A stretch of 64,000 nucleotides of DNA from Narthecium ossifragum (Eukaryota > Streptophyta > Magnoliopsida > Dioscoreales > Nartheciaceae), in assembly GCA_963920575.1 (NCBI GenBank), contig OY986965.1:18306957-18370956 (forward strand), read 5' to 3'. Within the stretch, counting starts at the first letter, position 1; each line of letters opens with the position of its first letter. Positions 1-64,000 of this stretch are shown piece by piece. A program made the translations under genes and the position numbers. Under the pieces are notes generated by a model. The model did not search any database. It saw only the letters and a program-made list of their open reading frames with translations, and had not been told where the DNA came from.

Positions 1-438
1 GGTTCGATCGATCGGACCATGTTCAACCAAAAAATACATGTTCTGTCACGATTCTGCATAGTCCGATCGATCGGACCCTGCGTGTCGGATCGCTCGGACT
101 GTTCAGCTTATTACTGTTCTGCCATCCAGACTGCGCCATCGGTACTAAAATTGCCGTAACTTCCTCTAGGATACTCGGATTTACAAACCGTAAAATTCTT
201 CAGAATCTAGACTTCAAGAGCTTTCCAACCATATATGGCACATTATCTGGTTCTTCATGAGCTGGTACAGATTAATCTTTAAAGTTGATCCATGTACTCT
301 TTTCAGCTTCTTTTCGACTTAAGGACTTCAATTGCATCCTAAATCAAAATATAAGAATAATGAGTGTATTTAGGAACTAAATAAGCATAGGAGACTAAGT
401 ATTAAGGGATAAAAATATAACATTATGCATTCTCATCA
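1..438 (-). repeat. LTR fragment, Athila2 family (window-truncated)
   Basis: This stretch matches 30650-31028 and 38660-39048, the outer parts of the Athila2 LTRs, closely enough to align by eye, including the block beginning CATCCAGACTGCGCCATCGG. On the minus strand the LTR begins TGATGAGAATGCATAATG at 438. No polypurine tract follows at 439, so this is a solo LTR or a 5' LTR rather than a 3' LTR. The rest lies beyond the window. Confidence 0.85.
6..95. repeat. GATCGATC module array in Athila2-type LTR
   Basis: Palindromic octamers start at 6, 65 and 88. The last two (GATCGATC and GATCGCTC) start 23 bp apart, the same spacing as in the other Athila2 LTRs of this window. The array is cut by the window start. 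Confidence 0.8.
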
Positions 439-1260
439 GTATATATCCCATCCCCCTCTCCGAGCCATCTCCCATCTCCCACCCCCTTTCTCACTCTCTC
501 TTCCCTCCCAGAGCTCAAGTCTCCCGGTGACGATCCCAGCCACTAACCCCTCCCTGGGAAGCCTCTCGGACCGCCTCTACTCCGAGCCTTTGAGCTTCTC
601 GGATCGCTTCTCGGAAAGAAAGCTGACGGGGGAGGAGAAAGGTCGGCGAGTCGACGGCGAGGACCCTCGGGCTTGGCGGCAGTGAAGGTAAGCATCACGA
701 CGTCTCCCTCTTCTCCTCTTCTATTTTTTCTTCTTTCTATTTTTTTTCCTCTTTCAACACCCTCTCCGTCGAGTTCTTTGTTGGACAAGGAGAAGAACTG
801 TCCGAGGCTTTGGGCGATGACAACGACGGGGAAGAAGAAGGGGCCCGGCTCGAGTCAGGCGAGCGGCTCCCTCCTCTTCCTTCTTTTTTTTTCCTTTCTT
901 TTTTCTGCAGCCTTCGTCCTCCTAAGACCGGCGCCCGGCGTTAATGGAAGAAACCGTCGATGAGGGGAAAGGGAACCGGCGGTGAAGAGGGTTCCGGTGG
1001 CGGTAGAAGAAAGCCGACGGGGGAGAACCATCAGAGGAGGAGGGAGGCTGACGTTGCCCTTCTCCTTTTCTTTTCTCTCCTTTCTTTTTTTTCTTTTAAT
1101 CACTCTTCTCATAAAAGCCTCGACAGTGCAGGGGAGGAAGCCAAACGCTTCCGCGACAAGGTGTCGATCGGTAACGGTGGCATCGGTGTCAAGGACGACA
1201 GTGAGGAGTAGAGGGGCTGACGGTGGAGCGCCGGCGACGGTGTAGAAGGTGGTCGGCGCG
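439..1260 (+). other. GC-rich exon-like block inside Helitron
   Basis: This block is CT-rich and then GC-rich, unlike the AT-rich sequence after it. It looks like a 5' untranslated or first-exon region taken from a gene: a C-rich leader, short open frames, and a plausible splice donor (AAG then GTAAGC) near 687. The translated pieces are low-complexity (Ser, Pro, Arg, Lys) and I do not recognise a family. Both strands are open for 80-95 codons only because of base composition, so I call no protein. Confidence 0.4.
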
Positions 1261-2284
1261 GCAAAGGAGGGAGAAGGTTGTTCTTCTAAATTGTTCTTAT
1301 CTTGCTTTCTTCTAAATGATTCTATCTGCTTCTCTTTAATCCTGTTAGTATTGTAGATTCAAAAAGAAATCCAGAAAATATTGTTCAATCATTTGATATT
1401 GTTATCTAAGTCTCTTCTATATATGTATTTGCTAAATCATTTTTCTCTTTCAATATCATCGATCTCCTCATGTAGCTGCTCATGGCTATTTCTACATCCG
1501 ATAGCTATAGCTGAAGTACCATGATCTGCTCATGTTTTAGCCCAATTTTGCAAAATGGAAACTTTGGCATGGAAGGTTTGGATTTTATTACCCTTGGAGC
1601 AAATATATTCAGTTGGACGAGCTACTTTAAGAATTAGCAGCTTCTGTTCTGTCGCTAAAGGGATGCCTGCAATCTAAGCAACAGGCATGTGAAAAGCTTC
1701 CCTTCATGTCTATTAAACTTATTTGTCAAATTCGATACTAAATTTGTTTGTCCTATTTGTTGTCATGATAATCTAGGCCTGTCTTATATTTCCTATTTAA
1801 CTTCTTTCCCCTTGATATGAGAATATACCGTGATCTGATCTTTTTCCCCTTCCTTTGGTACCTTAATGGATGCTTTTTTCTGTCGATGCAGTTTTTAAAG
1901 GGATTTAACACACAGTAATTACTGTTAGTGCATGAACGTTGGATTGAAATGCAGTAATTATGTTGTTGGATTTGTTAGTCGTGATTTAATTGACATGCTG
2001 AAAATGATGGGTGTGTGTATGTTGTCTTGCTCTTCCTAAGAAGAGATCGATCATGCATGCTGTTGTTAATGGATGGAGAATCTATTGACTGATGGAAATA
2101 AAGGCTGGAGCATATTGTTCGTACATGGCTCTATATGCTAAATATGTTTCTTCATCCTCTTTAAGCTTTACATCTTATCTAGCTAGCTCTATACTCTGCC
2201 TTTCCCTTTATTTGTTCCTCATACTTTCTTTTTCTCTTATAGATGCCAATTTCTTTACTGTAACATATATAGATGAATGCTATT

Positions 2285-2478
2285 AGGACCTACATTTCCT
2301 AATAGCATAACACTATTTCTGTCTCGAATTATTAGGAATTTTTATGGATCTAACCTTCAGACTATAGTGATTGGAGCGGGCGATGAGACATTGAGATTTT
2401 GGAATGCTGATGCTAGGACTTACATTTCCTAATAGCTTAACAACAGTAAAACATTGGATCTAACCTTCAGACTATGTT
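2285..2478 (+). repeat. Imperfect tandem duplication around captured exon
   Basis: The phrase with CTACATTTCCTAATAGC and, further on, GGATCTAACCTTCAGACTAT occurs twice, at about 2285-2366 and 2415-2478. Only the first copy is followed by the WD40-coding sequence. The second has the acceptor-like TTCAGACTAT and then unrelated sequence. Confidence 0.6.
2358..2411 (+). pseudogene. Captured exon fragment of a CDC20/FZR-type WD40 gene
   Basis: One frame reads QTIVIGAGDETLRFWNAD. This is nearly the blade sequence that plant FIZZY-RELATED/CCS52 and CDC20 proteins carry near their C terminus (TGAGDETLRFWN). These are WD40 activators of the anaphase-promoting complex. Only about 18 codons are present. 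They follow a pyrimidine-rich stretch ending in CAG, so the piece probably begins at an exon edge. It is a captured remnant inside the Helitron and not a working gene. The motif is distinctive, but whether the donor was FZR or CDC20 cannot be told from this length. Confidence 0.65.
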
Positions 2479-4364
2479 TTTTCAACTGTTCTACTTTTAG
2501 CTGTTCTTTTTGTTGGAAATTCAGAGTTGGTGGCAGAGGTATAACCCTTGAATTTTGAGATTTTGATTCACTTCACAGCTGTTCTACTTCAATTTTGGTA
2601 GGAAACTTATAACTGTGAACTTATGTAAATTAACTTTCTATTTTCCACTGGATGCACACGGATACAATGACCTAACTTCATTTAATGGTATTTGAGTTTT
2701 GCAGTCTTTGCTAGAGCACCAAAAGAACCCAAAGAAGCCAGTACAAAAAATCAGAACCCAAAGAAGCCACTACACGTATACAATGGCCTAACTTTCTACT
2801 TTCTATTTTTCTTTCTTTCTTTTTTTTGACTCTTTTTGTTGGACATTGCTTATTTTGTGCTCATGCTTTGATCTTGAGCTCCTTGGTGTCGGTGGTCATG
2901 GATGCTCATGTTTCTGATAGCTTAGAATCAGAATGGTTGGACATTGCTCATGTTTCATACACAGTAAAAGATGGGCCTTCGGATGAGTTTGTGCAAAGTA
3001 ATGTAGGCCACAACTAGGGGGATGGCGTTAGAGATTAGTGAAAAAGAACATCGATGGGGAGGCTTATCAAAATGGAGACACTTCAGGTCATTCATGAATT
3101 CTGTATTTGAGTTATTGTTGAGGGTTTGGGCAGGCTCATGAGATCTGAAGGTACAGAAAACTCTGAGCATATTTTGATGTCCCAATTCCCTTAAGCTAAC
3201 TTCAAGGCATTATGCACATATGATGTTTGTTGTCTTCCTTCCTAATAACGTAAATGTCTAACTATCATGCACTTCCAATTTTTTGTTTGTCTAAGCTGTA
3301 AAGTTGAGGCATATTCATGGAACATTGTTTTGATTTTATTTTACGTGCTTGCATGCTAAGATGCTAAGATGCTGCAGTAAATCCAAACATATTGTTTTGA
3401 TTTCAAAAACATGCTAAGATGCTACAGTAAATATAAATAATTTTATTTTATGTGCTTGCATGGAACATTGTTTTTGAAATCTCATTTTTTTTATGCAGTA
3501 AATAGTCTTAGTATCAGCTTTTTCAAAATATAAATAACATATATATTCTGTAGTTTGAGTTGATAAAACTATGCTTTGTCCAAGATATTTTACCCCAGAT
3601 ATCATCGTTGCAGCAGTAATCAATCAGCAAATAAAGAACTCATTAGTATGTCATCTGTTCTTGACTGCATACATCTAGGATTGTTTCATATTGTTCTTTG
3701 GTATTGTAGTCATGCATGCCTTTCTTTGTAGTGCTTATTACCTTTGTTTCTCAACTATTTGAGATTGTGCATGGAAAGATGAAAATGCAATTAAGGCTAC
3801 TAAAACATTTTTCCAAGTAATTATTTTTCTGTTTTGTGAGTAATATTCTTCTATTGTGTAATTTCTCACACTTCATTGCAATGACAACTACTTGGATGAG
3901 CCTGTAATTCATACTGTTAAGCATATGAAGGGATGACCAATGATTTCCCCCTTATTCATTTGTGCTAAAAATAGCACTATGCACAATCAGATGGATGACT
4001 GTAGAATGCAAGATCTAAGAACTAGAGGACAAAGATAAGGAATCAATGCATAGGAGATTTATAGCATGAACATATGCCATGTGATCTTCATAGTGTGTAC
4101 ATTTACACATATAACAGTGTACATGTGTTGTTGATGTATATGATTCTTTTGTTCAGCTTTATTTAAAAGTTTGAAAATAGGGTGTATATTAGGCGGAGAA
4201 TTAGGGAAATTTTTTTTATCATTTGTGTGGTTTGTGGGGACAAGGTTCGCCCCTTTTATACTGTGATTTGATTTTTATATTTGAGGAATATTGTAGAATT
4301 CTCTCATTTAGCCCTCGATACAGGGGAGGTTCTGCCAAAATTTTTTGAAAGAAACCCTATATAT

Positions 4365-4392
4365 CCGTGTCATAGGCACGGGCATTTACTAG
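4365..4392 (+). other. Helitron 3' terminus: hairpin plus CTAG
   Basis: CCGTG at 4365-4369 pairs with CACGG at 4377-4381; a G-T pair and another C-G pair extend the stem to seven. Seven bases later comes CTAG, and the next base is T. This is the standard Helitron termination signal. Confidence 0.85.
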
Positions 4393-4493
4393 TATAGATA
4401 TAAAAATAGTAATAAAGATGTTGATTAAGGATAATAATCTAGCAATTGAGATGGTTATAAGGCTGTTCAGAGTGCACTTTCATGCACTCATCA
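4393..4493 (-). repeat. Athila1a 3' LTR, first 101 bp
   Basis: The minus strand begins TGATGAGTGCATGAAAGTGC at 4493. The stretch matches the start of the 5' LTR (21959 downward) almost base for base. The Helitron replaces the rest. Confidence 0.9.
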
Positions 4494-4505
4494 CACCCCC
4501 CAACC
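4494..4505 (-). promoter_or_regulatory. Polypurine tract of Athila1a
   Basis: On the minus strand GGTTGGGGGGTG lies directly against the LTR start. This is the expected plus-strand priming site, and the same tract occurs at 46100-46111 in Athila1c. Confidence 0.8.
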
Positions 4506-5684
4506 AGCTTATTGCTAGTCTCTAGCAATTTTAAGCGCATAAAATCTTGAGCACACCAACGGTCTAAGGTTGTAGACATGCATAATAAGAGTTCTACCTT
4601 GTTAAGTCAATAGTGTTCTGTATAGTACATAGCATGAAACGTCCTATACTCATGCACATGCTACGAACATATGAAATCAACTTCTACACATCAAACATGC
4701 TAATCATCATCCAGAAGAACACATGTGACGTGACAAATAAATGTTACGTACAGAAGCAACTTCTACCCACCATTAGTCTAAACACACTACCATCTTCATG
4801 ACCAATCATCCAACCCTTGCACTTTAAGTACAACATGCTCTTTTTGTTTTTCTTCTTCTTTTTTTTTTTCTTCAACTATCATGCATTTTGCCTTTTTACG
4901 CGAGCACTGTCCGCTTCTTGAGGCGCAGAGACCCGGTTACTTAGCAAAACACTGAGTAGTTTTTTTTAGCTATTAGTGATTCTACCGTTTTACGCGAGCT
5001 CCCAGCTTCTTAAGGCAAGAACACCCGGTTACTCAGTAGATCACTTAATAGTCGTTTAGGCACAACTTATTAAAGCTCCAGAACTTTTTCTTTTCTTTTT
5101 TTTTCTGCATGTAATACTCAACACTAGCAAATGCTGAAATCATGATCTAGATTAACAATAGCATGCTCATTCCTCTGGTGGGTATAATTACCACTGCACA
5201 TAAAGTATCCGTGTGTGAGTCACATGATATTCTACCTTCAGGCTATCACGCATGCAATCAATGTATTGTCCCATCCATGTGAAAGCAGCATGTATAATAA
5301 GCATAAAAATTTCAGCTCATGTACAATTTAACACTATTAAACCTACAAGGTAGCATGCAATACTCAATGAATGTCTACACCCCGCAACCTGAAATTAACA
5401 TTGACCTCAATGTGTGCCTCGTAAACAATAACATTTGTAGGATGCGTCTATCCAACAATTCCATGCAAAGGAGATATAGATAATTTAAATAAGAAAGACG
5501 CCACCTGATAGAGTAAGCGAACATCTCCTCAAGGATCCTCAGGGTGGTTGAAAACCTAAAAGAAAACAAAAGAGAAAACATAAAACTAAAAATTGAAACT
5601 TAAAAACAGGTTACCTTGGTGCGTTGTCTCCCACACAGCGCTTTATTTAACGTCTAGGCAAGACATACTGCAAAGCGTTAAGGT
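4506..5684 (-). other. 3' noncoding region of Athila1a with conserved structured blocks
   Basis: No coding is seen. The stretch aligns along its length, in reverse, with 44865-46099 of Athila1c. Shared blocks are a degenerate GGGAGGCAACCC-type hairpin near 5610-5640, a CATTG/CAATG inverted repeat at 5399-5412 followed by a G-run on the element strand, and two diverged copies of a ~98-bp unit at about 4885-5060 (CGCGAGC, CTTCTTGAGGC, CCGGTTACT). Long T-runs flank the repeats. Confidence 0.65.
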
Positions 5685-8081
5685 TCAGCCAGGTTTGTAT
5701 GGTTGTAATGCTTCAATGGGTGCGAAGACCTCCTTTGCTCTCTTATAACTATGCAAGTCATCCTGCACCATCTTTAAATCCGCTTTCAATGTAGTTTTCA
5801 CTTGCTCCTGCCTGAAATTTGAGAACATCATTGAATCTACAATATCTATTGAGAAGCAATCAAAAGAGTTTGAAGAATAGGACATAGACTCAAACACTTT
5901 AAATTCAACAGTTTCACCTAAAACTGTCATGCTAAGCTTACCATCCTTCACATTAATTATAGTTTCAGTGGTAGCCTTGAATGGACGTCCTAGCAAAATA
6001 GGTAACTTTCTATCATTCAACGGTGCATCATCCATATCCAATATCACAAAATCAGCAGGGATAATTAACTTATCAACTTGTACTAAGACGTCTTCTACAA
6101 TGCCTAATGGATATTTAATTGAACGATCTGCAAGTTGTAGAGACATAGTAGTAGGTTTTAATTCACCCACATCTAATTGACGGAAAATAGAGTAAGGCAT
6201 CAAATTAACGCTAGCTCCTAAGTCAAGCATTGCCTCCCCTATTTTTGTATCACCAACAGTAATATTAATATTAAAACTCCCTGGATCCTTAAGCTTGGGT
6301 GGAAGCTTCCTTTGTAGCACCGCGCTAGCCGTCTTTGAAACCATCACCTTTTCATGAGGTTCATACTTTCGTTTAGAAGTACGTAGTTCCTTGAAGAACT
6401 TTGAAAAGGCTGGCATTTTCCTAATCACATCAAGCAATGGTAAGTTCACATTAACATTAGTTAGAATATCATAAATTTCAGAATAAGACTTATCCATTTT
6501 GGCTTTCTTCAGGCTGCCTGGAAAAGGAATTGGCGGCACATATGGTGGGGGAGTGTTTTGACGAACGTCCGGATTTGAAATTGCTCTCTTTCCATGCTCA
6601 GAAGAAGATGTGGCCAGCGGTGGCCTCTTCGAGGGCTCTTCCCTCTCGACTGCCTCAATTTTATCAACACTACACATATCAGTAACTTCAGCATTAATAT
6701 TATTATCAATTATCTTACCTGAACGAAGAACAGTAACTTCGTTGGCTTGCTCAGGTTGGCTTGGAAATCTGCCTGGAACATGGGCTCGTACAACATCTGC
6801 AAGCTGTCCCACTTGAACTTCTAACTTCCCAATAGATGCTGCAACATTCTTCAATGCGGCATCATGTCGAGCAATTGCCGAATCTTGTTGTTCCATCCTT
6901 GAGTCTACTTTATGCAGAAAAGCTAACATAGTCGCTTTCAAAGACGACTTAACAGGTGGGTTAGACTGATTAGCAGAAGGTATACTAGCATTAGCATTAT
7001 TTTTCCATGAAACATTCGGATGCTCCCTCCAACCAGGATTATAATTATTTGCATAAGGATCAAATCTAGGTCTCGGGTTATAAGCATTCATCAAATTAGC
7101 TTGTTCTTGCACATATTCAGGAAATTCACTACCAAAAGGACATGAATCAAACCTATGACCAACAATATTGCAAATTGAACAAACCTCAACCGGTTTTGCT
7201 TGTGTGGACATTATCGCGTCCATCTTCTTATAGAGGGCTGCGATTTGCCTTGCCAAATCGTCGTTCTGGTTCAGCTCATAGATGCCTCACGCCTTATTCC
7301 TCGTGTCTCTCTGCTGCGAGTTTGATCCTAGCATCTCATAAATTTCGTACGTCTCTGGTGGTGTCCTTTTGAACATCGCTCCACCTGCAGCATTATCTGC
7401 CATAATCTGACAAGAAAGATTTAGTCCATCATAGAAATATTGCATCTGATTTTCTAAAGAATAATTTTGATGTGGACATTGCATCAAAAGCATCTTAAAT
7501 CTATCCCATGCTTCATGGAATGGTTCTCAATCAGATTGCTGAAAATTTGGAATTTGCCTTTTCAAGTTAGTAGTCATGGCATGAGAATAAAATTTACTAA
7601 CAAACTTGTTATAAATTGCATCCCAAGTAGTTAGTGATCCAGGAGGCTACGACATCAACCATCTCTTAGCTTTATCTTTCAGAGTATAAGGAAAACATCG
7701 CATCCTCAGTTGATCTTCAGTAATGGCACCAAGAGGAAAAGTCTGAATAGTAGCGTAATAATCTTTTACAAACGTTAGTGCATCCTCAGAAGGTAAACCA
7801 TGAAATTCAGGAAGCATAGAAAAATGTAGATTTTTAAGTTCATAATTCCTAGCCTCTGCAGGTAACGTAATGCACGAAGGTGATGTAGAAATAGAAGGTC
7901 TCACGTACTCCTCTAAAGGACATAAATTGTTATTAAGCTCCATCTCCTCTTGTTCCTCCTCTTAAACTCCTAGATTTGATGTGGACATGCTGTCTTTGTT
8001 AGATTTCTTCTTCCAACTAATTAGATCTACTTTATCATTCAAGGGCAACAACTTTTCTTTCCATGATCGGCGACCTTGCAT
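5685..8081 (-). pseudogene. Athila1a gag-protease polyprotein, decayed and lacking pol
   Basis: The frame starts at the ATG at 8081, matching the intact relative at 60908. Frame-preserving alignment shows four nonsense codons in gag: TAA at 7962-7964, TAG at 7647-7649, TGA at 7527-7529 and TGA at 7287-7289. The rest, 7256 to 5685, is open for 523 codons. It holds a CCHC knuckle (CSICNIVGHRFDSC), a spacer rich in Asn and Pro, and a retroviral-type aspartic protease with DLGASVNLMP, where DLG replaces the usual DTG, as is common in Athila. The frame ends PYKPG-stop where the autonomous relative continues towards reverse transcriptase. This was a structural protein precursor with a processing enzyme; in this copy it is broken. 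Confidence 0.9.
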
Positions 8082-8106
8082 TCACTACTAATAAACTCTA
8101 ATCAAA

Positions 8107-8124
8107 TCCCCGGCAACGGCGCCA
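8107..8124 (-). promoter_or_regulatory. Primer binding site, tRNA-Asp type
   Basis: On the minus strand TGGCGCCGTTGCCGGGGA lies 6 bp inside the 5' LTR. It is complementary to the 3' end of plant tRNA-Asp(GUC), the primer used by Athila elements. Confidence 0.9.
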
Positions 8125-8130
8125 AAAACT

Positions 8131-8746
8131 TGATGAATAAATTTTATATCTCACAAGTATACGAATCGGTGCAATCAATATAGTAGCAAGACGAGTATCG
8201 TACCCACAGAGATTTGTAAAGATTATTAGAGTGAAACGCTAAAGAATAGAAAAGAAAGAAAATAAGGAATGTAAAATAAGAAATATGAAGTATCGAAAAT
8301 AGATGATCTAATAACGAAATAAAAAAACGATGGAAATATGATGGATGAATACTAAGGTTCCGATTTCACCATAACATCCTCATTCTATGTATTGAATCAA
8401 TCAAGATCTCAGTTTAATTCCAAGGGCTCGTTCTTCCAGTATGATGATCCGCTCGATCGCGGTCTTCACCAAGTACCCCCAATTAACCCTAGCTAATGAA
8501 CCCATAACTAAGTGTTAACCAAGAATCCATTAAGCTCTGAAGAACAATTATGAACCAAGAAGTGTCTTAGCTTGAACCCGGCTTCGACTAAATCTCATTC
8601 ATTTATAGATCCTGCAAGATTAGGGAATGAACCCTCGTCCAACCTCACATAACACAATCTATAATACTTCTATTGGTCAGATAAAGGTATTTAAGATCTC
8701 AGTTATAATTATGAATGAAACAAGAAATATAAACTGTTTAAATAAA
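8131..8746 (-). repeat. Athila1a 5' LTR, inner part (before MULE)
   Basis: This is the U5 side of the LTR and matches 60240-60858 of Athila1b. It ends TGATGAATAA on the plus strand at 8131. The last nine bases (8738-8746, TTAAATAAA) are the MULE target duplication. Confidence 0.85.
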
Positions 8747-8811
8747 GGCTAAATTGCACATTTGGTACCTGTAAAATATGGTAATTACAAATTTAGTACC
8801 TTAACTTGTGA
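8747..8811 (+). repeat. MULE left terminal inverted repeat
   Basis: These 65 bp are identical to the reverse complement of 20788-20852. Confidence 0.95.
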
Positions 8812-8896
8812 TAATTACAAATTTGGTAGCTCAAGTGTCGTAATGTACCACATGAGTACCTACCGTCAGCTGCTGTTCTCAGCAGTTAATGGTATT

Positions 8897-8922
8897 CCGC
8901 TCACGTGATATCACATGAGCGG
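8897..8922. promoter_or_regulatory. Palindrome with CACGTG, left end of MULE
   Basis: CCGCTCACGTG and its near-mirror CACATGAGCGG are separated by a few bases. The left arm holds a G-box. It lies between the left terminal repeat and the GRF gene, where that gene's promoter would be, and mirrors a similar palindrome at 20651-20677. Confidence 0.45.
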
Positions 8923-9244
8923 TATTGGTCGGTTCCCGCGTCACGAAGGCGGTTTACTTGGTTTTCCCTCCTCCTCCTCAACAAACAACAAAGAAGGGGG
9001 CTAGGCTTTCATGCGAATGGAACGACCGGACCGACCAGACTAAAATCCACCGATCTCCCCCGGATTTATCACCGGCTGGCGAGAAGCCGAGTACCCAGGT
9101 ATGGTTTAGTACCCAAATTGGTGTCTATTGTTACTGATTACATCATCTTCAAGCTTCAACCGGACAGGTCCAGCCTTCAGTTCTTTGTTGCTACATGATT
9201 CAGTCCTTCGAAGCTGTACCTTGTAGCTTTCTGGCGACGACATT

Positions 9245-9871
9245 ATGTCCAAGAACTCCACATCGAGCATGAGCACACATATCAGTGCTGCATTTAGCTT
9301 ATCCACGATGAAGAGACAGGGGGGCTCCTACTGCTATTGTAGTAAGAGGCCGAGGCTATTGACTTCCTGGACATCGACAAACCCAGGTAGAAGGTTCCTC
9401 CGTTGCGCAACCCGCCAGGTAGGATTCATGGATACTAGTGAATAGAATGTTAATGTTCTATGGATTCATCCTCTTCTCTGTTTTCAAACCTTACTGGAAC
9501 ATGGTGGCTGTAACTTCTGGGAATGGTATGATCAAGACATCTGTGAACGTGCCAAGACTGTGATCAATGGCCTATTGCAAAACACATCTCGGATGGAGAG
9601 GGAAATAGAGGTTTTCCAAGCAAGGGAACAAAAAAAAATTGTTGAGATGCAATCTGAGATGCAGAAATCCTATACCGAGGTGCAAACTAAGATGCAACAA
9701 TCCATTAATGAGATGCAAGCTGAGATCCAAACATTGAAGAAAGCAATTGTTGAGAAAGATGAGATGGCAGCTATGCTAGAGCTGCAAAAGCAACAATTAA
9801 AGGACAAATCCAAGACATATCTGCTCACATTATTGATGTCATGGGCAATTGCAATTGCTGTTTTCTGTTAG
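9245..9871 (+). CDS. GRF zinc-finger, coiled-coil, C-terminal membrane protein (MULE second gene)
   Basis: Exon 1 begins at the ATG at 9245 and reads through CYCSKRPRLLTSW...NPGRRFLRC, the first half of a GRF-type zinc finger. A plausible donor CAG/GTAGGA follows at about 9418. The second half (GGCNFWEWYD) resumes near 9500, then a ~75-residue amphipathic coiled coil (9560-9800) and a hydrophobic C-terminal segment (about 9815-9868, LLTLLMSWAIAIAVF), ending at TAG. This order matches plant At4g04775-like proteins, which are small and membrane-anchored. The acceptor is unclear: TTTTCAA stands where TTTTCAG is expected, so splicing may be damaged. The gene runs from the left terminal repeat towards the transposase, the layout of mudrB in MuDR. 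Its function in transposition is unknown. Confidence 0.65.
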
Positions 9872-10264
9872 TTTCTCAAATGGGGTGGAATGTAATTAAT
9901 CCATGTTTCTAATGTTTGCAATGTTTTGAATGCAATTGGTATTGCTGTTGTAAAGACTTGAGCACACTATTGTATTGCTGGAATGTAATTGCTGTTTTGA
10001 ATGCAATTTTGTATTGCTGTTGTAAAAACTTGAGCACACTATTTAGAACAAACAGACTACAACTAATGTAATTGCTGTTTTGCTGTAATTGCTGTTTTGA
10101 ATACATTCATTCAGCAAATGAATACTTTCATTCAGACAGACTGTCAACAACAGAGGTGTATTCCTAACATTCATGACACAAACACATTCATCCATCCATT
10201 CAAGACATCCAAACACATTGAAGACATCCATCCAGTCACAGACATTGTTCAATTACAAACACAT
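9872..10264 (+). other. Intergenic stretch between the MULE's convergent genes
   Basis: No gene is seen. The sequence has short degenerate repeats of two kinds: GAATGCAATT...TTGCTGTTGTAAA with TTGAGCACACTATT (9930-10090), and AACACATTCATCC-like phrases (10095-10265). Both transcripts would end here. Confidence 0.5.
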
Positions 10265-10450
10265 TCATCCTTGGCCACCCACACCACTATTGTTCCCCTG
10301 CTGTCCTTGCAGGTAGCTTGGCCTCCCCATCATCCATAAAACTTTGCCAGGCAAGTTTGACACAACATGAGGTGGAACTGAGCCTGACAGTTGGCTGCCT
10401 CCTCCTTGACTTGATTGGGAGCCATAGAGCTGGCTTGGCTGAGCCTCTGA

Positions 10451-10902
10451 CATGACCTACATATTACAACATGCAATTAGCATTAGTTTCCAAATTACAA
10501 ACACATCCAAATTACACATGTAAAAAGGCATGCAATATAAACTGCTTAGGAGCTTACACTGCGAGTATTGGCACGAGTCACTCTTGGTGGAATCCAATTG
10601 GTTCTTCCTCCTCTAACTGGCTGAGCCTTTGCTGGCCTAGGCTGTAAGCCTGACAGTTGACTGCCTCCTACTTGACTTGATTGGGAGCCAAAGAGCTGGC
10701 TTGGCTGAGCCTCTGACATGACCTACATATCATAACATGCAATAAGCATTAGTTTCCAAATTACAAACACATCCAAATTACACATGTAACAAGGCATGCA
10801 ATATAAACTTCTTGGGAGCTTACAGTGTGAGTATTGGCACGAGTCACTCTTGGGGCAATCCAATTGGTTCTTCCTCCTCTAACTGGCTGAGCCTCTGTTG
10901 AC
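10451..10902 (-). repeat. Tandem duplication of a transposase exon-intron unit
   Basis: The unit at 10451-10634 recurs at 10717-10902 with ~90% identity by eye, a period of about 266 bp. Each copy carries the end of an exon (coding NWIxPRVTRANT), a GTAAGC donor and an intron, leading into a next exon beginning MSEAQPSQL. The transposase tail thus has two consecutive near-identical exons. Confidence 0.7.
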
Positions 10903-12179
10903 TTCGGCTTCCTCCTCCCACTTCTACCCCCTCTGCCACTTCTGCCATCACCTATGCTTGGACCATCCTCTGTTGTTCCAGAGCCTCCAATTGTGGTGTT
11001 GCTCTCCATAGCTACACTGTTAGGACCTGCACCATCAGCTGGCTTTGGTTGTGGAGGCTTCTTGCAGGATCTCTTGTTGTGACCCCATTCCCAGCACCTT
11101 GTGCACTTCACTGAGGTGTTCCTTCTCCTCAGCTTGGATGGGTGTCTTTCCTCTTCAGGTGGCCTTATCCTGAGCTTCTTTGGCCTCCCAGGCTGCCTCT
11201 TATATGGAGGTGGCAGTATGGGCTCTCCAACTGCCTTGGGCCAAAGTAGTTGACCATTGACTGGATGAATGAAAGATAAATAACACTGCTGGAACCTCTC
11301 TTTCTTATACCAGGCATCCACATAGTCCTCAACGTTATGGCTTTCCTTGTTGATGCATCCATTTGCATGTTGGCAAGGGAGGCCACTGATCTCCCATAGT
11401 CTGCAACTGCATTGGTGTGTTGCCAGGTTCACAGCAAACTGGTCATATGGGGATCTGACCTCATACTCCATATCTCCAGCCCATGTTACTATGTAGTCCC
11501 TTGTCAGTCTTGACAACATATCTAGCTTTTTCTTCTTCACATTTTGACCAACTTGGCCTACAAGATTTTTGGCCAGCTCCCTTGTAAGGGCCTTAATGTA
11601 TAATTCCGGGCTTTTATGTAAAATGGAGTGCTTTTGGCATAATTTCTTGTTTTTGCGGGGGGTTTTATGCAAAAAAACCACCCCTCCTTCTAGAGGAATC
11701 GAGAGCCCTTTTCCTCGATTCTTTCTTCTTCTCTCTCAACCCTCTTTTCTTTCACTCGTTGGCTGCCAACCCGGGAGAGAGAGGGAGTGAGATCGGAGTG
11801 AGATGGAGAGAGAGATCGAGAGGGAGATGGAGAGGAAGCAAGGTCGCCGGCGCCGGAGAAGGAAGGAAAGGAAGGGAGGAAGAAGAACCGGGAAAAAGGG
11901 GAGGTGGGCATCGCCGGAAATTGGTAGATCCAGTGGGGTTCTCGCCGGATTTCGTCCTCCTCTTGTCTCAGGTGAGCTCCCACCTTCTTTCCCATCCGAT
12001 CTCTTCCTCTTTTAGGCTTTTTCGTTGGGTTTTTTTTGGGAGCTCCGCGGTTCTCCGGCAATGGGTCGCCGGAGAAGATGCTGCGGACGGCGTTGGGGAC
12101 CTCCCTCGGCGACTGCAGCGCTGGGGAAGGACCCCCGTGGTCCGGGGCCATCTTTCTCCGAGCCCTGTCCGGGCATTTC

Positions 12180-12217
12180 CCATGGCAGGGGATCCTTGAT
12201 CCTCCTCCCTGCCATGG
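12180..12217. other. Inverted repeat in LTR (11-bp arms)
   Basis: CCATGGCAGGG at 12180-12190 pairs with CCCTGCCATGG at 12207-12217. The repeat is kept exactly in the 3' LTR at 15910-15947. Confidence 0.75.
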
Positions 12218-12566
12218 TTCCCGGCAAGGTTCCGGCCGGCCATTCCCTAGCCGTGGCCGCGCAACCTTCTTAGGGATCCGGTGCTAGGGTCAGCACACGG
12301 ATTCTCTTCTCCTCTGGTGGTTTTCTCGATGCTTGAGTACCCCTGTTCTGGAGGTTTGATGGAGCTCCGGCTTGAGCTCCGGCAGGCCACCAACCAGGCT
12401 CTTGCCATCCTCCAGAACAACAGCTTCTCGAGAAGGGGGTAAGGGAGCAGCTGGACTTTACTCCCGGAGGGGTCTGCACCATGGTGCAGGTCACCGACCT
12501 GACAAACTCTCCGGGGGCCAAGGGTGAACTCCGGCGATCTTCTTGAGGAAGAAGATGACCCTGTGC

Positions 12567-12609
12567 GGTGCATGTTAGCTCACACGCACAGTGTCTGCTA
12601 ACATGCACC
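12567..12609. other. Inverted repeat in LTR (13-bp arms)
   Basis: GGTGCATGTTAGC at 12567-12579 pairs with GCTAACATGCACC at 12597-12609 across a 17-bp loop. It is conserved at 16297-16339. Confidence 0.8.
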
Positions 12610-13220
12610 AGAGCCTTCAGATGGCCGTAGTTGAGCTCTCGATGCCTATTTTCGACGTTTCTCGCGTCATTCGACCTGCTTTTCGAGCGCTAGCTATTGC
12701 TAATAGTTTTAATTGTGTTTTAGGGCTCTAACGGACCGTAGTCTTGTTTATCGTATTTTAGGCGATCGTTTGAGTGGCCGTCAAGTGTCGGAGCGCGGCA
12801 TGGACCCCCGGGCTCAGGGATTGCTCGCTGACTGTCCTTTTGAGGTAGGAGTTACCTCCTAGGATTTGTGTGAATGTATGCAATGTTTTGTTATGTATGA
12901 TATATAATTGTGTTGATGCTTTGATATATGTTTGTATGTATTTTATTAATCTTGTGTGTATATGTGATGCTATGTCATGCTATGATGATTTCCTGTATGT
13001 ATGTGTAATGAGATTAATTGACCAAGTTATTGATTGATTGATTATTTATGTGATTTGTGCATACATGCTAGGAATGTCAGGTCTGTCTTAGGACATGGAT
13101 TGTGGTTGGGTCTAGTCAGGTCATATAGCTAGACTAGTCAGAGTTTAGGGACTATGATGATGACTTGACTTGAGGATTTGATCTGATTGAAGATCTGACT
13201 TGAGGATTTGATCTGATGGA

Positions 13221-13500
13221 GGATGTGTTGCCTATACTAGTGTACTGAGGCCTGTATAGAGTCTATAGGGGTCTGGGCGAGCGTTGACGGCCGGACGCGG
13301 CGACTGTGCGTGTAAGACTTACCCAGACTAGCCAGACCATACTAGGATCAGTAAGCTAGTATAGGATGTTGTACCTATACTAGTATACTGGGGCTGGGTA
13401 TAGAGTCTATAGGGGTATGGGCGAGCATTGACGGCCGGACGCGGCGACTGTGCGTGTAAGACTTACCCATACTAGCCAGACCATACTTGGGCAGTATACT
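13221..13500 (+). repeat. Direct duplication inside LTR, ~142-bp period
   Basis: Two units, starting GGATGTGTTGCC at 13221 and GGATGTTGTACC at 13363, share a nearly identical core (GACGGCCGGACGCGGCGACT). The second LTR has the same pair at 16951-17230. Confidence 0.75.
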
Positions 13501-13958
13501 AGGATAGGTGGGTGTACACCAGTGTCTTAGTTGGTGACTCCTACTGGGCTTTAGAGCTCATTCGTGTTAGGTTTTGGTTTTTGTGCAGGAGGACCTATGG
13601 GTAGGCCAGAGACCAGTGCAGGCCATGGAGGTCCTGTCTCAGGAGGAGTTTTTCTGTATTTATGTATCTTTATTTATGTATGAAAAGCATGTATATGTTG
13701 GAAATGAAAGAATTATGTATTATAAATTGCGACTGAAATATCATGTATATTATTTGAATTGATGTGGGCGTATGTGCCCTAGTGATGGTGAATGATTGTA
13801 AAGAGATAAATAGTTGTGATTAAATGTTATAAAGCTATGTTTTATTAGTGATTGAAATGTTGTAATAGTGATCTCACGTCCCCGTGCCCAAGGGTCATGC
13901 TGAAATGTTAAATAAATCTTTGGGACATTTTTATATTTAATTGGGGCGGGGCGTGACA

Positions 13959-15312
13959 GGTTGGTATCAGAGACTAGGCGGTAGGTCCTAGGGTTAGGTA
14001 GGAAGGGTGACAGTATAGATAGGTAGGAATGGGCTAGATAGAGTCTTTAGATGCATCATTGCATGCATGATTGTTCCTAGTATAAATCTTTTGAAGGTTG
14101 AATATATGCTTGTATATCACTAGATTATGAATTTGAACTAGAGAATTTTCTCGTTTGAAGTTAATTGTTTGTTTTGATCGGTTCTTGTGCTGAAGTTCTC
14201 CATTCGAGATTGATTATTGTTGCTCAAACCTTATCATCCAAGTTTGGTATTTAATTATTTTCTTTTCATGGAAGATTCATGGTTGATTGAGATCTATTGT
14301 GGAGCTTTCTAAACCTGATTTTTTTTTTTTGTTTTTGGATGTCCACGAAGCTTGTATGTTTTTCCTTCAAGCATAACTTTGGTTAAGGTGTGAAAGAAGT
14401 TTCACCTCATATTGTTTCTTGAAATAAAGCATAGGCTTTGAGGATTGGTTGTTTTCCAGAGGATGTCCCTCCAATTATGTTTGGAAGTTGTAAATTGGGT
14501 TTGTTTTTCAATGGCAGTTCTTGCGGAAATTGAAAGAAAGGTTGAATCTTGCCTGATGTTTTTCTCCAAATTTGTTGGTCTTTCGAGTGGTTGCACCTTT
14601 AACGTGTGTTCTGCATGTTTTTGTGCTGCTTTTTGATAAGGTTAGTGTAAAAGTTTGAGAAAAAGGAGTTTCATGCTTGGTTGTTTCGCAATTGAATTGT
14701 AGTACTTGGAGTCAAAAGACTCGATCTTGATGGTTATCTGCGGTTGATATAAATTGTTTTACACGTGTTGGTCTTGTTGCAATATGAATAATAGTTGATT
14801 GTTATTTCTTTTACGAGTTGGAGACAGCTTATGGTTTTCTTATTGGCTTTCGTTAAATCGGATGTTCTTGCCGAGATTTTAGCGGAGATTTAGTATTGCT
14901 GGCTCTTTATTATTAATATGGTGATTTATTTCGGAAGTAATTGTAGTCTTGAACTGAGTTAGATTTTCGTAGATCTATACTAGAATTTGTTTGGTTGTTT
15001 GTTATGTTCTATGTATGATCTGTTTGCTGTGTGCGGGTTCGCCCGATTGGTTGTTGCCTTTTGTTTGGTGGCCGTAGGGGCCAGACGCTTGTTCTTGTGT
15101 TGTGGCTAGGGGTCTTGTGATGTGTGCCTGTTCGGACTAGTGTGTTTTTGGTGAGCGTGTAGTCGGACCCTTAGTAGGATGTGAGGGCGTAGGACCGGGT
15201 GAGTGTCGGTCTTCTACTTGGTGTGTCGAGGATGCGAGCTTGAGTTTGGTGATTTTCGTTTTTCGTGCTCGAGTCGAATTTCGGGGACGAAATTCCCTTA
15301 AGGAGGGGAGGT
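13959..15312 (+). other. Internal region of the Tekay-type element: primer site, noncoding body, polypurine tract
   Basis: TGGTATCAGAG at 13962-13972 is complementary to the initiator tRNA-Met 3' end. The body (13975-15270) has no supported coding; short frames at 14402-14636 are unremarkable. AAGGAGGGGAGG at 15300-15311 is the polypurine tract. This is far too short for gag-pol. Confidence 0.85.
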
Positions 15313-17688
15313 TGTAAGGGCCTTAATGTATAATTCCGGGCTTTTATGTAAAATGGAGTGCTTTTGGCGTAATTTCTTGTTTTTGTGGGGGGTTTTATGC
15401 AAAAAAACCACCCCTCCTTCTAGAGGAATCGAGAGCCCTTTTCCTCGATTCTTTCTTCTTCTCTCTCAACCCTCTTTTCTTTCACTCGTTGGCTGCCAAC
15501 CCGGGAGAGAGAGGGAGTGAGATCGGAGTGAGATGGAGAGAGAGATCGAGAGGGAGATGGAGATGAAGCAAGGTCGCCGGCGCCGGAGAAGGAAGGAAAG
15601 GAAGGGAGGAAGAAGAACCGGGAAAAAGGGGAGGTGGGCATCGCCGGAAATTGGTAGATCCAGTGGGGTTCTCGCCGGATTTCGTCCTCCTCTTGTCTCA
15701 GGTGAGCTCCCACCTTCTTTCCCATCCGATCTCTTCCTCTTTTAGGCTTTTTCGTTGGGTTTTTTTTGGGAGCTCCGCGGTTCTCCGGCAATGGGTCGCC
15801 GGGGAAGATGCTGCGGACGGCGTTGGGGACCTCCCTCGGCGACTGCAGCGCTGGGGAAGGACCCCCGTGGTCCGGGGCCATCTTTCTCCGAGCCCTGTCC
15901 GGGCATTTCCCATGGCAGGGGATCCTTGATCCTCCTCCCTGCCATGGTTCCCGGCAAGGTTCCGGCCGGCCATTCCCTAGCCGTGGCCGCGCAACCTTCT
16001 TAGGGATCCGGTGCTAGGGTCAGCACACGGATTCTCTTCTCCTCTGGTGGTTTTCTCGATGCTTGAGTACCCCTGTTCTGGAGGTTTGACGGAGCTCCGG
16101 CGTGAGCTCCGGCAGGCCACCAACCAGGCTCTTGCCATCCTCCAGAACAACAGCTTCTCGAGAAGGGGGTAAGGGAGCAGCTGGACTTTACTCCCGGAGG
16201 GGTCTGCACCATGGTGCAGGTCACCGACCTGACAAACTCTCCGGGGGCCAAGGGTGAACTCCGGCGATCTTCTTGAGGAAGAAGATGACCCTGTGCGGTG
16301 CATGTTAGCTCACACGCACAGTGTCTGCTAACATGCACCAGAGCCTTCAGATGGCCGTAGTTGAGATCTCGATGCCTATTTTCGACGTTTCTCGCGTCAT
16401 TCGACCTGCTTTTCGAGCGCTAGCTATTGCTAATAGTTTTAATTGTGTTTTAGGGCTCTAACAGACCGTAGTCTTGTTTATCGTATTTTAGGCGATCGTT
16501 TGAGTGGCCGTCAAGTGTCGGAGCGCGGCGTGGACCCCCGGGCTCAGGGATTGCTCGCTGACTGTCCTTTTGAGGTAGGAGTTACCTCCTAGGATTTGTG
16601 TGAATGTATGCAATGTTTTGTTATGTATGATATATAATTGTGTTGATGCTTTGATATATGTTTGTATGTATTTTATTAATCTTGTGTGTATATGTGATGC
16701 TATGTCATGCTATGATGATTTCCTGTATGTATGTGTAATGAGATTAATTGACCAAGTTATTGATTGATTGATTATTTATGTGATTTGTGCATACATGCTA
16801 GGAATGTCAGGTCTGTCTTAGGACATGGATTGTGGTTGGGTCTAGTCAGGTCATATAGCTAGACTAGTCAGAGTCTAGGGACTATGATGATGACTTGACT
16901 TGAGGATTTGATCTGATTGAAGATCTGACTTGAGGATTTGATCTGATGGAGGATGTGTTGCCTATACTAGTGTACTGAGGCCTGTATAGAGTCTATAGGG
17001 GTCTGGGCGAGCGTTGACGGCCGGACGCGGCGACTGTGCGTGTAAGACTTACCCAGACTAGCCAGACCATACTAGGATCAGTAAGCTAGTATAGGATGTT
17101 GTACCTATACTAGTATACTGGGGCTGGGTATAGAGTCTATAGGGGTATGGGCGAGCATTGACGGCCGGACGCGGCGACTGTGCGTGTAAGACTTACCCAT
17201 ACTAGCCAGACCATACTTGGGTAGTATACTAGGATAGGTGGGTGTACACCAGTGTCTTAGTTGGTGACTCCTACTGGGCTTTAGAGCTTATTCGTGTTAG
17301 GTTTTGGTTTTTGTGCAGGAGGACCTATGGGTAGGCCAGAGACCAGTGCAGGCCATGGAGGTCCTGTCTCAGGAGGAGTTTTTCTGTATTCATGTATCTT
17401 TATTTATGTATGAAAAGCATGTATATGTTGGAAATGAAAGAATTATGTATTATAAATTGTGACTGAAATATCATGTATATTATTTGAATTGATGTGGGCG
17501 TATGTGCCCTAGTGATGGTGAATGATTGTAATGAGATAAATAGTTGTGATTAAATGTTATAAAGCTATGTTTTATTAGTGATTGAAATGTTGTAATAGTG
17601 ATCTCACGTCCCCGTGCCCAAGGGTCATGCCGAAATTTTAAATAAATCTTTGGGACATTTTTATATTTAATTGGGGCGGGGCGTGACA
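15313..17688 (+). repeat. 3' LTR of the Tekay-type element
   Basis: These 2376 bp are nearly identical to 11583-13958 (offset exactly 3730, no length difference). Confidence 0.95.
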
Positions 17689-19970
17689 TCCCTTCTCTCC
17701 CTCATTCTGTCAATTAGGAGCTTCCTTATCTCCTCAAACATGGCTATGATTGGTTTCTCCCTAGCGGTCAATATGAATTTATTGAATGCCTCAGTGTGAT
17801 TGTTTGTCACAATGTCACACTTGGGAAAAGTTCTGAAGGCATGCCTGGACCAGTACTTAGGCTCAATGTTGCTAAGATAAATGAATGCATCTTCATCATC
17901 TGCTCTCACAGCATGCATTACCCTCTCAAAAGCCTCCTCAGTGGTTGCATATGAAGCCCTCCAAAGAAGCTTCCCCAATTTAACTGATCTATGCCTCTTT
18001 CTGAAGTTCTGGAAAATGTGTCTGGCACAAAATCTATGCCCCACCCCAGGCATGGTAGCCTCAATAGCTGGGATTAGTCCCTGCATAAGAATAGAACACT
18101 AGTATATATGCTACAACTATTGTGTGCACAATGAAGTAAGTCAAAACTGCTGCAACACATACCTTCTGTTGATCAGTTATTATTGTCCAATGCTGGCCAG
18201 ATACATAGCCAATGTCATTAGCAAGTAGTTCTAGGAACCAGATCCATGCTTCTTTGTTCTCAATCTCAACAACAGCGTTTGCAATTGGGTACATCCCATT
18301 ATCTGCATCTCTCTCAACTGCCACCAACATCTGCCCCCCATATGGTGTCTTTAAATGACAGCTATCAAGACCTATCACAGGTCTACATCCTGTCATGAAA
18401 CCTGACTTGCATGCACTTAGACACATATAGAATCTTTGGAAATAACACCCTCCATCAGCTCCCAGGTTTGTTGCAACTTTACATGTGCTTCCAGGATTGC
18501 TTCGCAGTATTGCCATGCATAGTCTCTCAACTGGGTGTACTGCTCTGCCCAATTTCCCTGTACCATACACAAAGCCTTGTCTTTAGCCCTCCAAGCAGTC
18601 ATCCTAGAAATTTGCACTGCCAGATCCCTATGCACTCTCTCCCTCAAAGTGCCTGAACCCATTTCAGGGTTAATCCTCACATCATCCTTGTAATTCTTAG
18701 CCAGCCAACATGCAGTAGCATATCTATTCTTATGGACCCTACTACAGTTGTGGTTGTCAACCATGGTCTTTATCTGGAAGGTGGCAAACCTCTGCATCAA
18801 AGATGAGTGCATCCTCCAAGGGCAGGTTTAATTACTCCCTTCACACTTGACAGTAATAGCCTTCTTTGTGTTCTTCACTATTCTCAGATCATATCCATTC
18901 TTCACTGCATAAGTTTTTATACTCTCCTGCAAGACATTCCCTGAGGCAAACTTCAAACCAATACTGAATGGCTTTTCAACCTCCATATCAGACTCTTCCC
19001 TGAAAACTGGATACTTATCACCATCTTCATCCTCCTCTGAAAAACCTCTCACACTGAAGTCATCAGACCTGTAGTCCTCAGATACATACCCACTAGCCTT
19101 TCCAACATCCTCAGCCATGTCATTCACTCCTACATGTTCCATTCCATGCATACTAGTCTCAGTTTCATGTTCATAAATGTAATCATCTTCATCATCACAA
19201 CTTGAACCCTCTGATGGTGCATAGGAAATACTGCCAGAGCTACCATCTTCTCCAAACGTAGCTTCATAACATTCACCAAAACCAAATTCTTGAGCTTCAG
19301 CTTCAACAACAAGTTCCCTGCCCCTAACAATATGTTCTGGACTTTCAACAGCAACTGACTTGCCTTTGGTTCTTCTCCTTGTCTCCTCCCATGGAACTTG
19401 ACCTTCATTATCATCTTCTCCATACATAGATTCATACCACATACCGAGACCAAATTCTTGAGCTTCACCTTCAGTAGCATTGGCAATTGTGTCATCTGGG
19501 GTAAAAGCTCTAACAATATTTGGAGGTGCATCAAGAACAGCTGGAGGTGCATCAGGAACATGGAACTGAGTGCTAGCAGGTGTGGCAATCCTCACAGTTG
19601 GAGGTGCATAAGGAACATCTCTAACAATATTTTCAACTCTATTACCTCCTGGATTGATGACATCACCTTTAGAGTAGACATGGATCTTTTGTCCAGTTGA
19701 ACCCAGTACCATCAATGAAAGGACCTCTTTGTCTGATTTTATCTCTCTCAAAGCATCCTTGCATAGAACATCCCATGGAATCAGGTACCAAAGCTTACCA
19801 TGCTTTGCATGGCCCAACTGCTCATAGAATGTCTCGAAATCAAAAAAACAAAACACATCTGGGTCAATATCATTGAATGCCTTCTCATTACCCCCTATAT
19901 ATGAGAGTACTGGCTCATGCACGAAGTATCCACCATGATGGAGTACAATTGAGAATCTGTCTAAATTCAT

Positions 19971-20650
19971 TCTAAACAATACAATAACCAAATTTTAGCT
20001 AAAGTCGACAATATAGTGACCATATTACAATAAATTGGAATTTAACAATGTGGGCAATACATTCAACATAGTGGGATTAAACAATGTTTAGGATTAAACA
20101 ATATAGGATTAACTAATGTCTACGTTTAAAAAATTGCAGAATTCAATACTGCAGGATTAAACAATCCACTAAGCAGTACATAACCAATGTCTAGGATTAA
20201 AAAACACAGGATTAAACACCATCCTAGGATCCCACTGCACCAATCATAAGCTTCCCTAATTAAAAATGTGAACCCTAAACTTCAAACCATCGGGGTTACC
20301 ACAACCATGGTTAATCAATTGAGAAATGGACAATCATGCCTTAAACGATGAAGAAAGAGACGTTCAATGACCAAGCAAACCAAAAGATCGCGTAGGGGCT
20401 ACCCTTTCAAAAATGGCAACTTTGTCTGGACCCTAAACATGGCGCCTAAACCCCGGTAATCGGAGACATCAAGGGTTTAATCTGTAGTAGATTTCGTACC
20501 TGAGTGAATTAAGTCTCGTCGACGGTAAGGTCAGGTGATCCACGGTGGTCCCCCGGTAGTGGTCCCCCGGTGAAAGAGACGGTGGAGGCGGTGAAAACCC
20601 TCGTAAAAACCCTTGCCCCAGTGAAAGAGACGGTTTGAGGTTAACTAACA
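19971..20650 (-). promoter_or_regulatory. Upstream region of MULE transposase
   Basis: No coding is supported. An acceptor-like TTGTTTAG lies just before the ATG, suggesting a 5' untranslated exon upstream. At 20040-20225 the phrase AGGATTAAACAAT and variants occur about eight times with irregular spacing. Confidence 0.45.
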
Positions 20651-20677
20651 CTAGTCACGTGCAAGTCACGTGACTAG
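20651..20677. promoter_or_regulatory. Perfect palindrome with two G-boxes, right end of MULE
   Basis: CTAGTCACGTG and CACGTGACTAG are perfect mirror arms around 5 bp, each with CACGTG. The palindrome sits just inside the right terminal repeat, upstream of the transposase. Confidence 0.6.
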
Positions 20678-20787
20678 TTTTCCGTCAACATTTTAACGCC
20701 GTTCGAGCTACAGATCAAATTGTTATGGTATTGATACTTGAGATACCAAATTGTTACGGTATTGATACTTGAGGTACCAAATTTGTT

Positions 20788-20852
20788 TCACAAGTTAAGG
20801 TACTAAATTTGTAATTACCATATTTTACAGGTACCAAATGTGCAATTTAGCC
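20788..20852 (-). repeat. MULE right terminal inverted repeat
   Basis: This is the perfect reverse complement of 8747-8811. Just inside it, at 20727-20785, GGTATTGATACTTGAG is repeated twice. Confidence 0.95.
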
Positions 20853-21959
20853 TTAAATAAATATGATCCAATAACATAGAATGATTCAGTTAGGCTACAT
20901 CGGTTCCTTAGCAAAGGGATTAGTCACTCATGTTCATAAAAACAACCAAGATATTCATAAGAAAGAAAATAAAGAAAAACCCTAGATCTTCGTGCGGTCT
21001 TCTCCCTTCTTTTCGGCCTTCAAAACTCCTCCAATAGTGTTGGCTAACCTCCCTCATAAGTCTTGGACGATTTCCTTAAATAGGGGTAAGAAATCCTAAT
21101 TTTGCTTCAGCCTTTGGATTAAATCTGGTCCGTTCGTTTTCAAGTCGTCCGACAAAGGATCGATCTTCTTAAGGATAAAGATCAATCTTCTTTCTTTTGT
21201 CAATTTTCGTAACCTGGTTCGCTCCGACTAAGATCGATCTCTTTAAGGAAAGGATCGATCTTCTTTCTCCGTATACTAGCTTCCTTCCAAAACGCCCAGG
21301 TTCAGATCGATCTTTTCAAGGAAGAGATTGATCTCTTTCATCAATTGTTGACTACGCCCATAGAAGATCGATCTTTCTAGTAAAGAATATCGATCTTTTA
21401 TTCCAACTTTCTTATTTTCGCTCACGGTCGATCTTCGTATCGACCCTGCGAAGTATTTTTCTTGACAGAAGCTGACGGTCGATGCCACGGTCGACCGTGA
21501 GAATTTTTGAGCGCGACGGTCGATCCGACGATCGACCATGGGTCTTTTTCATCTCTGCATACATAAGAGATCGATATTTTATTTAAGGAAGATCGATCTT
21601 TTATTTTCTGCATCTTTCTTCTGCTATTCTGCCCTGCGCACTGGTACGAAAAACACTGTAACTTCCTCTGTGCAGCTCCAAATCCCGAACCGTAAAATTC
21701 CCCCGAAACTAGACTTCAAGATATTTCTAAAGGTGTATGGCACATCGTCTGGTTCTTCATGAGTAGGTACAGTTTAATCTTTCAAGTTGATTCATGTAAT
21801 CTTTTCAGCTTCTTTGCTCCTTTTTCCTGCATTTTCCACACAACTATGTGAAGCATCATATAAATATAAAAATAGTAATAAAGATGTTGATTAAGGATAA
21901 TAATCTAGCAATTGAGATGGTTATAAGGCTGTTCAGAGTGCACTTTCATGCACTCATCA
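20853..21959 (-). repeat. Athila1a 5' LTR, outer part (beyond MULE)
   Basis: It begins with the second copy of the MULE target duplication (20853-20861). On the minus strand the LTR starts TGATGAGTGCATG at 21959. A TATA-like CTATTTAAGG lies near 21070. The GATCGATC array (21158-21598) lies upstream of it in the element's orientation. Confidence 0.85.
21158..21598. repeat. GATCGATC module array in Athila1a 5' LTR
   Basis: Pairs of GATCGATC or one-mismatch versions start at 21158/21180, 21232/21253, 21305/21326, 21366/21388 and 21569/21591, so 21-22 bp apart. Their outer context is mostly AAGATCGATCTT. Between 21425 and 21535 are related GGTCGATC and CGGTCGACCG palindromes. Confidence 0.8.
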
Positions 21960-22460
21960 TGCCTCGGGCACGCTGTTCACCGATGCCTCTACTCCAAACA
22001 TTGATCAAGCGCCGCGTCTCCGCCACATGCGCAAACTATTGCTGACGACTTCTCAGCATGCATGCGCTGGACGTTGCCTCATTTTACCTTTCTTGGCGTC
22101 AGTGAACTACCACGCGGGACAGGTTCGACACTGAGAGATTGATTGCCAACACGATGTCAAAGGCAAAACAAAAGTCGGTAGCAACGATTGGCACAACACC
22201 AAAGAGATTGATTGCCAACACGATAACACCAATATAAGAAGATTGTATGCAGAAGGCAGGACATACGCTCAAGCGGCGATCAACTCAACACTAAACCAAC
22301 ACATATCTGATGCTGGACATTGAAGGCTGAAGATCAATCATACAACATCAAAACAACACAGATGTAGCGCCGGACACTGAAGGCTATCTACCGAACACCA
22401 AAGACACAACACGCCTAAAGCATCGCCATAACTTAAAAGCAGTGGTCAAGCAACCATTGA
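21960..22460 (+). other. Unassigned stretch left of Tat fragments
   Basis: No coding is recognised. AGATTGATTGCCAACACGAT occurs twice (about 22133 and 22203). This may be degenerate Tat internal sequence. Confidence 0.3.
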
Positions 22461-22640
22461 CAAACTAGAAGAAATTAATCTAGGGGGCAGAGGACGATCC
22501 TTGGACGAGAAGAACCAGTTTGTTCTTTTCCTTCATGAGAACCGGGACGTGTTTCCTTGGAGCTATAAAGAAATGTGAAGCTTGGATGTCTAGGGAGCAG
22601 AGGTGGATAGCCACATCGACATTGACAAGGCTTCCGAGCG
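22461..22640 (+). pseudogene. Tat pol fragment upstream of reverse transcriptase
   Basis: The frame reads FVLFLHENRDVFPWSY, which matches the conserved segment of gypsy pol just before reverse transcriptase (LL..F.DVFAWS). Stops follow. The fragment is about 40 codons and precedes gag-derived sequence, which is the wrong order. Confidence 0.6.
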
Positions 22641-22700
22641 CACAAGGTAGAATAAGGCCTCCCCAAGGGGAAAGCTGTACTCCAGACTTCGGCGACGCAA

Positions 22701-23265
22701 ATGCTCAGACCAAAGGAGACTTACGAGCTGCCTCGGTCTAGAGACCTCTCGTCCGATCCCACGCGACGGCGAGTGAAGACCCTCAAGGAGAGGATTGAAA
22801 ATGAGTATTCCTTCCCCCGAGAGGAGGTCCCTGACATCTTCAAAGGTCTGTTGGATCTTGGACTCATAGAGCTCCTGCAATCCCGGCGCCCCCACGAGGC
22901 AGACAAAGTGGACGAGCCAATATATTGCCATAACCACAAAATACTTGGGCACGCACTCCAAGACTACTTCATCCCCCAAATACAATATCTTCATGAAGGT
23001 GATGGCCCGCGAAGAAACTGAAGGGTTTATCCACCGAGTCTCGATAGATCTCCAAACCAGAAAGCCAAATGTGCCACAAAACTACATCTCGAGGGACAAC
23101 TGCTCGTGCTTCACTATCGGAGTCTTCGAAGATGATGACGGGTCCCTCTGCTTCCCAAAAGAAGAGAAGGCTGAAGTCCACAAAATCATCACCCGCTCCG
23201 GGTGCCAACTTCCCGACTCCCAACCTGCACAACCAAGAGAAGGGGGCACCCTTCAAATGAGATAA
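22701..23265 (+). pseudogene. Tat gag C-terminal fragment
   Basis: Frames 22701-23021 and 22945-23265 hold ENEYSFPREEVPDIFKGLL and PIYCHNHKILGHALQDYF, the latter resembling the CxxH...H/C knuckle region of Tat gag (YCHYHR..GH....C). A frameshift at about 22980 separates the two pieces. Confidence 0.65.
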
Positions 23266-23289
23266 AGCTTGCCAAAGCGTCTTCCAAAA

Positions 23290-23955
23290 TATAAAAGAAT
23301 ACCTCATCACCCCGCCGGTTCTCGCTTCTCTCTTCAAAGGAAAGCCCTTAATCCTCTACACGGCAACTCTGCTCGGGTCATTAGGAGCTTTACTCGTACA
23401 ATATGACGATGAAGGCAAGGAAAGAGCCCTCTACTACCTCAGCAGAACCTTAGTCGGAGCCGAGCATAATTACTCGGAGATGGAGAAGATGTGTCTGTCC
23501 TAGGTATTCGCCACTCAAAAAACTTCAGCATTACCTTTCTAGAGCACTCTGTACAACTTGTCTCCAAAGTCGACCCCCAGCGGTATATTTTAAAGAAGCT
23601 AGTTCTCTCCGGACGACTTGCAAAATGGGCTATGTTATTGTCCCAGTTCGACATAACCTACGTCACACAAAACGCTGTCAAAGGGCAAGCCTTGGCGGAT
23701 TTTCTCGCTGCTCACCCGATGGCAGATGACTCGGCCATAGAAGATGACATGCCAGATGAAGAAGTTTTCGTGCCGACATCCAACCACCCCGGGAGATGTA
23801 CTTTTATGGACCTTGTAGGCGCGCAGAAGCGGCGGCAGGGATAGTCTTTGTTACTCCAACACAAGCCATAATCCCATATTCTTTCGTGCTGACTTTAGCA
23901 TCATCCAACAACATGGCAGAATACGAAGCCCTCGTCATTGGATTGGAGAGCAGTC
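23290..23955 (+). pseudogene. Tat RT C-terminus, RNase H and second (archaeal-type) RNase H
   Basis: KEYLITPPVLASLFKGKPL starts the thumb/connection, followed by LYYLSRTLVGAEHNYSEMEK and LAKWAMLLSQFDITYV (RNase H). After a frameshift near 23820 comes AAAGIVFVTP...SNNMAEYEALVIGLE, the archaeal-type second RNase H that defines the Tat lineage. Frames break near 23500 and 23820. The reverse transcriptase palm, with its YxDD motif, is missing. Confidence 0.8.
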
Positions 23956-25530
23956 AAGCACCTCCGTCTCTGCCGATGGTAGCCCTCCTCAACACGAGCC
24001 ATCAAAGCCCAAATCTCTGTTGGAACCCCATCTTCTTCTCTGGCGAAGCCCAGCACGGCGTTGTTCCCTCTTTCCCGCTCCGTCAGGAACTCCGCATACC
24101 CGACATCAAGATCCTCCAATGCCACCACAAAGCGTCGCCCGCCGCCGCTTGCTCTATTTCCGGCTCCCGCCACCAAATCCCGATCGGGCATCTTTACCAT
24201 GACGATGCCGGCCTCCTTTCCTTCAAACCATGACCACCATAAACACGCCGTCGGCAAGAGATCATCGTGCCGGAGCTGCGGCTCTCGCTGTGCCCGATCT
24301 GTTCTGGCTCTACACCAGCAAGACATCAAACTTCCACACGCCGCCACCTCCTATGAGCTACGCCAAACTCAAGAGCTTGCCGCTAGGTTCTAAGCCTCTA
24401 CAACCAGCGCTAGAGGAAGAGGGAAAAGTCCTCAGAGTATCCGACAGTCCTCCAAAGCCCCTTGCAGTAACTATCACCCTAAGTTGCTGGTCTTCCAACA
24501 GCTAATGAATAAGCTCCAGAGCATCGGCTGGCAACTGTGGCGGTGTCTTCATGGTTTCGTCGGCATACTCTGCTTCGGTTTCATACCACATTAGGTTCGA
24601 TGGATGACTCCAACAATCAGGCCACGCTGGGATCTACTCGATCGTCTTCAAGGGTCTAAGCCCAAGCATCGTGAAGCAACCCCAGCAAGTCACTCGCAGG
24701 TTCTTTAGCATGTTCCGCTACGGCCATGGACACCAAGTCCTCCTAGAGTAATCGCAAAGCATCCACATACTACCAAACTGCTAGCTTGCCTCTTCCAAAG
24801 ATGCCAAGCTTAACAAATACCACCAATGACATCCTCCAAAAGCACAACAGATGAAAAGAAAGGCATGCAAAGAAAAAACAACGGAGCATGCAATGCAATC
24901 AAAAGGGTATGAAGGGAGAAAAGAACATGCAGAAACATGCAGCTGAAATAAAAAGAACACAAACATGGGTTGCAATTGAAGGAAAGCAAAACACATCAAG
25001 TCCTGGCAGTCAAGGAAAGCTTGTGACAAATTAAAATATAAGAACAAAAAACAAAACAAAAGGGGGGAAGGGCCTGGATGAAAGAAGGTTCCAAGCATTC
25101 GTCGACGACCTCCCGAAGCCTTGCTGCTATCTCCTCCGCCAAAAGCCGAAATCTCTCTACTGCAAGATCCCTTGAAAGGATATAATACATATGCTCAAAC
25201 CCTAGGACTATATATGTATGGGATCATGTAGATGGGATTGAGGAATCCTGCCCTGTTGGAATCATTAGCCATGTATGGTCCATATACATTTTGGCCAAAC
25301 AGTAATTGGCCATGATAGAGGGGTGTCTGCTCATCTACCCAAATTAAGCAGAAATGAAGAACGTGCACAACGGCTGCTCATGCATGTATACATAACATGG
25401 GTGAGAAAACACTATTGCTAAAAGATCCGATGAAATCCATCCCACATCAGGATCAAAGCCTCGCCGTTGTTGCCTTGCTACCGCCACCTCTGGTGCATTG
25501 CCTCCGAACAGCCATCCACGACACCAAGGC
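23956..25530 (+). other. Unassigned stretch within Tat element
   Basis: No protein family is recognised. A 148-codon frame on the minus strand (24347-23901) and several plus-strand frames overlap, so composition is the likely cause. From 24800 the sequence is A-rich. It may be filler or captured sequence, as around the GPN2 fragment. Confidence 0.35.
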
Positions 25531-25536
25531 TTCACA

Positions 25537-25910
25537 GAGCCCATCTCCCTCAAATCGATGCTTTATCCAAGAATAAACTCATCGAGAGCTATGGGAAACT
25601 GGCCTTTAACCTTGAGTTCTACATGGATGTTCAGGACTGGTCTTATTTACAGTACCATCTTGATCAAGACCCTCGTTCAGACAAATACAGAAAACTCACA
25701 AAAGAGATATATGATGTAATTGAAGACTATGGTCTAGTTGACTTCACAACCTTAGACATTCAAGATAAGGAAAGCGTTGGAAGTCTTGTGAAGCTGAATG
25801 ATAAAAGCAATAGATATATCTTTGATAGTATCCAGGGGAGTGTGGTGGAAGTTCAGCAAACCAGCAGCTGCCACACTTGATTGGGATTACTACATGAACC
25901 ACAGTCTTTC
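25537..25910 (+). pseudogene. Fragment of a GPN-loop GTPase 2 (GPN2/QQT1-like) gene
   Basis: The frame reads LPQIDALSKNKL, LIESYGKLAFNLEFY, DQDPRSDKYRKLTKE and DFTTLDIQDKESVGSLVKL, the C-terminal half of GPN-loop GTPase 2 including the LSK(x)D base-binding region (here LSKNK, so the Asp is lost). A one-base insertion near 25850 shifts the frame; FSKPAAATLDWDYY continues in the next frame. GPN GTPases help assemble and import RNA polymerase II; QQT1 is needed in plant embryos. The ~110 codons run with no intron. The fragment lies in sense in the internal region of a Tat retrotransposon, upstream of its 3' LTR, which suggests transduction of a transcript. Confidence 0.8.
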
Positions 25911-26229
25911 AAGAGAAGTATATGGAGGACATAGATTGACGTCCTTTCACGTCCTTCAAGGAAAATGGCATACACAAATACATATCATCCATGATCATGG
26001 GCACTATTCATGGATGCATACATCAAAATTGTGATTAAATAAAGACTTTCATTTTAGGAAGTGCATACTCTTCCAAAATAAAAGATCAAGATTGTCATCA
26101 ACACAAAGAATCTCGCGGTCACACATTTTATCCAAATATCTGGCACCTCACATGAGACAATATTGGTGATCAAAGAATGACACTCTTTCGAGCCCTACGA
26201 GTTCAAATTACATAACTTTCACCCGTAGG
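25911..26229 (+). other. Stretch between GPN2 fragment and polypurine tract
   Basis: No coding is recognised; the sequence is AT-rich. It may include 3' untranslated sequence of the captured transcript or Tat sequence. Confidence 0.35.
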
Positions 26230-26244
26230 TCTCGAGGGGGCATC
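26230..26244 (+). promoter_or_regulatory. Polypurine tract of Tat element
   Basis: TCTCGAGGGGGCATC directly precedes TGTTGACACC, the usual arrangement at a Tat 3' LTR. Confidence 0.75.
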
Positions 26245-28044
26245 TGTTGACACCAATTTTGACTAAGGGTAGAATTCGTAATATTTACGAAATTACCTTT
26301 GTCACATACGTACATGCCTTAGATATTTTACAAAGGCATGACAACATTCAAAAAACATACTTAAAATGCTCTATACATGCTTTCTCAACTTTGGAAATGA
26401 CAAAGGGAATTTTGGGAACTTTGACTAAATATACATGGTTAAACTCCCTAACACATCTCAATTCATCCTACATGGTTTTGACGGCATCCTATATAAACCA
26501 AACGACGTTTCGATAATTTTCACCCCCATGGGATATTTTGGATATTTTGGTCAAAATATAGACCTAAACTCCAAATAACACTCCAAATTAACCCTTTATG
26601 ATTTTGACATCATTCTACAAACATAGAGGGGTATTTTGGTAATTATAGCCTTCAGGGGTATTTTTGGAATTCTGATAAATAACACATAAATTCAGATATT
26701 TCCGAATTCTTTCATCGATCCTTAGATGGTTTTGACAGCATCCCACATAAACCTGCAAATCTAAGGTAATTTTCGAAATCGCCCATGATAAGGGTACCTT
26801 GGTCATCTGCAACTCTTAGGAGATGATTATGGCCACACATCAACCTTCGACATCCCGTCCACCTCGGGGGCATTTTCGTCCAAAATATATATCTGGACAA
26901 CACATGAGCCACAACCAAAGGGGTATTTCGGACATTTAGCCCCCATGGGTATTGTGGTAATCTTACCTCAACCCTTAGCCTTAAGGGGTATCTTGGTCAA
27001 TTCACACCCTCAGGGATATAATTGTCTGAAATCTGACCATTCCACCCTCCAAGGTATTTTCGGTACATATGACTGGTAAAAGGGTATATTTGTAAAATTC
27101 CTACAGATATCCCGCATCGGAGTAAATATTCACAAATGTCTTAAATTCGAACAAATACCCAAATAATTCGGATTTAAATAGACATGAGAAAGGAGAAATG
27201 TTCAAATCACAATAAATTTGAAAATTTGAACATCACTTTCGAATTTCAAAAAAACCTGCCATAGCTATTACATATCATATAAAAATGAGATCAGTCAAAT
27301 ATAGTTGGCTGCATACCCCATGCCATATATAAAATCAGCCATCACCAAATATGGTTGGATGCATGGCCATATATCCTTATATGAAGGATCCACATCCTTC
27401 TAAGTCAAGAGAGATCCCTTTGATCAAGGATCCACGATCTCATCCCATATAAGCACATACATTCCTCATCCCTATAAATAGAGTGGGCTGGCAAAAACAG
27501 GGGGGGAAAAAAATAAGAGAAGAGAAGGAGAGACGGCAGGCTCTCTCGGGCGCTCAAGAGAACCCGGCGCATTCTCTCCGCCGCTCCAGACTGCACCCGG
27601 CGCACTTCCTCCGTCGCTCCAACACTGACCACCGGCCCTTTCAGACGCTCAAGCAAGAGAAGACCCGACGCATCCTCTCCGTCGCTCCAGCAGTCGGCGC
27701 ATCCTCGTCATACCCAACTCAAAGGCGTCCGTCGCCCACCTTGCTCAATCCCGGGGACCTCCGTCGCCGTCCTTCACCGCCGTGCACAACTCCAAGCTCG
27801 CGGCATCGAGAGCACGTACAGCGAGATCTTCTCCGACGATGCCCTCATCCCCAACCTCGGCTGGCAAATAAAGAAAGGAAGGACTGGCTGGCAGAAAAAC
27901 AGAGAGGGAGGAGAGAAGGGAGATAGAAGAAGGCATGAGAAGAGCAGCCCGTGACCCTTTTCCGTCGCTCTAGCACCCGGCGGCTCTGTCGCCGGATCCG
28001 ATCCAAAGGTGGGGTGCGTCCGTCGCCCCTCACCGCACTTGTTC
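26245..28044 (+). repeat. Tat LTR (3'), U3 through R/U5; right end unclear
   Basis: It starts TGTTGACACC after the polypurine tract. U3 (26500-27080) has many degenerate copies of GGGGTATTTTGGTAAT. A TATA box (CTATAAATAG, 27472-27481) precedes a GC-rich R/U5 with repeats of a ~30-bp unit (ACCCGGCGCAT...CGTCGCTCCA) at 27560-27730 and 27955-27985. Open frames at 27480-28340 follow from those repeats. The LTR end is not defined because Tekay-type sequence begins by about 28045. Confidence 0.6.
27473..27480 (+). promoter_or_regulatory. TATA box of Tat LTR
   Basis: TATAAATA lies about 1.2 kb into the LTR, followed by a purine-rich leader; this is the usual spacing for a long U3. Confidence 0.6.
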
Positions 28045-28153
28045 CCTTCTCGAGGTAACTTTTGTCCTGTCTTCTAGTGTAGCTGTTTCTTTTGTTTCCG
28101 AGCCCTACCTTTATCGAATCTCGGGACGATATTTCTTTTAAGGGTATTAGGAT
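28045..28153 (+). other. 3' end of a Tekay-type internal region with polypurine tract
   Basis: CCCTACCTTTATCGAATC then CGGGACGATATTTC and TTTTAAGGGTATTAGGA, immediately before TGTAAGGACC, is the conserved junction of Tekay/Del elements. The rest of that element's internal region is missing. Confidence 0.65.
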
Positions 28154-28364
28154 GTAAGGACCCGTCCCTCTATTCAAGTGGCTCGCTGTGGACCACAAGG
28201 GTAATGTGGTAAATTGCGCCTTGTCGGTTTGTTTCACACTAGCGTGTGCACACACTATCCATGTTTGTGTTAATGTTTGGCTAGAATGATTATTGAGACC
28301 CGGGATCGAAAGATCCGGGCTTGGGCTTGAGTTCTTGCCCAAGTTTAGCTTTCATCACAAATAA

Positions 28365-29116
28365 GATCGATCTTCTTTGGCTAAGAGATCGATCTCCTTG
28401 TGCCAGAAAGCCAGCTGAGTTCGTCATGAGAGACCGATCTTCTTTTGAGAAGCAATCGATCCCTCATAGGTCAATTCGTCCGCTTATAAAGCAGACTCAG
28501 CGGATTTTCTTAAATCCTTTTGAAATCCGTGGATCTTCAGCTTAGATCTATCGATTTTTAAGGAGTTTGAGGAAGATCCAAGGCCTAGCAGCTAGGATTG
28601 AAGCTGCTATTGCTTATGTAGGGATCTTACCTACATCCTTTCGGGTTTTTGGAAGGTTTCGGGTTCATGGTTGATCTTTTGCTTAGATCTGTAGATATGC
28701 ATGTTGGTTTTCCATGATTTCACCAGTTTTGGACTCGTGGTCCCTTGATCTACCAGATCAAAGAGTTTTAGGGGGTTTGGTAGCGTTTTTCGGCGGTATT
28801 TCTCGCCATCCGGTCGCCGGAGAACCCATCCGGATCGATCCTTCTAAAGGAAGGATCGATCCCTCTGGGTTGGTCATGCTGCGCCCGATGAAGGATCGAT
28901 CCTGGGTCTTGGGTAGCATGGTTACCCTGCGTTGCGAGGAGGATCGATCTTCCTGGGAGGAAGGATCGATCTTTCTTGGCGCGACAAGAAGGGTGCCCTC
29001 TGTCTCGAGAAAGATTGAACTTCCTGGGAGGAAGGATCGATTTTCTTTAGCTCGACAGTGAGGGAAGGCTCACTGTTACTTAAAAGATCGATCTTTTCTA
29101 AGAAAAGATCGATCCT
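28365..29116. repeat. GATCGATC module array in Tekay-type LTR
   Basis: Pairs start at 28365/28387, 28432/28454, 28833/28854, 28942/28964, 29013/29035 and 29086/29107: spacings 22, 22, 21, 22, 22, 21. The spacers are self-complementary (for example TTCCTGGGAGGAAG). A TATA-like TATAAA lies at 28485, between the second and third pairs. Confidence 0.85.
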
Positions 29117-29550
29117 TTAGTAGCAAAGAGGATTTTTCATGGCTTTTGCCCACGGGGCTTGGTATGCCGGTTTTCCTTACCGCTTTATACTCTGTACATA
29201 TGTTTAAGCATGTTAGCCCTATAATAGGGGCAGTGGTGAACCGGGGGAGTGGTGACTCCCGGGATGTTTAGAATAAACGGGCGAGTAGCCCTACAGCTTT
29301 CCTTAACCTTGCATGCTGGCGTGCGTCGAGGGCTTTATCTGTGATATCTATGAGCTGTTCTTTGCGGGGCTGCTTCCCGAGGCAAGTGTTGTGGTGGACT
29401 ACTGGCAGTTGGTGGTGGTACCACTGCAGCATCTCGTAGACCTTACTTACCTGTTCACCACCCCGGGCCGGCAGGGTGCCGTGCCCAGACCTTGTTATTT
29501 ATAACATCACATACTGTTGCCTGTTTATCTGTATTACCCTGCGTGTGCGC

Positions 29551-31028
29551 TGATGTGCTGTCGCAGGGACTCAAAAATAAAACCAATACTCCTTAAGATC
29601 AATGTAGTAGTGCGAGTACGAGTCGATCCCACGAAGAGTGTTTAGCCTAGTTTTGTGCTTAGTGAACAAAGATGGGGGGTTTTAAACGTGAGAAAAACAA
29701 TAAAGAAATAATCTAAAGCGAAGAATTTAATTAAATCAAGAGAAGAAACCTTGGTCTGAGTCAACATCCACCATCGAAATCCAACAACTGATCACAGATG
29801 CAAGTATCAATCAATTCATACCATGAATATTCACCGTTCGAATTAAATTCGAATCTCTCCTCAATCATAGTTAATTAGAAACAAGCGATCGACTCAACCC
29901 TAACTACTAGACAACCTAAGACAAGCGCTGTAGATTTAATCTAGTAGCAGCATTAAGAATCGGGAGATCGATGAAGCTAAACAACACAAGCACAAGCGAT
30001 TGCACTTAATCTAGTCGAATATTCTTCCTAAGATCTAACAATCTCTGAAACGCAGTAGATCATTAAACTCTAGTTGCCTCGTAGATTAGAGGGATCAAAC
30101 AATTACGGATTTGATATCCAACCTAGCGGTAGATCGCTATGAATAATAAACTAGTAGGCCTCCTAGCAATTAAACAAGACAATCATGAATATTTAATCAC
30201 AGAAGAACATCCAATACTCAAGTATAAACTGAACAATAAAAACAAATTAGATCTCACAGTTTCATTGATTCCGAGGTTTCAGTCTCCTCGACCAAGGATT
30301 AAGATTTTGCCACGCAGGACCATCGAGAACAATCCTCAAAAGATTCCAATAAGCAAGAGAAAACCTAGGAAAAATATAAAAGAGTAGAAAGAGTCCTATT
30401 TATAGCTTTAAGTGTATCCATCCGCGGATTAGATCAAAACCATTGATTTTCTTCACTGGGAAAGTAGGATCGATCCCACTATGGGTGTCGGATCGATCTT
30501 GTGCATCAAAATCTTCAATTTTTGGCTACGCCCGAATCCGATCGATCGGACTATAGGTGTTGGATTGATCGGACTCAGTAGGATGGATAGAGGGATCGAT
30601 CGGACTGTGTACAGCTGAAATGTATCCGTTCTGTCAGGTTTCTGCATAGACGGATCGATCCTACACTAGGTGTCGGATCGATCGGACTTTCCAGAGTATT
30701 TACTGTTCTGCCATCCAGACTGCGCCATCGGTACTAAAATTGACGTCACTTCATCTAGGAAACTTGGAATCATGAACTGTAAAATTCTCAAGAAACTAGA
30801 CTTCAAGAGCTTTCCAACCATATATGGCACATCATCTTGTTCTTCATGAGCAGGTACAGTTTAATCTTTAAAGTTAATTCATATACTCTTTTTAGCTTCT
30901 TTTCGAACTTAAGGACTTCAATTGCATCCTAAATCAAAATATAAGAATAATGAGTGTATTTAGGTACCAAATAAGCACAGGTGACTAAATATTAAGGGAT
31001 AAAAATATAACATTATACATTATCATCG
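29551..31028 (-). repeat. Athila2 3' LTR
   Basis: The LTR is 1478 bp. Its plus-strand left edge reads TGATGTGCTGTCGC. The first base of the LTR (31028) has changed, giving CGATGATAATG on the minus strand. A TATA box (TATAAATA, minus strand) lies at 30397-30404. Confidence 0.9.
30468..30683. repeat. GATCGATC module array in Athila2 3' LTR
   Basis: Pairs start at 30468/30491, 30540/30563 and 30653/30676, each exactly 23 bp apart, with one unpaired copy near 30595. Spacers share CTAyrGGTGT. The array lies just upstream of the TATA box in the element's orientation. Confidence 0.88.
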
Positions 31029-31978
31029 AATTCCCCCACACTTAGCTTTTGCTCGTCCTTGGGCAAAACTAAAATTCACTCTACTCAACATATCAAGGTT
31101 GTAACGCCATCAACAAAGAACAATCAAGCTCTTCACAAAACTCATAACACGTCATGAACAAACATTTTTAGACAACTTGAAAGTCAATCTGTAAGCATTT
31201 TCACTTGAATATGGAGCATACTAAATAAGTAGACCCTCACCGAAATAAACACTCAACTCTCATGTGTTTGAAGGGTATGTATTTCACTTAAATTCATTCC
31301 AATGAAAATGATCTACCATAAGCTTACATATCTTCTCATTCTTCACCACTAGAATCACATGCATAACACAAATTATAAGGACTTCAAAAGGTTGTAATGG
31401 GGTCCAGGATTCAGGTGGGAAATATTTGGGAATATAGCTCAAAAGCCAATGGAATTAATGGAGCAAAAATGCATCAATAAGACATGTACAACCAATCACT
31501 CCATTCAACAACTTTCTTCAACTTGGCTTTAAAGTACTCAAACCATATAACATTACCACATTGGCAAAGAGATTGTTCAAAGGACTACTTTTTAACCGAA
31601 ACATGGAACAATCTTTTGCAAGAACTTTCAACTTTTGTAGAAATCATACAGAACTATTGGGAAGATTCATAAACACATTGTAACATGAGAAACAGTTTCC
31701 TCCTTCACTTTCTTTTTTTCTTTCTTTTCCTTTTTTTTTCTTTTTCAAATATAGCCATACCACAAATCCAAACACCCCCACACATGAAACTTGTACACCC
31801 ATACATATCATAATGATGATCAATGCTCCACTAGTTTTATGGCTTGGGTAACGGAAATATTCTTTTCAGGTTTAAAGCTTATAATGTGGGTTAACAATGA
31901 AGTCAATAAAACTCAAAGGGGTTTAGCAAAAGGAAAAATTTATTGCAAGGTAGGCTATTTGGCTTATGTAGCTTATAA
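31029..31978 (-). other. Athila2 polypurine tract and 3' noncoding region
   Basis: On the minus strand AAGTGTGGGGGAATTC abuts the LTR (about 31029-31044). The rest has no supported coding; it is AT-rich with T-runs at 31700-31745. It continues beyond the copia insertion at 34794. Confidence 0.65.
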
Positions 31979-31983
31979 CAAAG

Positions 31984-32774
31984 TGTTAGGAAATCCGGTG
32001 GGGATCACACCAAGATGGGAGAGCACCAAAATAGAACTAGGAGGAGAGACACTAGATTTAACGTGGAAAACCTTCCGGCAAATCACCGCAAAGGAAAAAC
32101 CACGGGAAGAGAGAAAACTTCAATATATGAGGAGATTTACAAGACTTGATCTCTCAACTCTCACATACAAATCTCTCTCAACCCTCCCAAATACATTCAC
32201 TCTAGAATGCCCTACTTTTTATCAAGCCCTCTTGCTTTCTCTCAAGCCCTCTTACTTTCTCTCAAACCCTCTTGCTTTCTCTCAAGCCCTCTTGCTTTCT
32301 CTCAAGCCCTAAGACCTCTCTCTAGGCCTCCAAGATGAGAACCAACGTTCTGTAAATTAGGGTTACACACAACCCTATTTATATCTACTAATTAACCCAC
32401 ACTCGGATTAATCTGGACCCTTAAATCTTTCCCAGATTCCGCAAAGGATCGATCTTCTTGAATGAAAGGATCGATCCTTTCATTCAGTAGAAAAGACCGC
32501 CCCGAAGAGGATCGATCCTTTTGAGGGTAAGGATCGATCATCCAAAACACACTCCCTGTCATGGAAAAAATCGCCTGGGAGGATCAATCCTTATAGAGCA
32601 GAGGATCGATCCTTTCCATCCCAGCTTTCTATCGTGGGAAGAGGATCGATCCTTTCCAAGCAAAGGATCGATCCTTTGCTTCCTGCACCTTTGTTTTTCC
32701 AGCATCGCGCGTCCTCGTCGCTTCTTGTCGACGTCTCTTGTCAACGTCTCTCATGGGGAGGGATTTTCCCAACA
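31984..32774 (-). repeat. 3' LTR of gag-only copia element
   Basis: It has four copies of a 20-bp unit (CTCAAGCCCTCTTGCTTTCT) at about 32219-32300, a TATA box (TATAAATA on minus, 32376-32383) and a GATCGATC array at 32447-32673. Confidence 0.9.
32447..32673. repeat. GATCGATC module array in copia 3' LTR
   Basis: Four pairs start at 32447/32469, 32510/32532, 32582/32604 and 32644/32666, every one exactly 22 bp apart. Typical context is AAAGGATCGATCCTTT. The array is upstream of the TATA box in the element's orientation. Confidence 0.9.
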
Positions 32775-32788
32775 AGCTCCCCCTCCCG
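32775..32788 (-). promoter_or_regulatory. Polypurine tract of gag-only copia element
   Basis: On the minus strand CGGGAGGGGGAGCT abuts the 3' LTR. Confidence 0.8.
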
Positions 32789-33122
32789 ACTCATGAGAGG
32801 CGAAAAACCCTGTCGAGCTCTTACTAGCTCGGACTTTGCAACCCGTCGTGCCCCATTCAAGCCACTGTGCCTCGTGACTCAGCCTCCACATCGAGAAACA
32901 ATCTTCACTGTTGAAACTCGGACTTTGCACCTCCTCTTGTGCTGCACTTTTTCAAGTCATTGCACCTCATGACTCTGAAGACTCCATCAACCCCATCGAA
33001 CTCTTGATGTCGCAATCAAGACTCGGACCTCCATACACTCTGTCGTGCCACCATATGAGCCATCATACCACATGACTCGGCCTTTTTGATCGCTTCGACC
33101 GATCGGAACCCCCATCGTTCCT
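32789..33122 (-). other. Noncoding stretch between copia gag and polypurine tract
   Basis: There is no open frame of note. The sequence is C-rich, with repeated phrases built on CTCGGACTTTGCA and CATGACTC. This is where pol would start in an autonomous copia element. Confidence 0.5.
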
Positions 33123-33976
33123 CTAGTACGGAAGCTCCCCCGTAATGACACACACGTCGCTGTCGAGTGTCATTGCGTTGTTGCTTTTCTCATCATCCTC
33201 CTTGACCTTCCCATTAGCAAGATCATCCTTGTACTTCCTGCATCGCCGCTTGATGTGGCCTTCCTTTCCACAGTAGTAACAAGTAATTGTCTTTCCTCTG
33301 ATCTTGCCATCCTTCCCATATGAGCGTTTCCTCTCTACCAGATGTGCCTCTGAGACAAGCTCATCTGTTGACCTCTTTCTCAAGGTATTGGAGAGCAGGG
33401 CTGCCGTGACTTCCTCTGTCTCTAGGGTCTCCTTCCCATAGAGTAATGTCGTCACCAGGTGCTCGTAGGAAGGTAGAAGAGATGCCAAAATGAGGAGGGC
33501 GTTGTCTTCATCATCCACTGTAATCTCCACGCTCAGCAATTAGGTGATGATCCTATTGAAGGTGTTCAGGAGCTCTATCAGATCTGAACCTTCCTTCATC
33601 CTCAAGGTGTACATCTGTTGTTTCAGGAACAGTTTATTCGTCAGAGATTTAGTCATGAATAAACTTTCTAACCTTGACCACAACCCTGCAGCCTTGTCCT
33701 CATGATGACATTGTACATAACCTCATCCGCTAGGCAGAGCCTGATAGTGCTCACCGCCTTCATCTCAATCTCCTCCCAGTCGTCGTCCTTCATAGCCTCG
33801 GGCTTCTTTCCCTTCAGGGCCTTGTAGAGACCCTGCTGCACCAGGATATCCTTCACCCGCTGCTGCCATAAGCCGAAGTTGCTTTTCCCATCGAATCGCT
33901 CAATCCCGAAACGAGAATCTGAGGCCTTCCTTGCCATCTCAAACTGTTGGACCAACGAACCTAGCTCTGATACCAC
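33123..33976 (-). pseudogene. copia gag, broken
   Basis: Minus-strand pieces: 33976-33668 begins with the gag start seen in Tnt1/Tork-type elements (FDGKSNFGLWQQRVKDIL); a middle piece (KSLTNKLFLKQQMYTLRM) is in another frame; 33539-33123 holds LPSYEHLVTTLLYG and a CCHC knuckle CYYCGKEGHIKRRC. A frameshift near 33690 and a stop near 33540 break it. The frame ends after GELPY, before any protease. Gag forms the particle and binds RNA; here it is a remnant or was supplied in trans. Confidence 0.88.
33964..33975 (-). promoter_or_regulatory. Primer binding site, tRNA-iMet
   Basis: The minus strand has TGGTATCAGAGC two bases inside the 5' LTR. Confidence 0.9.
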
Positions 33977-33977
33977 T

Positions 33978-34788
33978 TGTTAGGAAATCCAGTGGGGATC
34001 ACACCAAGATGGGAGAGCACCAAAATAGAACTAGGAGGAGAGACACCAGATTTAACGTGGAAAACCTTCCGGCAAATCACGGCAAAGGAAAAACCTCGGG
34101 AAGAGAGAAAACTTCAATATATGAGGAGATTTACAAGACTTGATCTTTCAACTCTCACATACAAATCTCTCTCAACCCTCCCAAATACATTCACTCTAGA
34201 ATGCCCAACTTTCTATCAAGCCCTCTTGCTTTCTCTCAAGCCCTCTTACTTTCCCTCAAGCCCTCTTGCTTTCTCTCAAGCCCTCTTGCTTTTTCTCAAG
34301 CCCTCTTGCTTTCTCTCAAGCCCTAAGACCTCTCTCTAGGCTTCCAAGATGAGAACCCACGTTCTGCAAATTAGGGTTACACACAACCTTATTTATATCC
34401 ACTAATTAACCCACACTCGGATTAATCTGGACCCTTAAATCTTTCCCAGATTCCACAAATGATCGATCTTCTTGAATGAAAGGATCGATCCTTTCATTCT
34501 GTAGAAAAGACCGCCCCGAAGAGGATCGATCCTTTTGACGGTAATGATCGATCATCCAAAACACGCACCCTGTCATGGAAAAAATCGCCTGGGAGGATCG
34601 ATCCTTATAGAGCAGAGGATCGATCCTTTCCATGCCAGCTTTCTGTCGTGGGAAGAGGATCGATCCTTTCCAAGCAAAGGATTGATCCTTTAAACCCTGC
34701 ACCTATGTTTTTCTAGCATCGCGCGTCCTCGTCGCTTCTCGTCGACGTCTCTTGTCAACGTCTCTCATGGGGAGGGATTTTCCCAACA
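33978..34788 (-). repeat. 5' LTR of gag-only copia element
   Basis: The LTR is 811 bp. It has five copies of the 20-bp unit at about 34217-34320, a TATA box (minus strand) at 34390-34397 and a GATCGATC array at 34461-34687. Confidence 0.9.
34461..34687. repeat. GATCGATC module array in copia 5' LTR
   Basis: Pairs start at 34461/34483, 34524/34546, 34596/34618 and 34658/34680, all 22 bp apart. Confidence 0.9.
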
Positions 34789-34793
34789 CAAAG

Positions 34794-35473
34794 AGGGCCT
34801 TAATCATGTTCATGTCTACATGTGTCAATGTGACCTTGAATAGAATCAAAGCAAGTTCTAGAGAAACAAATCCATGGAAGAATATCTCTCATGAAAGAAA
34901 ATAGTGAGACTGATATGAATGTGTCAGTCTAAAGGCTCAAAATCTCACAGCTTATGTCTACTCATTTAGTCACTACCATCTCAAGGAAAATAACTCAACT
35001 AATTAATTCTAAGTCACAAAATTACTCATTCAATCATGTTATGAATATGTCAAGCTTAATTAATTCTTGCTCATGGCATATGCAACCTAGATCTCCTAGA
35101 TCTCCTCCCCCACACTTGAAACAGACATTATCCCCAATGTAAGGTGGAATGCAAAGAAAAGGTAAATATAACTAAAATGGAAATGCGAAAATAAAAAGAG
35201 AAAGGAACGAACTCCCCTTGGGTTGCCTCCCAAGCAGCGCCTTTGTTTATTGAATTCATGCTTCTTCCTTGAACACTGTGGGAGTTGCCAAACTTTGAAT
35301 TTCCATAACAACCATGGCTGGGCGAATTCGTCAGGTATGATAGGGAATGATCGATCACCTAAAAACAAAAGCAAAGCAAAGCAAAAACAAAAGCAACATG
35401 CAAGCACACAACCTAAAAATAATTCAAGCACGCTCAAGCACACAATAAAGCAAATAAAGCCAACTAAACCACT
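34794..35473 (-). other. Athila2 3' noncoding region with conserved hairpin
   Basis: No coding is seen. The minus strand carries CTTGGGAGGCAACCCAAG (about 35217-35234), a 6-bp-stem hairpin found after the coding region in all Athila-type copies here. At 35126-35139 there is a CATTG/CAATG-like inverted repeat next to a C-run (35108-35111), matching 45190-45227 and 5385-5412. Confidence 0.6.
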
Positions 35474-37120
35474 CTATACAATATAGAGAATTTTAAATCG
35501 TGCCCTCGGTGGATGTTCTATAGCACGATGGGATGCAAAATCACTGGGTGCCACATTCTGAATATTTAACCTCAATAGTGCCACCAAGGTTAATTTAGCA
35601 TAAGAATCCAAGTGGTATTTTTCAAAAATTAGAGTTAGCTTTTCCATACTCACACCAGTAAACAAGATAGCTAGATCTCTCAAACAAAAATACATGTCAT
35701 CATGGTGATCAGGAAGAAAGGAGTCAACACTATGCTCAAATATAATCGACTCATCCATTGAACTATTAATAATGTCGTCGTCTGGATTGTCAAGGATGTC
35801 AAGATTACATGATCGAAAATAAATCTGTCGAGATATGAAAATATCTACTAAGGTCATCTCTTGTTTAACCACTAATGAAGATGAAATAGTCACAGGAAAA
35901 ATACCTCGCGACGTAATAGGAATGCTTTCAACTTCAGTCGGAGGAGGTTCGTCGAATAAATGCTCCTGGTATTCTCGGCAGTCGACCGAATCTTCCTCGC
36001 GATCGACTGGCCAAGACTGGACAGTTTCTTCATCTGCCTTCTGTAGATACTCCCCCGAAGCATCTCCAATCGGAACTTCCAATTTCCTCACATCAATAGA
36101 ATAAACATGACAATCATCAGTAGGATATTTCTTGGCATCATATATTTCAAACTTAATAATTTTACCATCAAATTCCATGATAAGTGTGCCACTACGCATA
36201 TCTATCTTAGTATTGGATGTCTTTAAGAATGGTCTTCCCAACAAAATAGGAGTACTATGATCATCATTCTCCATATCAAGCACATAAAAATCAGCATGGA
36301 AAACTAAATCATTGACTTGCACAAGAATATCATCAACTACACCTTTAGGACAAGCGTTAGATCTGTCAACCAATTGAATCACAACACCAGTTTCATTCAA
36401 AGTTCTAAGTTTCAAAGAAGCATATATAGAATATGGCATAACATTAATAGAAGCTCCTAAATCTAATAAGGCCTTCTCAAATTTGGTGTTACCAATTGTA
36501 CATGGGATAGTAAACATACCTGGATCTTTACACTTTGTAGCAATTTTTCTTTGAAGAATTGCAGAAACATTTTCCCCTACTTTCACCTTCTCACATCCTT
36601 TAAGTTTCTGTTTCCTCTTAATTGTACACAATTCTTTCAAAAATTTAGCATAACGAGGTACTTGTTTAATAGCATCTAAGAGTGGAATATTTACCTCGCA
36701 TCGGCGAAAAGTCTCATATAGATCTGAATTCTTCTCATATTTTCTTGATTTTGTTAAAGCCTGAGGAAAAGGAGGCACTGGTTTATAATCAGAAAGAGGT
36801 GGAAACTTACGCTTAGGTACGTCATCGTCATCGGGAAAGTCTTTGTCCGCAACAATGTTTTGCTCTTTTCCTTGCTCCGACGATGCAGGGACTTCCTTTA
36901 CTGGGGTCTCAACCTCTTTACAACTTCTCAAAATGATTGCACTTGCATTCTCTTTTGGATTTATTACCGTTTGAGAGGGTAATTTTCCCGAACTTTGCGC
37001 CTCTAGCTTGCTAATTGCAGTCGCCATTTGACCCACCTGATGCTCCAAACCTTGGATACTAGCCTTCGTCTCCTGTTGAAATTGCGAAGTATTTGTAGCA
37101 AGGGATTTAATGTAATGCAT
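35474..37120 (-). pseudogene. Athila2 gag C-terminus and protease, capsid deleted
   Basis: This minus-strand frame of 548 codons begins MHYIKSLATNTSQFQQ, a coiled segment normally found after the gag capsid domain, then a Lys/Glu/Pro linker, and an aspartic protease with LLDLGASINVMPYSIY (around 36470) and LLGRPFLKT (around 36225). An acidic tail follows, ending at 35474. No CCHC knuckle and no reverse transcriptase are present. The frame itself is intact, but it lacks the start of the polyprotein. Upstream (about 37300-37120) the true gag N-terminus (DPEIERTLHRLRREARINF, ELATPDLNQQPLCI) reads in another frame. It meets this frame at a shared TTATGCATT, so a deletion removed capsid and shifted the frame. 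Confidence 0.85.
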
Positions 37121-37504
37121 AAGGGTTGTTGATTCAAATCCGGGGTTGCAAGCTCTTTCAAGGTCCGATTTCCGGCCATGACTTCCTCTTCTAATTCAGA
37201 ATCGCTACCAAAAAGATGGTCGAGAGCCAAATCGTCCTCCTCAAAATTTATCCGAGCTTCCCTCCTTAACCTGTGTAAAGTTCTTTCTATCTCTGGATCG
37301 TACTACAATTTTCCTTGATTGAACGATTGAGTTATACTCAAACAGTTAAGAAGACTCTAATAAACCAAGAAAAATAAATCAAGAAACGGCCTAGAGTAAT
37401 GAAGATAAATAAAAATTCTATGCTAAAGCACTAATAAACGAAGTAAACTTTTTTTTTTATGAAAATAAAGATCACTATAAGCACAAAAATCAACTAGAAT
37501 CACT

Positions 37505-37522
37505 CCCCGACAACGACGCCAA
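37505..37522 (-). promoter_or_regulatory. Primer binding site, tRNA-Asp type (diverged)
   Basis: The minus strand reads TGGCGTCGTTGTCGGGGA, two C-to-T type changes from the canonical site. It lies four bases inside the 5' LTR. Confidence 0.8.
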
Positions 37523-37526
37523 AATT

Positions 37527-39048
37527 TGATGTGCTGTCGCAGGCACTAAAAAATAAAACCAATACTCCTTAAGATAAATGTAGTAGTGCGAGTACGAGTC
37601 GATCCCACGAAAAGTGTTTAGCCTAGTTTTGTGCTTAGTGAACAAAGATGGGGGGTTTTAAACATGAGGAAAACAATAAATAAATAATCTAAAGTGAAGA
37701 ATTGAATTAAATCAAGAGAATAAACCTTGGTCTGAGTTAACATCCACCATCGGAATGCAACAACTGATCATAGATGCAAGTATCAATCAATTCATACCAT
37801 GAATATTCACCGTTCGAATTAAATTTGAATCTCTCCTCAATCATAGTTAATTAGAAACAAACGATCTAATCAACCCTAACTACTAGACAACCTAAGACAA
37901 GCGTTGTAGATTTAATCTAGTAGCAGCTTTAAGAATCGGGAGATCGATGAAGCTAAACAACACAAGCACAAGCGGTTGCATTTAATCTAGTCGAATATTC
38001 TTCCTAAGATCTAACAATCTCTGAAACGCAGTAGATCATTAAACCCTAGTTGCCTCGCAGATTAGAGGGATCAAACAATTACGGATTTGATAACCAACGT
38101 AGCAGTAGATCACAAGAAATAATAAACTAGTAGGCCTCCTAGCAAGTAGACAAGACAACCATGAACATCTAATCACAAAAGAACATCCAATATTCAAGTA
38201 TAAACTGAACAATAAAAATAGATTAGATCTCATAGTTTCATTGATTCCGAGGTTTCAGTTTCTTCGACCAAGGATCAAGGTTTAGCCACACAAGGCCATC
38301 GAGAACAATCTTAAAAGGATTCCTATAAGCAAGAGAAAACCTAGGAAAAATATAAAAGAGTAGAAAGGGCAGCTAAAAGTGTCTAGGAATCCCCCCACAA
38401 ACCCTAGAAAGAGTGCTATTTATAGCCTTAAGTGTATCCATCCCCAGATTAGATCAAAACTGTTCATTTTCTTCACTGGGAAAGTTGGATCGATCCCACT
38501 ATGGGTGTCGGATCGATCATGTGGATCAAAATCTTCAATTTTGGGCTACGCCCTAGTCCGATCGATTTGACTATAGGTGTCGGATCGATCAGACTCAGTA
38601 GGATGGATAGAGGGATCGATCGGACTGTGTACAGCTGAAAAGTATGTGTTCTGTCAGGTTTCTGCATAGACGGATCGATCCTACTCTAGGTGTTGGATCG
38701 ATCGGATTTTCCAGAGTATTTACTATTCTGCCATCCAGACTGCGCCATCGGTACTAAAATTGACGTAACTACCTCTAGGAAACTCGGAATCATGAACTGT
38801 AAAATTCCCAAGAAACTAGACTTCAAGAGCTTTCCAAATGTATATGGCACATCATCTAGTTCTTCTTTAGCAGGTACAGTTTAATTTTTAAAGTTGATTC
38901 ATATACTCTTTTCAGCTTCTTTTCGAACTTAAGGACTTCAATTGCATCCTAAATCAAAATATAAGAATAATGAGTGTATTTAGGTACTAAATAAGCACAT
39001 GAGACTAAATATTAAGTGATAAAAATATAACATCATGCATCATCATCA
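37527..39048 (-). repeat. Athila2 5' LTR
   Basis: The LTR is 1522 bp and ends CATCATCATCA before the TGCGC duplication. The TATA box on the minus strand is at 38417-38424. Confidence 0.92.
38488..38703. repeat. GATCGATC module array in Athila2 5' LTR
   Basis: Pairs start at 38488/38511, 38560/38583 and 38673/38696, all 23 bp apart, with one unpaired copy near 38615. The array is upstream of the TATA box. Confidence 0.88.
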
Positions 39049-39897
39049 TGCGCATAGCATGCATTGTGTTGTGCATTAGTTGCATCTGTGTAGGGCGCTG
39101 ACGATGGGTTGTTCGCTGATCCGGGTCTTTCGGGTAGTCCGGATCTAGCTCTAGGACCGTTGCGAGTAGCTTGGTCCGGGACTCGATTTGTAGTATTCAG
39201 TCATTTTTGATGGTAGGGTTAGATGACCTGAATACCTGTTATTTGATGTTTAGAGGTCGTGTCAGCCTCGAGTCGAGTCCTGAGGTGTAGCCGGTGTCCG
39301 GCAGTCTTTGACTCTCTGAGTGGGAGGTGTGCCCACTCAGCAGTGCCTTGTCCCACCAGTAGTGTTCACGGTCCTGCTGTGAGTCCGCAGTGCTGGGAGC
39401 TTGCGTTCTGAGACATCCGGTGGGGTTATGGGACCTCTCTATACATCCAGACTTTGTTTGGGAGCGACACTGTTGTGTTCCCTCCCTTGTAAGTATCCTA
39501 GTGTAGTGTCCCTGCTGAGCTTAGTACTCACTCCTACCCGGGCTGCGTTTTGTAGGTGCTGGCGCTAGCTCTTCTTCGGTCGCCCCTACCGGGCCGGTGT
39601 TTGGTGACGTGGCGGCGTCTGGCGGTGCTTGACGAGCGGCGATCTCAGTTTTACCTTTTTGTTATAGATAGTCTCCTACGGGAGTGGTAAATGTATATTT
39701 TCCCTGTTTTGAGATTTTGTATTATATTTCAATTCAGTCTTTGAGGTTTGTGAATGATTGTATAATAAAGGATGATTAAGAATTGCTAGGGTAACCACTA
39801 CGATTAGAGGGAAACCTCACCAAAATTTCCGCAGTAGGTTAGGTTCCGGTTTGCGTCGCCCGGCTCGGTTGAACCTACGTGGATCGGGGCGCGACAG

Positions 39898-40031
39898 TCG
39901 TGCACAGTCACAAAGCCCGCTGCACCAAACCCTTACCCCGCGAAAACCCATTCCAACGACAGCCTCTAGCAACCCACGCGACTCGCCGCCCTTCGGAGAG
40001 GAACGGGAGATCAAGAAAGAAGAAGACATGC
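39898..40031 (+). other. GC-rich stretch between Tekay-type LTR and Cassandra
   Basis: No gene is seen. The phrase GAACGGGAGATCAAGAAAGA resembles part of 27910-27935 in the Tat LTR, so this may be a piece of the same LTR family. Confidence 0.3.
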
Positions 40032-40397
40032 TGTGAGGCCCGCTGGGTCTACCGTGGGACAAGATGCCTGCGCCTGGAGGGCGGGGCTGAGTCGGGTAGC
40101 CGGGTAAGCAATCCCACAACGCCTAGGTATGGTCCGGGGTTCGATATAAGTATATAGTAATCCCTTAATAGACACAACGCGTTTTAAAGCCGTGCTGACA
40201 GTGATCCGTCAGAAAACTCCAAGGTTAAGCGTGCTCGCCTTGGAGTAGTCACATGATGGGTGACCTACTGGGAAGTTTTTCCAGATTTCTACGGTGAGTC
40301 AAAAGCGGACAATATTGTATCGGGTGGGCCCTCGGGTGGATCCTGGTCGGACCGGGAGCCCGCGGGCCGGGGCCCAGTGGAGGGCCGGGGCGTTACA
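40032..40397 (+). repeat. Cassandra LTR 1 with 5S-like segment
   Basis: It runs TGTGAGGCCC to GCGTTACA. The 5S-like segment lies at about 40210-40275: CCAAGGTTAAGCGTGCTCG resembles the internal A-box region of plant 5S rRNA, and GATGGGTGACCTACTGGGAA the C-box region. Confidence 0.9.
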
Positions 40398-40470
40398 GTA
40401 TGGTATCAGAGCCGGTTCTCAGCCGGAAATTGTGCCAGCGAGGACGCTGGGCCTCCAAGGGGGGGTGGAT

Positions 40471-40809
40471 TGTGAGGCCCGCTGGGTCTACCGTGGGACA
40501 AGATGCCTGCGCCTGGAGGGCGGGGCTGAGTCGGGTAGCCGGGTAAGCAATCCCACAACGCCTGGGTATGGTCCGGGGTTCGATATAAGTATATAGTAAG
40601 CCCTTAATAGACACAACGCGTTTTAAAGCCGTGCTGGCAGTTATCCGTCAGAAAACTCCAAGGTTAAGCGTGCTTGCCTTGGAGCGGTCCCGAGATGGGT
40701 TACATACTGGGAAGTTTTCCCAAATTTCTGCACAGGTGGGGCCCTCGGGTGGATCCTGGTCGGACCGGGAGCCCGGGGCCGGGGCCCAATGGAGGGCCGG
40801 GGCGTTATA
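40471..40809 (+). repeat. Cassandra LTR 2, with ~28-bp deletion
   Basis: It is like LTR 1 but lacks the segment GTGAGTCAAAAGCGGACAAT and following bases after the 5S-like part (40648-40713), and its last bases read GTTATA instead of GTTACA. Confidence 0.9.
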
Positions 40810-40881
40810 GTATGGTATCAGAGCCGGTTCCCAGCCGGAAATTGTGCCAGCGAGGACGCTGGGCCTCCAAGGGGGGTGGAT

Positions 40882-41248
40882 TGTGAGGCCCGCTGAGTCT
40901 ACTGTGGGACAAGATGCCTGCGCCTGGAGGGCGGGGCTGAGACGGGTTGCCGGGTAAGCAATCCCACAACGCTTGGGTATGGTCCGGGGTTCGATATAAG
41001 TATATAGTAAGCCCTTAATAGATACAACGCGTTTTAAAGCCGTGCTGGCAGTGATCCGTCAGAAAACTCCAAGGTTAAGCGTGCTCGCCTTGGAGCGGTC
41101 CCGGGATGGGTGACCTACTGGGAAGTTTTCCCAGATTTCTGCGGTGAGCCAAAAGCGGACAATATTGTGTCGGGTGGGGCGCTCAGGTGGATCCTGGTCG
41201 GACCGGAAGCCCGCTGGCCGGGGCCCAGTAGAGGGCCGGAGCGTTACA
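40882..41248 (+). repeat. Cassandra LTR 3 with 5S-like segment
   Basis: It is full length, with the 5S-like segment at about 41060-41125. It is closest to the 5S consensus: CGGTCCCGGGATGGGTGACC. Confidence 0.9.
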
Positions 41249-42423
41249 CCTCCGACGCACCGTCACTGCGGAGCTTCATCGCCGTTCATGGTCCGATCCA
41301 AGAGGGGAGCGTTCATCGCCATTCGAGGCTTCAAGCTCGCGGCAACAACGACCCGGCGAGATCTTCTTCAGCAACGTCCTCATCTCCCCCGACAGCCCGG
41401 CTAGATCTTCACCAAGCGTACGTCGCCATCTGTGACTTGAAGCCTGCGGCATTAATCCTTCGTCCGGCAAGGTCTCTTCCAGCGATGTCCCTGTCTCCAG
41501 CAACCCGCGTGATCAACACCAGATCTTGGTGAACGGCGCTCCCCGACGGCTCCGTGACGCAGGCGAAACCTCAACTCCAGGAAAGCCATTCGCTGTTGTT
41601 GATCTCCGAAGAGCTAAGTCCCAGTGATCGTCCGTCGCCGCGAGCTCGTTCGCGCCAAACCCACATTGATCTTCAGTAGCAGGCGACATCACTGCGCTGC
41701 GCGCATCCCCAGCAAGGGCCTCCCCCGTCGTTGTCTTCCTCCAGCCGTAAGCGGATCCCCTTGGACGGTGCTTCCCCAAACTCCCCCACGACGCTGAGCT
41801 TCGGGCATGGATGGCAGCTTCCCCTGTTTCGGATAGCAGCTTCCCCTGTTCCAGCATGCGCTTCTCTGGTTCCAGCCGCCTTCATCGAGTCCAGCTGCCA
41901 CGACGATGAAGGTCGGATACAAGCTTCCCACTAGCTTCGACACGCGAACAACACCGGCTTCGACGCTCGGACAACACTCCTTAGACGCCACCAGCTTCGA
42001 CGCGTGAACAATATCATCTTCGATGCTCGAGCGACACTCCTTGACTCCACCAACTTCGACGCTCGGACAACGCCTTCCATGTTCCAGCTGCTACATCTTC
42101 ACGGCAACAAATGGACTTTGGACGGCTCTTCCCAAACTCCGGCGGGCTTGAAGCCCTAGCGACAAAGACATCCTGCATGGCGATGAACATGGTGGTCCAA
42201 GACCTCACGTCATTTCATTTTCCTTTTATTATTATTATAGGAAAATATTTAATTTTATTGGATCTAGAATCAGAGGTGTTCCCTACAGGGATGTAAATGA
42301 TGGATCTGCCGACTTGGCGATCCAAGGGTGTGGTGCCTGCAATTTCCTTACACGAAATTAAAAATGATTTGCTCGGAAATAAAATAGAAATCTCGTCCCA
42401 ACAAGATCGACATTTTATCCACG
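41249..42423 (+). other. Unassigned GC-rich stretch with ~60-bp repeats
   Basis: No protein family is recognised; frames are open on both strands from composition. Two and a half copies of a ~60-bp unit with CTTCGACGCTCGGACAAC lie at 41933-42080. The phrase AAGCTCGCGGCA...GCGAGATCTTCT at about 41333 resembles 27790 in the Tat LTR, so a Tat R/U5 or leader origin is possible. From 42220 the sequence turns AT-rich up to the Athila1c leader. Confidence 0.35.
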
Positions 42424-42468
42424 AACAGCGTCGTTGCCTGGGATTTGATTAGAGTTTATTAGTAGTGA

Positions 42469-44864
42469 ATGCAAGGTCGCCGATCACGGAAAGAAAAGTT
42501 GTTGCCCTTGAATGATAAAGTAGATCAAATTGGTTAGAAGAAGAGATCTAACAAAGATAGCCTGTCCACATCAGATCTAGAAGTTCAAGAGGAGGAACAA
42601 GAGGAGATAGAGCTTAATAACAATGTATGTCCTTTGGAGGAGTACGAGAGGCCTAGTATTTCTACCTCACCTTCGTGCATTACGTTACCTGCAGAGGCTA
42701 GGAATTACGAACTTAAAAATCTACATTTTTCTATGTTTCCTGAATTTCATGGTTTACCTTCTGAAGATGTACTAACGTTTGTGAAAGATTATTATGCTAC
42801 TATTCAGACTTTTCCTCTAGGTCGCATTACTGAAGATCAACTGAGGATGCGATGTTTTCCTTACACCTGAAGGATAAAGCGAAGAGATGGCTGATGTCGT
42901 TGCCTCCTGGATCACTAACTACTTGGGATGCAATTTATAACAAGTTTGTTAGCAAATTTTATTCTCATGCTATGACTACTAACTTGAGAAGGCAAATTTT
43001 AAATTTTCAGCAATCTGATGGAGAACCATTCCATGAAGCATGGGATAGATTTAAGATGCTTTTGATGCAATGTCCACATCATAATTATTCTTTAGAAAAT
43101 CAGATGTAATATTTCTATGATGGACTAAATCTTTCTTGTCAGACTATGGCAGAAAATGCTGCAGGTGGAGCGATGTTCAAAAGGACACCACCAGAGGCAT
43201 ACGAAATTTATAAGATGCTAGGATCAAACTCGCAGCAGCGGGACACAAGGAATAAGGCGAGAAGCATCTATGAGCTGAACCAAAACGGCGATTTGGCAAG
43301 GCAAATCGCAGCCCTCAACAAGAAGATGGACGCGATGATGTCCACACAAGAAAAACCCGGTTGAGGTTTTTTCAATTTGCAATATTGTTGGTCATAGGTT
43401 TGATTCTTTTCCTTCTGGTAGTGATTTCCTGAATATGTGCAAGACCAAGCTAATATGATGAATGCTTAAAACCCGCGACCTAGATTTGATCCTTATGCAA
43501 ATACTTACAATCCTGGTTGGAGGGAGCATCCGAATTTTTCATGGAAAAATAATGCTAATGCTAGTATGCCTTCTGCTAATCAGTCTAACCCACCTGTTAA
43601 GTCGTCTTTGGAAGCGACTATGTTAGCTTTTATGCAGAAAGTAGACTCAAGGATAGAACAACAAGATTCGGCCATTGCTCGACATGATGTGGCATTGAAG
43701 AATGTTGCAGCATCCATTGGAAAGTTGGAAGTTCAAGTGGGACAGCTTGCAGATGTTGTACGAGCCCATGTTCCAAGCAGATTTCCAAGCCAACTTGAGC
43801 AAGCCAACGCAGTTACTATTCTTCGTTCAGGTAAGATAATTGATAATAATACTAATGTTGAAGTTACTGATATGGGTCGTGATGATAAAATTGAGGAAGT
43901 CGAGAGGGAAGAGCCCTCGAAGAGGCCACCGCTGGCCACATCTTCTTCTGAGCATGGAAAGAGAGCAATTTCAGATCCGGAGGTTCATCACAACACTCCT
44001 CCACCATATGTGTCGCCAATTCCTTTTTCCAGGCCGCCTGAAGAAAGCCAAAATGGATAAGTCATATTCTAAAATTTATGATATCCTATCTAAGGTTAAT
44101 GTGAACTTACCATTACTTGATGTAATTAGGAAAATGCCAGCCTTTCCAAAGTTCTTCAAGGAAGTACGTACTTCTAAACGAAAGTATAAACCACAAGAAA
44201 AGGTGATGAATTCAGAAACGGCAAGCGCTGTGTTACAAAGGAAACTTCCACCCAAGCTAAGGATCCAGGGAGTTTTAACATTAGTATTACTGTTGGTGAT
44301 ACAAAAATAGGGGAGGCAATGCTTGATTTAGGAGCCAGTGTTAATTTGATGTCTTACTCTGTTTTTCGTCAGTTAGGTGTGGGTGAACTAAAACCTACTA
44401 CTATGTCTCTACAACTTGTAGATCGTTCAATTAAATATCCATTAGGCATTGTAGAAGACATCTTAGTACAAGTTGATAAGTTAATTATCCCTGCTGATTT
44501 TCTGATATTGGATATGGATGATGCACCGTTCAATAATAGAAATTTATCTATTTTGCTGGGTCGTCCATTTATGCCTACAACTGAGACTATGATTAATGTG
44601 AAAGATGGTAAGCTCAGCATGACAATTTTAGGTGAAACTGTTGAATTTAAGGTGTTTGAGTTTATGTCATATCCTTCAAACTCTTTTGATTGCTTCTCAA
44701 TAGATGTTGTAGATTCATTGATGTTTTCTAATTTCAGGTAGGAGCAAGTGAAGACTACATTGAAAGCGGATTTGAAGATGGCGGAGGATGACTTGTACAG
44801 TTATGAGAGAGCAAAGGAGGTCATGGCACCCCTTGATGCATTACAGCCAAACAAACCTGGTTGA
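42469..44864 (+). pseudogene. Athila1c gag-protease, many lesions
   Basis: The frame starts at ATG 42469, as in the intact relative. Lesions include TAG near 42532, a one-base deletion near 42868, TAA near 43107, frame changes near 43360-43560 and 44050, and TAG near 44740. Recognisable parts are the gag domain (LHFSMFPEFHGLPSEDVLTF), the proline-rich spacer and the protease (MLDLGASVNLM at 44319). It ends NKPG-stop at 44864, directly before the TAAATAAAGCGCTGGG leader of the hairpin. It is not functional. Confidence 0.88.
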
Positions 44865-46099
44865 ACCGTAAACATTACAGTACGTCTTGCCTAGATGTTA
44901 AATAAAGCGCTGGGTGGGAGGCAACCCACCAAGGTAACCTGTTTTAAGCTTTAGTTTTCAGTTTTATGTTTTCTCTTTTGTTTTTCTTTTAGGATTTCAG
45001 CCACCCGGAGGATCCTTGAGGGGAAATTTGGATAGCCACCTCCTGCGCTGGGTGGGAGGCAACCCACCAAGGTAACCTGTTTCGCTTACTCAATCAGGTG
45101 GCCTCTTTCTTATTTACATTGTCTTGTTTCTTCTTTCTGTGGAAATTTGGATAGCCACCTCCTACGTATGTTATTGTTTACGATGCACACATTGAGGACA
45201 ATGTTAATTTCAGGTTGGGGGGTGTAGACATTCATGACCGTATTCATGCTACCTTGTGGGTATAATAGTGTTAAATTGTACATGAGCTGAAATTTTTATA
45301 CTTATTATACATGCTGCTTGCATATGGATTGGCATATACATTGATTGCATGCATGATAACCTGAATGTAGAATATTATGTGAGTCACACACGAACACTTT
45401 CTATGCAGTGGTGATTATACTCACCAGAGGAATGAGCATGCTATTGTCAGTCTAGACCATGATTTCAGCATTAGCTAGTGATGAGTATTGCATGCAGAAA
45501 AAAAAAAACAAAAAGGAAAAAGTTATGGAGCTTGATTAAGCTGTTCCTAAATGACTATTAAGTGATCTACTGAGTAACCTAGTATTCTTGCCTCAGGAAG
45601 TTGGGAGCTCGCGTAAAAAGGTAGAGCCACTAATAGCTAAAAAAAACTACTCAGTGTTTTGTTAAGTAACCGGGTCTCTGCGCCTCAAGAAGCGGAGAGT
45701 GCTCGCGTGAAAAGGCAAAATGTCTGATAGTTGAAGAAAAAAAGAAAAAAGAAACAAAAAGAGTATGTTGTACTTAAAGTGCGAGGGTTGGATGATTGGT
45801 CATGAAGATAGTAGTGTGTTTGGACTAATGGTGGGTAGAAGTTGCTTATGTACGCAACATTTATTTGTCATGTCACATGTGTTCTTCTGGATGATGATTA
45901 GCGTGTTTAATGTGTAGAAGTTGATTTCATATGTTGGTAGTATGTGTATGAGTATAAGAAGTTTTCGTGCTCTGTACTGTGTACAACATTATTTACTTGA
46001 TAAGGCAGAATTTTTATCATGCATGTCCACATCCTTGAACTGTTAGTGTGCTTAATTATATTTTATGCGCTTTGAATTGCTAGAGATAAGCAATAAGCT
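44865..46099 (+). other. Athila1c 3' noncoding region with duplicated hairpins
   Basis: GGTGGGAGGCAACCCACC occurs twice, at 44913-44930 and 45051-45068, because of a ~140-bp tandem duplication (44905-45165). CATTG-AGGA-CAATG lies at 45190-45203, followed by GGTTGGGGGGTG. Two diverged ~98-bp units lie at about 45565-45735 (GCTCGCGT and CCTCAGGAAG / CCTCAAGAAG). No coding is seen. Confidence 0.65.
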
Positions 46100-46111
46100 G
46101 GTTGGGGGGTG

Positions 46112-46702
46112 TGATGAGTGCATGAAAGTGCACTCTGAACAGTCTTATAACCATCTCAATTTCTAGATTATTATCCTTAATCAACATTTTTATTACTATT
46201 TTTATATCTATATGTTGCTTCACATAGTTGTTTGGAAAATGCAGGAAAAAGGAGCAAAGAAGTTGAAAAGATTACATGGATCAACTTAAAAGATTAAACT
46301 GTACCTGTTCATGAAGAACCAGATGATGTGCCATATATGGTTGGAAAGCTCTTGAAGTCTAGTTTCTGTAAAATTTTACGGTTCGTGATTCTGAGTTTCT
46401 TAGAGGAAGTTACAGCAATTTTAGTACCAATGGCGCAGTTTGGATGGCGAAACAGTAAATACTCAGGAAAGAAAGATTGATCCTTCTACCTAGTAGGATC
46501 GATCCTTCTACACGCAGACCTGACAGAACGCATACTTTTCAGATGATCTCAGTAGGATCGATCCTACCATGCATCCTCCTGTGCAGGATCGATCCTACAC
46601 CCATGGAAGGATCGATCCGACTCGAGCGTAGCCAGAAATTGAAGATTTTGATGTAACAGATCAATCCTACACCTATGGAAGGATCGATCCTACTTTCCCT
46701 CG
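46112..46702 (+). repeat. Athila1c 3' LTR, truncated
   Basis: It starts TGATGAGTGCATG after the polypurine tract GGTTGGGGGGTG and matches the first ~590 bp of 59172-60858. It ends where Tekay-type sequence begins. Confidence 0.85.
46475..46689. repeat. GATCGATC module array in Athila1c LTR
   Basis: Pairs start at 46475/46497 (22 bp), 46587/46610 (23) and 46659/46682 (23), plus a copy at 46556. Typical context is TAGGATCGATCCTA. Confidence 0.82.
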
Positions 46703-47460
46703 AGCAACAGATAATAGCCAACTAAACCCATCCTCAAGAATGCAAAGATTTGGCATAACAAACACGCCCTAGTCCTTGCTACCCAGCCACGGTCCTAGAG
46801 CTAGATCCGAGCTACCCGAGAGCCTTGGATCGGCGAAGACTCTATTTACTCACACCCTAGCCATATGCTCTAATGCAAACAAGATGTAAGCAATGCTCAT
46901 GCACAGATAAGTAGATATAAGCATGGAACAATATGACAACAATTATACAGGGCTAGGCATAGCCTATAGCTAGCCCAAGGGGGGAGCATAGCAAGGGTCC
47001 CAAATACAGATAAGTTATACTAACAATACAACGAAGCCAATTTCGGTATTACAACGTCGTCCACAGCCGTCAACCGAAATTGCTACAAGGGGATACAACC
47101 CTAGCCAAGCCAACAAGCCACACATACAAGATATATAATCTACCAGTACAACGAGTTATGCCCCCGACGCACGCTGGCAATCAGCGGGGCTATTAATCAA
47201 AGCAGCAAATCTATACTAGGGATGCAGGGCACAACTCCGGCCCATTTATACTAAACATTCCCGGGGGTCGTCACTCCCCCGGTTACCCATAAAGCGATAA
47301 AGCATTCACGAACAATATATATATACAAATATCTATTATATAAGGAAGGGCGGTTTTTAAAATGTCTCAACTATAAGACATAAAAAGCGGTCCAGATTTA
47401 TCTCCAAACACATCCAACGGTCCAGATTTCATCATCAACTTTAACTTTCCCACCCAAATT

Positions 47461-47994
47461 TTGGTTCCCCCAAAAGACGCCATCGACATCCACGCCGTCG
47501 CCCGCCGCCATCAAGATCCACGCCGTCGCCCGACTCCACGTTCGACGCCACGCTCATCCCCTCCCCACGCTAGGTTCCCTTCTCCCTCTCCCTCTCTGTT
47601 CCCCTCACTCATCCCCTCTCCTCTCCCAACGCCGACCTCGCCCTCAGCCGCGTCGACGCCAACCTCGCCCTCAGCCGCGCCGTCCCCGACCGCCCAACCC
47701 GCCCTCGATGCCNNNNNNNNNNNNNNNNNNNNNNNNNNNNNNNNNNNNNNNNNNNNNNNNNNNNNNNNNNNNNNNNNNNNNNNNNNNNNNNNNNNNNNNN
47801 NNNNNNNNNNNNNNNNNNNNNNNNNNNNNNNNNNNNNNNNNNNNNNNNNNNNNNNNNNNNNNNNNNNNNNNNNNNNNNNNNNNNNNNNNNNNNNNNNNNN
47901 NNNNNNNNNNNNGGGCTGGATCTTCATCTGGAACGGCATCCTCTCCAAGAGATCTCCAACCTCTGCTCGCTTCCTCCCCCTCGCCGTGAGGTAA
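47461..47994 (+). other. Exon-like GC-rich block in second Helitron, with gap
   Basis: A C-rich coding-like stretch (47461-47712; Pro, Ser, Thr-rich translation) is followed by 200 Ns and then 47913-47994, which ends in a good splice donor (GTGAGGTAAGTA). It probably represents a captured first exon. The protein cannot be identified because the middle is unknown. Confidence 0.4.
47713..47912. other. Assembly gap of exactly 200 N
   Basis: The length is a round number, so the true size may differ. Confidence 1.
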
Positions 47995-49790
47995 GTAGTA
48001 TTACTCCCGCTACAACTCCATTTCTGGTAATGATCTAATTTGAACTCTAGATGAGAGGATCTTCCTATCAATTGGGTTCTACTTTCTTGGCTTCTTGATT
48101 TATTTTTTTCATCCAGCAGTATTCGATCATAATGTAGCTTTTTGGTTCATGTTTGTTTAGTGGAAAGCATAAATGAAGTTGCTCTGTTATCCTGATCATA
48201 AAGCTGGGATTTTGGTAATGATCTAATTCCAAGAATGGATGTCATCATCACACAGGTAACAAGTTGCTCTATTCCTTTTTTTATCTATTAAGTAACGTGT
48301 TATGATTCTTTTGGTCGGCCTTTTGAATTTTTATTAATTAAGTAAGGTGTTAGTGGAAACTTAGTTATTGGATTACAGGTTTCTGAATTTGTATTTCTTT
48401 TACAAGTCTTAATTTGATTTGCATGGCTTTTTTTCTTTGATATGGCATATTAGTTGAATCAATCAATTTAACACTTGCTAAAGGGTAACTGGACACAGGC
48501 AAAGATTTCTTTTGCAATTGACTTCCTGCTTCATTGAAGTCGTATGTGACTAGAGGATTGTTTTATTTGGTGGTGCATGTGACTAGAGGATGGGAAATAG
48601 CACTTGCTATGTCTTTTGCAATTAAAACTTGCTATGGGTTTCCTCTTGATGAAGGATTATTTAGGAGTAAAAGAAATACATTATTTGGTGGTGCATGTGA
48701 CTAGAGGATTGTTTTATTTCTTTCTTGAACTTTAATTAAATTGTATCCATGCTATTATTTTGATATCTACTTGATTGAGCTAAAGAACTGTCCAAAAAAA
48801 TTGCGTGGATGTCACATTGGCTGCGTGTGTTTCAATGTTTATGAGACATTGACGGTTTTTTAAAGAACACCATGACTATAGGTTACCTTGGATGGGTTTC
48901 TAAAGAAAAAAACATGGATGGGAATGATGCAGTAATTGTTTATTAGACATGGATGGTTTTTAAAGAATACATTGTAAAGATGCATTGTTGATTAGACAAA
49001 GAAGTTAATACATGGTCATTATTTGTTATTGCTTTTTGGAAATAGCACTCTATGCCATGCTGCAATTTGAGCATAATTGTTTCCTTTTGAGTATTTATTG
49101 TCTTTTTCCATGATGTTTAGGTTTCACCTTTACAAGGAAAACAAAGAAACCCAATAGGCTTTGGGAGTTATTGGAAAGATGGTAGGTGGTCAGGTACATA
49201 ATGAATCGATTTACCTTAGCAAACCTTATTTGGATTTGTTTATTCCTGGTTTGATTTCGTAAAGGAGGCGTGAAAGATTTCATCCTTTTCTTTTGGTTTG
49301 TTTATTTTTGGTTCCAAAATCGCATGATGGTAAGGAGACACAGCAATCGAACAAGGTTCGCAGCATCGCGGGGTAGGGTTGTTGTGCGAGCAGCTGAGAG
49401 GTACATCACTCGAATACTCATTCTAATTAGATGTTTTCCACTTTGCTTGCTCCTTTTCTAGTTTTACTCATTTATTTTTAAACCAGTGATTGTGGGGCTT
49501 ATCCTCGAGCCTGTTTTGGATTGGAATCAACGATATGAACTTGGAGGCATAAGATATCTCACCATTCGAGGTCGGCAACCATATGCGGCGAGGCCATTAC
49601 CTTTCCCTTGATGCCTGTCCATAGTTGATTGGTATTGTAGATTCTTTGGACAGGTCATGTATGTTGTATTTAATTGTATGCTTAAAATAGCTCAAAAATT
49701 CACATTGGGATAGCAAATGCTAAGTGTTTGGAGTCAGAATGTATGAGTCTAAAGCATGGCTCTTGGGACATGTTACGTATCTGTAATATT
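47995..49790 (+). other. AT-rich intron-like body of second Helitron
   Basis: No gene is recognised. The phrase GGTGCATGTGACTAGAGGAT is present twice (48571 and 48691) from a local duplication. Confidence 0.45.
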
Positions 49791-50362
49791 GTATACTTAA
49801 TTTAGGTTAAGGTATGTGTCTATGTGGTTTGTGGGGACAAGGTTTGTCCCGGGGACAATTTCACCCCTTTTATACTGTGATTTAATTTTTGTATTTGAGG
49901 AATGTTGTCAAATTGTCTCATTTAGCCCTCGGTATAGGGGAGAATATGCTGAATTTTTTTGAAAGAAACCCCAAATATCTGTGTCGTAGGCACGGGCATT
50001 CACTATTATATAGATATAGCATGTTTATCGGTAAACTGCTTGAAAAACGGTAGAAATCGGTAAAACAAGGGTATTTGTAGAGATCAGAACCGATCTCGGC
50101 CGTCCGACCCGATATTTCCCGATCGAACTCCGATCTTCCGATCGAAAGCACCCCTAAGGTCCTAATCAATCACATACATCAATTCAAGGCAGTGTGTGCA
50201 ACACGGGTGTGAAACTGACCACCATGGAGCATATTTACCAAATTACCCCTGAGTCAAAAACAACCATATGAACATCCGATTGTACCCGACGCGAAACCAA
50301 ACCAACAGGAAACAACCCTTGACCTACGTAGTCAGGCTAGGTTAGAGGAACGGGTCCTCACA

Positions 50363-52539
50363 CAGTTTGCTCATGCTTTCATTTTCCGGGTCTTTTTGTT
50401 GTTGCTCTGATGCTTGTGCATCAATGGTATGCTGACTGCCCTACATTCCAGTTGTTATTAGAGGATTAGAAACCATAGTCATACTTTGGATTGAGAATTA
50501 ATGATGCAAAACAAGAAATGGGAAAAGAGAAAAGAGAAAAGAGAAGAGAATAGAGATAACTGGTTGATAGCACTTACATCAGTTTCAATGTCATGATGAT
50601 GTGATCTAGAAGTGCTTGGTTCTTCATATCCATGATCATAATCATCGTTATCTGATGTTTTTGATGTGGGGACATTGTTGTGGCCAGCATGATGATCATC
50701 TCCATATTGATTCTCTTTTCCTTCATCATCTTGATGACCATCACCAACTTCATCGTCCTCCCCTTCTTCTTTTTCATCATCCTGATCATCTCCCTCATCT
50801 TGATCATCTTCAACCTCAGCTTCTTCATACTCATCTTCGTCTTCACTATTTTCAAAAAAGCTTTTATATAACCATGTCTCATTAATTGTGCCTTGCAATT
50901 CTTCTAACATTAACTATAAAGAGAACAGAGAAAAGAGAATTGTTAAGGAGAATGAGCATTGACAGGGCATTGAATATGTAGAACCAATTATAAATGTTGA
51001 CATTGCATATTCAATCGATTTATACTCTCTGGCATGATTCCTCTGCTCTCGTTTTTCAAGTCCCACTTTATGTACCTTGGCATCCGATGTCTGTACCTCA
51101 CAGTACTTTTTCCCAATTTGGAACTTTCCATTGTCTCTGTCGAACCTCTCAATCAATCTTGTAATGTCCCATCATGTTTTCTACACGCTGCCTTTGTGAT
51201 CTTGTTATCATGTATTGCGATCAACAATGTAAAGAATGATGTCTTGTGAATGATATCAAGGTGCTCTTCAGTAATATCATTGTGTATTTTTTGCATGACA
51301 TTTGTGATTATCACTAGTGTAGACCTTTACTACTCAGCTTGTTGCAAGCAAAGGATTACGAAAGAGAATAAACATTAACACAAAAGAGAAAAGAGAATAC
51401 TGCGGATCATTCATGAACACCAAATCCTGTTTGATAGGTATTCCCTTTTTCAAAAGGAAATACTGTAATCCATTCATGAACATTATTGAAAAAGAGAAAA
51501 GAGAATACTGCACACCTTTCATGAACACCAAATTCTCTTTGATAGGTATTCTCTTTTTCCAAAGAGAATAATGCAATGCATTCATGGATATTAATGAAAA
51601 AGAGAAAGGAGAACACTGCAAACATTGCATCAACAACAAATCCTCTTTGATATGTATTCTCTTTATGGAAAGAGAATACTGCAATCTATTTATGAACATT
51701 CATGAAAAAGAAAAAAGAGAATAATTCAGACCATTCATGAACACCAAATCCTCTTTGATACGTATCATCTTTTTCCAAAGAGATTATGTAATCCATTCAT
51801 GAACAGTCATGAAAAAGAAAAAAGAGAATACCATAGAAAATTGCAACCATGCATGAACATATAAGTAAAAGAGAAAAGAAAATACTACAAAACATGCACG
51901 AAGAGTAAAAGAGAAAAAAAGAACCAAATTAAAAACCCTAGATTCTTGAAATTCTCTTTTATCTTTTATTGTTGGTACTAATATCAATCTCCTTCATGAT
52001 TTTATTTAGGGTTCATGTTTGTGTTATAATGGTGCACAAAATTTGAACAAAGATTGAAAGAGAAAAGTGGTACCAATTTGAAAACCCTAGATACTTGAAA
52101 TTCCATTTTCTCTTTCCCGTTAATTTTGATGTCGAAAAATTCGAGGCCAACTTATTTATCAAAATTGGTACAAAATAATAGGGGAATCGTCTATACCTCT
52201 TTCTTTGCCATTTTTGATCGATGAACCGAGAGAAACAATGCAGAAAACTCCAGATTGATGAACTATTGCTAGCGTGGTGGATGAGATGCTTCCTTTCTTT
52301 AGGAAAGAGAGAAGATGAAGTCAAAAATCTCGAAATCCGATTCAAAAATCACCATGTTTTGGAAGATTCTAGTTTTGGGAAGGATTTAGTGTGGATTTCG
52401 CGCGTAAATTAAAATTTTGAGTGGGTTTCGAGCGGTTTCAATCGTGGATAGAACTTGCCACGGATGTAGGGTCGGGGGTATAAGAGTCTTTTAAACTCTA
52501 TTTTGGTGTTATGGCGTTAAATATAATGGTTGTTGTTTT
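50363..52539. other. Unassigned AT-rich stretch with repeats and an acidic frame
   Basis: No known family is seen. A minus-strand frame at 50910-50479 is strongly acidic in the middle (runs of Asp, Glu, Gly) and another at 51156-50914 reads RFDRDNGKFQIGKKYCEV; both could be exons of one decayed minus-strand gene, but I do not recognise it. Tandem 108-bp repeats fill 51345-51880. From 52440 the phrase GGGGGTATAAGAGTCTTTTAA is of a kind seen at DNA-transposon ends, but no matching inverted end was found. Confidence 0.35.
51345..51880. repeat. 108-bp tandem repeat, about 4-5 copies
   Basis: Unit boundaries fall near 51450, 51558, 51666 and 51775. Each unit has AAAGAGAATACTGCA, TTCATGAACACCAAATCC and GGTATTCTCTTT, the first and last being near inverted repeats. 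Because 108 is a multiple of three, the minus strand stays open over three units (51699-51334), giving a 36-residue repeat with the pattern LQYSL...KKRIPIKE. Confidence 0.75.
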
Positions 52540-52579
52540 ATTAGTAGGAAAAGTTCATTTTATGGTGTTGCCTACTAAT
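52540..52579. other. Fold-back: 9-bp perfect arms
   Basis: ATTAGTAGG at 52540-52548 pairs with CCTACTAAT at 52571-52579 over a 22-bp loop, next to the copia LTR. Confidence 0.6.
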
Positions 52580-55500
52580 CCCCCTATAAACTTCTTCCTT
52601 ATCCACTTAATATATAAGCTATTGATATCCATATATATATTCATTTATATCTAACAATCCCCCCTTAGCTTATATTATTAAGTATTCTGTCATACAATAA
52701 TAGCATTATGCATAGCGGAAGGTATCTTTCGATTTAAACCTTCTACTAATGTAGATATATAAAAGGCTTAATAGCATCAATGGTAGCCTAAGCTTAAACC
52801 AAGATCCTTAATATTAAAACCGGAAATATCAAACACATAACACTATTTAATTTTGTGAGAAATTCACAAAAATATTCTTAACACTGCTATGTCCATGTGC
52901 TACATCCTGGATTCATGAACATGTACAAAAGTAACACCCAACTTTTGCTAGAAGTTGCACCACTTCTTATGTTCATATAGATGAAGTTCTTTACATGTCC
53001 CTATTGCCCAAGACAAATTTTATAACTCCATTAGAGTATAAGCACTCACCCTAGCAAATGCAACATTTAAAGCACTTTCCTTGGAAAGGTAATAAAGAAA
53101 ATTTCAAGCGCTACCCGGTCACTTATCAATAACTTGTTTTGCCCTTTAAACCTCTTGGCTAGTTGTTTGCTAGTAAGAGGTTGGGTTTCTATTATTGGTG
53201 ACCTTTTAAATGGTTTTGAGACCCATTCTTGCATATGTGAGCTTCACCGTATCTCTCGAGAGTCCCTTAGTAAATGTATATGCCAAGTTTTTACTTGACC
53301 TCACATATGATATGGCTATAATGCCATCTGACACCAATTGTTTGATGTACTCATGTCGAAGGAAAATATGTCTAGATTTTCCATTATAAGTCTTATTATA
53401 TGCTCTAGACATTGTAGCCTCACTGTCGTAGTGCAAAGAAATGGCTGAGATCGGTTGTGACCACAACTCAGTATCAAGTACTAGATTCCTCAGCTATTCA
53501 GCTCCTTTACCAGCTACAACCGGAGCTATAAATTCAGCTTTGATGGTGGAATGTGTAATGCAAGTTTGTTTCTTGGATGCCCAAGAAATAGTACCTCCCG
53601 CAAGAGTAAATATCCAACTAGATATGGATTTGCTCTCATTCTCACTAATTATCCAACTAGCATCACTATAGCCCTCTAATACAATCGGAAAACTATTATA
53701 ACATAATCCTAAATTGATAGTTCTTTTTAGATAACCAAGAACCCTTTCAATAGCTTTCCAATGTCCTGCACTAGGATTTCCAGTATATCTTGACAGCTTA
53801 CAAACTACAAATGCTTTGTTTGGCCTAGTGGAATGCATAGCATACATCAAGCTTCCTATTGCACTAGCATACTCAAGTTGAGCAACTGCTCTCCCAACAT
53901 TTCCTTGCAATTTCACAGAAGAATCATATGGAGTACTTGCCTCTTTAAAACCCAAATACCTAAGATAGTTTCTACTTCATTCAAGTCTTTCATTTTGAAA
54001 CATGAGGTTAGATACTTCTTAGTTTCATTAACACCATTCATATGAGTTCCAAATATAAGCATATCATCCACATACAAACAAATAATTACCCGATATTCAT
54101 TTGTTAATTTAGAATATATGCATTTATCAACATTATTATGTCTAAATCCATTAGCAACTATAGTAGAATCAAATTTTTCATGACACTGCTTGGATGCTTG
54201 CTTTAGCTCATACAGAGATTTGTTTAATTTGCATAATTTCTTCTCATTCACTGGCATAATAAAACCCTTCGGGTTGTTCCATATACACCTCTTCATCAAG
54301 ATTACCATTAAGAAATGCAGTTTTAACATCCATTTGATGTACAAATAAATTTTAAATGGATACTAATGCTAATAGCATTCATATGGAACTTATTCTTGCT
54401 ACTGGTGCATATGTATCAAAGTAGTTAATACGTTCTTTTTGCTTAAAGCCTTTAGCTACTAGTCTGGCTTTAAAGGTTTGAACAGATCAATTAGTATAGT
54501 ATTTTCTCCTTAATACCCGTTTACAACCAATAGCTTTAGAGCCCATAGGTAAATCAACTAAGACCAAGTAGTATTAGACATTATAGAATCCATTTCATTA
54601 TCCATCGCTTTTTTTTCGGAACACATCTCTAGAGCCCATGGCTTCACTAAATGCATTTGGGTCTTGTTCTACATTTAATAATATGGGTATTTTGTTTAGA
54701 ACTATTGTTCTATTTCCTTCAACCAAAAATACAATTGCTTGAGATTAAACAAAATCTGGATTTAGATCGTTTTCTTTTCTTGCTCTTTTGCTTCTTCTAG
54801 CCTCTAACAAATCATTAGTCATGTTTCTTCTAGGACTAGAAGAAGAAGCAGAAACTATGATTGGTTGTTCTGAAGATTCTATATCATTGATGGAATCATT
54901 AGAAAATTGATGTTCAAGGAAATCAACATCTCTAGAATCCAAGTCCAACAATCAATAAGCCTTATAATTCTTAGCATATCCGATTAAGATACTTTTAAGA
55001 ACTCGAGGTCCTAATTTTGTTCTTCTAAGATCCAATACCCTACAATATGCCAAACAACCCCATACCTTCAAGTAACTCAAATTTGGTTTCTTTCCTTTCC
55101 ATAATTCATATGGAGAAGCCTTTGATTTGATAGAAGGTATCCTATTTGCAAGTATCAAATAGTTAACAATGCTTCACCCCATAGATTTAAAAGAACTTTA
55201 GCATTTAAAATCATAGCATTTACCATATCTACTAGTGTCCTATTTTTCCTCTCCGCAAGTCCATTTTGTTGCGGTGTATAAGGTGCACTAGTGGGGTGTA
55301 TAATGCCATTTTCTTCGCAATATCAGATAAATTCATTTGAAAAATACTCCACCTCCATCACTAAGAAGTAGTTTCACTTTCTTATCCATTTGATTTTCAA
55401 CAATTGACTTCTAGGATTTAAACAATTCAAAAGCTTCTTGCTTATGTTTTATTAAATAAACATAAGTATACCAAGAGTAGTCATAAAGGAAAGTAATAAA

Positions 55501-55930
55501 ATATCTATTACTTCCTCTAGTTAGCATGCCATTTAATTCACATGCATCAGAATGAACTAATTCTAATTTACTTGATATTCTATCAACATTAGGAAAAGGC
55601 TTCTTAGTCAATTTAGCTTTAATGCATATTTCATATTTATCATTATTATGATGTGCAAATGAAATATAATCATTCTCAGGCATAAATTACAAAGATTTAA
55701 AATTTAAATCTACTAAACGAGCATGTCATAGATCAAATGACCTGACAATATAAGAAGAATTAGAAATTTTATTGATACTTAATTTGAACATTCCATCACA
55801 AGAGTACCAATTTCCTACAAATACATCATTCTTAGACAAGATCAACTTGTCAGACTCAAGTACAACTTTAAAGCCCTTATTGCGTCACAAATTTGCAGAA
55901 ATAAAATTCTTACGAATTTTCAGGACATGC
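52580..55930 (-). mobile_element. Decayed Ty1/copia element, 3' half
   Basis: On the minus strand: integrase, reverse transcriptase, RNase H, then a polypurine tract (TAAGGGGGGATT, 52657-52667) and an LTR start TGTTAGATATAAATG at 52656. Only ~77 bp of LTR is clear (to 52580). The gag/protease half is cut off by Athila3 at 55931. Confidence 0.82.
53206..55925 (-). pseudogene. copia pol: integrase, reverse transcriptase, RNase H; many breaks
   Basis: Minus-strand pieces in order: the end of a GAG-preintegrase/integrase region (55683-55411, with IKAKLTKKPFPN and LELVHSDACELNG); integrase C-terminal side (55158-54952, ASPYELWKGKKPNLSYLKVW); linker (54951-54745); reverse transcriptase (54344-53913, with CKLNKSLYELKQA and the catalytic LYVDDMLIFG); RNase H (53955-53494, LEGYSDASWI and KAEFIA); and the end of the frame (53466-53206, SRHIFLRHEYIKQLV). 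The early part of reverse transcriptase is scrambled between 54745 and 54345. Frameshifts and stops separate all pieces, so it is not functional. Confidence 0.88.
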
Positions 55931-57483
55931 TGATGAGTCATGAATTACTCATAATTAAGCCCCTTAATTTATCTTTGCTAGGCCTAGAGTTATTTTATTT
56001 GATAATTTGTTAGTTGATTTCAGGTTTAATCATAATTTGAGAAGAAATACAAGACATTCGGCCAAAAATCATTAAACTATGCAAAAAGACTGTTTCGTCG
56101 ACTGTTTGGAAAAACATTAACAGAATTCATTGCAAATTTTAAAAATCTTTAAATTGTGGGAGATGGAAGAATACTTCAATAGACAAAACTTTAATGTTGG
56201 ACACTTTTCGAGATTCCTGCTGGATTGATACCAATTTTGAAGAATATAAAGATATACAGATGCTGGAAAACCGTTCTGTCGATATTCAGAAGAATATTCA
56301 TAAATTATTCCAACAAAGTCAAAATATTATGAAATCTTAGGTATATGACAGAGGACTTCCTAATCTACATCTTTTGTGTTGGACATGTTTTGAGATTCCG
56401 GACTGACTGGACCTAGTTGGGATCAGAGTAGGGCTTCCAGAATTAATTCAGAAAATCCGAGTTGTAATAGAAGTCCAACTTAGCAAAAACTTTGATTTCG
56501 GGAGTTTCTCCTATAAATAAGGTTATTCCATCAGAAAATAAAGATCTTTTGGGCCACTTTTGGAGGAGAGGGCTAGGGTTTTCAAGACGAAGATCTTTCC
56601 GAGGGGATTTACAGCTTCCTTCCGAACACCTATGGATCTTTCCCAAAAGATGATTCTATGAATATGCTTTTCATTGTTAATATAGTTGAAGAAAAAGAGT
56701 TTGTTTGAGGTGTTGTCAGTCCTATATGATTTCTATGATTGATTGTAGAGATTCATAGGATGGTTTCATGTGATTTATGGTTTGCTATTGAGATTGGCTA
56801 TGCTATACTAATTTTTTGTATTCTTTAATTTGATTCTTGTAATTTTCTCAAGATATGATCCTACAAATATGTTTTTCATTGTTAATAGAGTTGAAGGAAC
56901 AAAGTTCGTTTGACGTGTTTTCAGCCCTACATGATTTCTGTGATTGATTGTCGAGATTCATAGGATGGATTCATGTGATTTATGATTTGCTATTGAGATA
57001 GGTTATGATATGCTAAGATAGGATGTGCTATGATTATTAGGAGTAGAATAAAGTAAGGTAATGGTAGGATCGAGGACAACCTATGTAAAGAAAGATACAG
57101 TATGCCGGTAGGAACATAAATCTTATTTTAGGAATTCATGCAAATTTAAGATACTATGAGTCCATAATGTTTAGAGAAGGAGAAAAAAGGATAACAGAAA
57201 AATACAGAAAGTGAAACTAAGGAGGATTGAGTAATCCCTACGTATTTCTCTCATTAGTTTAACAACAACTTTTAAGTGCTTTCTTAGATAGCTATAAATA
57301 ATTCAAACCTACCATTGATAATTCAAACTTTTAATTGATTTCAATCTTTCCTTGTAAATTCCCTGTGGTTTGACTCTGGATATCACCGCTATTCTACCCT
57401 ATAAATTAATGATTGAATAAGGATTATAAATTTAATATTTGATTGAGTCTGCAATGTTTTAACGACACGTTCACAACACATCA
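55931..57483 (+). repeat. Athila3 5' LTR
   Basis: It runs TGATGAGTCATGAATT to CAACACATCA. No GATCGATC array is present. A ~205-bp-period duplication (56650-56800 and 56858-57005: TTTTCATTGTTAATA...GATTGATTGT) lies in the R region. The expected TGGCGCC primer site right after the LTR is not recognisable. Confidence 0.7.
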
Positions 57484-58004
57484 ATTGTTGATTGATTTTC
57501 TCGTTACACTTTTTCTGGGCTTAGTTAGATTTCTCGTTTTCTTATTTTTCCTTTTCTTTATTTCATTACTTTTTAGGAATTTTTCATACAATTCTCAGAA
57601 TTATTGCAACTTTGAAGTGGAATTTTCTTGGAATAGAATTACTTGTGTTGCTCGCATGGACGATCAATCGGCCAGACCACCGATCCATCGTCTGGAAACT
57701 GATCGATTGGCCTCCCAGCTGATCAATCGTCCACCTGTCAGGTAAGTTTTTTAATCTGAAACTTTTAATTCAGTTGTGGTGTTCCATGGTTTTCTCATCT
57801 CCCCCGAAAAATATGTTTTCTTTTTCTTTTTTATCTCTAGGGTGTGCATGAACCTTTATGCAATGTAGAAGAACCCAAAGCTTTTCAATGACACCTTTTG
57901 ACCCTATGATTGAAAGCACTCTTAGAGTCATTAGTAAGGAACGATTTCGCCAAAGAGCTGAAAAACATGAAGCTCCTGAGCTACCTCTTGATTCATTCTA
58001 AACA
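57484..58004 (+). other. Athila3 leader
   Basis: This is noncoding. At 57660-57740 a cluster of related palindromes (GATCAATC, GATCGATT, GATCAATC) resembles the GATCGATC modules but with shorter spacing. A short open frame (57443-57745) is not a known protein. Confidence 0.5.
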
Positions 58005-59171
58005 ATGAACCCAACACAAGGAAACGATGATGGAAACGGTGGGGGAAACGGGGGCCACAATAACAATAGAGAAGGCCCAATTAAGAATCACTTTTTACCT
58101 GAACCTTACACCTATGATTCTTATATCAACCCACCTGCCATTAAAACTATACATTATGAGATTAAGCTTAACTGGATTACTGCTTTACCTTCTTTTTATG
58201 GGCGTGAGAATGAGGACCCTTATCGACACATTGCTAGTTTTATGGAAATCCTTTCCATGTTCAAACTCGAGCACTTTAATGATGATGCCTTTAGACTTAA
58301 GTTTTTCCCTTCGTCTTTGAAAGACGAGGTTAAACATTGGTTTCAAACCTTAGCTCCAAATTCGATTTCAACATTGGACCAACTTCAGGATGTTTCCTTC
58401 AAAAATATTTCCCTGTCATTAAAACTCAAAAATTATCGTATCATGATTATCTCTTTTATGCAAAATGAGGATAAGATATTTCATGAAGCATGGGAAATAT
58501 TTAAGGATCTACTTAGAAAGTGTCCCCATCATGAGGTACCTCATTCGTTTTAAGCAGCTAGCTCATTTGTTTTACAACGGTCATAATGATCGTTATAGGA
58601 CAATGGTCAAAGCATGCTGTGGGGGTGTTGTTCTTAGTAAGTCTTGAACTGATCTTTTGGAAATGTATCACAAAGTTGCTGAAAATTCATAACATAATAT
58701 CTCAGTTTCTATGAGTCGGTCTACCACTATTCGTAATTCTCAAGAATTCATGAAATTTTTGAATTCCAAAGTCTCTCCGCATAAGTAGCCCTCCTAACTA
58801 AAGATTTGAATCAACTAAAAACAAGTCAAACTCTTGGTCAATCTTTTGCTCATTCACCGTTTCAGACTAAACTTGAGACATGTTCCCTCTGCTCTAGTCC
58901 TCAACATCATATCACTAATTTTCACTTGGCCCCCAACTTCCCCGACTTTGTTGAGGAACACTTCAATGTAACATATGCATTTTCTAAACCTCAACACAAT
59001 CCTTATTCCAATGCCTATGACCCTGGTTGGAGAAATCATCCTGACGTTAGTTGGATACCACCACAGTCAGGAACATTTCTAGGGCAGAGTAATACCACTA
59101 AGTCTTCCTCTGCTTTTTCATACCCTCCTAAACCTCAAGTCACACAAAATTATGGGTACCCTCCACGTTAT
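58005..59171 (+). pseudogene. Athila3 gag, broken
   Basis: 58005-58553 holds a Gly/Asn-rich start and the gag domain (WITALPSFYGRENEDPYRHI and LKFFPSSLKDEVKHWFQTL). 58806-59171 holds the region just after it (CSLCSSPQHHITNF, a damaged knuckle whose last Cys is missing, then NPYSNAYDPGWRNHPDVSW). Frameshifts and stops lie between them (58465-58800). The frame is cut by the Athila1b LTR. Confidence 0.85.
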
Positions 59172-59606
59172 TGATGAGTGCATGAAAGTGCACTCTAAAT
59201 AGCCTTATAACCATATCAATTGCTAGATTATTATCCTTAATCACCATCTTTATTACTATTTTTACATCTATATGTTGCTTCACATGGTTGTTTGGAAAAT
59301 GTAGGAAATTGGGGCTAAAAGAAGCTGAAAAGAGTATATAGATCACCTTCAAAAATTAATCTATACCTGTTCATGAAGAACCAGATGATGTGCCATATAT
59401 GGTTGGAAAGCTCTTGAAGTCTAGATTCTGGAGAATTTTACGGTTCATGATTCCGAGTTTGCTAGAGAAAGTTACGGCACTTTTAGTACCGATGGCGCAG
59501 TCTGAATGGCAGAACAGAAAATAAGCTGGAAGTCCGATTGATCCGCCGATCAATCGGACTACGCAGAAACGTGACAGAACATATATTTTTCAGGCATAAG
59601 GTATCC

Positions 59607-59958
59607 GATCGATCCCTCCATCCCTCCTAAGGGGTCCGATCGATCGGACACCTAAAGTCCGATCGATCGGACTTGGGAATAGCCAAAAACAGCGGATTTT
59701 TGCGCAACCGATCGATCCAACACCCATACTCCGATCGATCGGACTTGGGAATTAAAGATTGACAGAACGTATGCTTTCTAGAGGAACACAGTTCGATCGA
59801 TCCATCCATCGATCGGACTCGGGAATAGCCAGAGACGGAGGATTTTTACGAAACCAATCGATCCGACACCCTTAGTCCGATCGATCGGACTCAGGCGAAG
59901 CCAAAAATTGAAGTTTTTAATGAGAGGGATCGATCCAACACCCTGGGAGGGATCGATC
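59607..59958. repeat. GATCGATC module array in Athila1b LTR
   Basis: Pairs start at 59638/59661, 59710/59733, 59856/59879 and 59928/59951, each exactly 23 bp apart. Further copies are at 59607, 59795 and 59811. Typical context is TCCGATCGATCGGA, and spacers contain ACACC. The array ends ~65 bp before the TATA box. Confidence 0.88.
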
Positions 59959-60022
59959 CTACTTTCCCAGTGAAGAAAATCAACGGTTTAGATCAAATCC
60001 GTGGATGGAGAGACTTTGGGGC

Positions 60023-60030
60023 TATAAATA
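60023..60030 (+). promoter_or_regulatory. TATA box of Athila1b LTR
   Basis: TATAAATA lies in GGGGCTATAAATAGGAT, about 850 bp into the LTR. Confidence 0.7.
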
Positions 60031-60864
60031 GGATATTTTGGGTTATCAAAGGGGATCTTTTGGAGGACTTTTCTGGAGCATCTGGAGGAGAGGAAGCCGC
60101 GTTAGGGTTTGTTTTCTTTGTCTTTCTTTTTTTATTTTTCTTTGAACACTTTTGTCGTCTTCATGATGAACATGAGTGGCTAGTTTCTTCTCTAAGGTGC
60201 CGATGTAGCCCTAACTGAATCATTCTATGTTATTGGATCATATTTATTTAATCAGTTTATTTTCCTTGTTTCATTCATTATTATAACTGGGATCTTAAAT
60301 ACCTTTATCTGGCCAATAGAAGTATTATAGATTGTTGTATGTGAGATTGGGCGAGGGTTCATTCCCTAATCTTGCAGGATCTATGAATGAATGAGTTTAT
60401 GTCGAGGCCGGGTTCAAGCTTAGAGTATTCTTGGTTCATAATTGTTCTTCAGAGCTTAATGGATTCTTGGTTAACACTTAGTTATGGGCTCATTAGCTAG
60501 GGTTAATTGAGGGTACTTGGTGAAGACCGCGATCGAACGGATCATCATACCGGAAGAACGAGCCCTTGGAATTAAACTGAAATCTTTATTGATTCAATGC
60601 ATAGAATGAGGATGTTATGGTGAAATCGGAACCTTACTATTCATCCATCATATTTCTATCATTTTCTTATTTCGTTATTAGATCTTCTATTCTCAATATC
60701 TCATATCTCTTATTTTCCCTTCCTTATTTTCTTTCTTTTCTGTTCTTTAGCGTTTTACTCTAATAATCTCTACAAATCTCTGTGGGTACGATACTCGTCT
60801 TGCTACTATACTGATTGCACCGATTCGTATACTTGCGAGATATATAATTTATTCATCAAGTTTT

Positions 60865-60882
60865 TGGCGCCGTTGCCGGGGA
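60865..60882 (+). promoter_or_regulatory. Primer binding site, tRNA-Asp
   Basis: TGGCGCCGTTGCCGGGGA lies six bases inside the LTR and fits the 3' end of tRNA-Asp exactly. Confidence 0.93.
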
Positions 60883-60907
60883 TTTGATTAGAGTTTGTTA
60901 GTAGTGA

Positions 60908-63900
60908 ATGCAAGGTCGCCGATCACGGAAAGGAAAGTTGTTGCCCTTGAACGATAAAGTAGATCAAATTGGTTGGAAGAAGAGATCTCACAAAGACAGC
61001 TTGTCCACATCAGATCTAGGAGTTCAAGAGGAGGAACAAGAAGAGATGGAGCTTAATAACAATGTACGTCCTTTGGAGGAGTACGCGAGGCCTACTATTT
61101 CTACCTCACCTTCGTGCATCGCATTACCTGCAGAGGCTAGGAATTATGAACTTAAAAATCTACATTTTTCTATGCTTCCTGAATTTCATGGTTTACCTTC
61201 TAAAGACGCACTAACATTTGTGAAAGATTATTATGCTACTATTCAGACTTTTCCTTTAGGTGGCATTTCTGAAGATCACTTGAGGATGCGATGTTTTCCT
61301 TATACCCTGAAGGATAAAGCGAAGAGATGGTTGATGTCATTGCCTCCTGGATCACTCACTACTTGGGATGCAATTTATAACAAGTTTGTTAGTAAATTTT
61401 ATTCTCATGCCATGACTACTAACTTGAGAAGGCAAATTCCAAATTTTCAGCAAGCTGATGGAGAACCATTCCATGAAGCATGGGATAGATTTAAGATGCT
61501 TTTGATGCAATGTCCACATCATAATTACTTTTTAGAAAATCAGATGCAACATTTCTATGATGGACTAAATCTTTCTTGTCAGACTATGGCAGATAATGCT
61601 GCAGGTGGAGCGATGTTCAAAAGGACACCACCGGAGGCATATGAAATCTATGAGATGCTAGGATCTAACTCGCAGCAGAGAGAGACAAGGAATAAGGCGA
61701 GAGGCATCTATGAGCTGAACCAGAATGACGACACGGCAAGGCAGATTGCAGCCCTTAACAAGAAGATGGACGCGATGATGTCCACACAAGCAAAACCGGT
61801 TGAGGTTTGTTCAATTTGCAATGTTGTTGGTCATAGGTTTGACTCATGTCCTTCTGGTAGTGAATTTCCTGAATATGTGCAAGAACAAGCTAATTTGATG
61901 AATGCTTATAACCCGAGACCTAGATTTGACCCTTATGCAAATACTTATAATCCTGGTTGGAGGGAGCATCCGAATTTTTCATGGAAAAATACTGCTAATG
62001 CTAGTATGCCTACTGCTAATCAGTCTAACCCACCTGTTAAGTCGTCTTTGGAAGCGACTATGTTAGCTTTTATGCAGAAAATAGATTTAAAGATGGAAAA
62101 ACAAGATTCAGCCATTGCTCAACAAGGTGCAGCCATTGCTCAACATGATGCGGTACTAAAGAATGTTGCAGCATCCATTGGGAAGTTGGAAGTTCAAGTG
62201 GGACAACTTGCTGATGCTGTAAGACCCCACGTTCCAGGCAAATTTCCGAGCCAACCTGAGCAAGCAAAAGCGGTCACAGTTCTTCGTTCAGGTAAGATAA
62301 TTAATAATAAGATTAATGCTGAAGTTATTGATGAGTGTAATGATGATGCAAGTGAGGAAGTCGAAACGGAGGAACCCTCGAAAAAGACACTAGTGGCCAC
62401 ATCAGCTTTTGATCATGAAAAGAGACCAAAGTCAATTCCAGAGGTTCATCACAACACTCCTCCACCATATGTGCCACCGGTTCCTTTTCTAGGACGCCTA
62501 AAGAAAGCCAAAATGGATAAGTCATATTTTGAAATTTATGATATTCTAGCTAAGGTTAATGTGAACTTACCATTACTTGATGTGATCAGGAACATACCAG
62601 CATTTTCAAAATTCTTCAAGGAACTAAGTACTTCTAAGCGTAAGTATGAACCTCATGAAAAAGTGATGGTTTCAGAGACGGTAAGCGCGGTTCTACAAAG
62701 GAAGCTTCCACCCAAGCTTAAGGATCCAGGGAGTTTTAACATTACTATTACTGTTGGTGATACAAAGATAGGAGAGGCAATGTTTGATTTAGGAGCCAGT
62801 GTTAGTTTGATGCCTTACTCTGTTTTTCTTCAATTAGGGGTGGGTGAATTAAAACCTACTACAATGTCTCTACAACTTGCAGATCGTTCAATTAAATATC
62901 CATTAGGCATTGTACAAGACATTTTAGTACAAGTTGATAAATTAATTATCCCTGATGATTTTGTGATATTGGATATGGATGATGCGCCCTTACATGATAG
63001 GAATTTACCAATTTTGTTGGGACGTCCATTTATGGCCACAGCCAAGACTATGATTAATGTTCATGATGGTAAGCTCAGCATGACAGTTTTAGGTGAAACT
63101 GTTGAATTTAAAGTTTTTGAATCTATGTCCTATCCTTCAAACTCTTTTGATTGTTTCTCAATAGATGTTTTAGACTCATTGGTGTTTTCTAGTTTCATGC
63201 AGGAGCAAGTGAAGACAAATTTGGAAGCGGCATTGACAATGGAAAAGGAGGAGTTACAGAATTACGAGGGAGCAGAGGAGGTTATAGCAGCCCTTGAGGC
63301 ATTGCAGCCATGCTTCCCTGATGAATCTCGGTTAGACATGCTAAACAAATCTTATTCTAAAATGGTTTCATCAATAATTTCCCCACCAAAGCTTGAGTTA
63401 AAACCTCTTCCTAATAATTTGAAATATGCATATCTTAGTGAGAATGAAACCCTTCCTGTGATTATTGCTTCTGACATTACTCCATTGGAAGAGGAAAAAT
63501 TATTGAGAGTTCTTAGGCAGCATAAAACTACAATAGGATGGACAATTACAGATATTAAAGGAGTAAGTCCTACTATGTGCATGCACCGCATTATTTTGGA
63601 AGAGGATGCCAAACCTATACGGGACGCCCAGCGTCGCCTCAACCCAAACATGAAAGACATTGTTCGGGAGGAGATCCTTAAGTTGCTCGATGTTGGCGTT
63701 ATATACCCTATTTCTGACAACAAATGGGTAAGTCCAGTTCACGTGGTGCCTAAGAAATCAGGGATAACAGTTGTGAAGAATGAGAACAATGAGCTCATAC
63801 CCACGAGGATGACTACTAGATGGCGTGTCCGCATCGATTATCGCAAGCTTAATGCAGCTACTAAAAAGGACCACTTTCCTTTACCTTTTATTGATCAAAT

Positions 63901-64000
63901 GCTTGAACGCTTAGCTGGTCACTCATTTTATTGTTTTCTTGATGGATTTTCAGGTTATAATCAAATTGCTATCGCCCCAGAGGACCAAGAGAAGATAACT
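60908..64000 (+). CDS. Athila1b gag-pol polyprotein, partial (runs off window)
   Basis: I read this frame codon by codon from ATG 60908 to 64000 and found no stop: 1031 codons. The start is the first ATG after the primer site; a second in-frame ATG is at 61046. Order: basic N-terminus; gag domain (about residues 80-220); CCHC knuckle CSICNVVGHRFDSC (301-314); Asn/Pro-rich spacer with an 8-residue duplication (SAIAQQGAAIAQ, around 395); aspartic protease DLGASVSLMP (from 627); linker; start of reverse transcriptase with WVSPVHVVPKK (about 940) and VRIDYRKLN (about 973). The catalytic YxDD, RNase H and integrase lie beyond the window. It provides particle, protease and replication enzymes and could serve Athila1a and 1c in trans. 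Confidence 0.92.
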   Translation, partial: MQGRRSRKGKLLPLNDKVDQIGWKKRSHKDSLSTSDLGVQEEEQEEMELNNNVRPLEEYARPTISTSPSCIALPAEARNYELKNLHFSMLPEFHGLPSKDALTFVKDYYATIQTFPLGGISEDHLRMRCFPYTLKDKAKRWLMSLPPGSLTTWDAIYNKFVSKFYSHAMTTNLRRQIPNFQQADGEPFHEAWDRFKMLLMQCPHHNYFLENQMQHFYDGLNLSCQTMADNAAGGAMFKRTPPEAYEIYEMLGSNSQQRETRNKARGIYELNQNDDTARQIAALNKKMDAMMSTQAKPVEVCSICNVVGHRFDSCPSGSEFPEYVQEQANLMNAYNPRPRFDPYANTYNPGWREHPNFSWKNTANASMPTANQSNPPVKSSLEATMLAFMQKIDLKMEKQDSAIAQQGAAIAQHDAVLKNVAASIGKLEVQVGQLADAVRPHVPGKFPSQPEQAKAVTVLRSGKIINNKINAEVIDECNDDASEEVETEEPSKKTLVATSAFDHEKRPKSIPEVHHNTPPPYVPPVPFLGRLKKAKMDKSYFEIYDILAKVNVNLPLLDVIRNIPAFSKFFKELSTSKRKYEPHEKVMVSETVSAVLQRKLPPKLKDPGSFNITITVGDTKIGEAMFDLGASVSLMPYSVFLQLGVGELKPTTMSLQLADRSIKYPLGIVQDILVQVDKLIIPDDFVILDMDDAPLHDRNLPILLGRPFMATAKTMINVHDGKLSMTVLGETVEFKVFESMSYPSNSFDCFSIDVLDSLVFSSFMQEQVKTNLEAALTMEKEELQNYEGAEEVIAALEALQPCFPDESRLDMLNKSYSKMVSSIISPPKLELKPLPNNLKYAYLSENETLPVIIASDITPLEEEKLLRVLRQHKTTIGWTITDIKGVSPTMCMHRIILEEDAKPIRDAQRRLNPNMKDIVREEILKLLDVGVIYPISDNKWVSPVHVVPKKSGITVVKNENNELIPTRMTTRWRVRIDYRKLNAATKKDHFPLPFIDQMLERLAGHSFYCFLDGFSGYNQIAIAPEDQEKIT

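Follow-up and report, generated by a model that had tools for sequence, protein, structure and literature searches.

Retrotransposons and octamer arrays in the window

The window analyzed here, a 64-kb stretch of Narthecium ossifragum DNA, contains LTRs of Ty1 and Ty3 elements that carry arrays of the palindromic octamer GATCGATC. On the minus strand, a gag-only Ty1/copia element is bounded by a 3' LTR (repeat span 31984..32774) and a 5' LTR (repeat span 33978..34788) that form a 93.2% repeat; the U3 of the former is read to TATAAATAGG, and TGGTATCAGAGC follows the latter. Its gag is represented by three ORF pieces (33126..33979, minus strand) with PF14223 matches and a CCHC knuckle, and the inter-LTR region of ~1.2 kb is too short for a full pol. 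The copia array at 32447..32673 lies upstream of the TATA box and comprises four 22-bp pairs, with between-pair intervals of 41, 50, and 40 in plus-strand order; a sister array occupies 34461..34687. The original prediction had counted eight copia pairs at 22 bp: the spacing stands, but the count resolves into four pairs in each of the two LTRs of one element.

In addition, Athila-type (Ty3) LTRs are found on both strands. The Athila2 element is bounded by a 3' LTR (29551..31027, minus strand) and a 5' LTR (37527..39047, minus strand) that are direct repeats (90.6%), and their arrays (30468..30683 and 38488..38703) both have intervals of 23, 59, 31, 23, 49, and 23 in element order. An Athila2-like fragment (1..95) holds one further 23-bp pair (65/88). 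The 23-bp spacing claimed for Athila2 was borne out, but the two complete LTRs are sisters of one element. The U3 part of the Athila1b LTR (59172..60033, plus strand) ends just past TATAAATAGG, with TGGCGCCGTTGCCGGGGA at ~60865, and its array (59536..59958) has intervals of 12, 59, 31, 23, 49, and 23, followed by a second 23, 49, 23 block; the first homologous pair is 12 bp, and the remaining pairs are 23 bp. The Athila1c array (46475..46689) reads 22, 59, 31, 23, 49, and 23, the intervals 59, 31, 23, 49, and 23 being the same in Athila2, 1b, and 1c. In Athila1a, the array (21158..21598) is composed of pairs of 22, 21, 21, 22, and 22 bp and a 12-bp inverted pair, GGTCGATC/GATCGACC (21518/21530). 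Arrays had been predicted to lie just upstream of the TATA box, which is the case for copia, Athila2, and Athila1b but not for Athila1a, whose only TATA-like word is TATTTAA at ~+75; in Athila1c, divergence sets in shortly after the last octamer. Profile support for the Athila elements is limited to Ty3-type gag/protease, and the names "Athila" and "Tekay," as well as the primer-binding-site names, are presumptive labels. The interval 40032-41248, a putative Cassandra element, had no match in Rfam up to an E value of 0.1.

The 5' part of a Ty3 chromovirus-type LTR, labeled "Tekay-type" in the original prediction, lies at 28153..29550 on the plus strand, as delimited by boundary alignments with sampled sequences and by reading of its flanks. 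The Athila2 insertion interrupts this LTR, leaving a 5-bp repeat, TGCGC, at 29546-29550 and 39049-39053. Alignments with the sampled sequences L086 and L099 stop at 28152/28153, and the alignment of L086 with L091 stops at the base matching the LTR start, 28153. In L087 and L093, the LTR is preceded by element sequence, and their alignments extend to 28071-28073; just upstream of the homologous LTR, L087 has matches to Integrase_H2C2 and SH3_Tf2-1 and a sub-cut-off match to rve. The chromovirus-type assignment is thus based on integrase and SH3_Tf2-1, the domain search having returned no match to a chromodomain. Array 1 (28365..28461) contains two 22-bp pairs, and its last site is 23 bp before TATAAA (28485). 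Array 2 (28833..29114) contains pairs of 21, 22, and 21 bp and single sites, ~350-630 bp downstream of TATAAA. The 21-23-bp pairs predicted in the window LTRs are present at the spacings given, with the exception of one of six in the chromovirus-type LTR; the remaining five there show no more than one mismatch in each site.

Frequency and spacing of the octamer

The window contains 59 exact octamers and 44 one-mismatch copies, compared with first-order Markov expectations of 0.65 and 21.6. A partner with at most one mismatch is found at 21-23 bp for 50 of the 59 exact copies; those lacking one are at 6, 2045, 28894, 30594, 35349, 38614, 46556, 59607, and 59795. When one LTR per family is considered, 24 pairs are spaced by 21-23 bp versus 4.4 ± 2.0 for random placement of sites within each array, a null in which sites in the 15-site Athila1b array were permitted to overlap. 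The genome (379 Mb) contains 15,484 exact pairs at 21 bp, 33,313 at 22 bp, and 19,361 at 23 bp, a total of 68,158 as opposed to 288 at 27 bp, and reversed-pattern controls give 0, 3, 7, and 26 at 21, 22, 23, and 27 bp, respectively. The genome-wide counts cover these four spacings, other spacings being known from sampled stretches, and are lower bounds in repeats. The proposal that the spacing merely follows from octamer density, put forward at the outset as grounds for refutation, can be rejected from these numbers.

In 24 ten-kb stretches taken at preset positions on contigs C1-C11 (sequences labeled L followed by a number), 163 octamers were found, of which 149 have another within 150 bp and 99 belong to a 19-24-bp pair; three octamers fall inside 300 bp in 13 of the 24 stretches. 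The words CTAGCTAG, TCGATCGA, and CATGCATG occur 6, 17, and 11 times in the same stretches, in which two shifted words, ATCGATCG with 54 occurrences and CGATCGAT with 53, are frequent as well. Stretches with a triple-octamer pattern from elsewhere (6 viral and 67 prokaryote) gave no match to the window among all 73 (blastn, E 1e-3). The paired-octamer arrays are confirmed as real and as a phenomenon that extends far beyond the window, and they recur, as predicted, in both Ty1 and Ty3 LTRs, being seen in copia, Athila-type, and chromovirus-type LTRs.

Conservation of octamers and of their flanks

Between lineages, the octamers are nearly constant, whereas neighboring sequence diverges by 25-38%. 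Comparisons of Athila subfamilies yield octamer versus interleaved differences of 3/56 versus 39/156, 6/72 versus 38/144, and 2/56 versus 49/140 (Fisher p of 8.6e-4, 2.0e-3, and 1.2e-6, respectively). Among three chromovirus-type LTRs, divergence is 3.4-17.3% in the octamers, 27.6-37.8% in the ≤30 bp around them, and 13.8-17.5% in the rest of the LTR, with p ≤1.2e-4 for octamer conservation in six of six counts, which represent three sequence pairs with sites defined from either side. Conservation of sites beyond that of their surroundings is thus directly seen between lineages in both groups. Pooled sister LTRs show no significant difference (octamers 4/120 versus 20/323, p 0.34), and little excess octamer conservation is found in Athila1b-type copies that are ~90% identical (six counts, p 0.02-0.82), which is as expected for neutral copies and adds no support. 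Gap openings are not consistently rarer inside arrays than upstream of them. With the octamers conserved and the sequence between them not, the sites behave like constrained binding sites, in agreement with the original prediction.

The bases around the octamer are array-specific, yet tend to symmetry, with the symmetric flank types AG|CT, AT|AT, CC|GG, and TG|CA. Over 29 arrays (187 sites), per-site flank symmetry is 461/935, compared with 330 ± 15 when flanks are swapped between arrays and 465 ± 11 when they are swapped within arrays. At the ±1 positions, the two bases tend to switch jointly: of 61 homologous site comparisons, both bases changed in 26, of which 18 are complementary in both sequences, and a single side changed in 21; shifted-partner controls at ±1 give 3/18 and 5/17, shifted controls at other positions give up to 6/14, and the counts are non-independent, as the seven flank-change comparisons have sequences in common. 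L103, called a copia relative as judged by its U3, has retained its likeness to copia in the proximal promoter (65 of 83 alignment columns) together with six of seven intervals; at six of eight sites, however, both ±1 bases have switched with complementarity kept. L103 also has a tandem periodicity of 71-72 bp, and homogenization by tandem duplication could be an alternative source of array-wide flank types.

Paired sites for a proposed dimeric factor

The arrays are interpreted, with a probability of about 0.6, as U3 enhancer or promoter modules composed of paired palindromic sites for predicted dimeric DNA-binding proteins that share a core. A sequence-specific DNA-binding protein would probably occupy each palindrome as a dimer, and two such dimers, two turns apart (21-23 bp), would lie on the same helix face; the 12-bp homologous pair of Athila1b is 11 bp shorter than its 23-bp counterparts. 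The paired sites would recruit protein cooperatively, and the bound protein would activate the LTR promoter. Because the copia element has gag pieces only, the factor would act there in trans, most simply as a transcription factor, or a family of such factors, supplied by the host. Plant GATA factors are a lead only in this respect; the available text of PMC6918188 describes binding of GATA12, GNC, and GNL to a GATC core. Repeated short sites upstream of the TATA box are directly observed in four kinds of LTR, in the copia, Athila2, and Athila1b arrays and in chromovirus array 1. Chromovirus array 2 departs from this arrangement, and its location downstream of the TATA box counts against the promoter-module reading.

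Flank types that differ and yet are symmetric are not explained by one protein of fixed specificity. A speculative and rather doubtful extension is a genome-wide lock-and-key system in which the GATCGATC core and element-specific symmetric flanks would be read by related dimeric proteins, either host or element-encoded, that decide LTR-family expression or escape from silencing; both superfamilies would have converged on this system or stolen it, and flanks would shift LTR-wide upon a change of partner.

Alternative explanations

Compatible with the binding-site reading, as it concerns origin, is the tentative proposal that the U3 module arose once, passed between Ty1 and Ty3 elements by recombination or template switching, and diverged until only functional sites were recognizable, a scenario that is conceivable although not the one we favor. 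The original prediction had excluded common descent on the grounds that no other sequence is common to Ty1/copia and Ty3/gypsy LTRs; neither statement is supported, as AATC at +37 and TATAAATAGG near +63 are common to copia and Athila, and copia and Athila1a align collinearly with the octamers masked. That alignment extends across four pairs with a score of 48 (null maximum 34, 0/500), exceeding the scores obtained when Athila1a is aligned to the Athila1c (37), Athila2 (33), and Athila1b (29) arrays. About 330 bp upstream of its array, Athila1a matches Athila1c at 89% identity, yet the array itself aligns better with copia. AATC follows the last octamer at +37 in six of seven window LTRs (four of five elements, the exception being Athila1c), and TATAAATAGG is at +63 in copia and Athila2a and at +64 in Athila1b. 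Among 39 sampled array ends inspected, 13 have a TATA word, and five, four of these in L090, have AATC at +37 and TATAAA at +63/64. A candidate shared GGGCG/GAGCG/AGGCG box lies 6-7 bp past the penultimate pair in copia and Athila; in the chromovirus LTR, the box is reversed relative to the element. However, the likeness fades once the octamers and the GGCG and proximal segments are set aside (equaled by 343/3000 shuffles), the in-register proximal match falls to p 0.02-0.06 after removal of the AATCC block, and copia and Athila1c show no likeness in alignment (327/500). In an unanchored window scan with copia, Athila ranks first narrowly (34 and 33 versus 31) and no longer does so once TATA is cut from the query, and copia is absent from the 12 best in the Athila1a scan. 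The anchored 78-bp tests had seemed decisive for a strong claim of common descent, which was abandoned when the unanchored scan and the AATCC removal weakened them; the extra likeness of copia and Athila, as judged from sequence comparison, is modest.

An element-encoded, VANC-like anti-silencing or activator protein, the sites for which would accumulate in non-coding TE DNA and be hijacked in trans by other families while flanks co-evolve with paralogous proteins, is unlikely; flank switches are concerted and conserved motifs are densely arrayed in fast-diverging non-coding TE sequence, as in VANC targets, but the VANC21 motif is rare outside its own TE family in the available text of PMC5735166, and the octamer sites span Ty1 and Ty3. 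Still less probable is recognition of structure rather than sequence, with each pair forming an inverted repeat that serves as an RNA 3'-end hairpin or DNA cruciform. Folding of two arrays far exceeds that of shuffles (z of -7.7 for copia as DNA and -5.6 for Athila2 as RNA), which palindromic octamers alone favor, and in the listed N14 pairs inner-arm complementarity is above within-cluster swaps (positions 1-7, 15/5000). However, the 24 window pairs score 75 versus 74.3 ± 3.3, 65 pairs from sampled arrays and the window give 256/3000, the N15 list is weak (710/5000), and the N13 list runs in the opposite direction at positions 3-6 (4975/5000), positions 1-2 giving 159/5000. With a mixed outcome over four tests, this reading was not adopted. 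Very improbable, finally, is a mutational or assembly product, that is, slippage with quasi-palindrome correction or GATCGATC as a leftover proximity-ligation junction. The L103 periodicity speaks for the former, and the use of GATCGATC as the Chicago junction word (PMC5288721, available text) for the latter, but the octamers have stayed nearly constant amid sequence that changes faster, and they outnumber CTAGCTAG, TCGATCGA, and CATGCATG in the sampled stretches. A fixed spacing of 21-23 bp, homologous LTR positions, and conserved intervals are not expected of junctions, and a ligation-junction artifact is considered unlikely.

Comparison with known systems

The arrays resemble those of ONSEN/COPIA78 and other elements, in which short binding sites for host factors are clustered within LTR promoters; the heat-responsive elements recur across several COPIA families and were partly gained via proto-site duplication (Genome Biol 2016, PMC5059998, available text). 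The ONSEN sites described there are nGAAn heat-shock-factor units within COPIA, in contrast to a CpG palindrome in spaced pairs, present in Ty1 and Ty3 elements in tens of thousands of pairs. The VANC targets of VANDAL elements, in the available text of PMC5735166 and PMC10398659, likewise combine a dense, short, retained motif with fast-diverging non-coding TE DNA and units that co-change, a combination found here (27.6-37.8% near the octamers versus 3.4-17.3% within them). VANC21 motifs, however, are described as seldom found beyond their own family, in a single orientation, and bound by an element-encoded protein, whereas the octamer arrays are palindromic, helically spaced, and carried by Ty1 copia, Athila, and chromovirus-type LTRs. 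Short repeated U3 motifs are also known from tobacco Tnt1 (tandem repeats) and Retrofit (TGTAAC repeats, upstream of the TATA motif), which, in the available text of PMC3601003, are clade-by-clade and not one paired palindrome across the Ty1 and Ty3 elements of one genome. Work on rice (PMC3224587) describes GATCGATC as a novel octamer that is over-represented in promoters, and it has been proposed as a plant cis-element (PMC3224587, PMC8207140, PMC6918188); the available text of these reports deals with it without pairing, retrotransposons, or demonstrated octamer binding. Among the titles and abstracts listed in searches of an open-access collection, none describes a retrotransposon array of this type.

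Retrotransposon promoters are customarily viewed one family at a time. Here, one paired site occurs in the U3s of both LTR superfamilies of a single genome, with 68,158 exact 21-23-bp pairs in 379 Mb, which points to Ty1 and Ty3 elements that may use or fight over a common DNA-binding partner. If one factor or factor family does read the site, its removal should alter the expression or silencing of many LTR elements together and would thereby test directly how unrelated transposons are brought under common control.

Abundance and Spacing of the Octamer

Across the window, the octamer GATCGATC occurs 59 times exactly and 44 times with one mismatch; a first-order Markov model predicts 0.65 and 21.6 copies, respectively. 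Distances between successive octamers peak at 21, 22, and 23 bp (4, 15, and 13 cases), and distances of 31, 40–41, 49–50, and 59 bp also recur. With one LTR taken per family, 24 pairs spaced by 21–23 bp are observed, as compared with 4.4 ± 2.0 for random placement of the same number of sites in each array, overlaps being permitted in the 15-site Athila1b array. Two inverted 12-bp pairs, GGTCGATC..GATCGACC at 21518–21537 and GATTGATC..GATCAATC at 59536–59555, fall about one helical turn below the usual spacing. At 57662–57728, ahead of a different gag ORF (58002), four degenerate octamers (GATCAATC, GATCCATC, GATCGATT, and GATCAATC) spaced by 19–20 bp look like a further variant with shorter spacing.

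The original prediction of a 21–23-bp spacing beyond octamer density is borne out by counts across the 379-Mb genome and in 24 stretches of 10 kb whose positions were set beforehand; octamer density therefore does not explain the spacing. Exact pairs number 15,484 (21 bp), 33,313 (22 bp), 19,361 (23 bp), and 288 (27 bp) genome-wide, and a reversed-pattern control yields 0, 3, 7, and 26. The sampled stretches contain 163 copies of GATCGATC (679 per Mb), alongside 17, 11, and 6 copies of the comparison words TCGATCGA, CATGCATG, and CTAGCTAG and 54 and 53 of the shifted words ATCGATCG and CGATCGAT. Another octamer lies within 150 bp of 149 of the 163, 99 belong to a pair spaced by 19–24 bp, and an array is present in 13 of the 24 stretches. 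As excerpted, PMC5288721 has GATCGATC double as a proximity-ligation junction word, and read trimming there would thus remove genuine U3 sequence in this genome.

Elements Carrying the Arrays

The copia LTRs (0.8 kb; 31984–32774 and 33978–34788; 93.2% identical) enclose about 1.2 kb containing pieces of copia gag, namely PF14223 matches (one above the cut-off) and a CCHC knuckle, and TGGTATCAGAGC resembles a primer-binding site. The Athila-type LTRs come from Ty3 elements, in which PF03732 gag and aspartic protease are matched; for one such ORF, the best protein relatives among the best 120 of 2292 are from Prunus, with at most 54% identity across almost all of the query. A third kind of LTR starts at 28153, as alignments with two sampled stretches, L086 and L099, end at 28152/28153, and those with L087 and L093, which carry element sequence upstream of the LTR, extend to 28071–28073. 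Directly upstream of the LTR, L087 has Integrase_H2C2 and SH3_Tf2-1 matches and an integrase-core match below the cut-off; on these matches, the third kind can therefore be assigned to the chromovirus type of Ty3 elements, with no chromodomain match in the L087 element. The window copy is split by an Athila2 insertion flanked on both sides by TGCGC. L086 (7369–8172) has about 180 bp of LTR start in common with this family (window 28153–28330; about 80%) and an array unlike that of the family, of TG|CA type with runs at 21 bp. Array turnover thus appears faster than LTR-end turnover in this comparison.

In element orientation, 63 bp separate the array end from TATAAATAGG in copia and Athila2, and 64 bp in Athila1b. 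The sole TATA-like word of Athila1a, TATTTAA, lies at about +75, and in Athila1c divergence sets in after the last octamer. The first chromovirus array (28365–28461) ends 23 bp 5′ of TATAAA, and the second (28833–29114) lies downstream of it.

Constraint and Flank Symmetry

Between Athila subfamilies, octamers changed less than interleaved positions (3/56 versus 39/156, 6/72 versus 38/144, and 2/56 versus 49/140; Fisher p = 8.6e-4, 2.0e-3, and 1.2e-6), with a site in either sequence sufficing. In this count and in the chromovirus and Athila1b counts below, the site definition allows up to one mismatch, which tilts the result toward apparent conservation. Between sister LTRs, whose divergence began only with insertion, the difference is not significant (4/120 versus 20/323; p = 0.34). 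Among three chromovirus-type LTRs, with gaps scored as changes and sites taken from one sequence per count, 3.4–17.3% of octamer positions changed, versus 27.6–37.8% of neighbors within 30 bp and 13.8–17.5% of the remaining LTR. Counted from one sequence likewise, copies of Athila1b type with about 90% identity have little if any excess conservation (six counts, p = 0.02–0.82). Intervals of 59, 31, 23, 49, and 23 bp are identical across Athila2, Athila1b, and Athila1c; the first pair spans 23, 12, and 22 bp, respectively, the 12-bp form being shorter by 11 bp, roughly a single helical turn. Gap openings are not consistently fewer inside arrays than upstream. One-mismatch octamers of the form GATTGATC or GATCAATC, the products expected when methylated CpG is lost, make up 9/24 in window arrays versus 3/20 outside (GATCAATC only), which fits decay of silenced copies.

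Across 29 arrays and 187 sites, including sister LTRs and related copies, octamer flanks are complementary above chance, mainly at ±1, ±2, and ±4 (107, 100, and 112 of 187). The symmetry score of 461 falls to 330 ± 15 after between-array swaps and is 465 ± 11 after within-array swaps; flank symmetry is therefore an array property. The types are AG|CT in each copia LTR (5/7 sites), CC|GG in Athila1b (4/9), TG|CG or TG|CA in L086 (7/13), and AT|AT in L103, a copia relative judged from U3; several arrays, including that of Athila2, are of mixed type. L103 matches the copia proximal U3 at 65/83 alignment columns, with the same intervals bar one (50 versus 40), and at 6/8 sites both ±1 bases are altered and complementary in both sequences. 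Seven sequence comparisons, with 61 site comparisons among them, give 26 double changes at ±1; 18/26 keep complementarity in both sequences, versus 3/18 and 5/17 for controls shifted by one and two, a nominal p of 5e-4 that is optimistic because the comparisons overlap in sequences. One-sided ±1 changes occur in 21/61, shifted controls at other positions reach 6/14, and true co-change at ±2 to ±5 is much weaker (6/17, 3/18, 2/5, and 1/10).

These symmetric, array-specific, jointly moving flanks point to related proteins that share a core and differ in flank preference. Alternatively, homogenization by duplication, an option raised by the 71–72-bp periodicity of L103, could give array-wide flanks, and both processes may act. 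Tests of a hairpin reading of the pair gave mixed results, and this reading was not adopted: inner-arm complementarity in 24 window pairs shows no excess (75 versus 74.3 ± 3.3 for within-family swaps), and three lists of genome pairs disagree, N14 favoring a hairpin (15/5000 swaps), N13 opposing it at positions 3–6 (4975/5000) and favoring it at 1–2 (159/5000), and N15 giving a weak signal (710/5000).

Relationship of the Copia and Athila Arrays

The claim that Ty1/copia and Ty3 LTRs share nothing else is not supported, given a collinear, octamer-masked alignment of copia with Athila1a (score 48; null maximum 34). Athila2 (34; 1/500 nulls) and Athila1b (33; 3/500) are less clear, and Athila1c shows no likeness (19; 327/500). 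The Athila1a array scores 48 with copia, 37 with Athila1c, 33 with Athila2, and 29 with Athila1b, although upstream of it Athila1a is 89% identical to Athila1c; by these scores the array looks like a swapped module. With the last octamer as anchor, copia agrees with Athila2 at 40/78, Athila1a at 34/78, and Athila1b at 31/78 positions, versus about 20–21 in shuffles, which reach the score in 0, 0, and 16 of 2000 cases. The match has p = 0.002, 0.0005, and 0.012 over the first 60 bases and p = 0.02–0.06 without the AATCC block; one alternative register among about 40 ties for Athila1a, and likewise for Athila1b. In an unanchored window scan, Athila is best for copia by a narrow margin that is gone without the TATA box, and copia is absent from the 12 best matches when scanning from Athila1a. 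Between-pair segments, with GGCG and proximal ones excluded, show no special likeness (343/3000 shuffles reach it). The common arrangement is a pair, a GGGCG-like box, and the last pair, followed after 37 bp by AATC and after about 20 bp more by TATA; its source may be either an exchanged module or a grammar common to both superfamilies.

Other Features of the Window

Four matches to Rfam snoR71 that reach the gathering score (7462–7569, 42981–43086, 58431–58537, and 61421–61526) lie within Ty3 stretches that carry gag, on the other strand from gag, and the Rfam family may partly be retrotransposon sequence. At 40032–41248, a unit of ~410–440 bp forms three tandem copies with two TGGTATCAGAGCC sites, presumably resembling a Cassandra element with three LTRs; a search of Rfam up to E 0.1 finds nothing in this region. 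Direct repeats of 2.4 kb near MULE-type ORFs (11582–13958 and 15312–17688; 99.3% identical), in which no exact octamer occurs, are a very young insertion or duplication.

Proposed Function

Among the nearest known kinds, as excerpted, are the heat-element arrays of COPIA LTRs (PMC5059998) and the VANC target arrays (PMC5735166; PMC10398659). The arrays are not of the VANC kind as described in those excerpts, since the octamer spans more than one family. Searches of open-access literature turned up no earlier description of them by title or abstract. As leads only, GATCGATC appears among novel octamers of rice promoters, in one case for genes expressed in sperm (PMC3224587), and a passage of PMC6918188 mentions GATA proteins with a GATC core.

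The sequence supports the sites, spacing, constraint, and symmetry of the arrays; the protein, its dimerization, and activation we infer. Each site would bind a protein dimer, with two dimers per pair on one helix face, and a factor that acts in trans would be recruited in this way to the promoter of the LTR.
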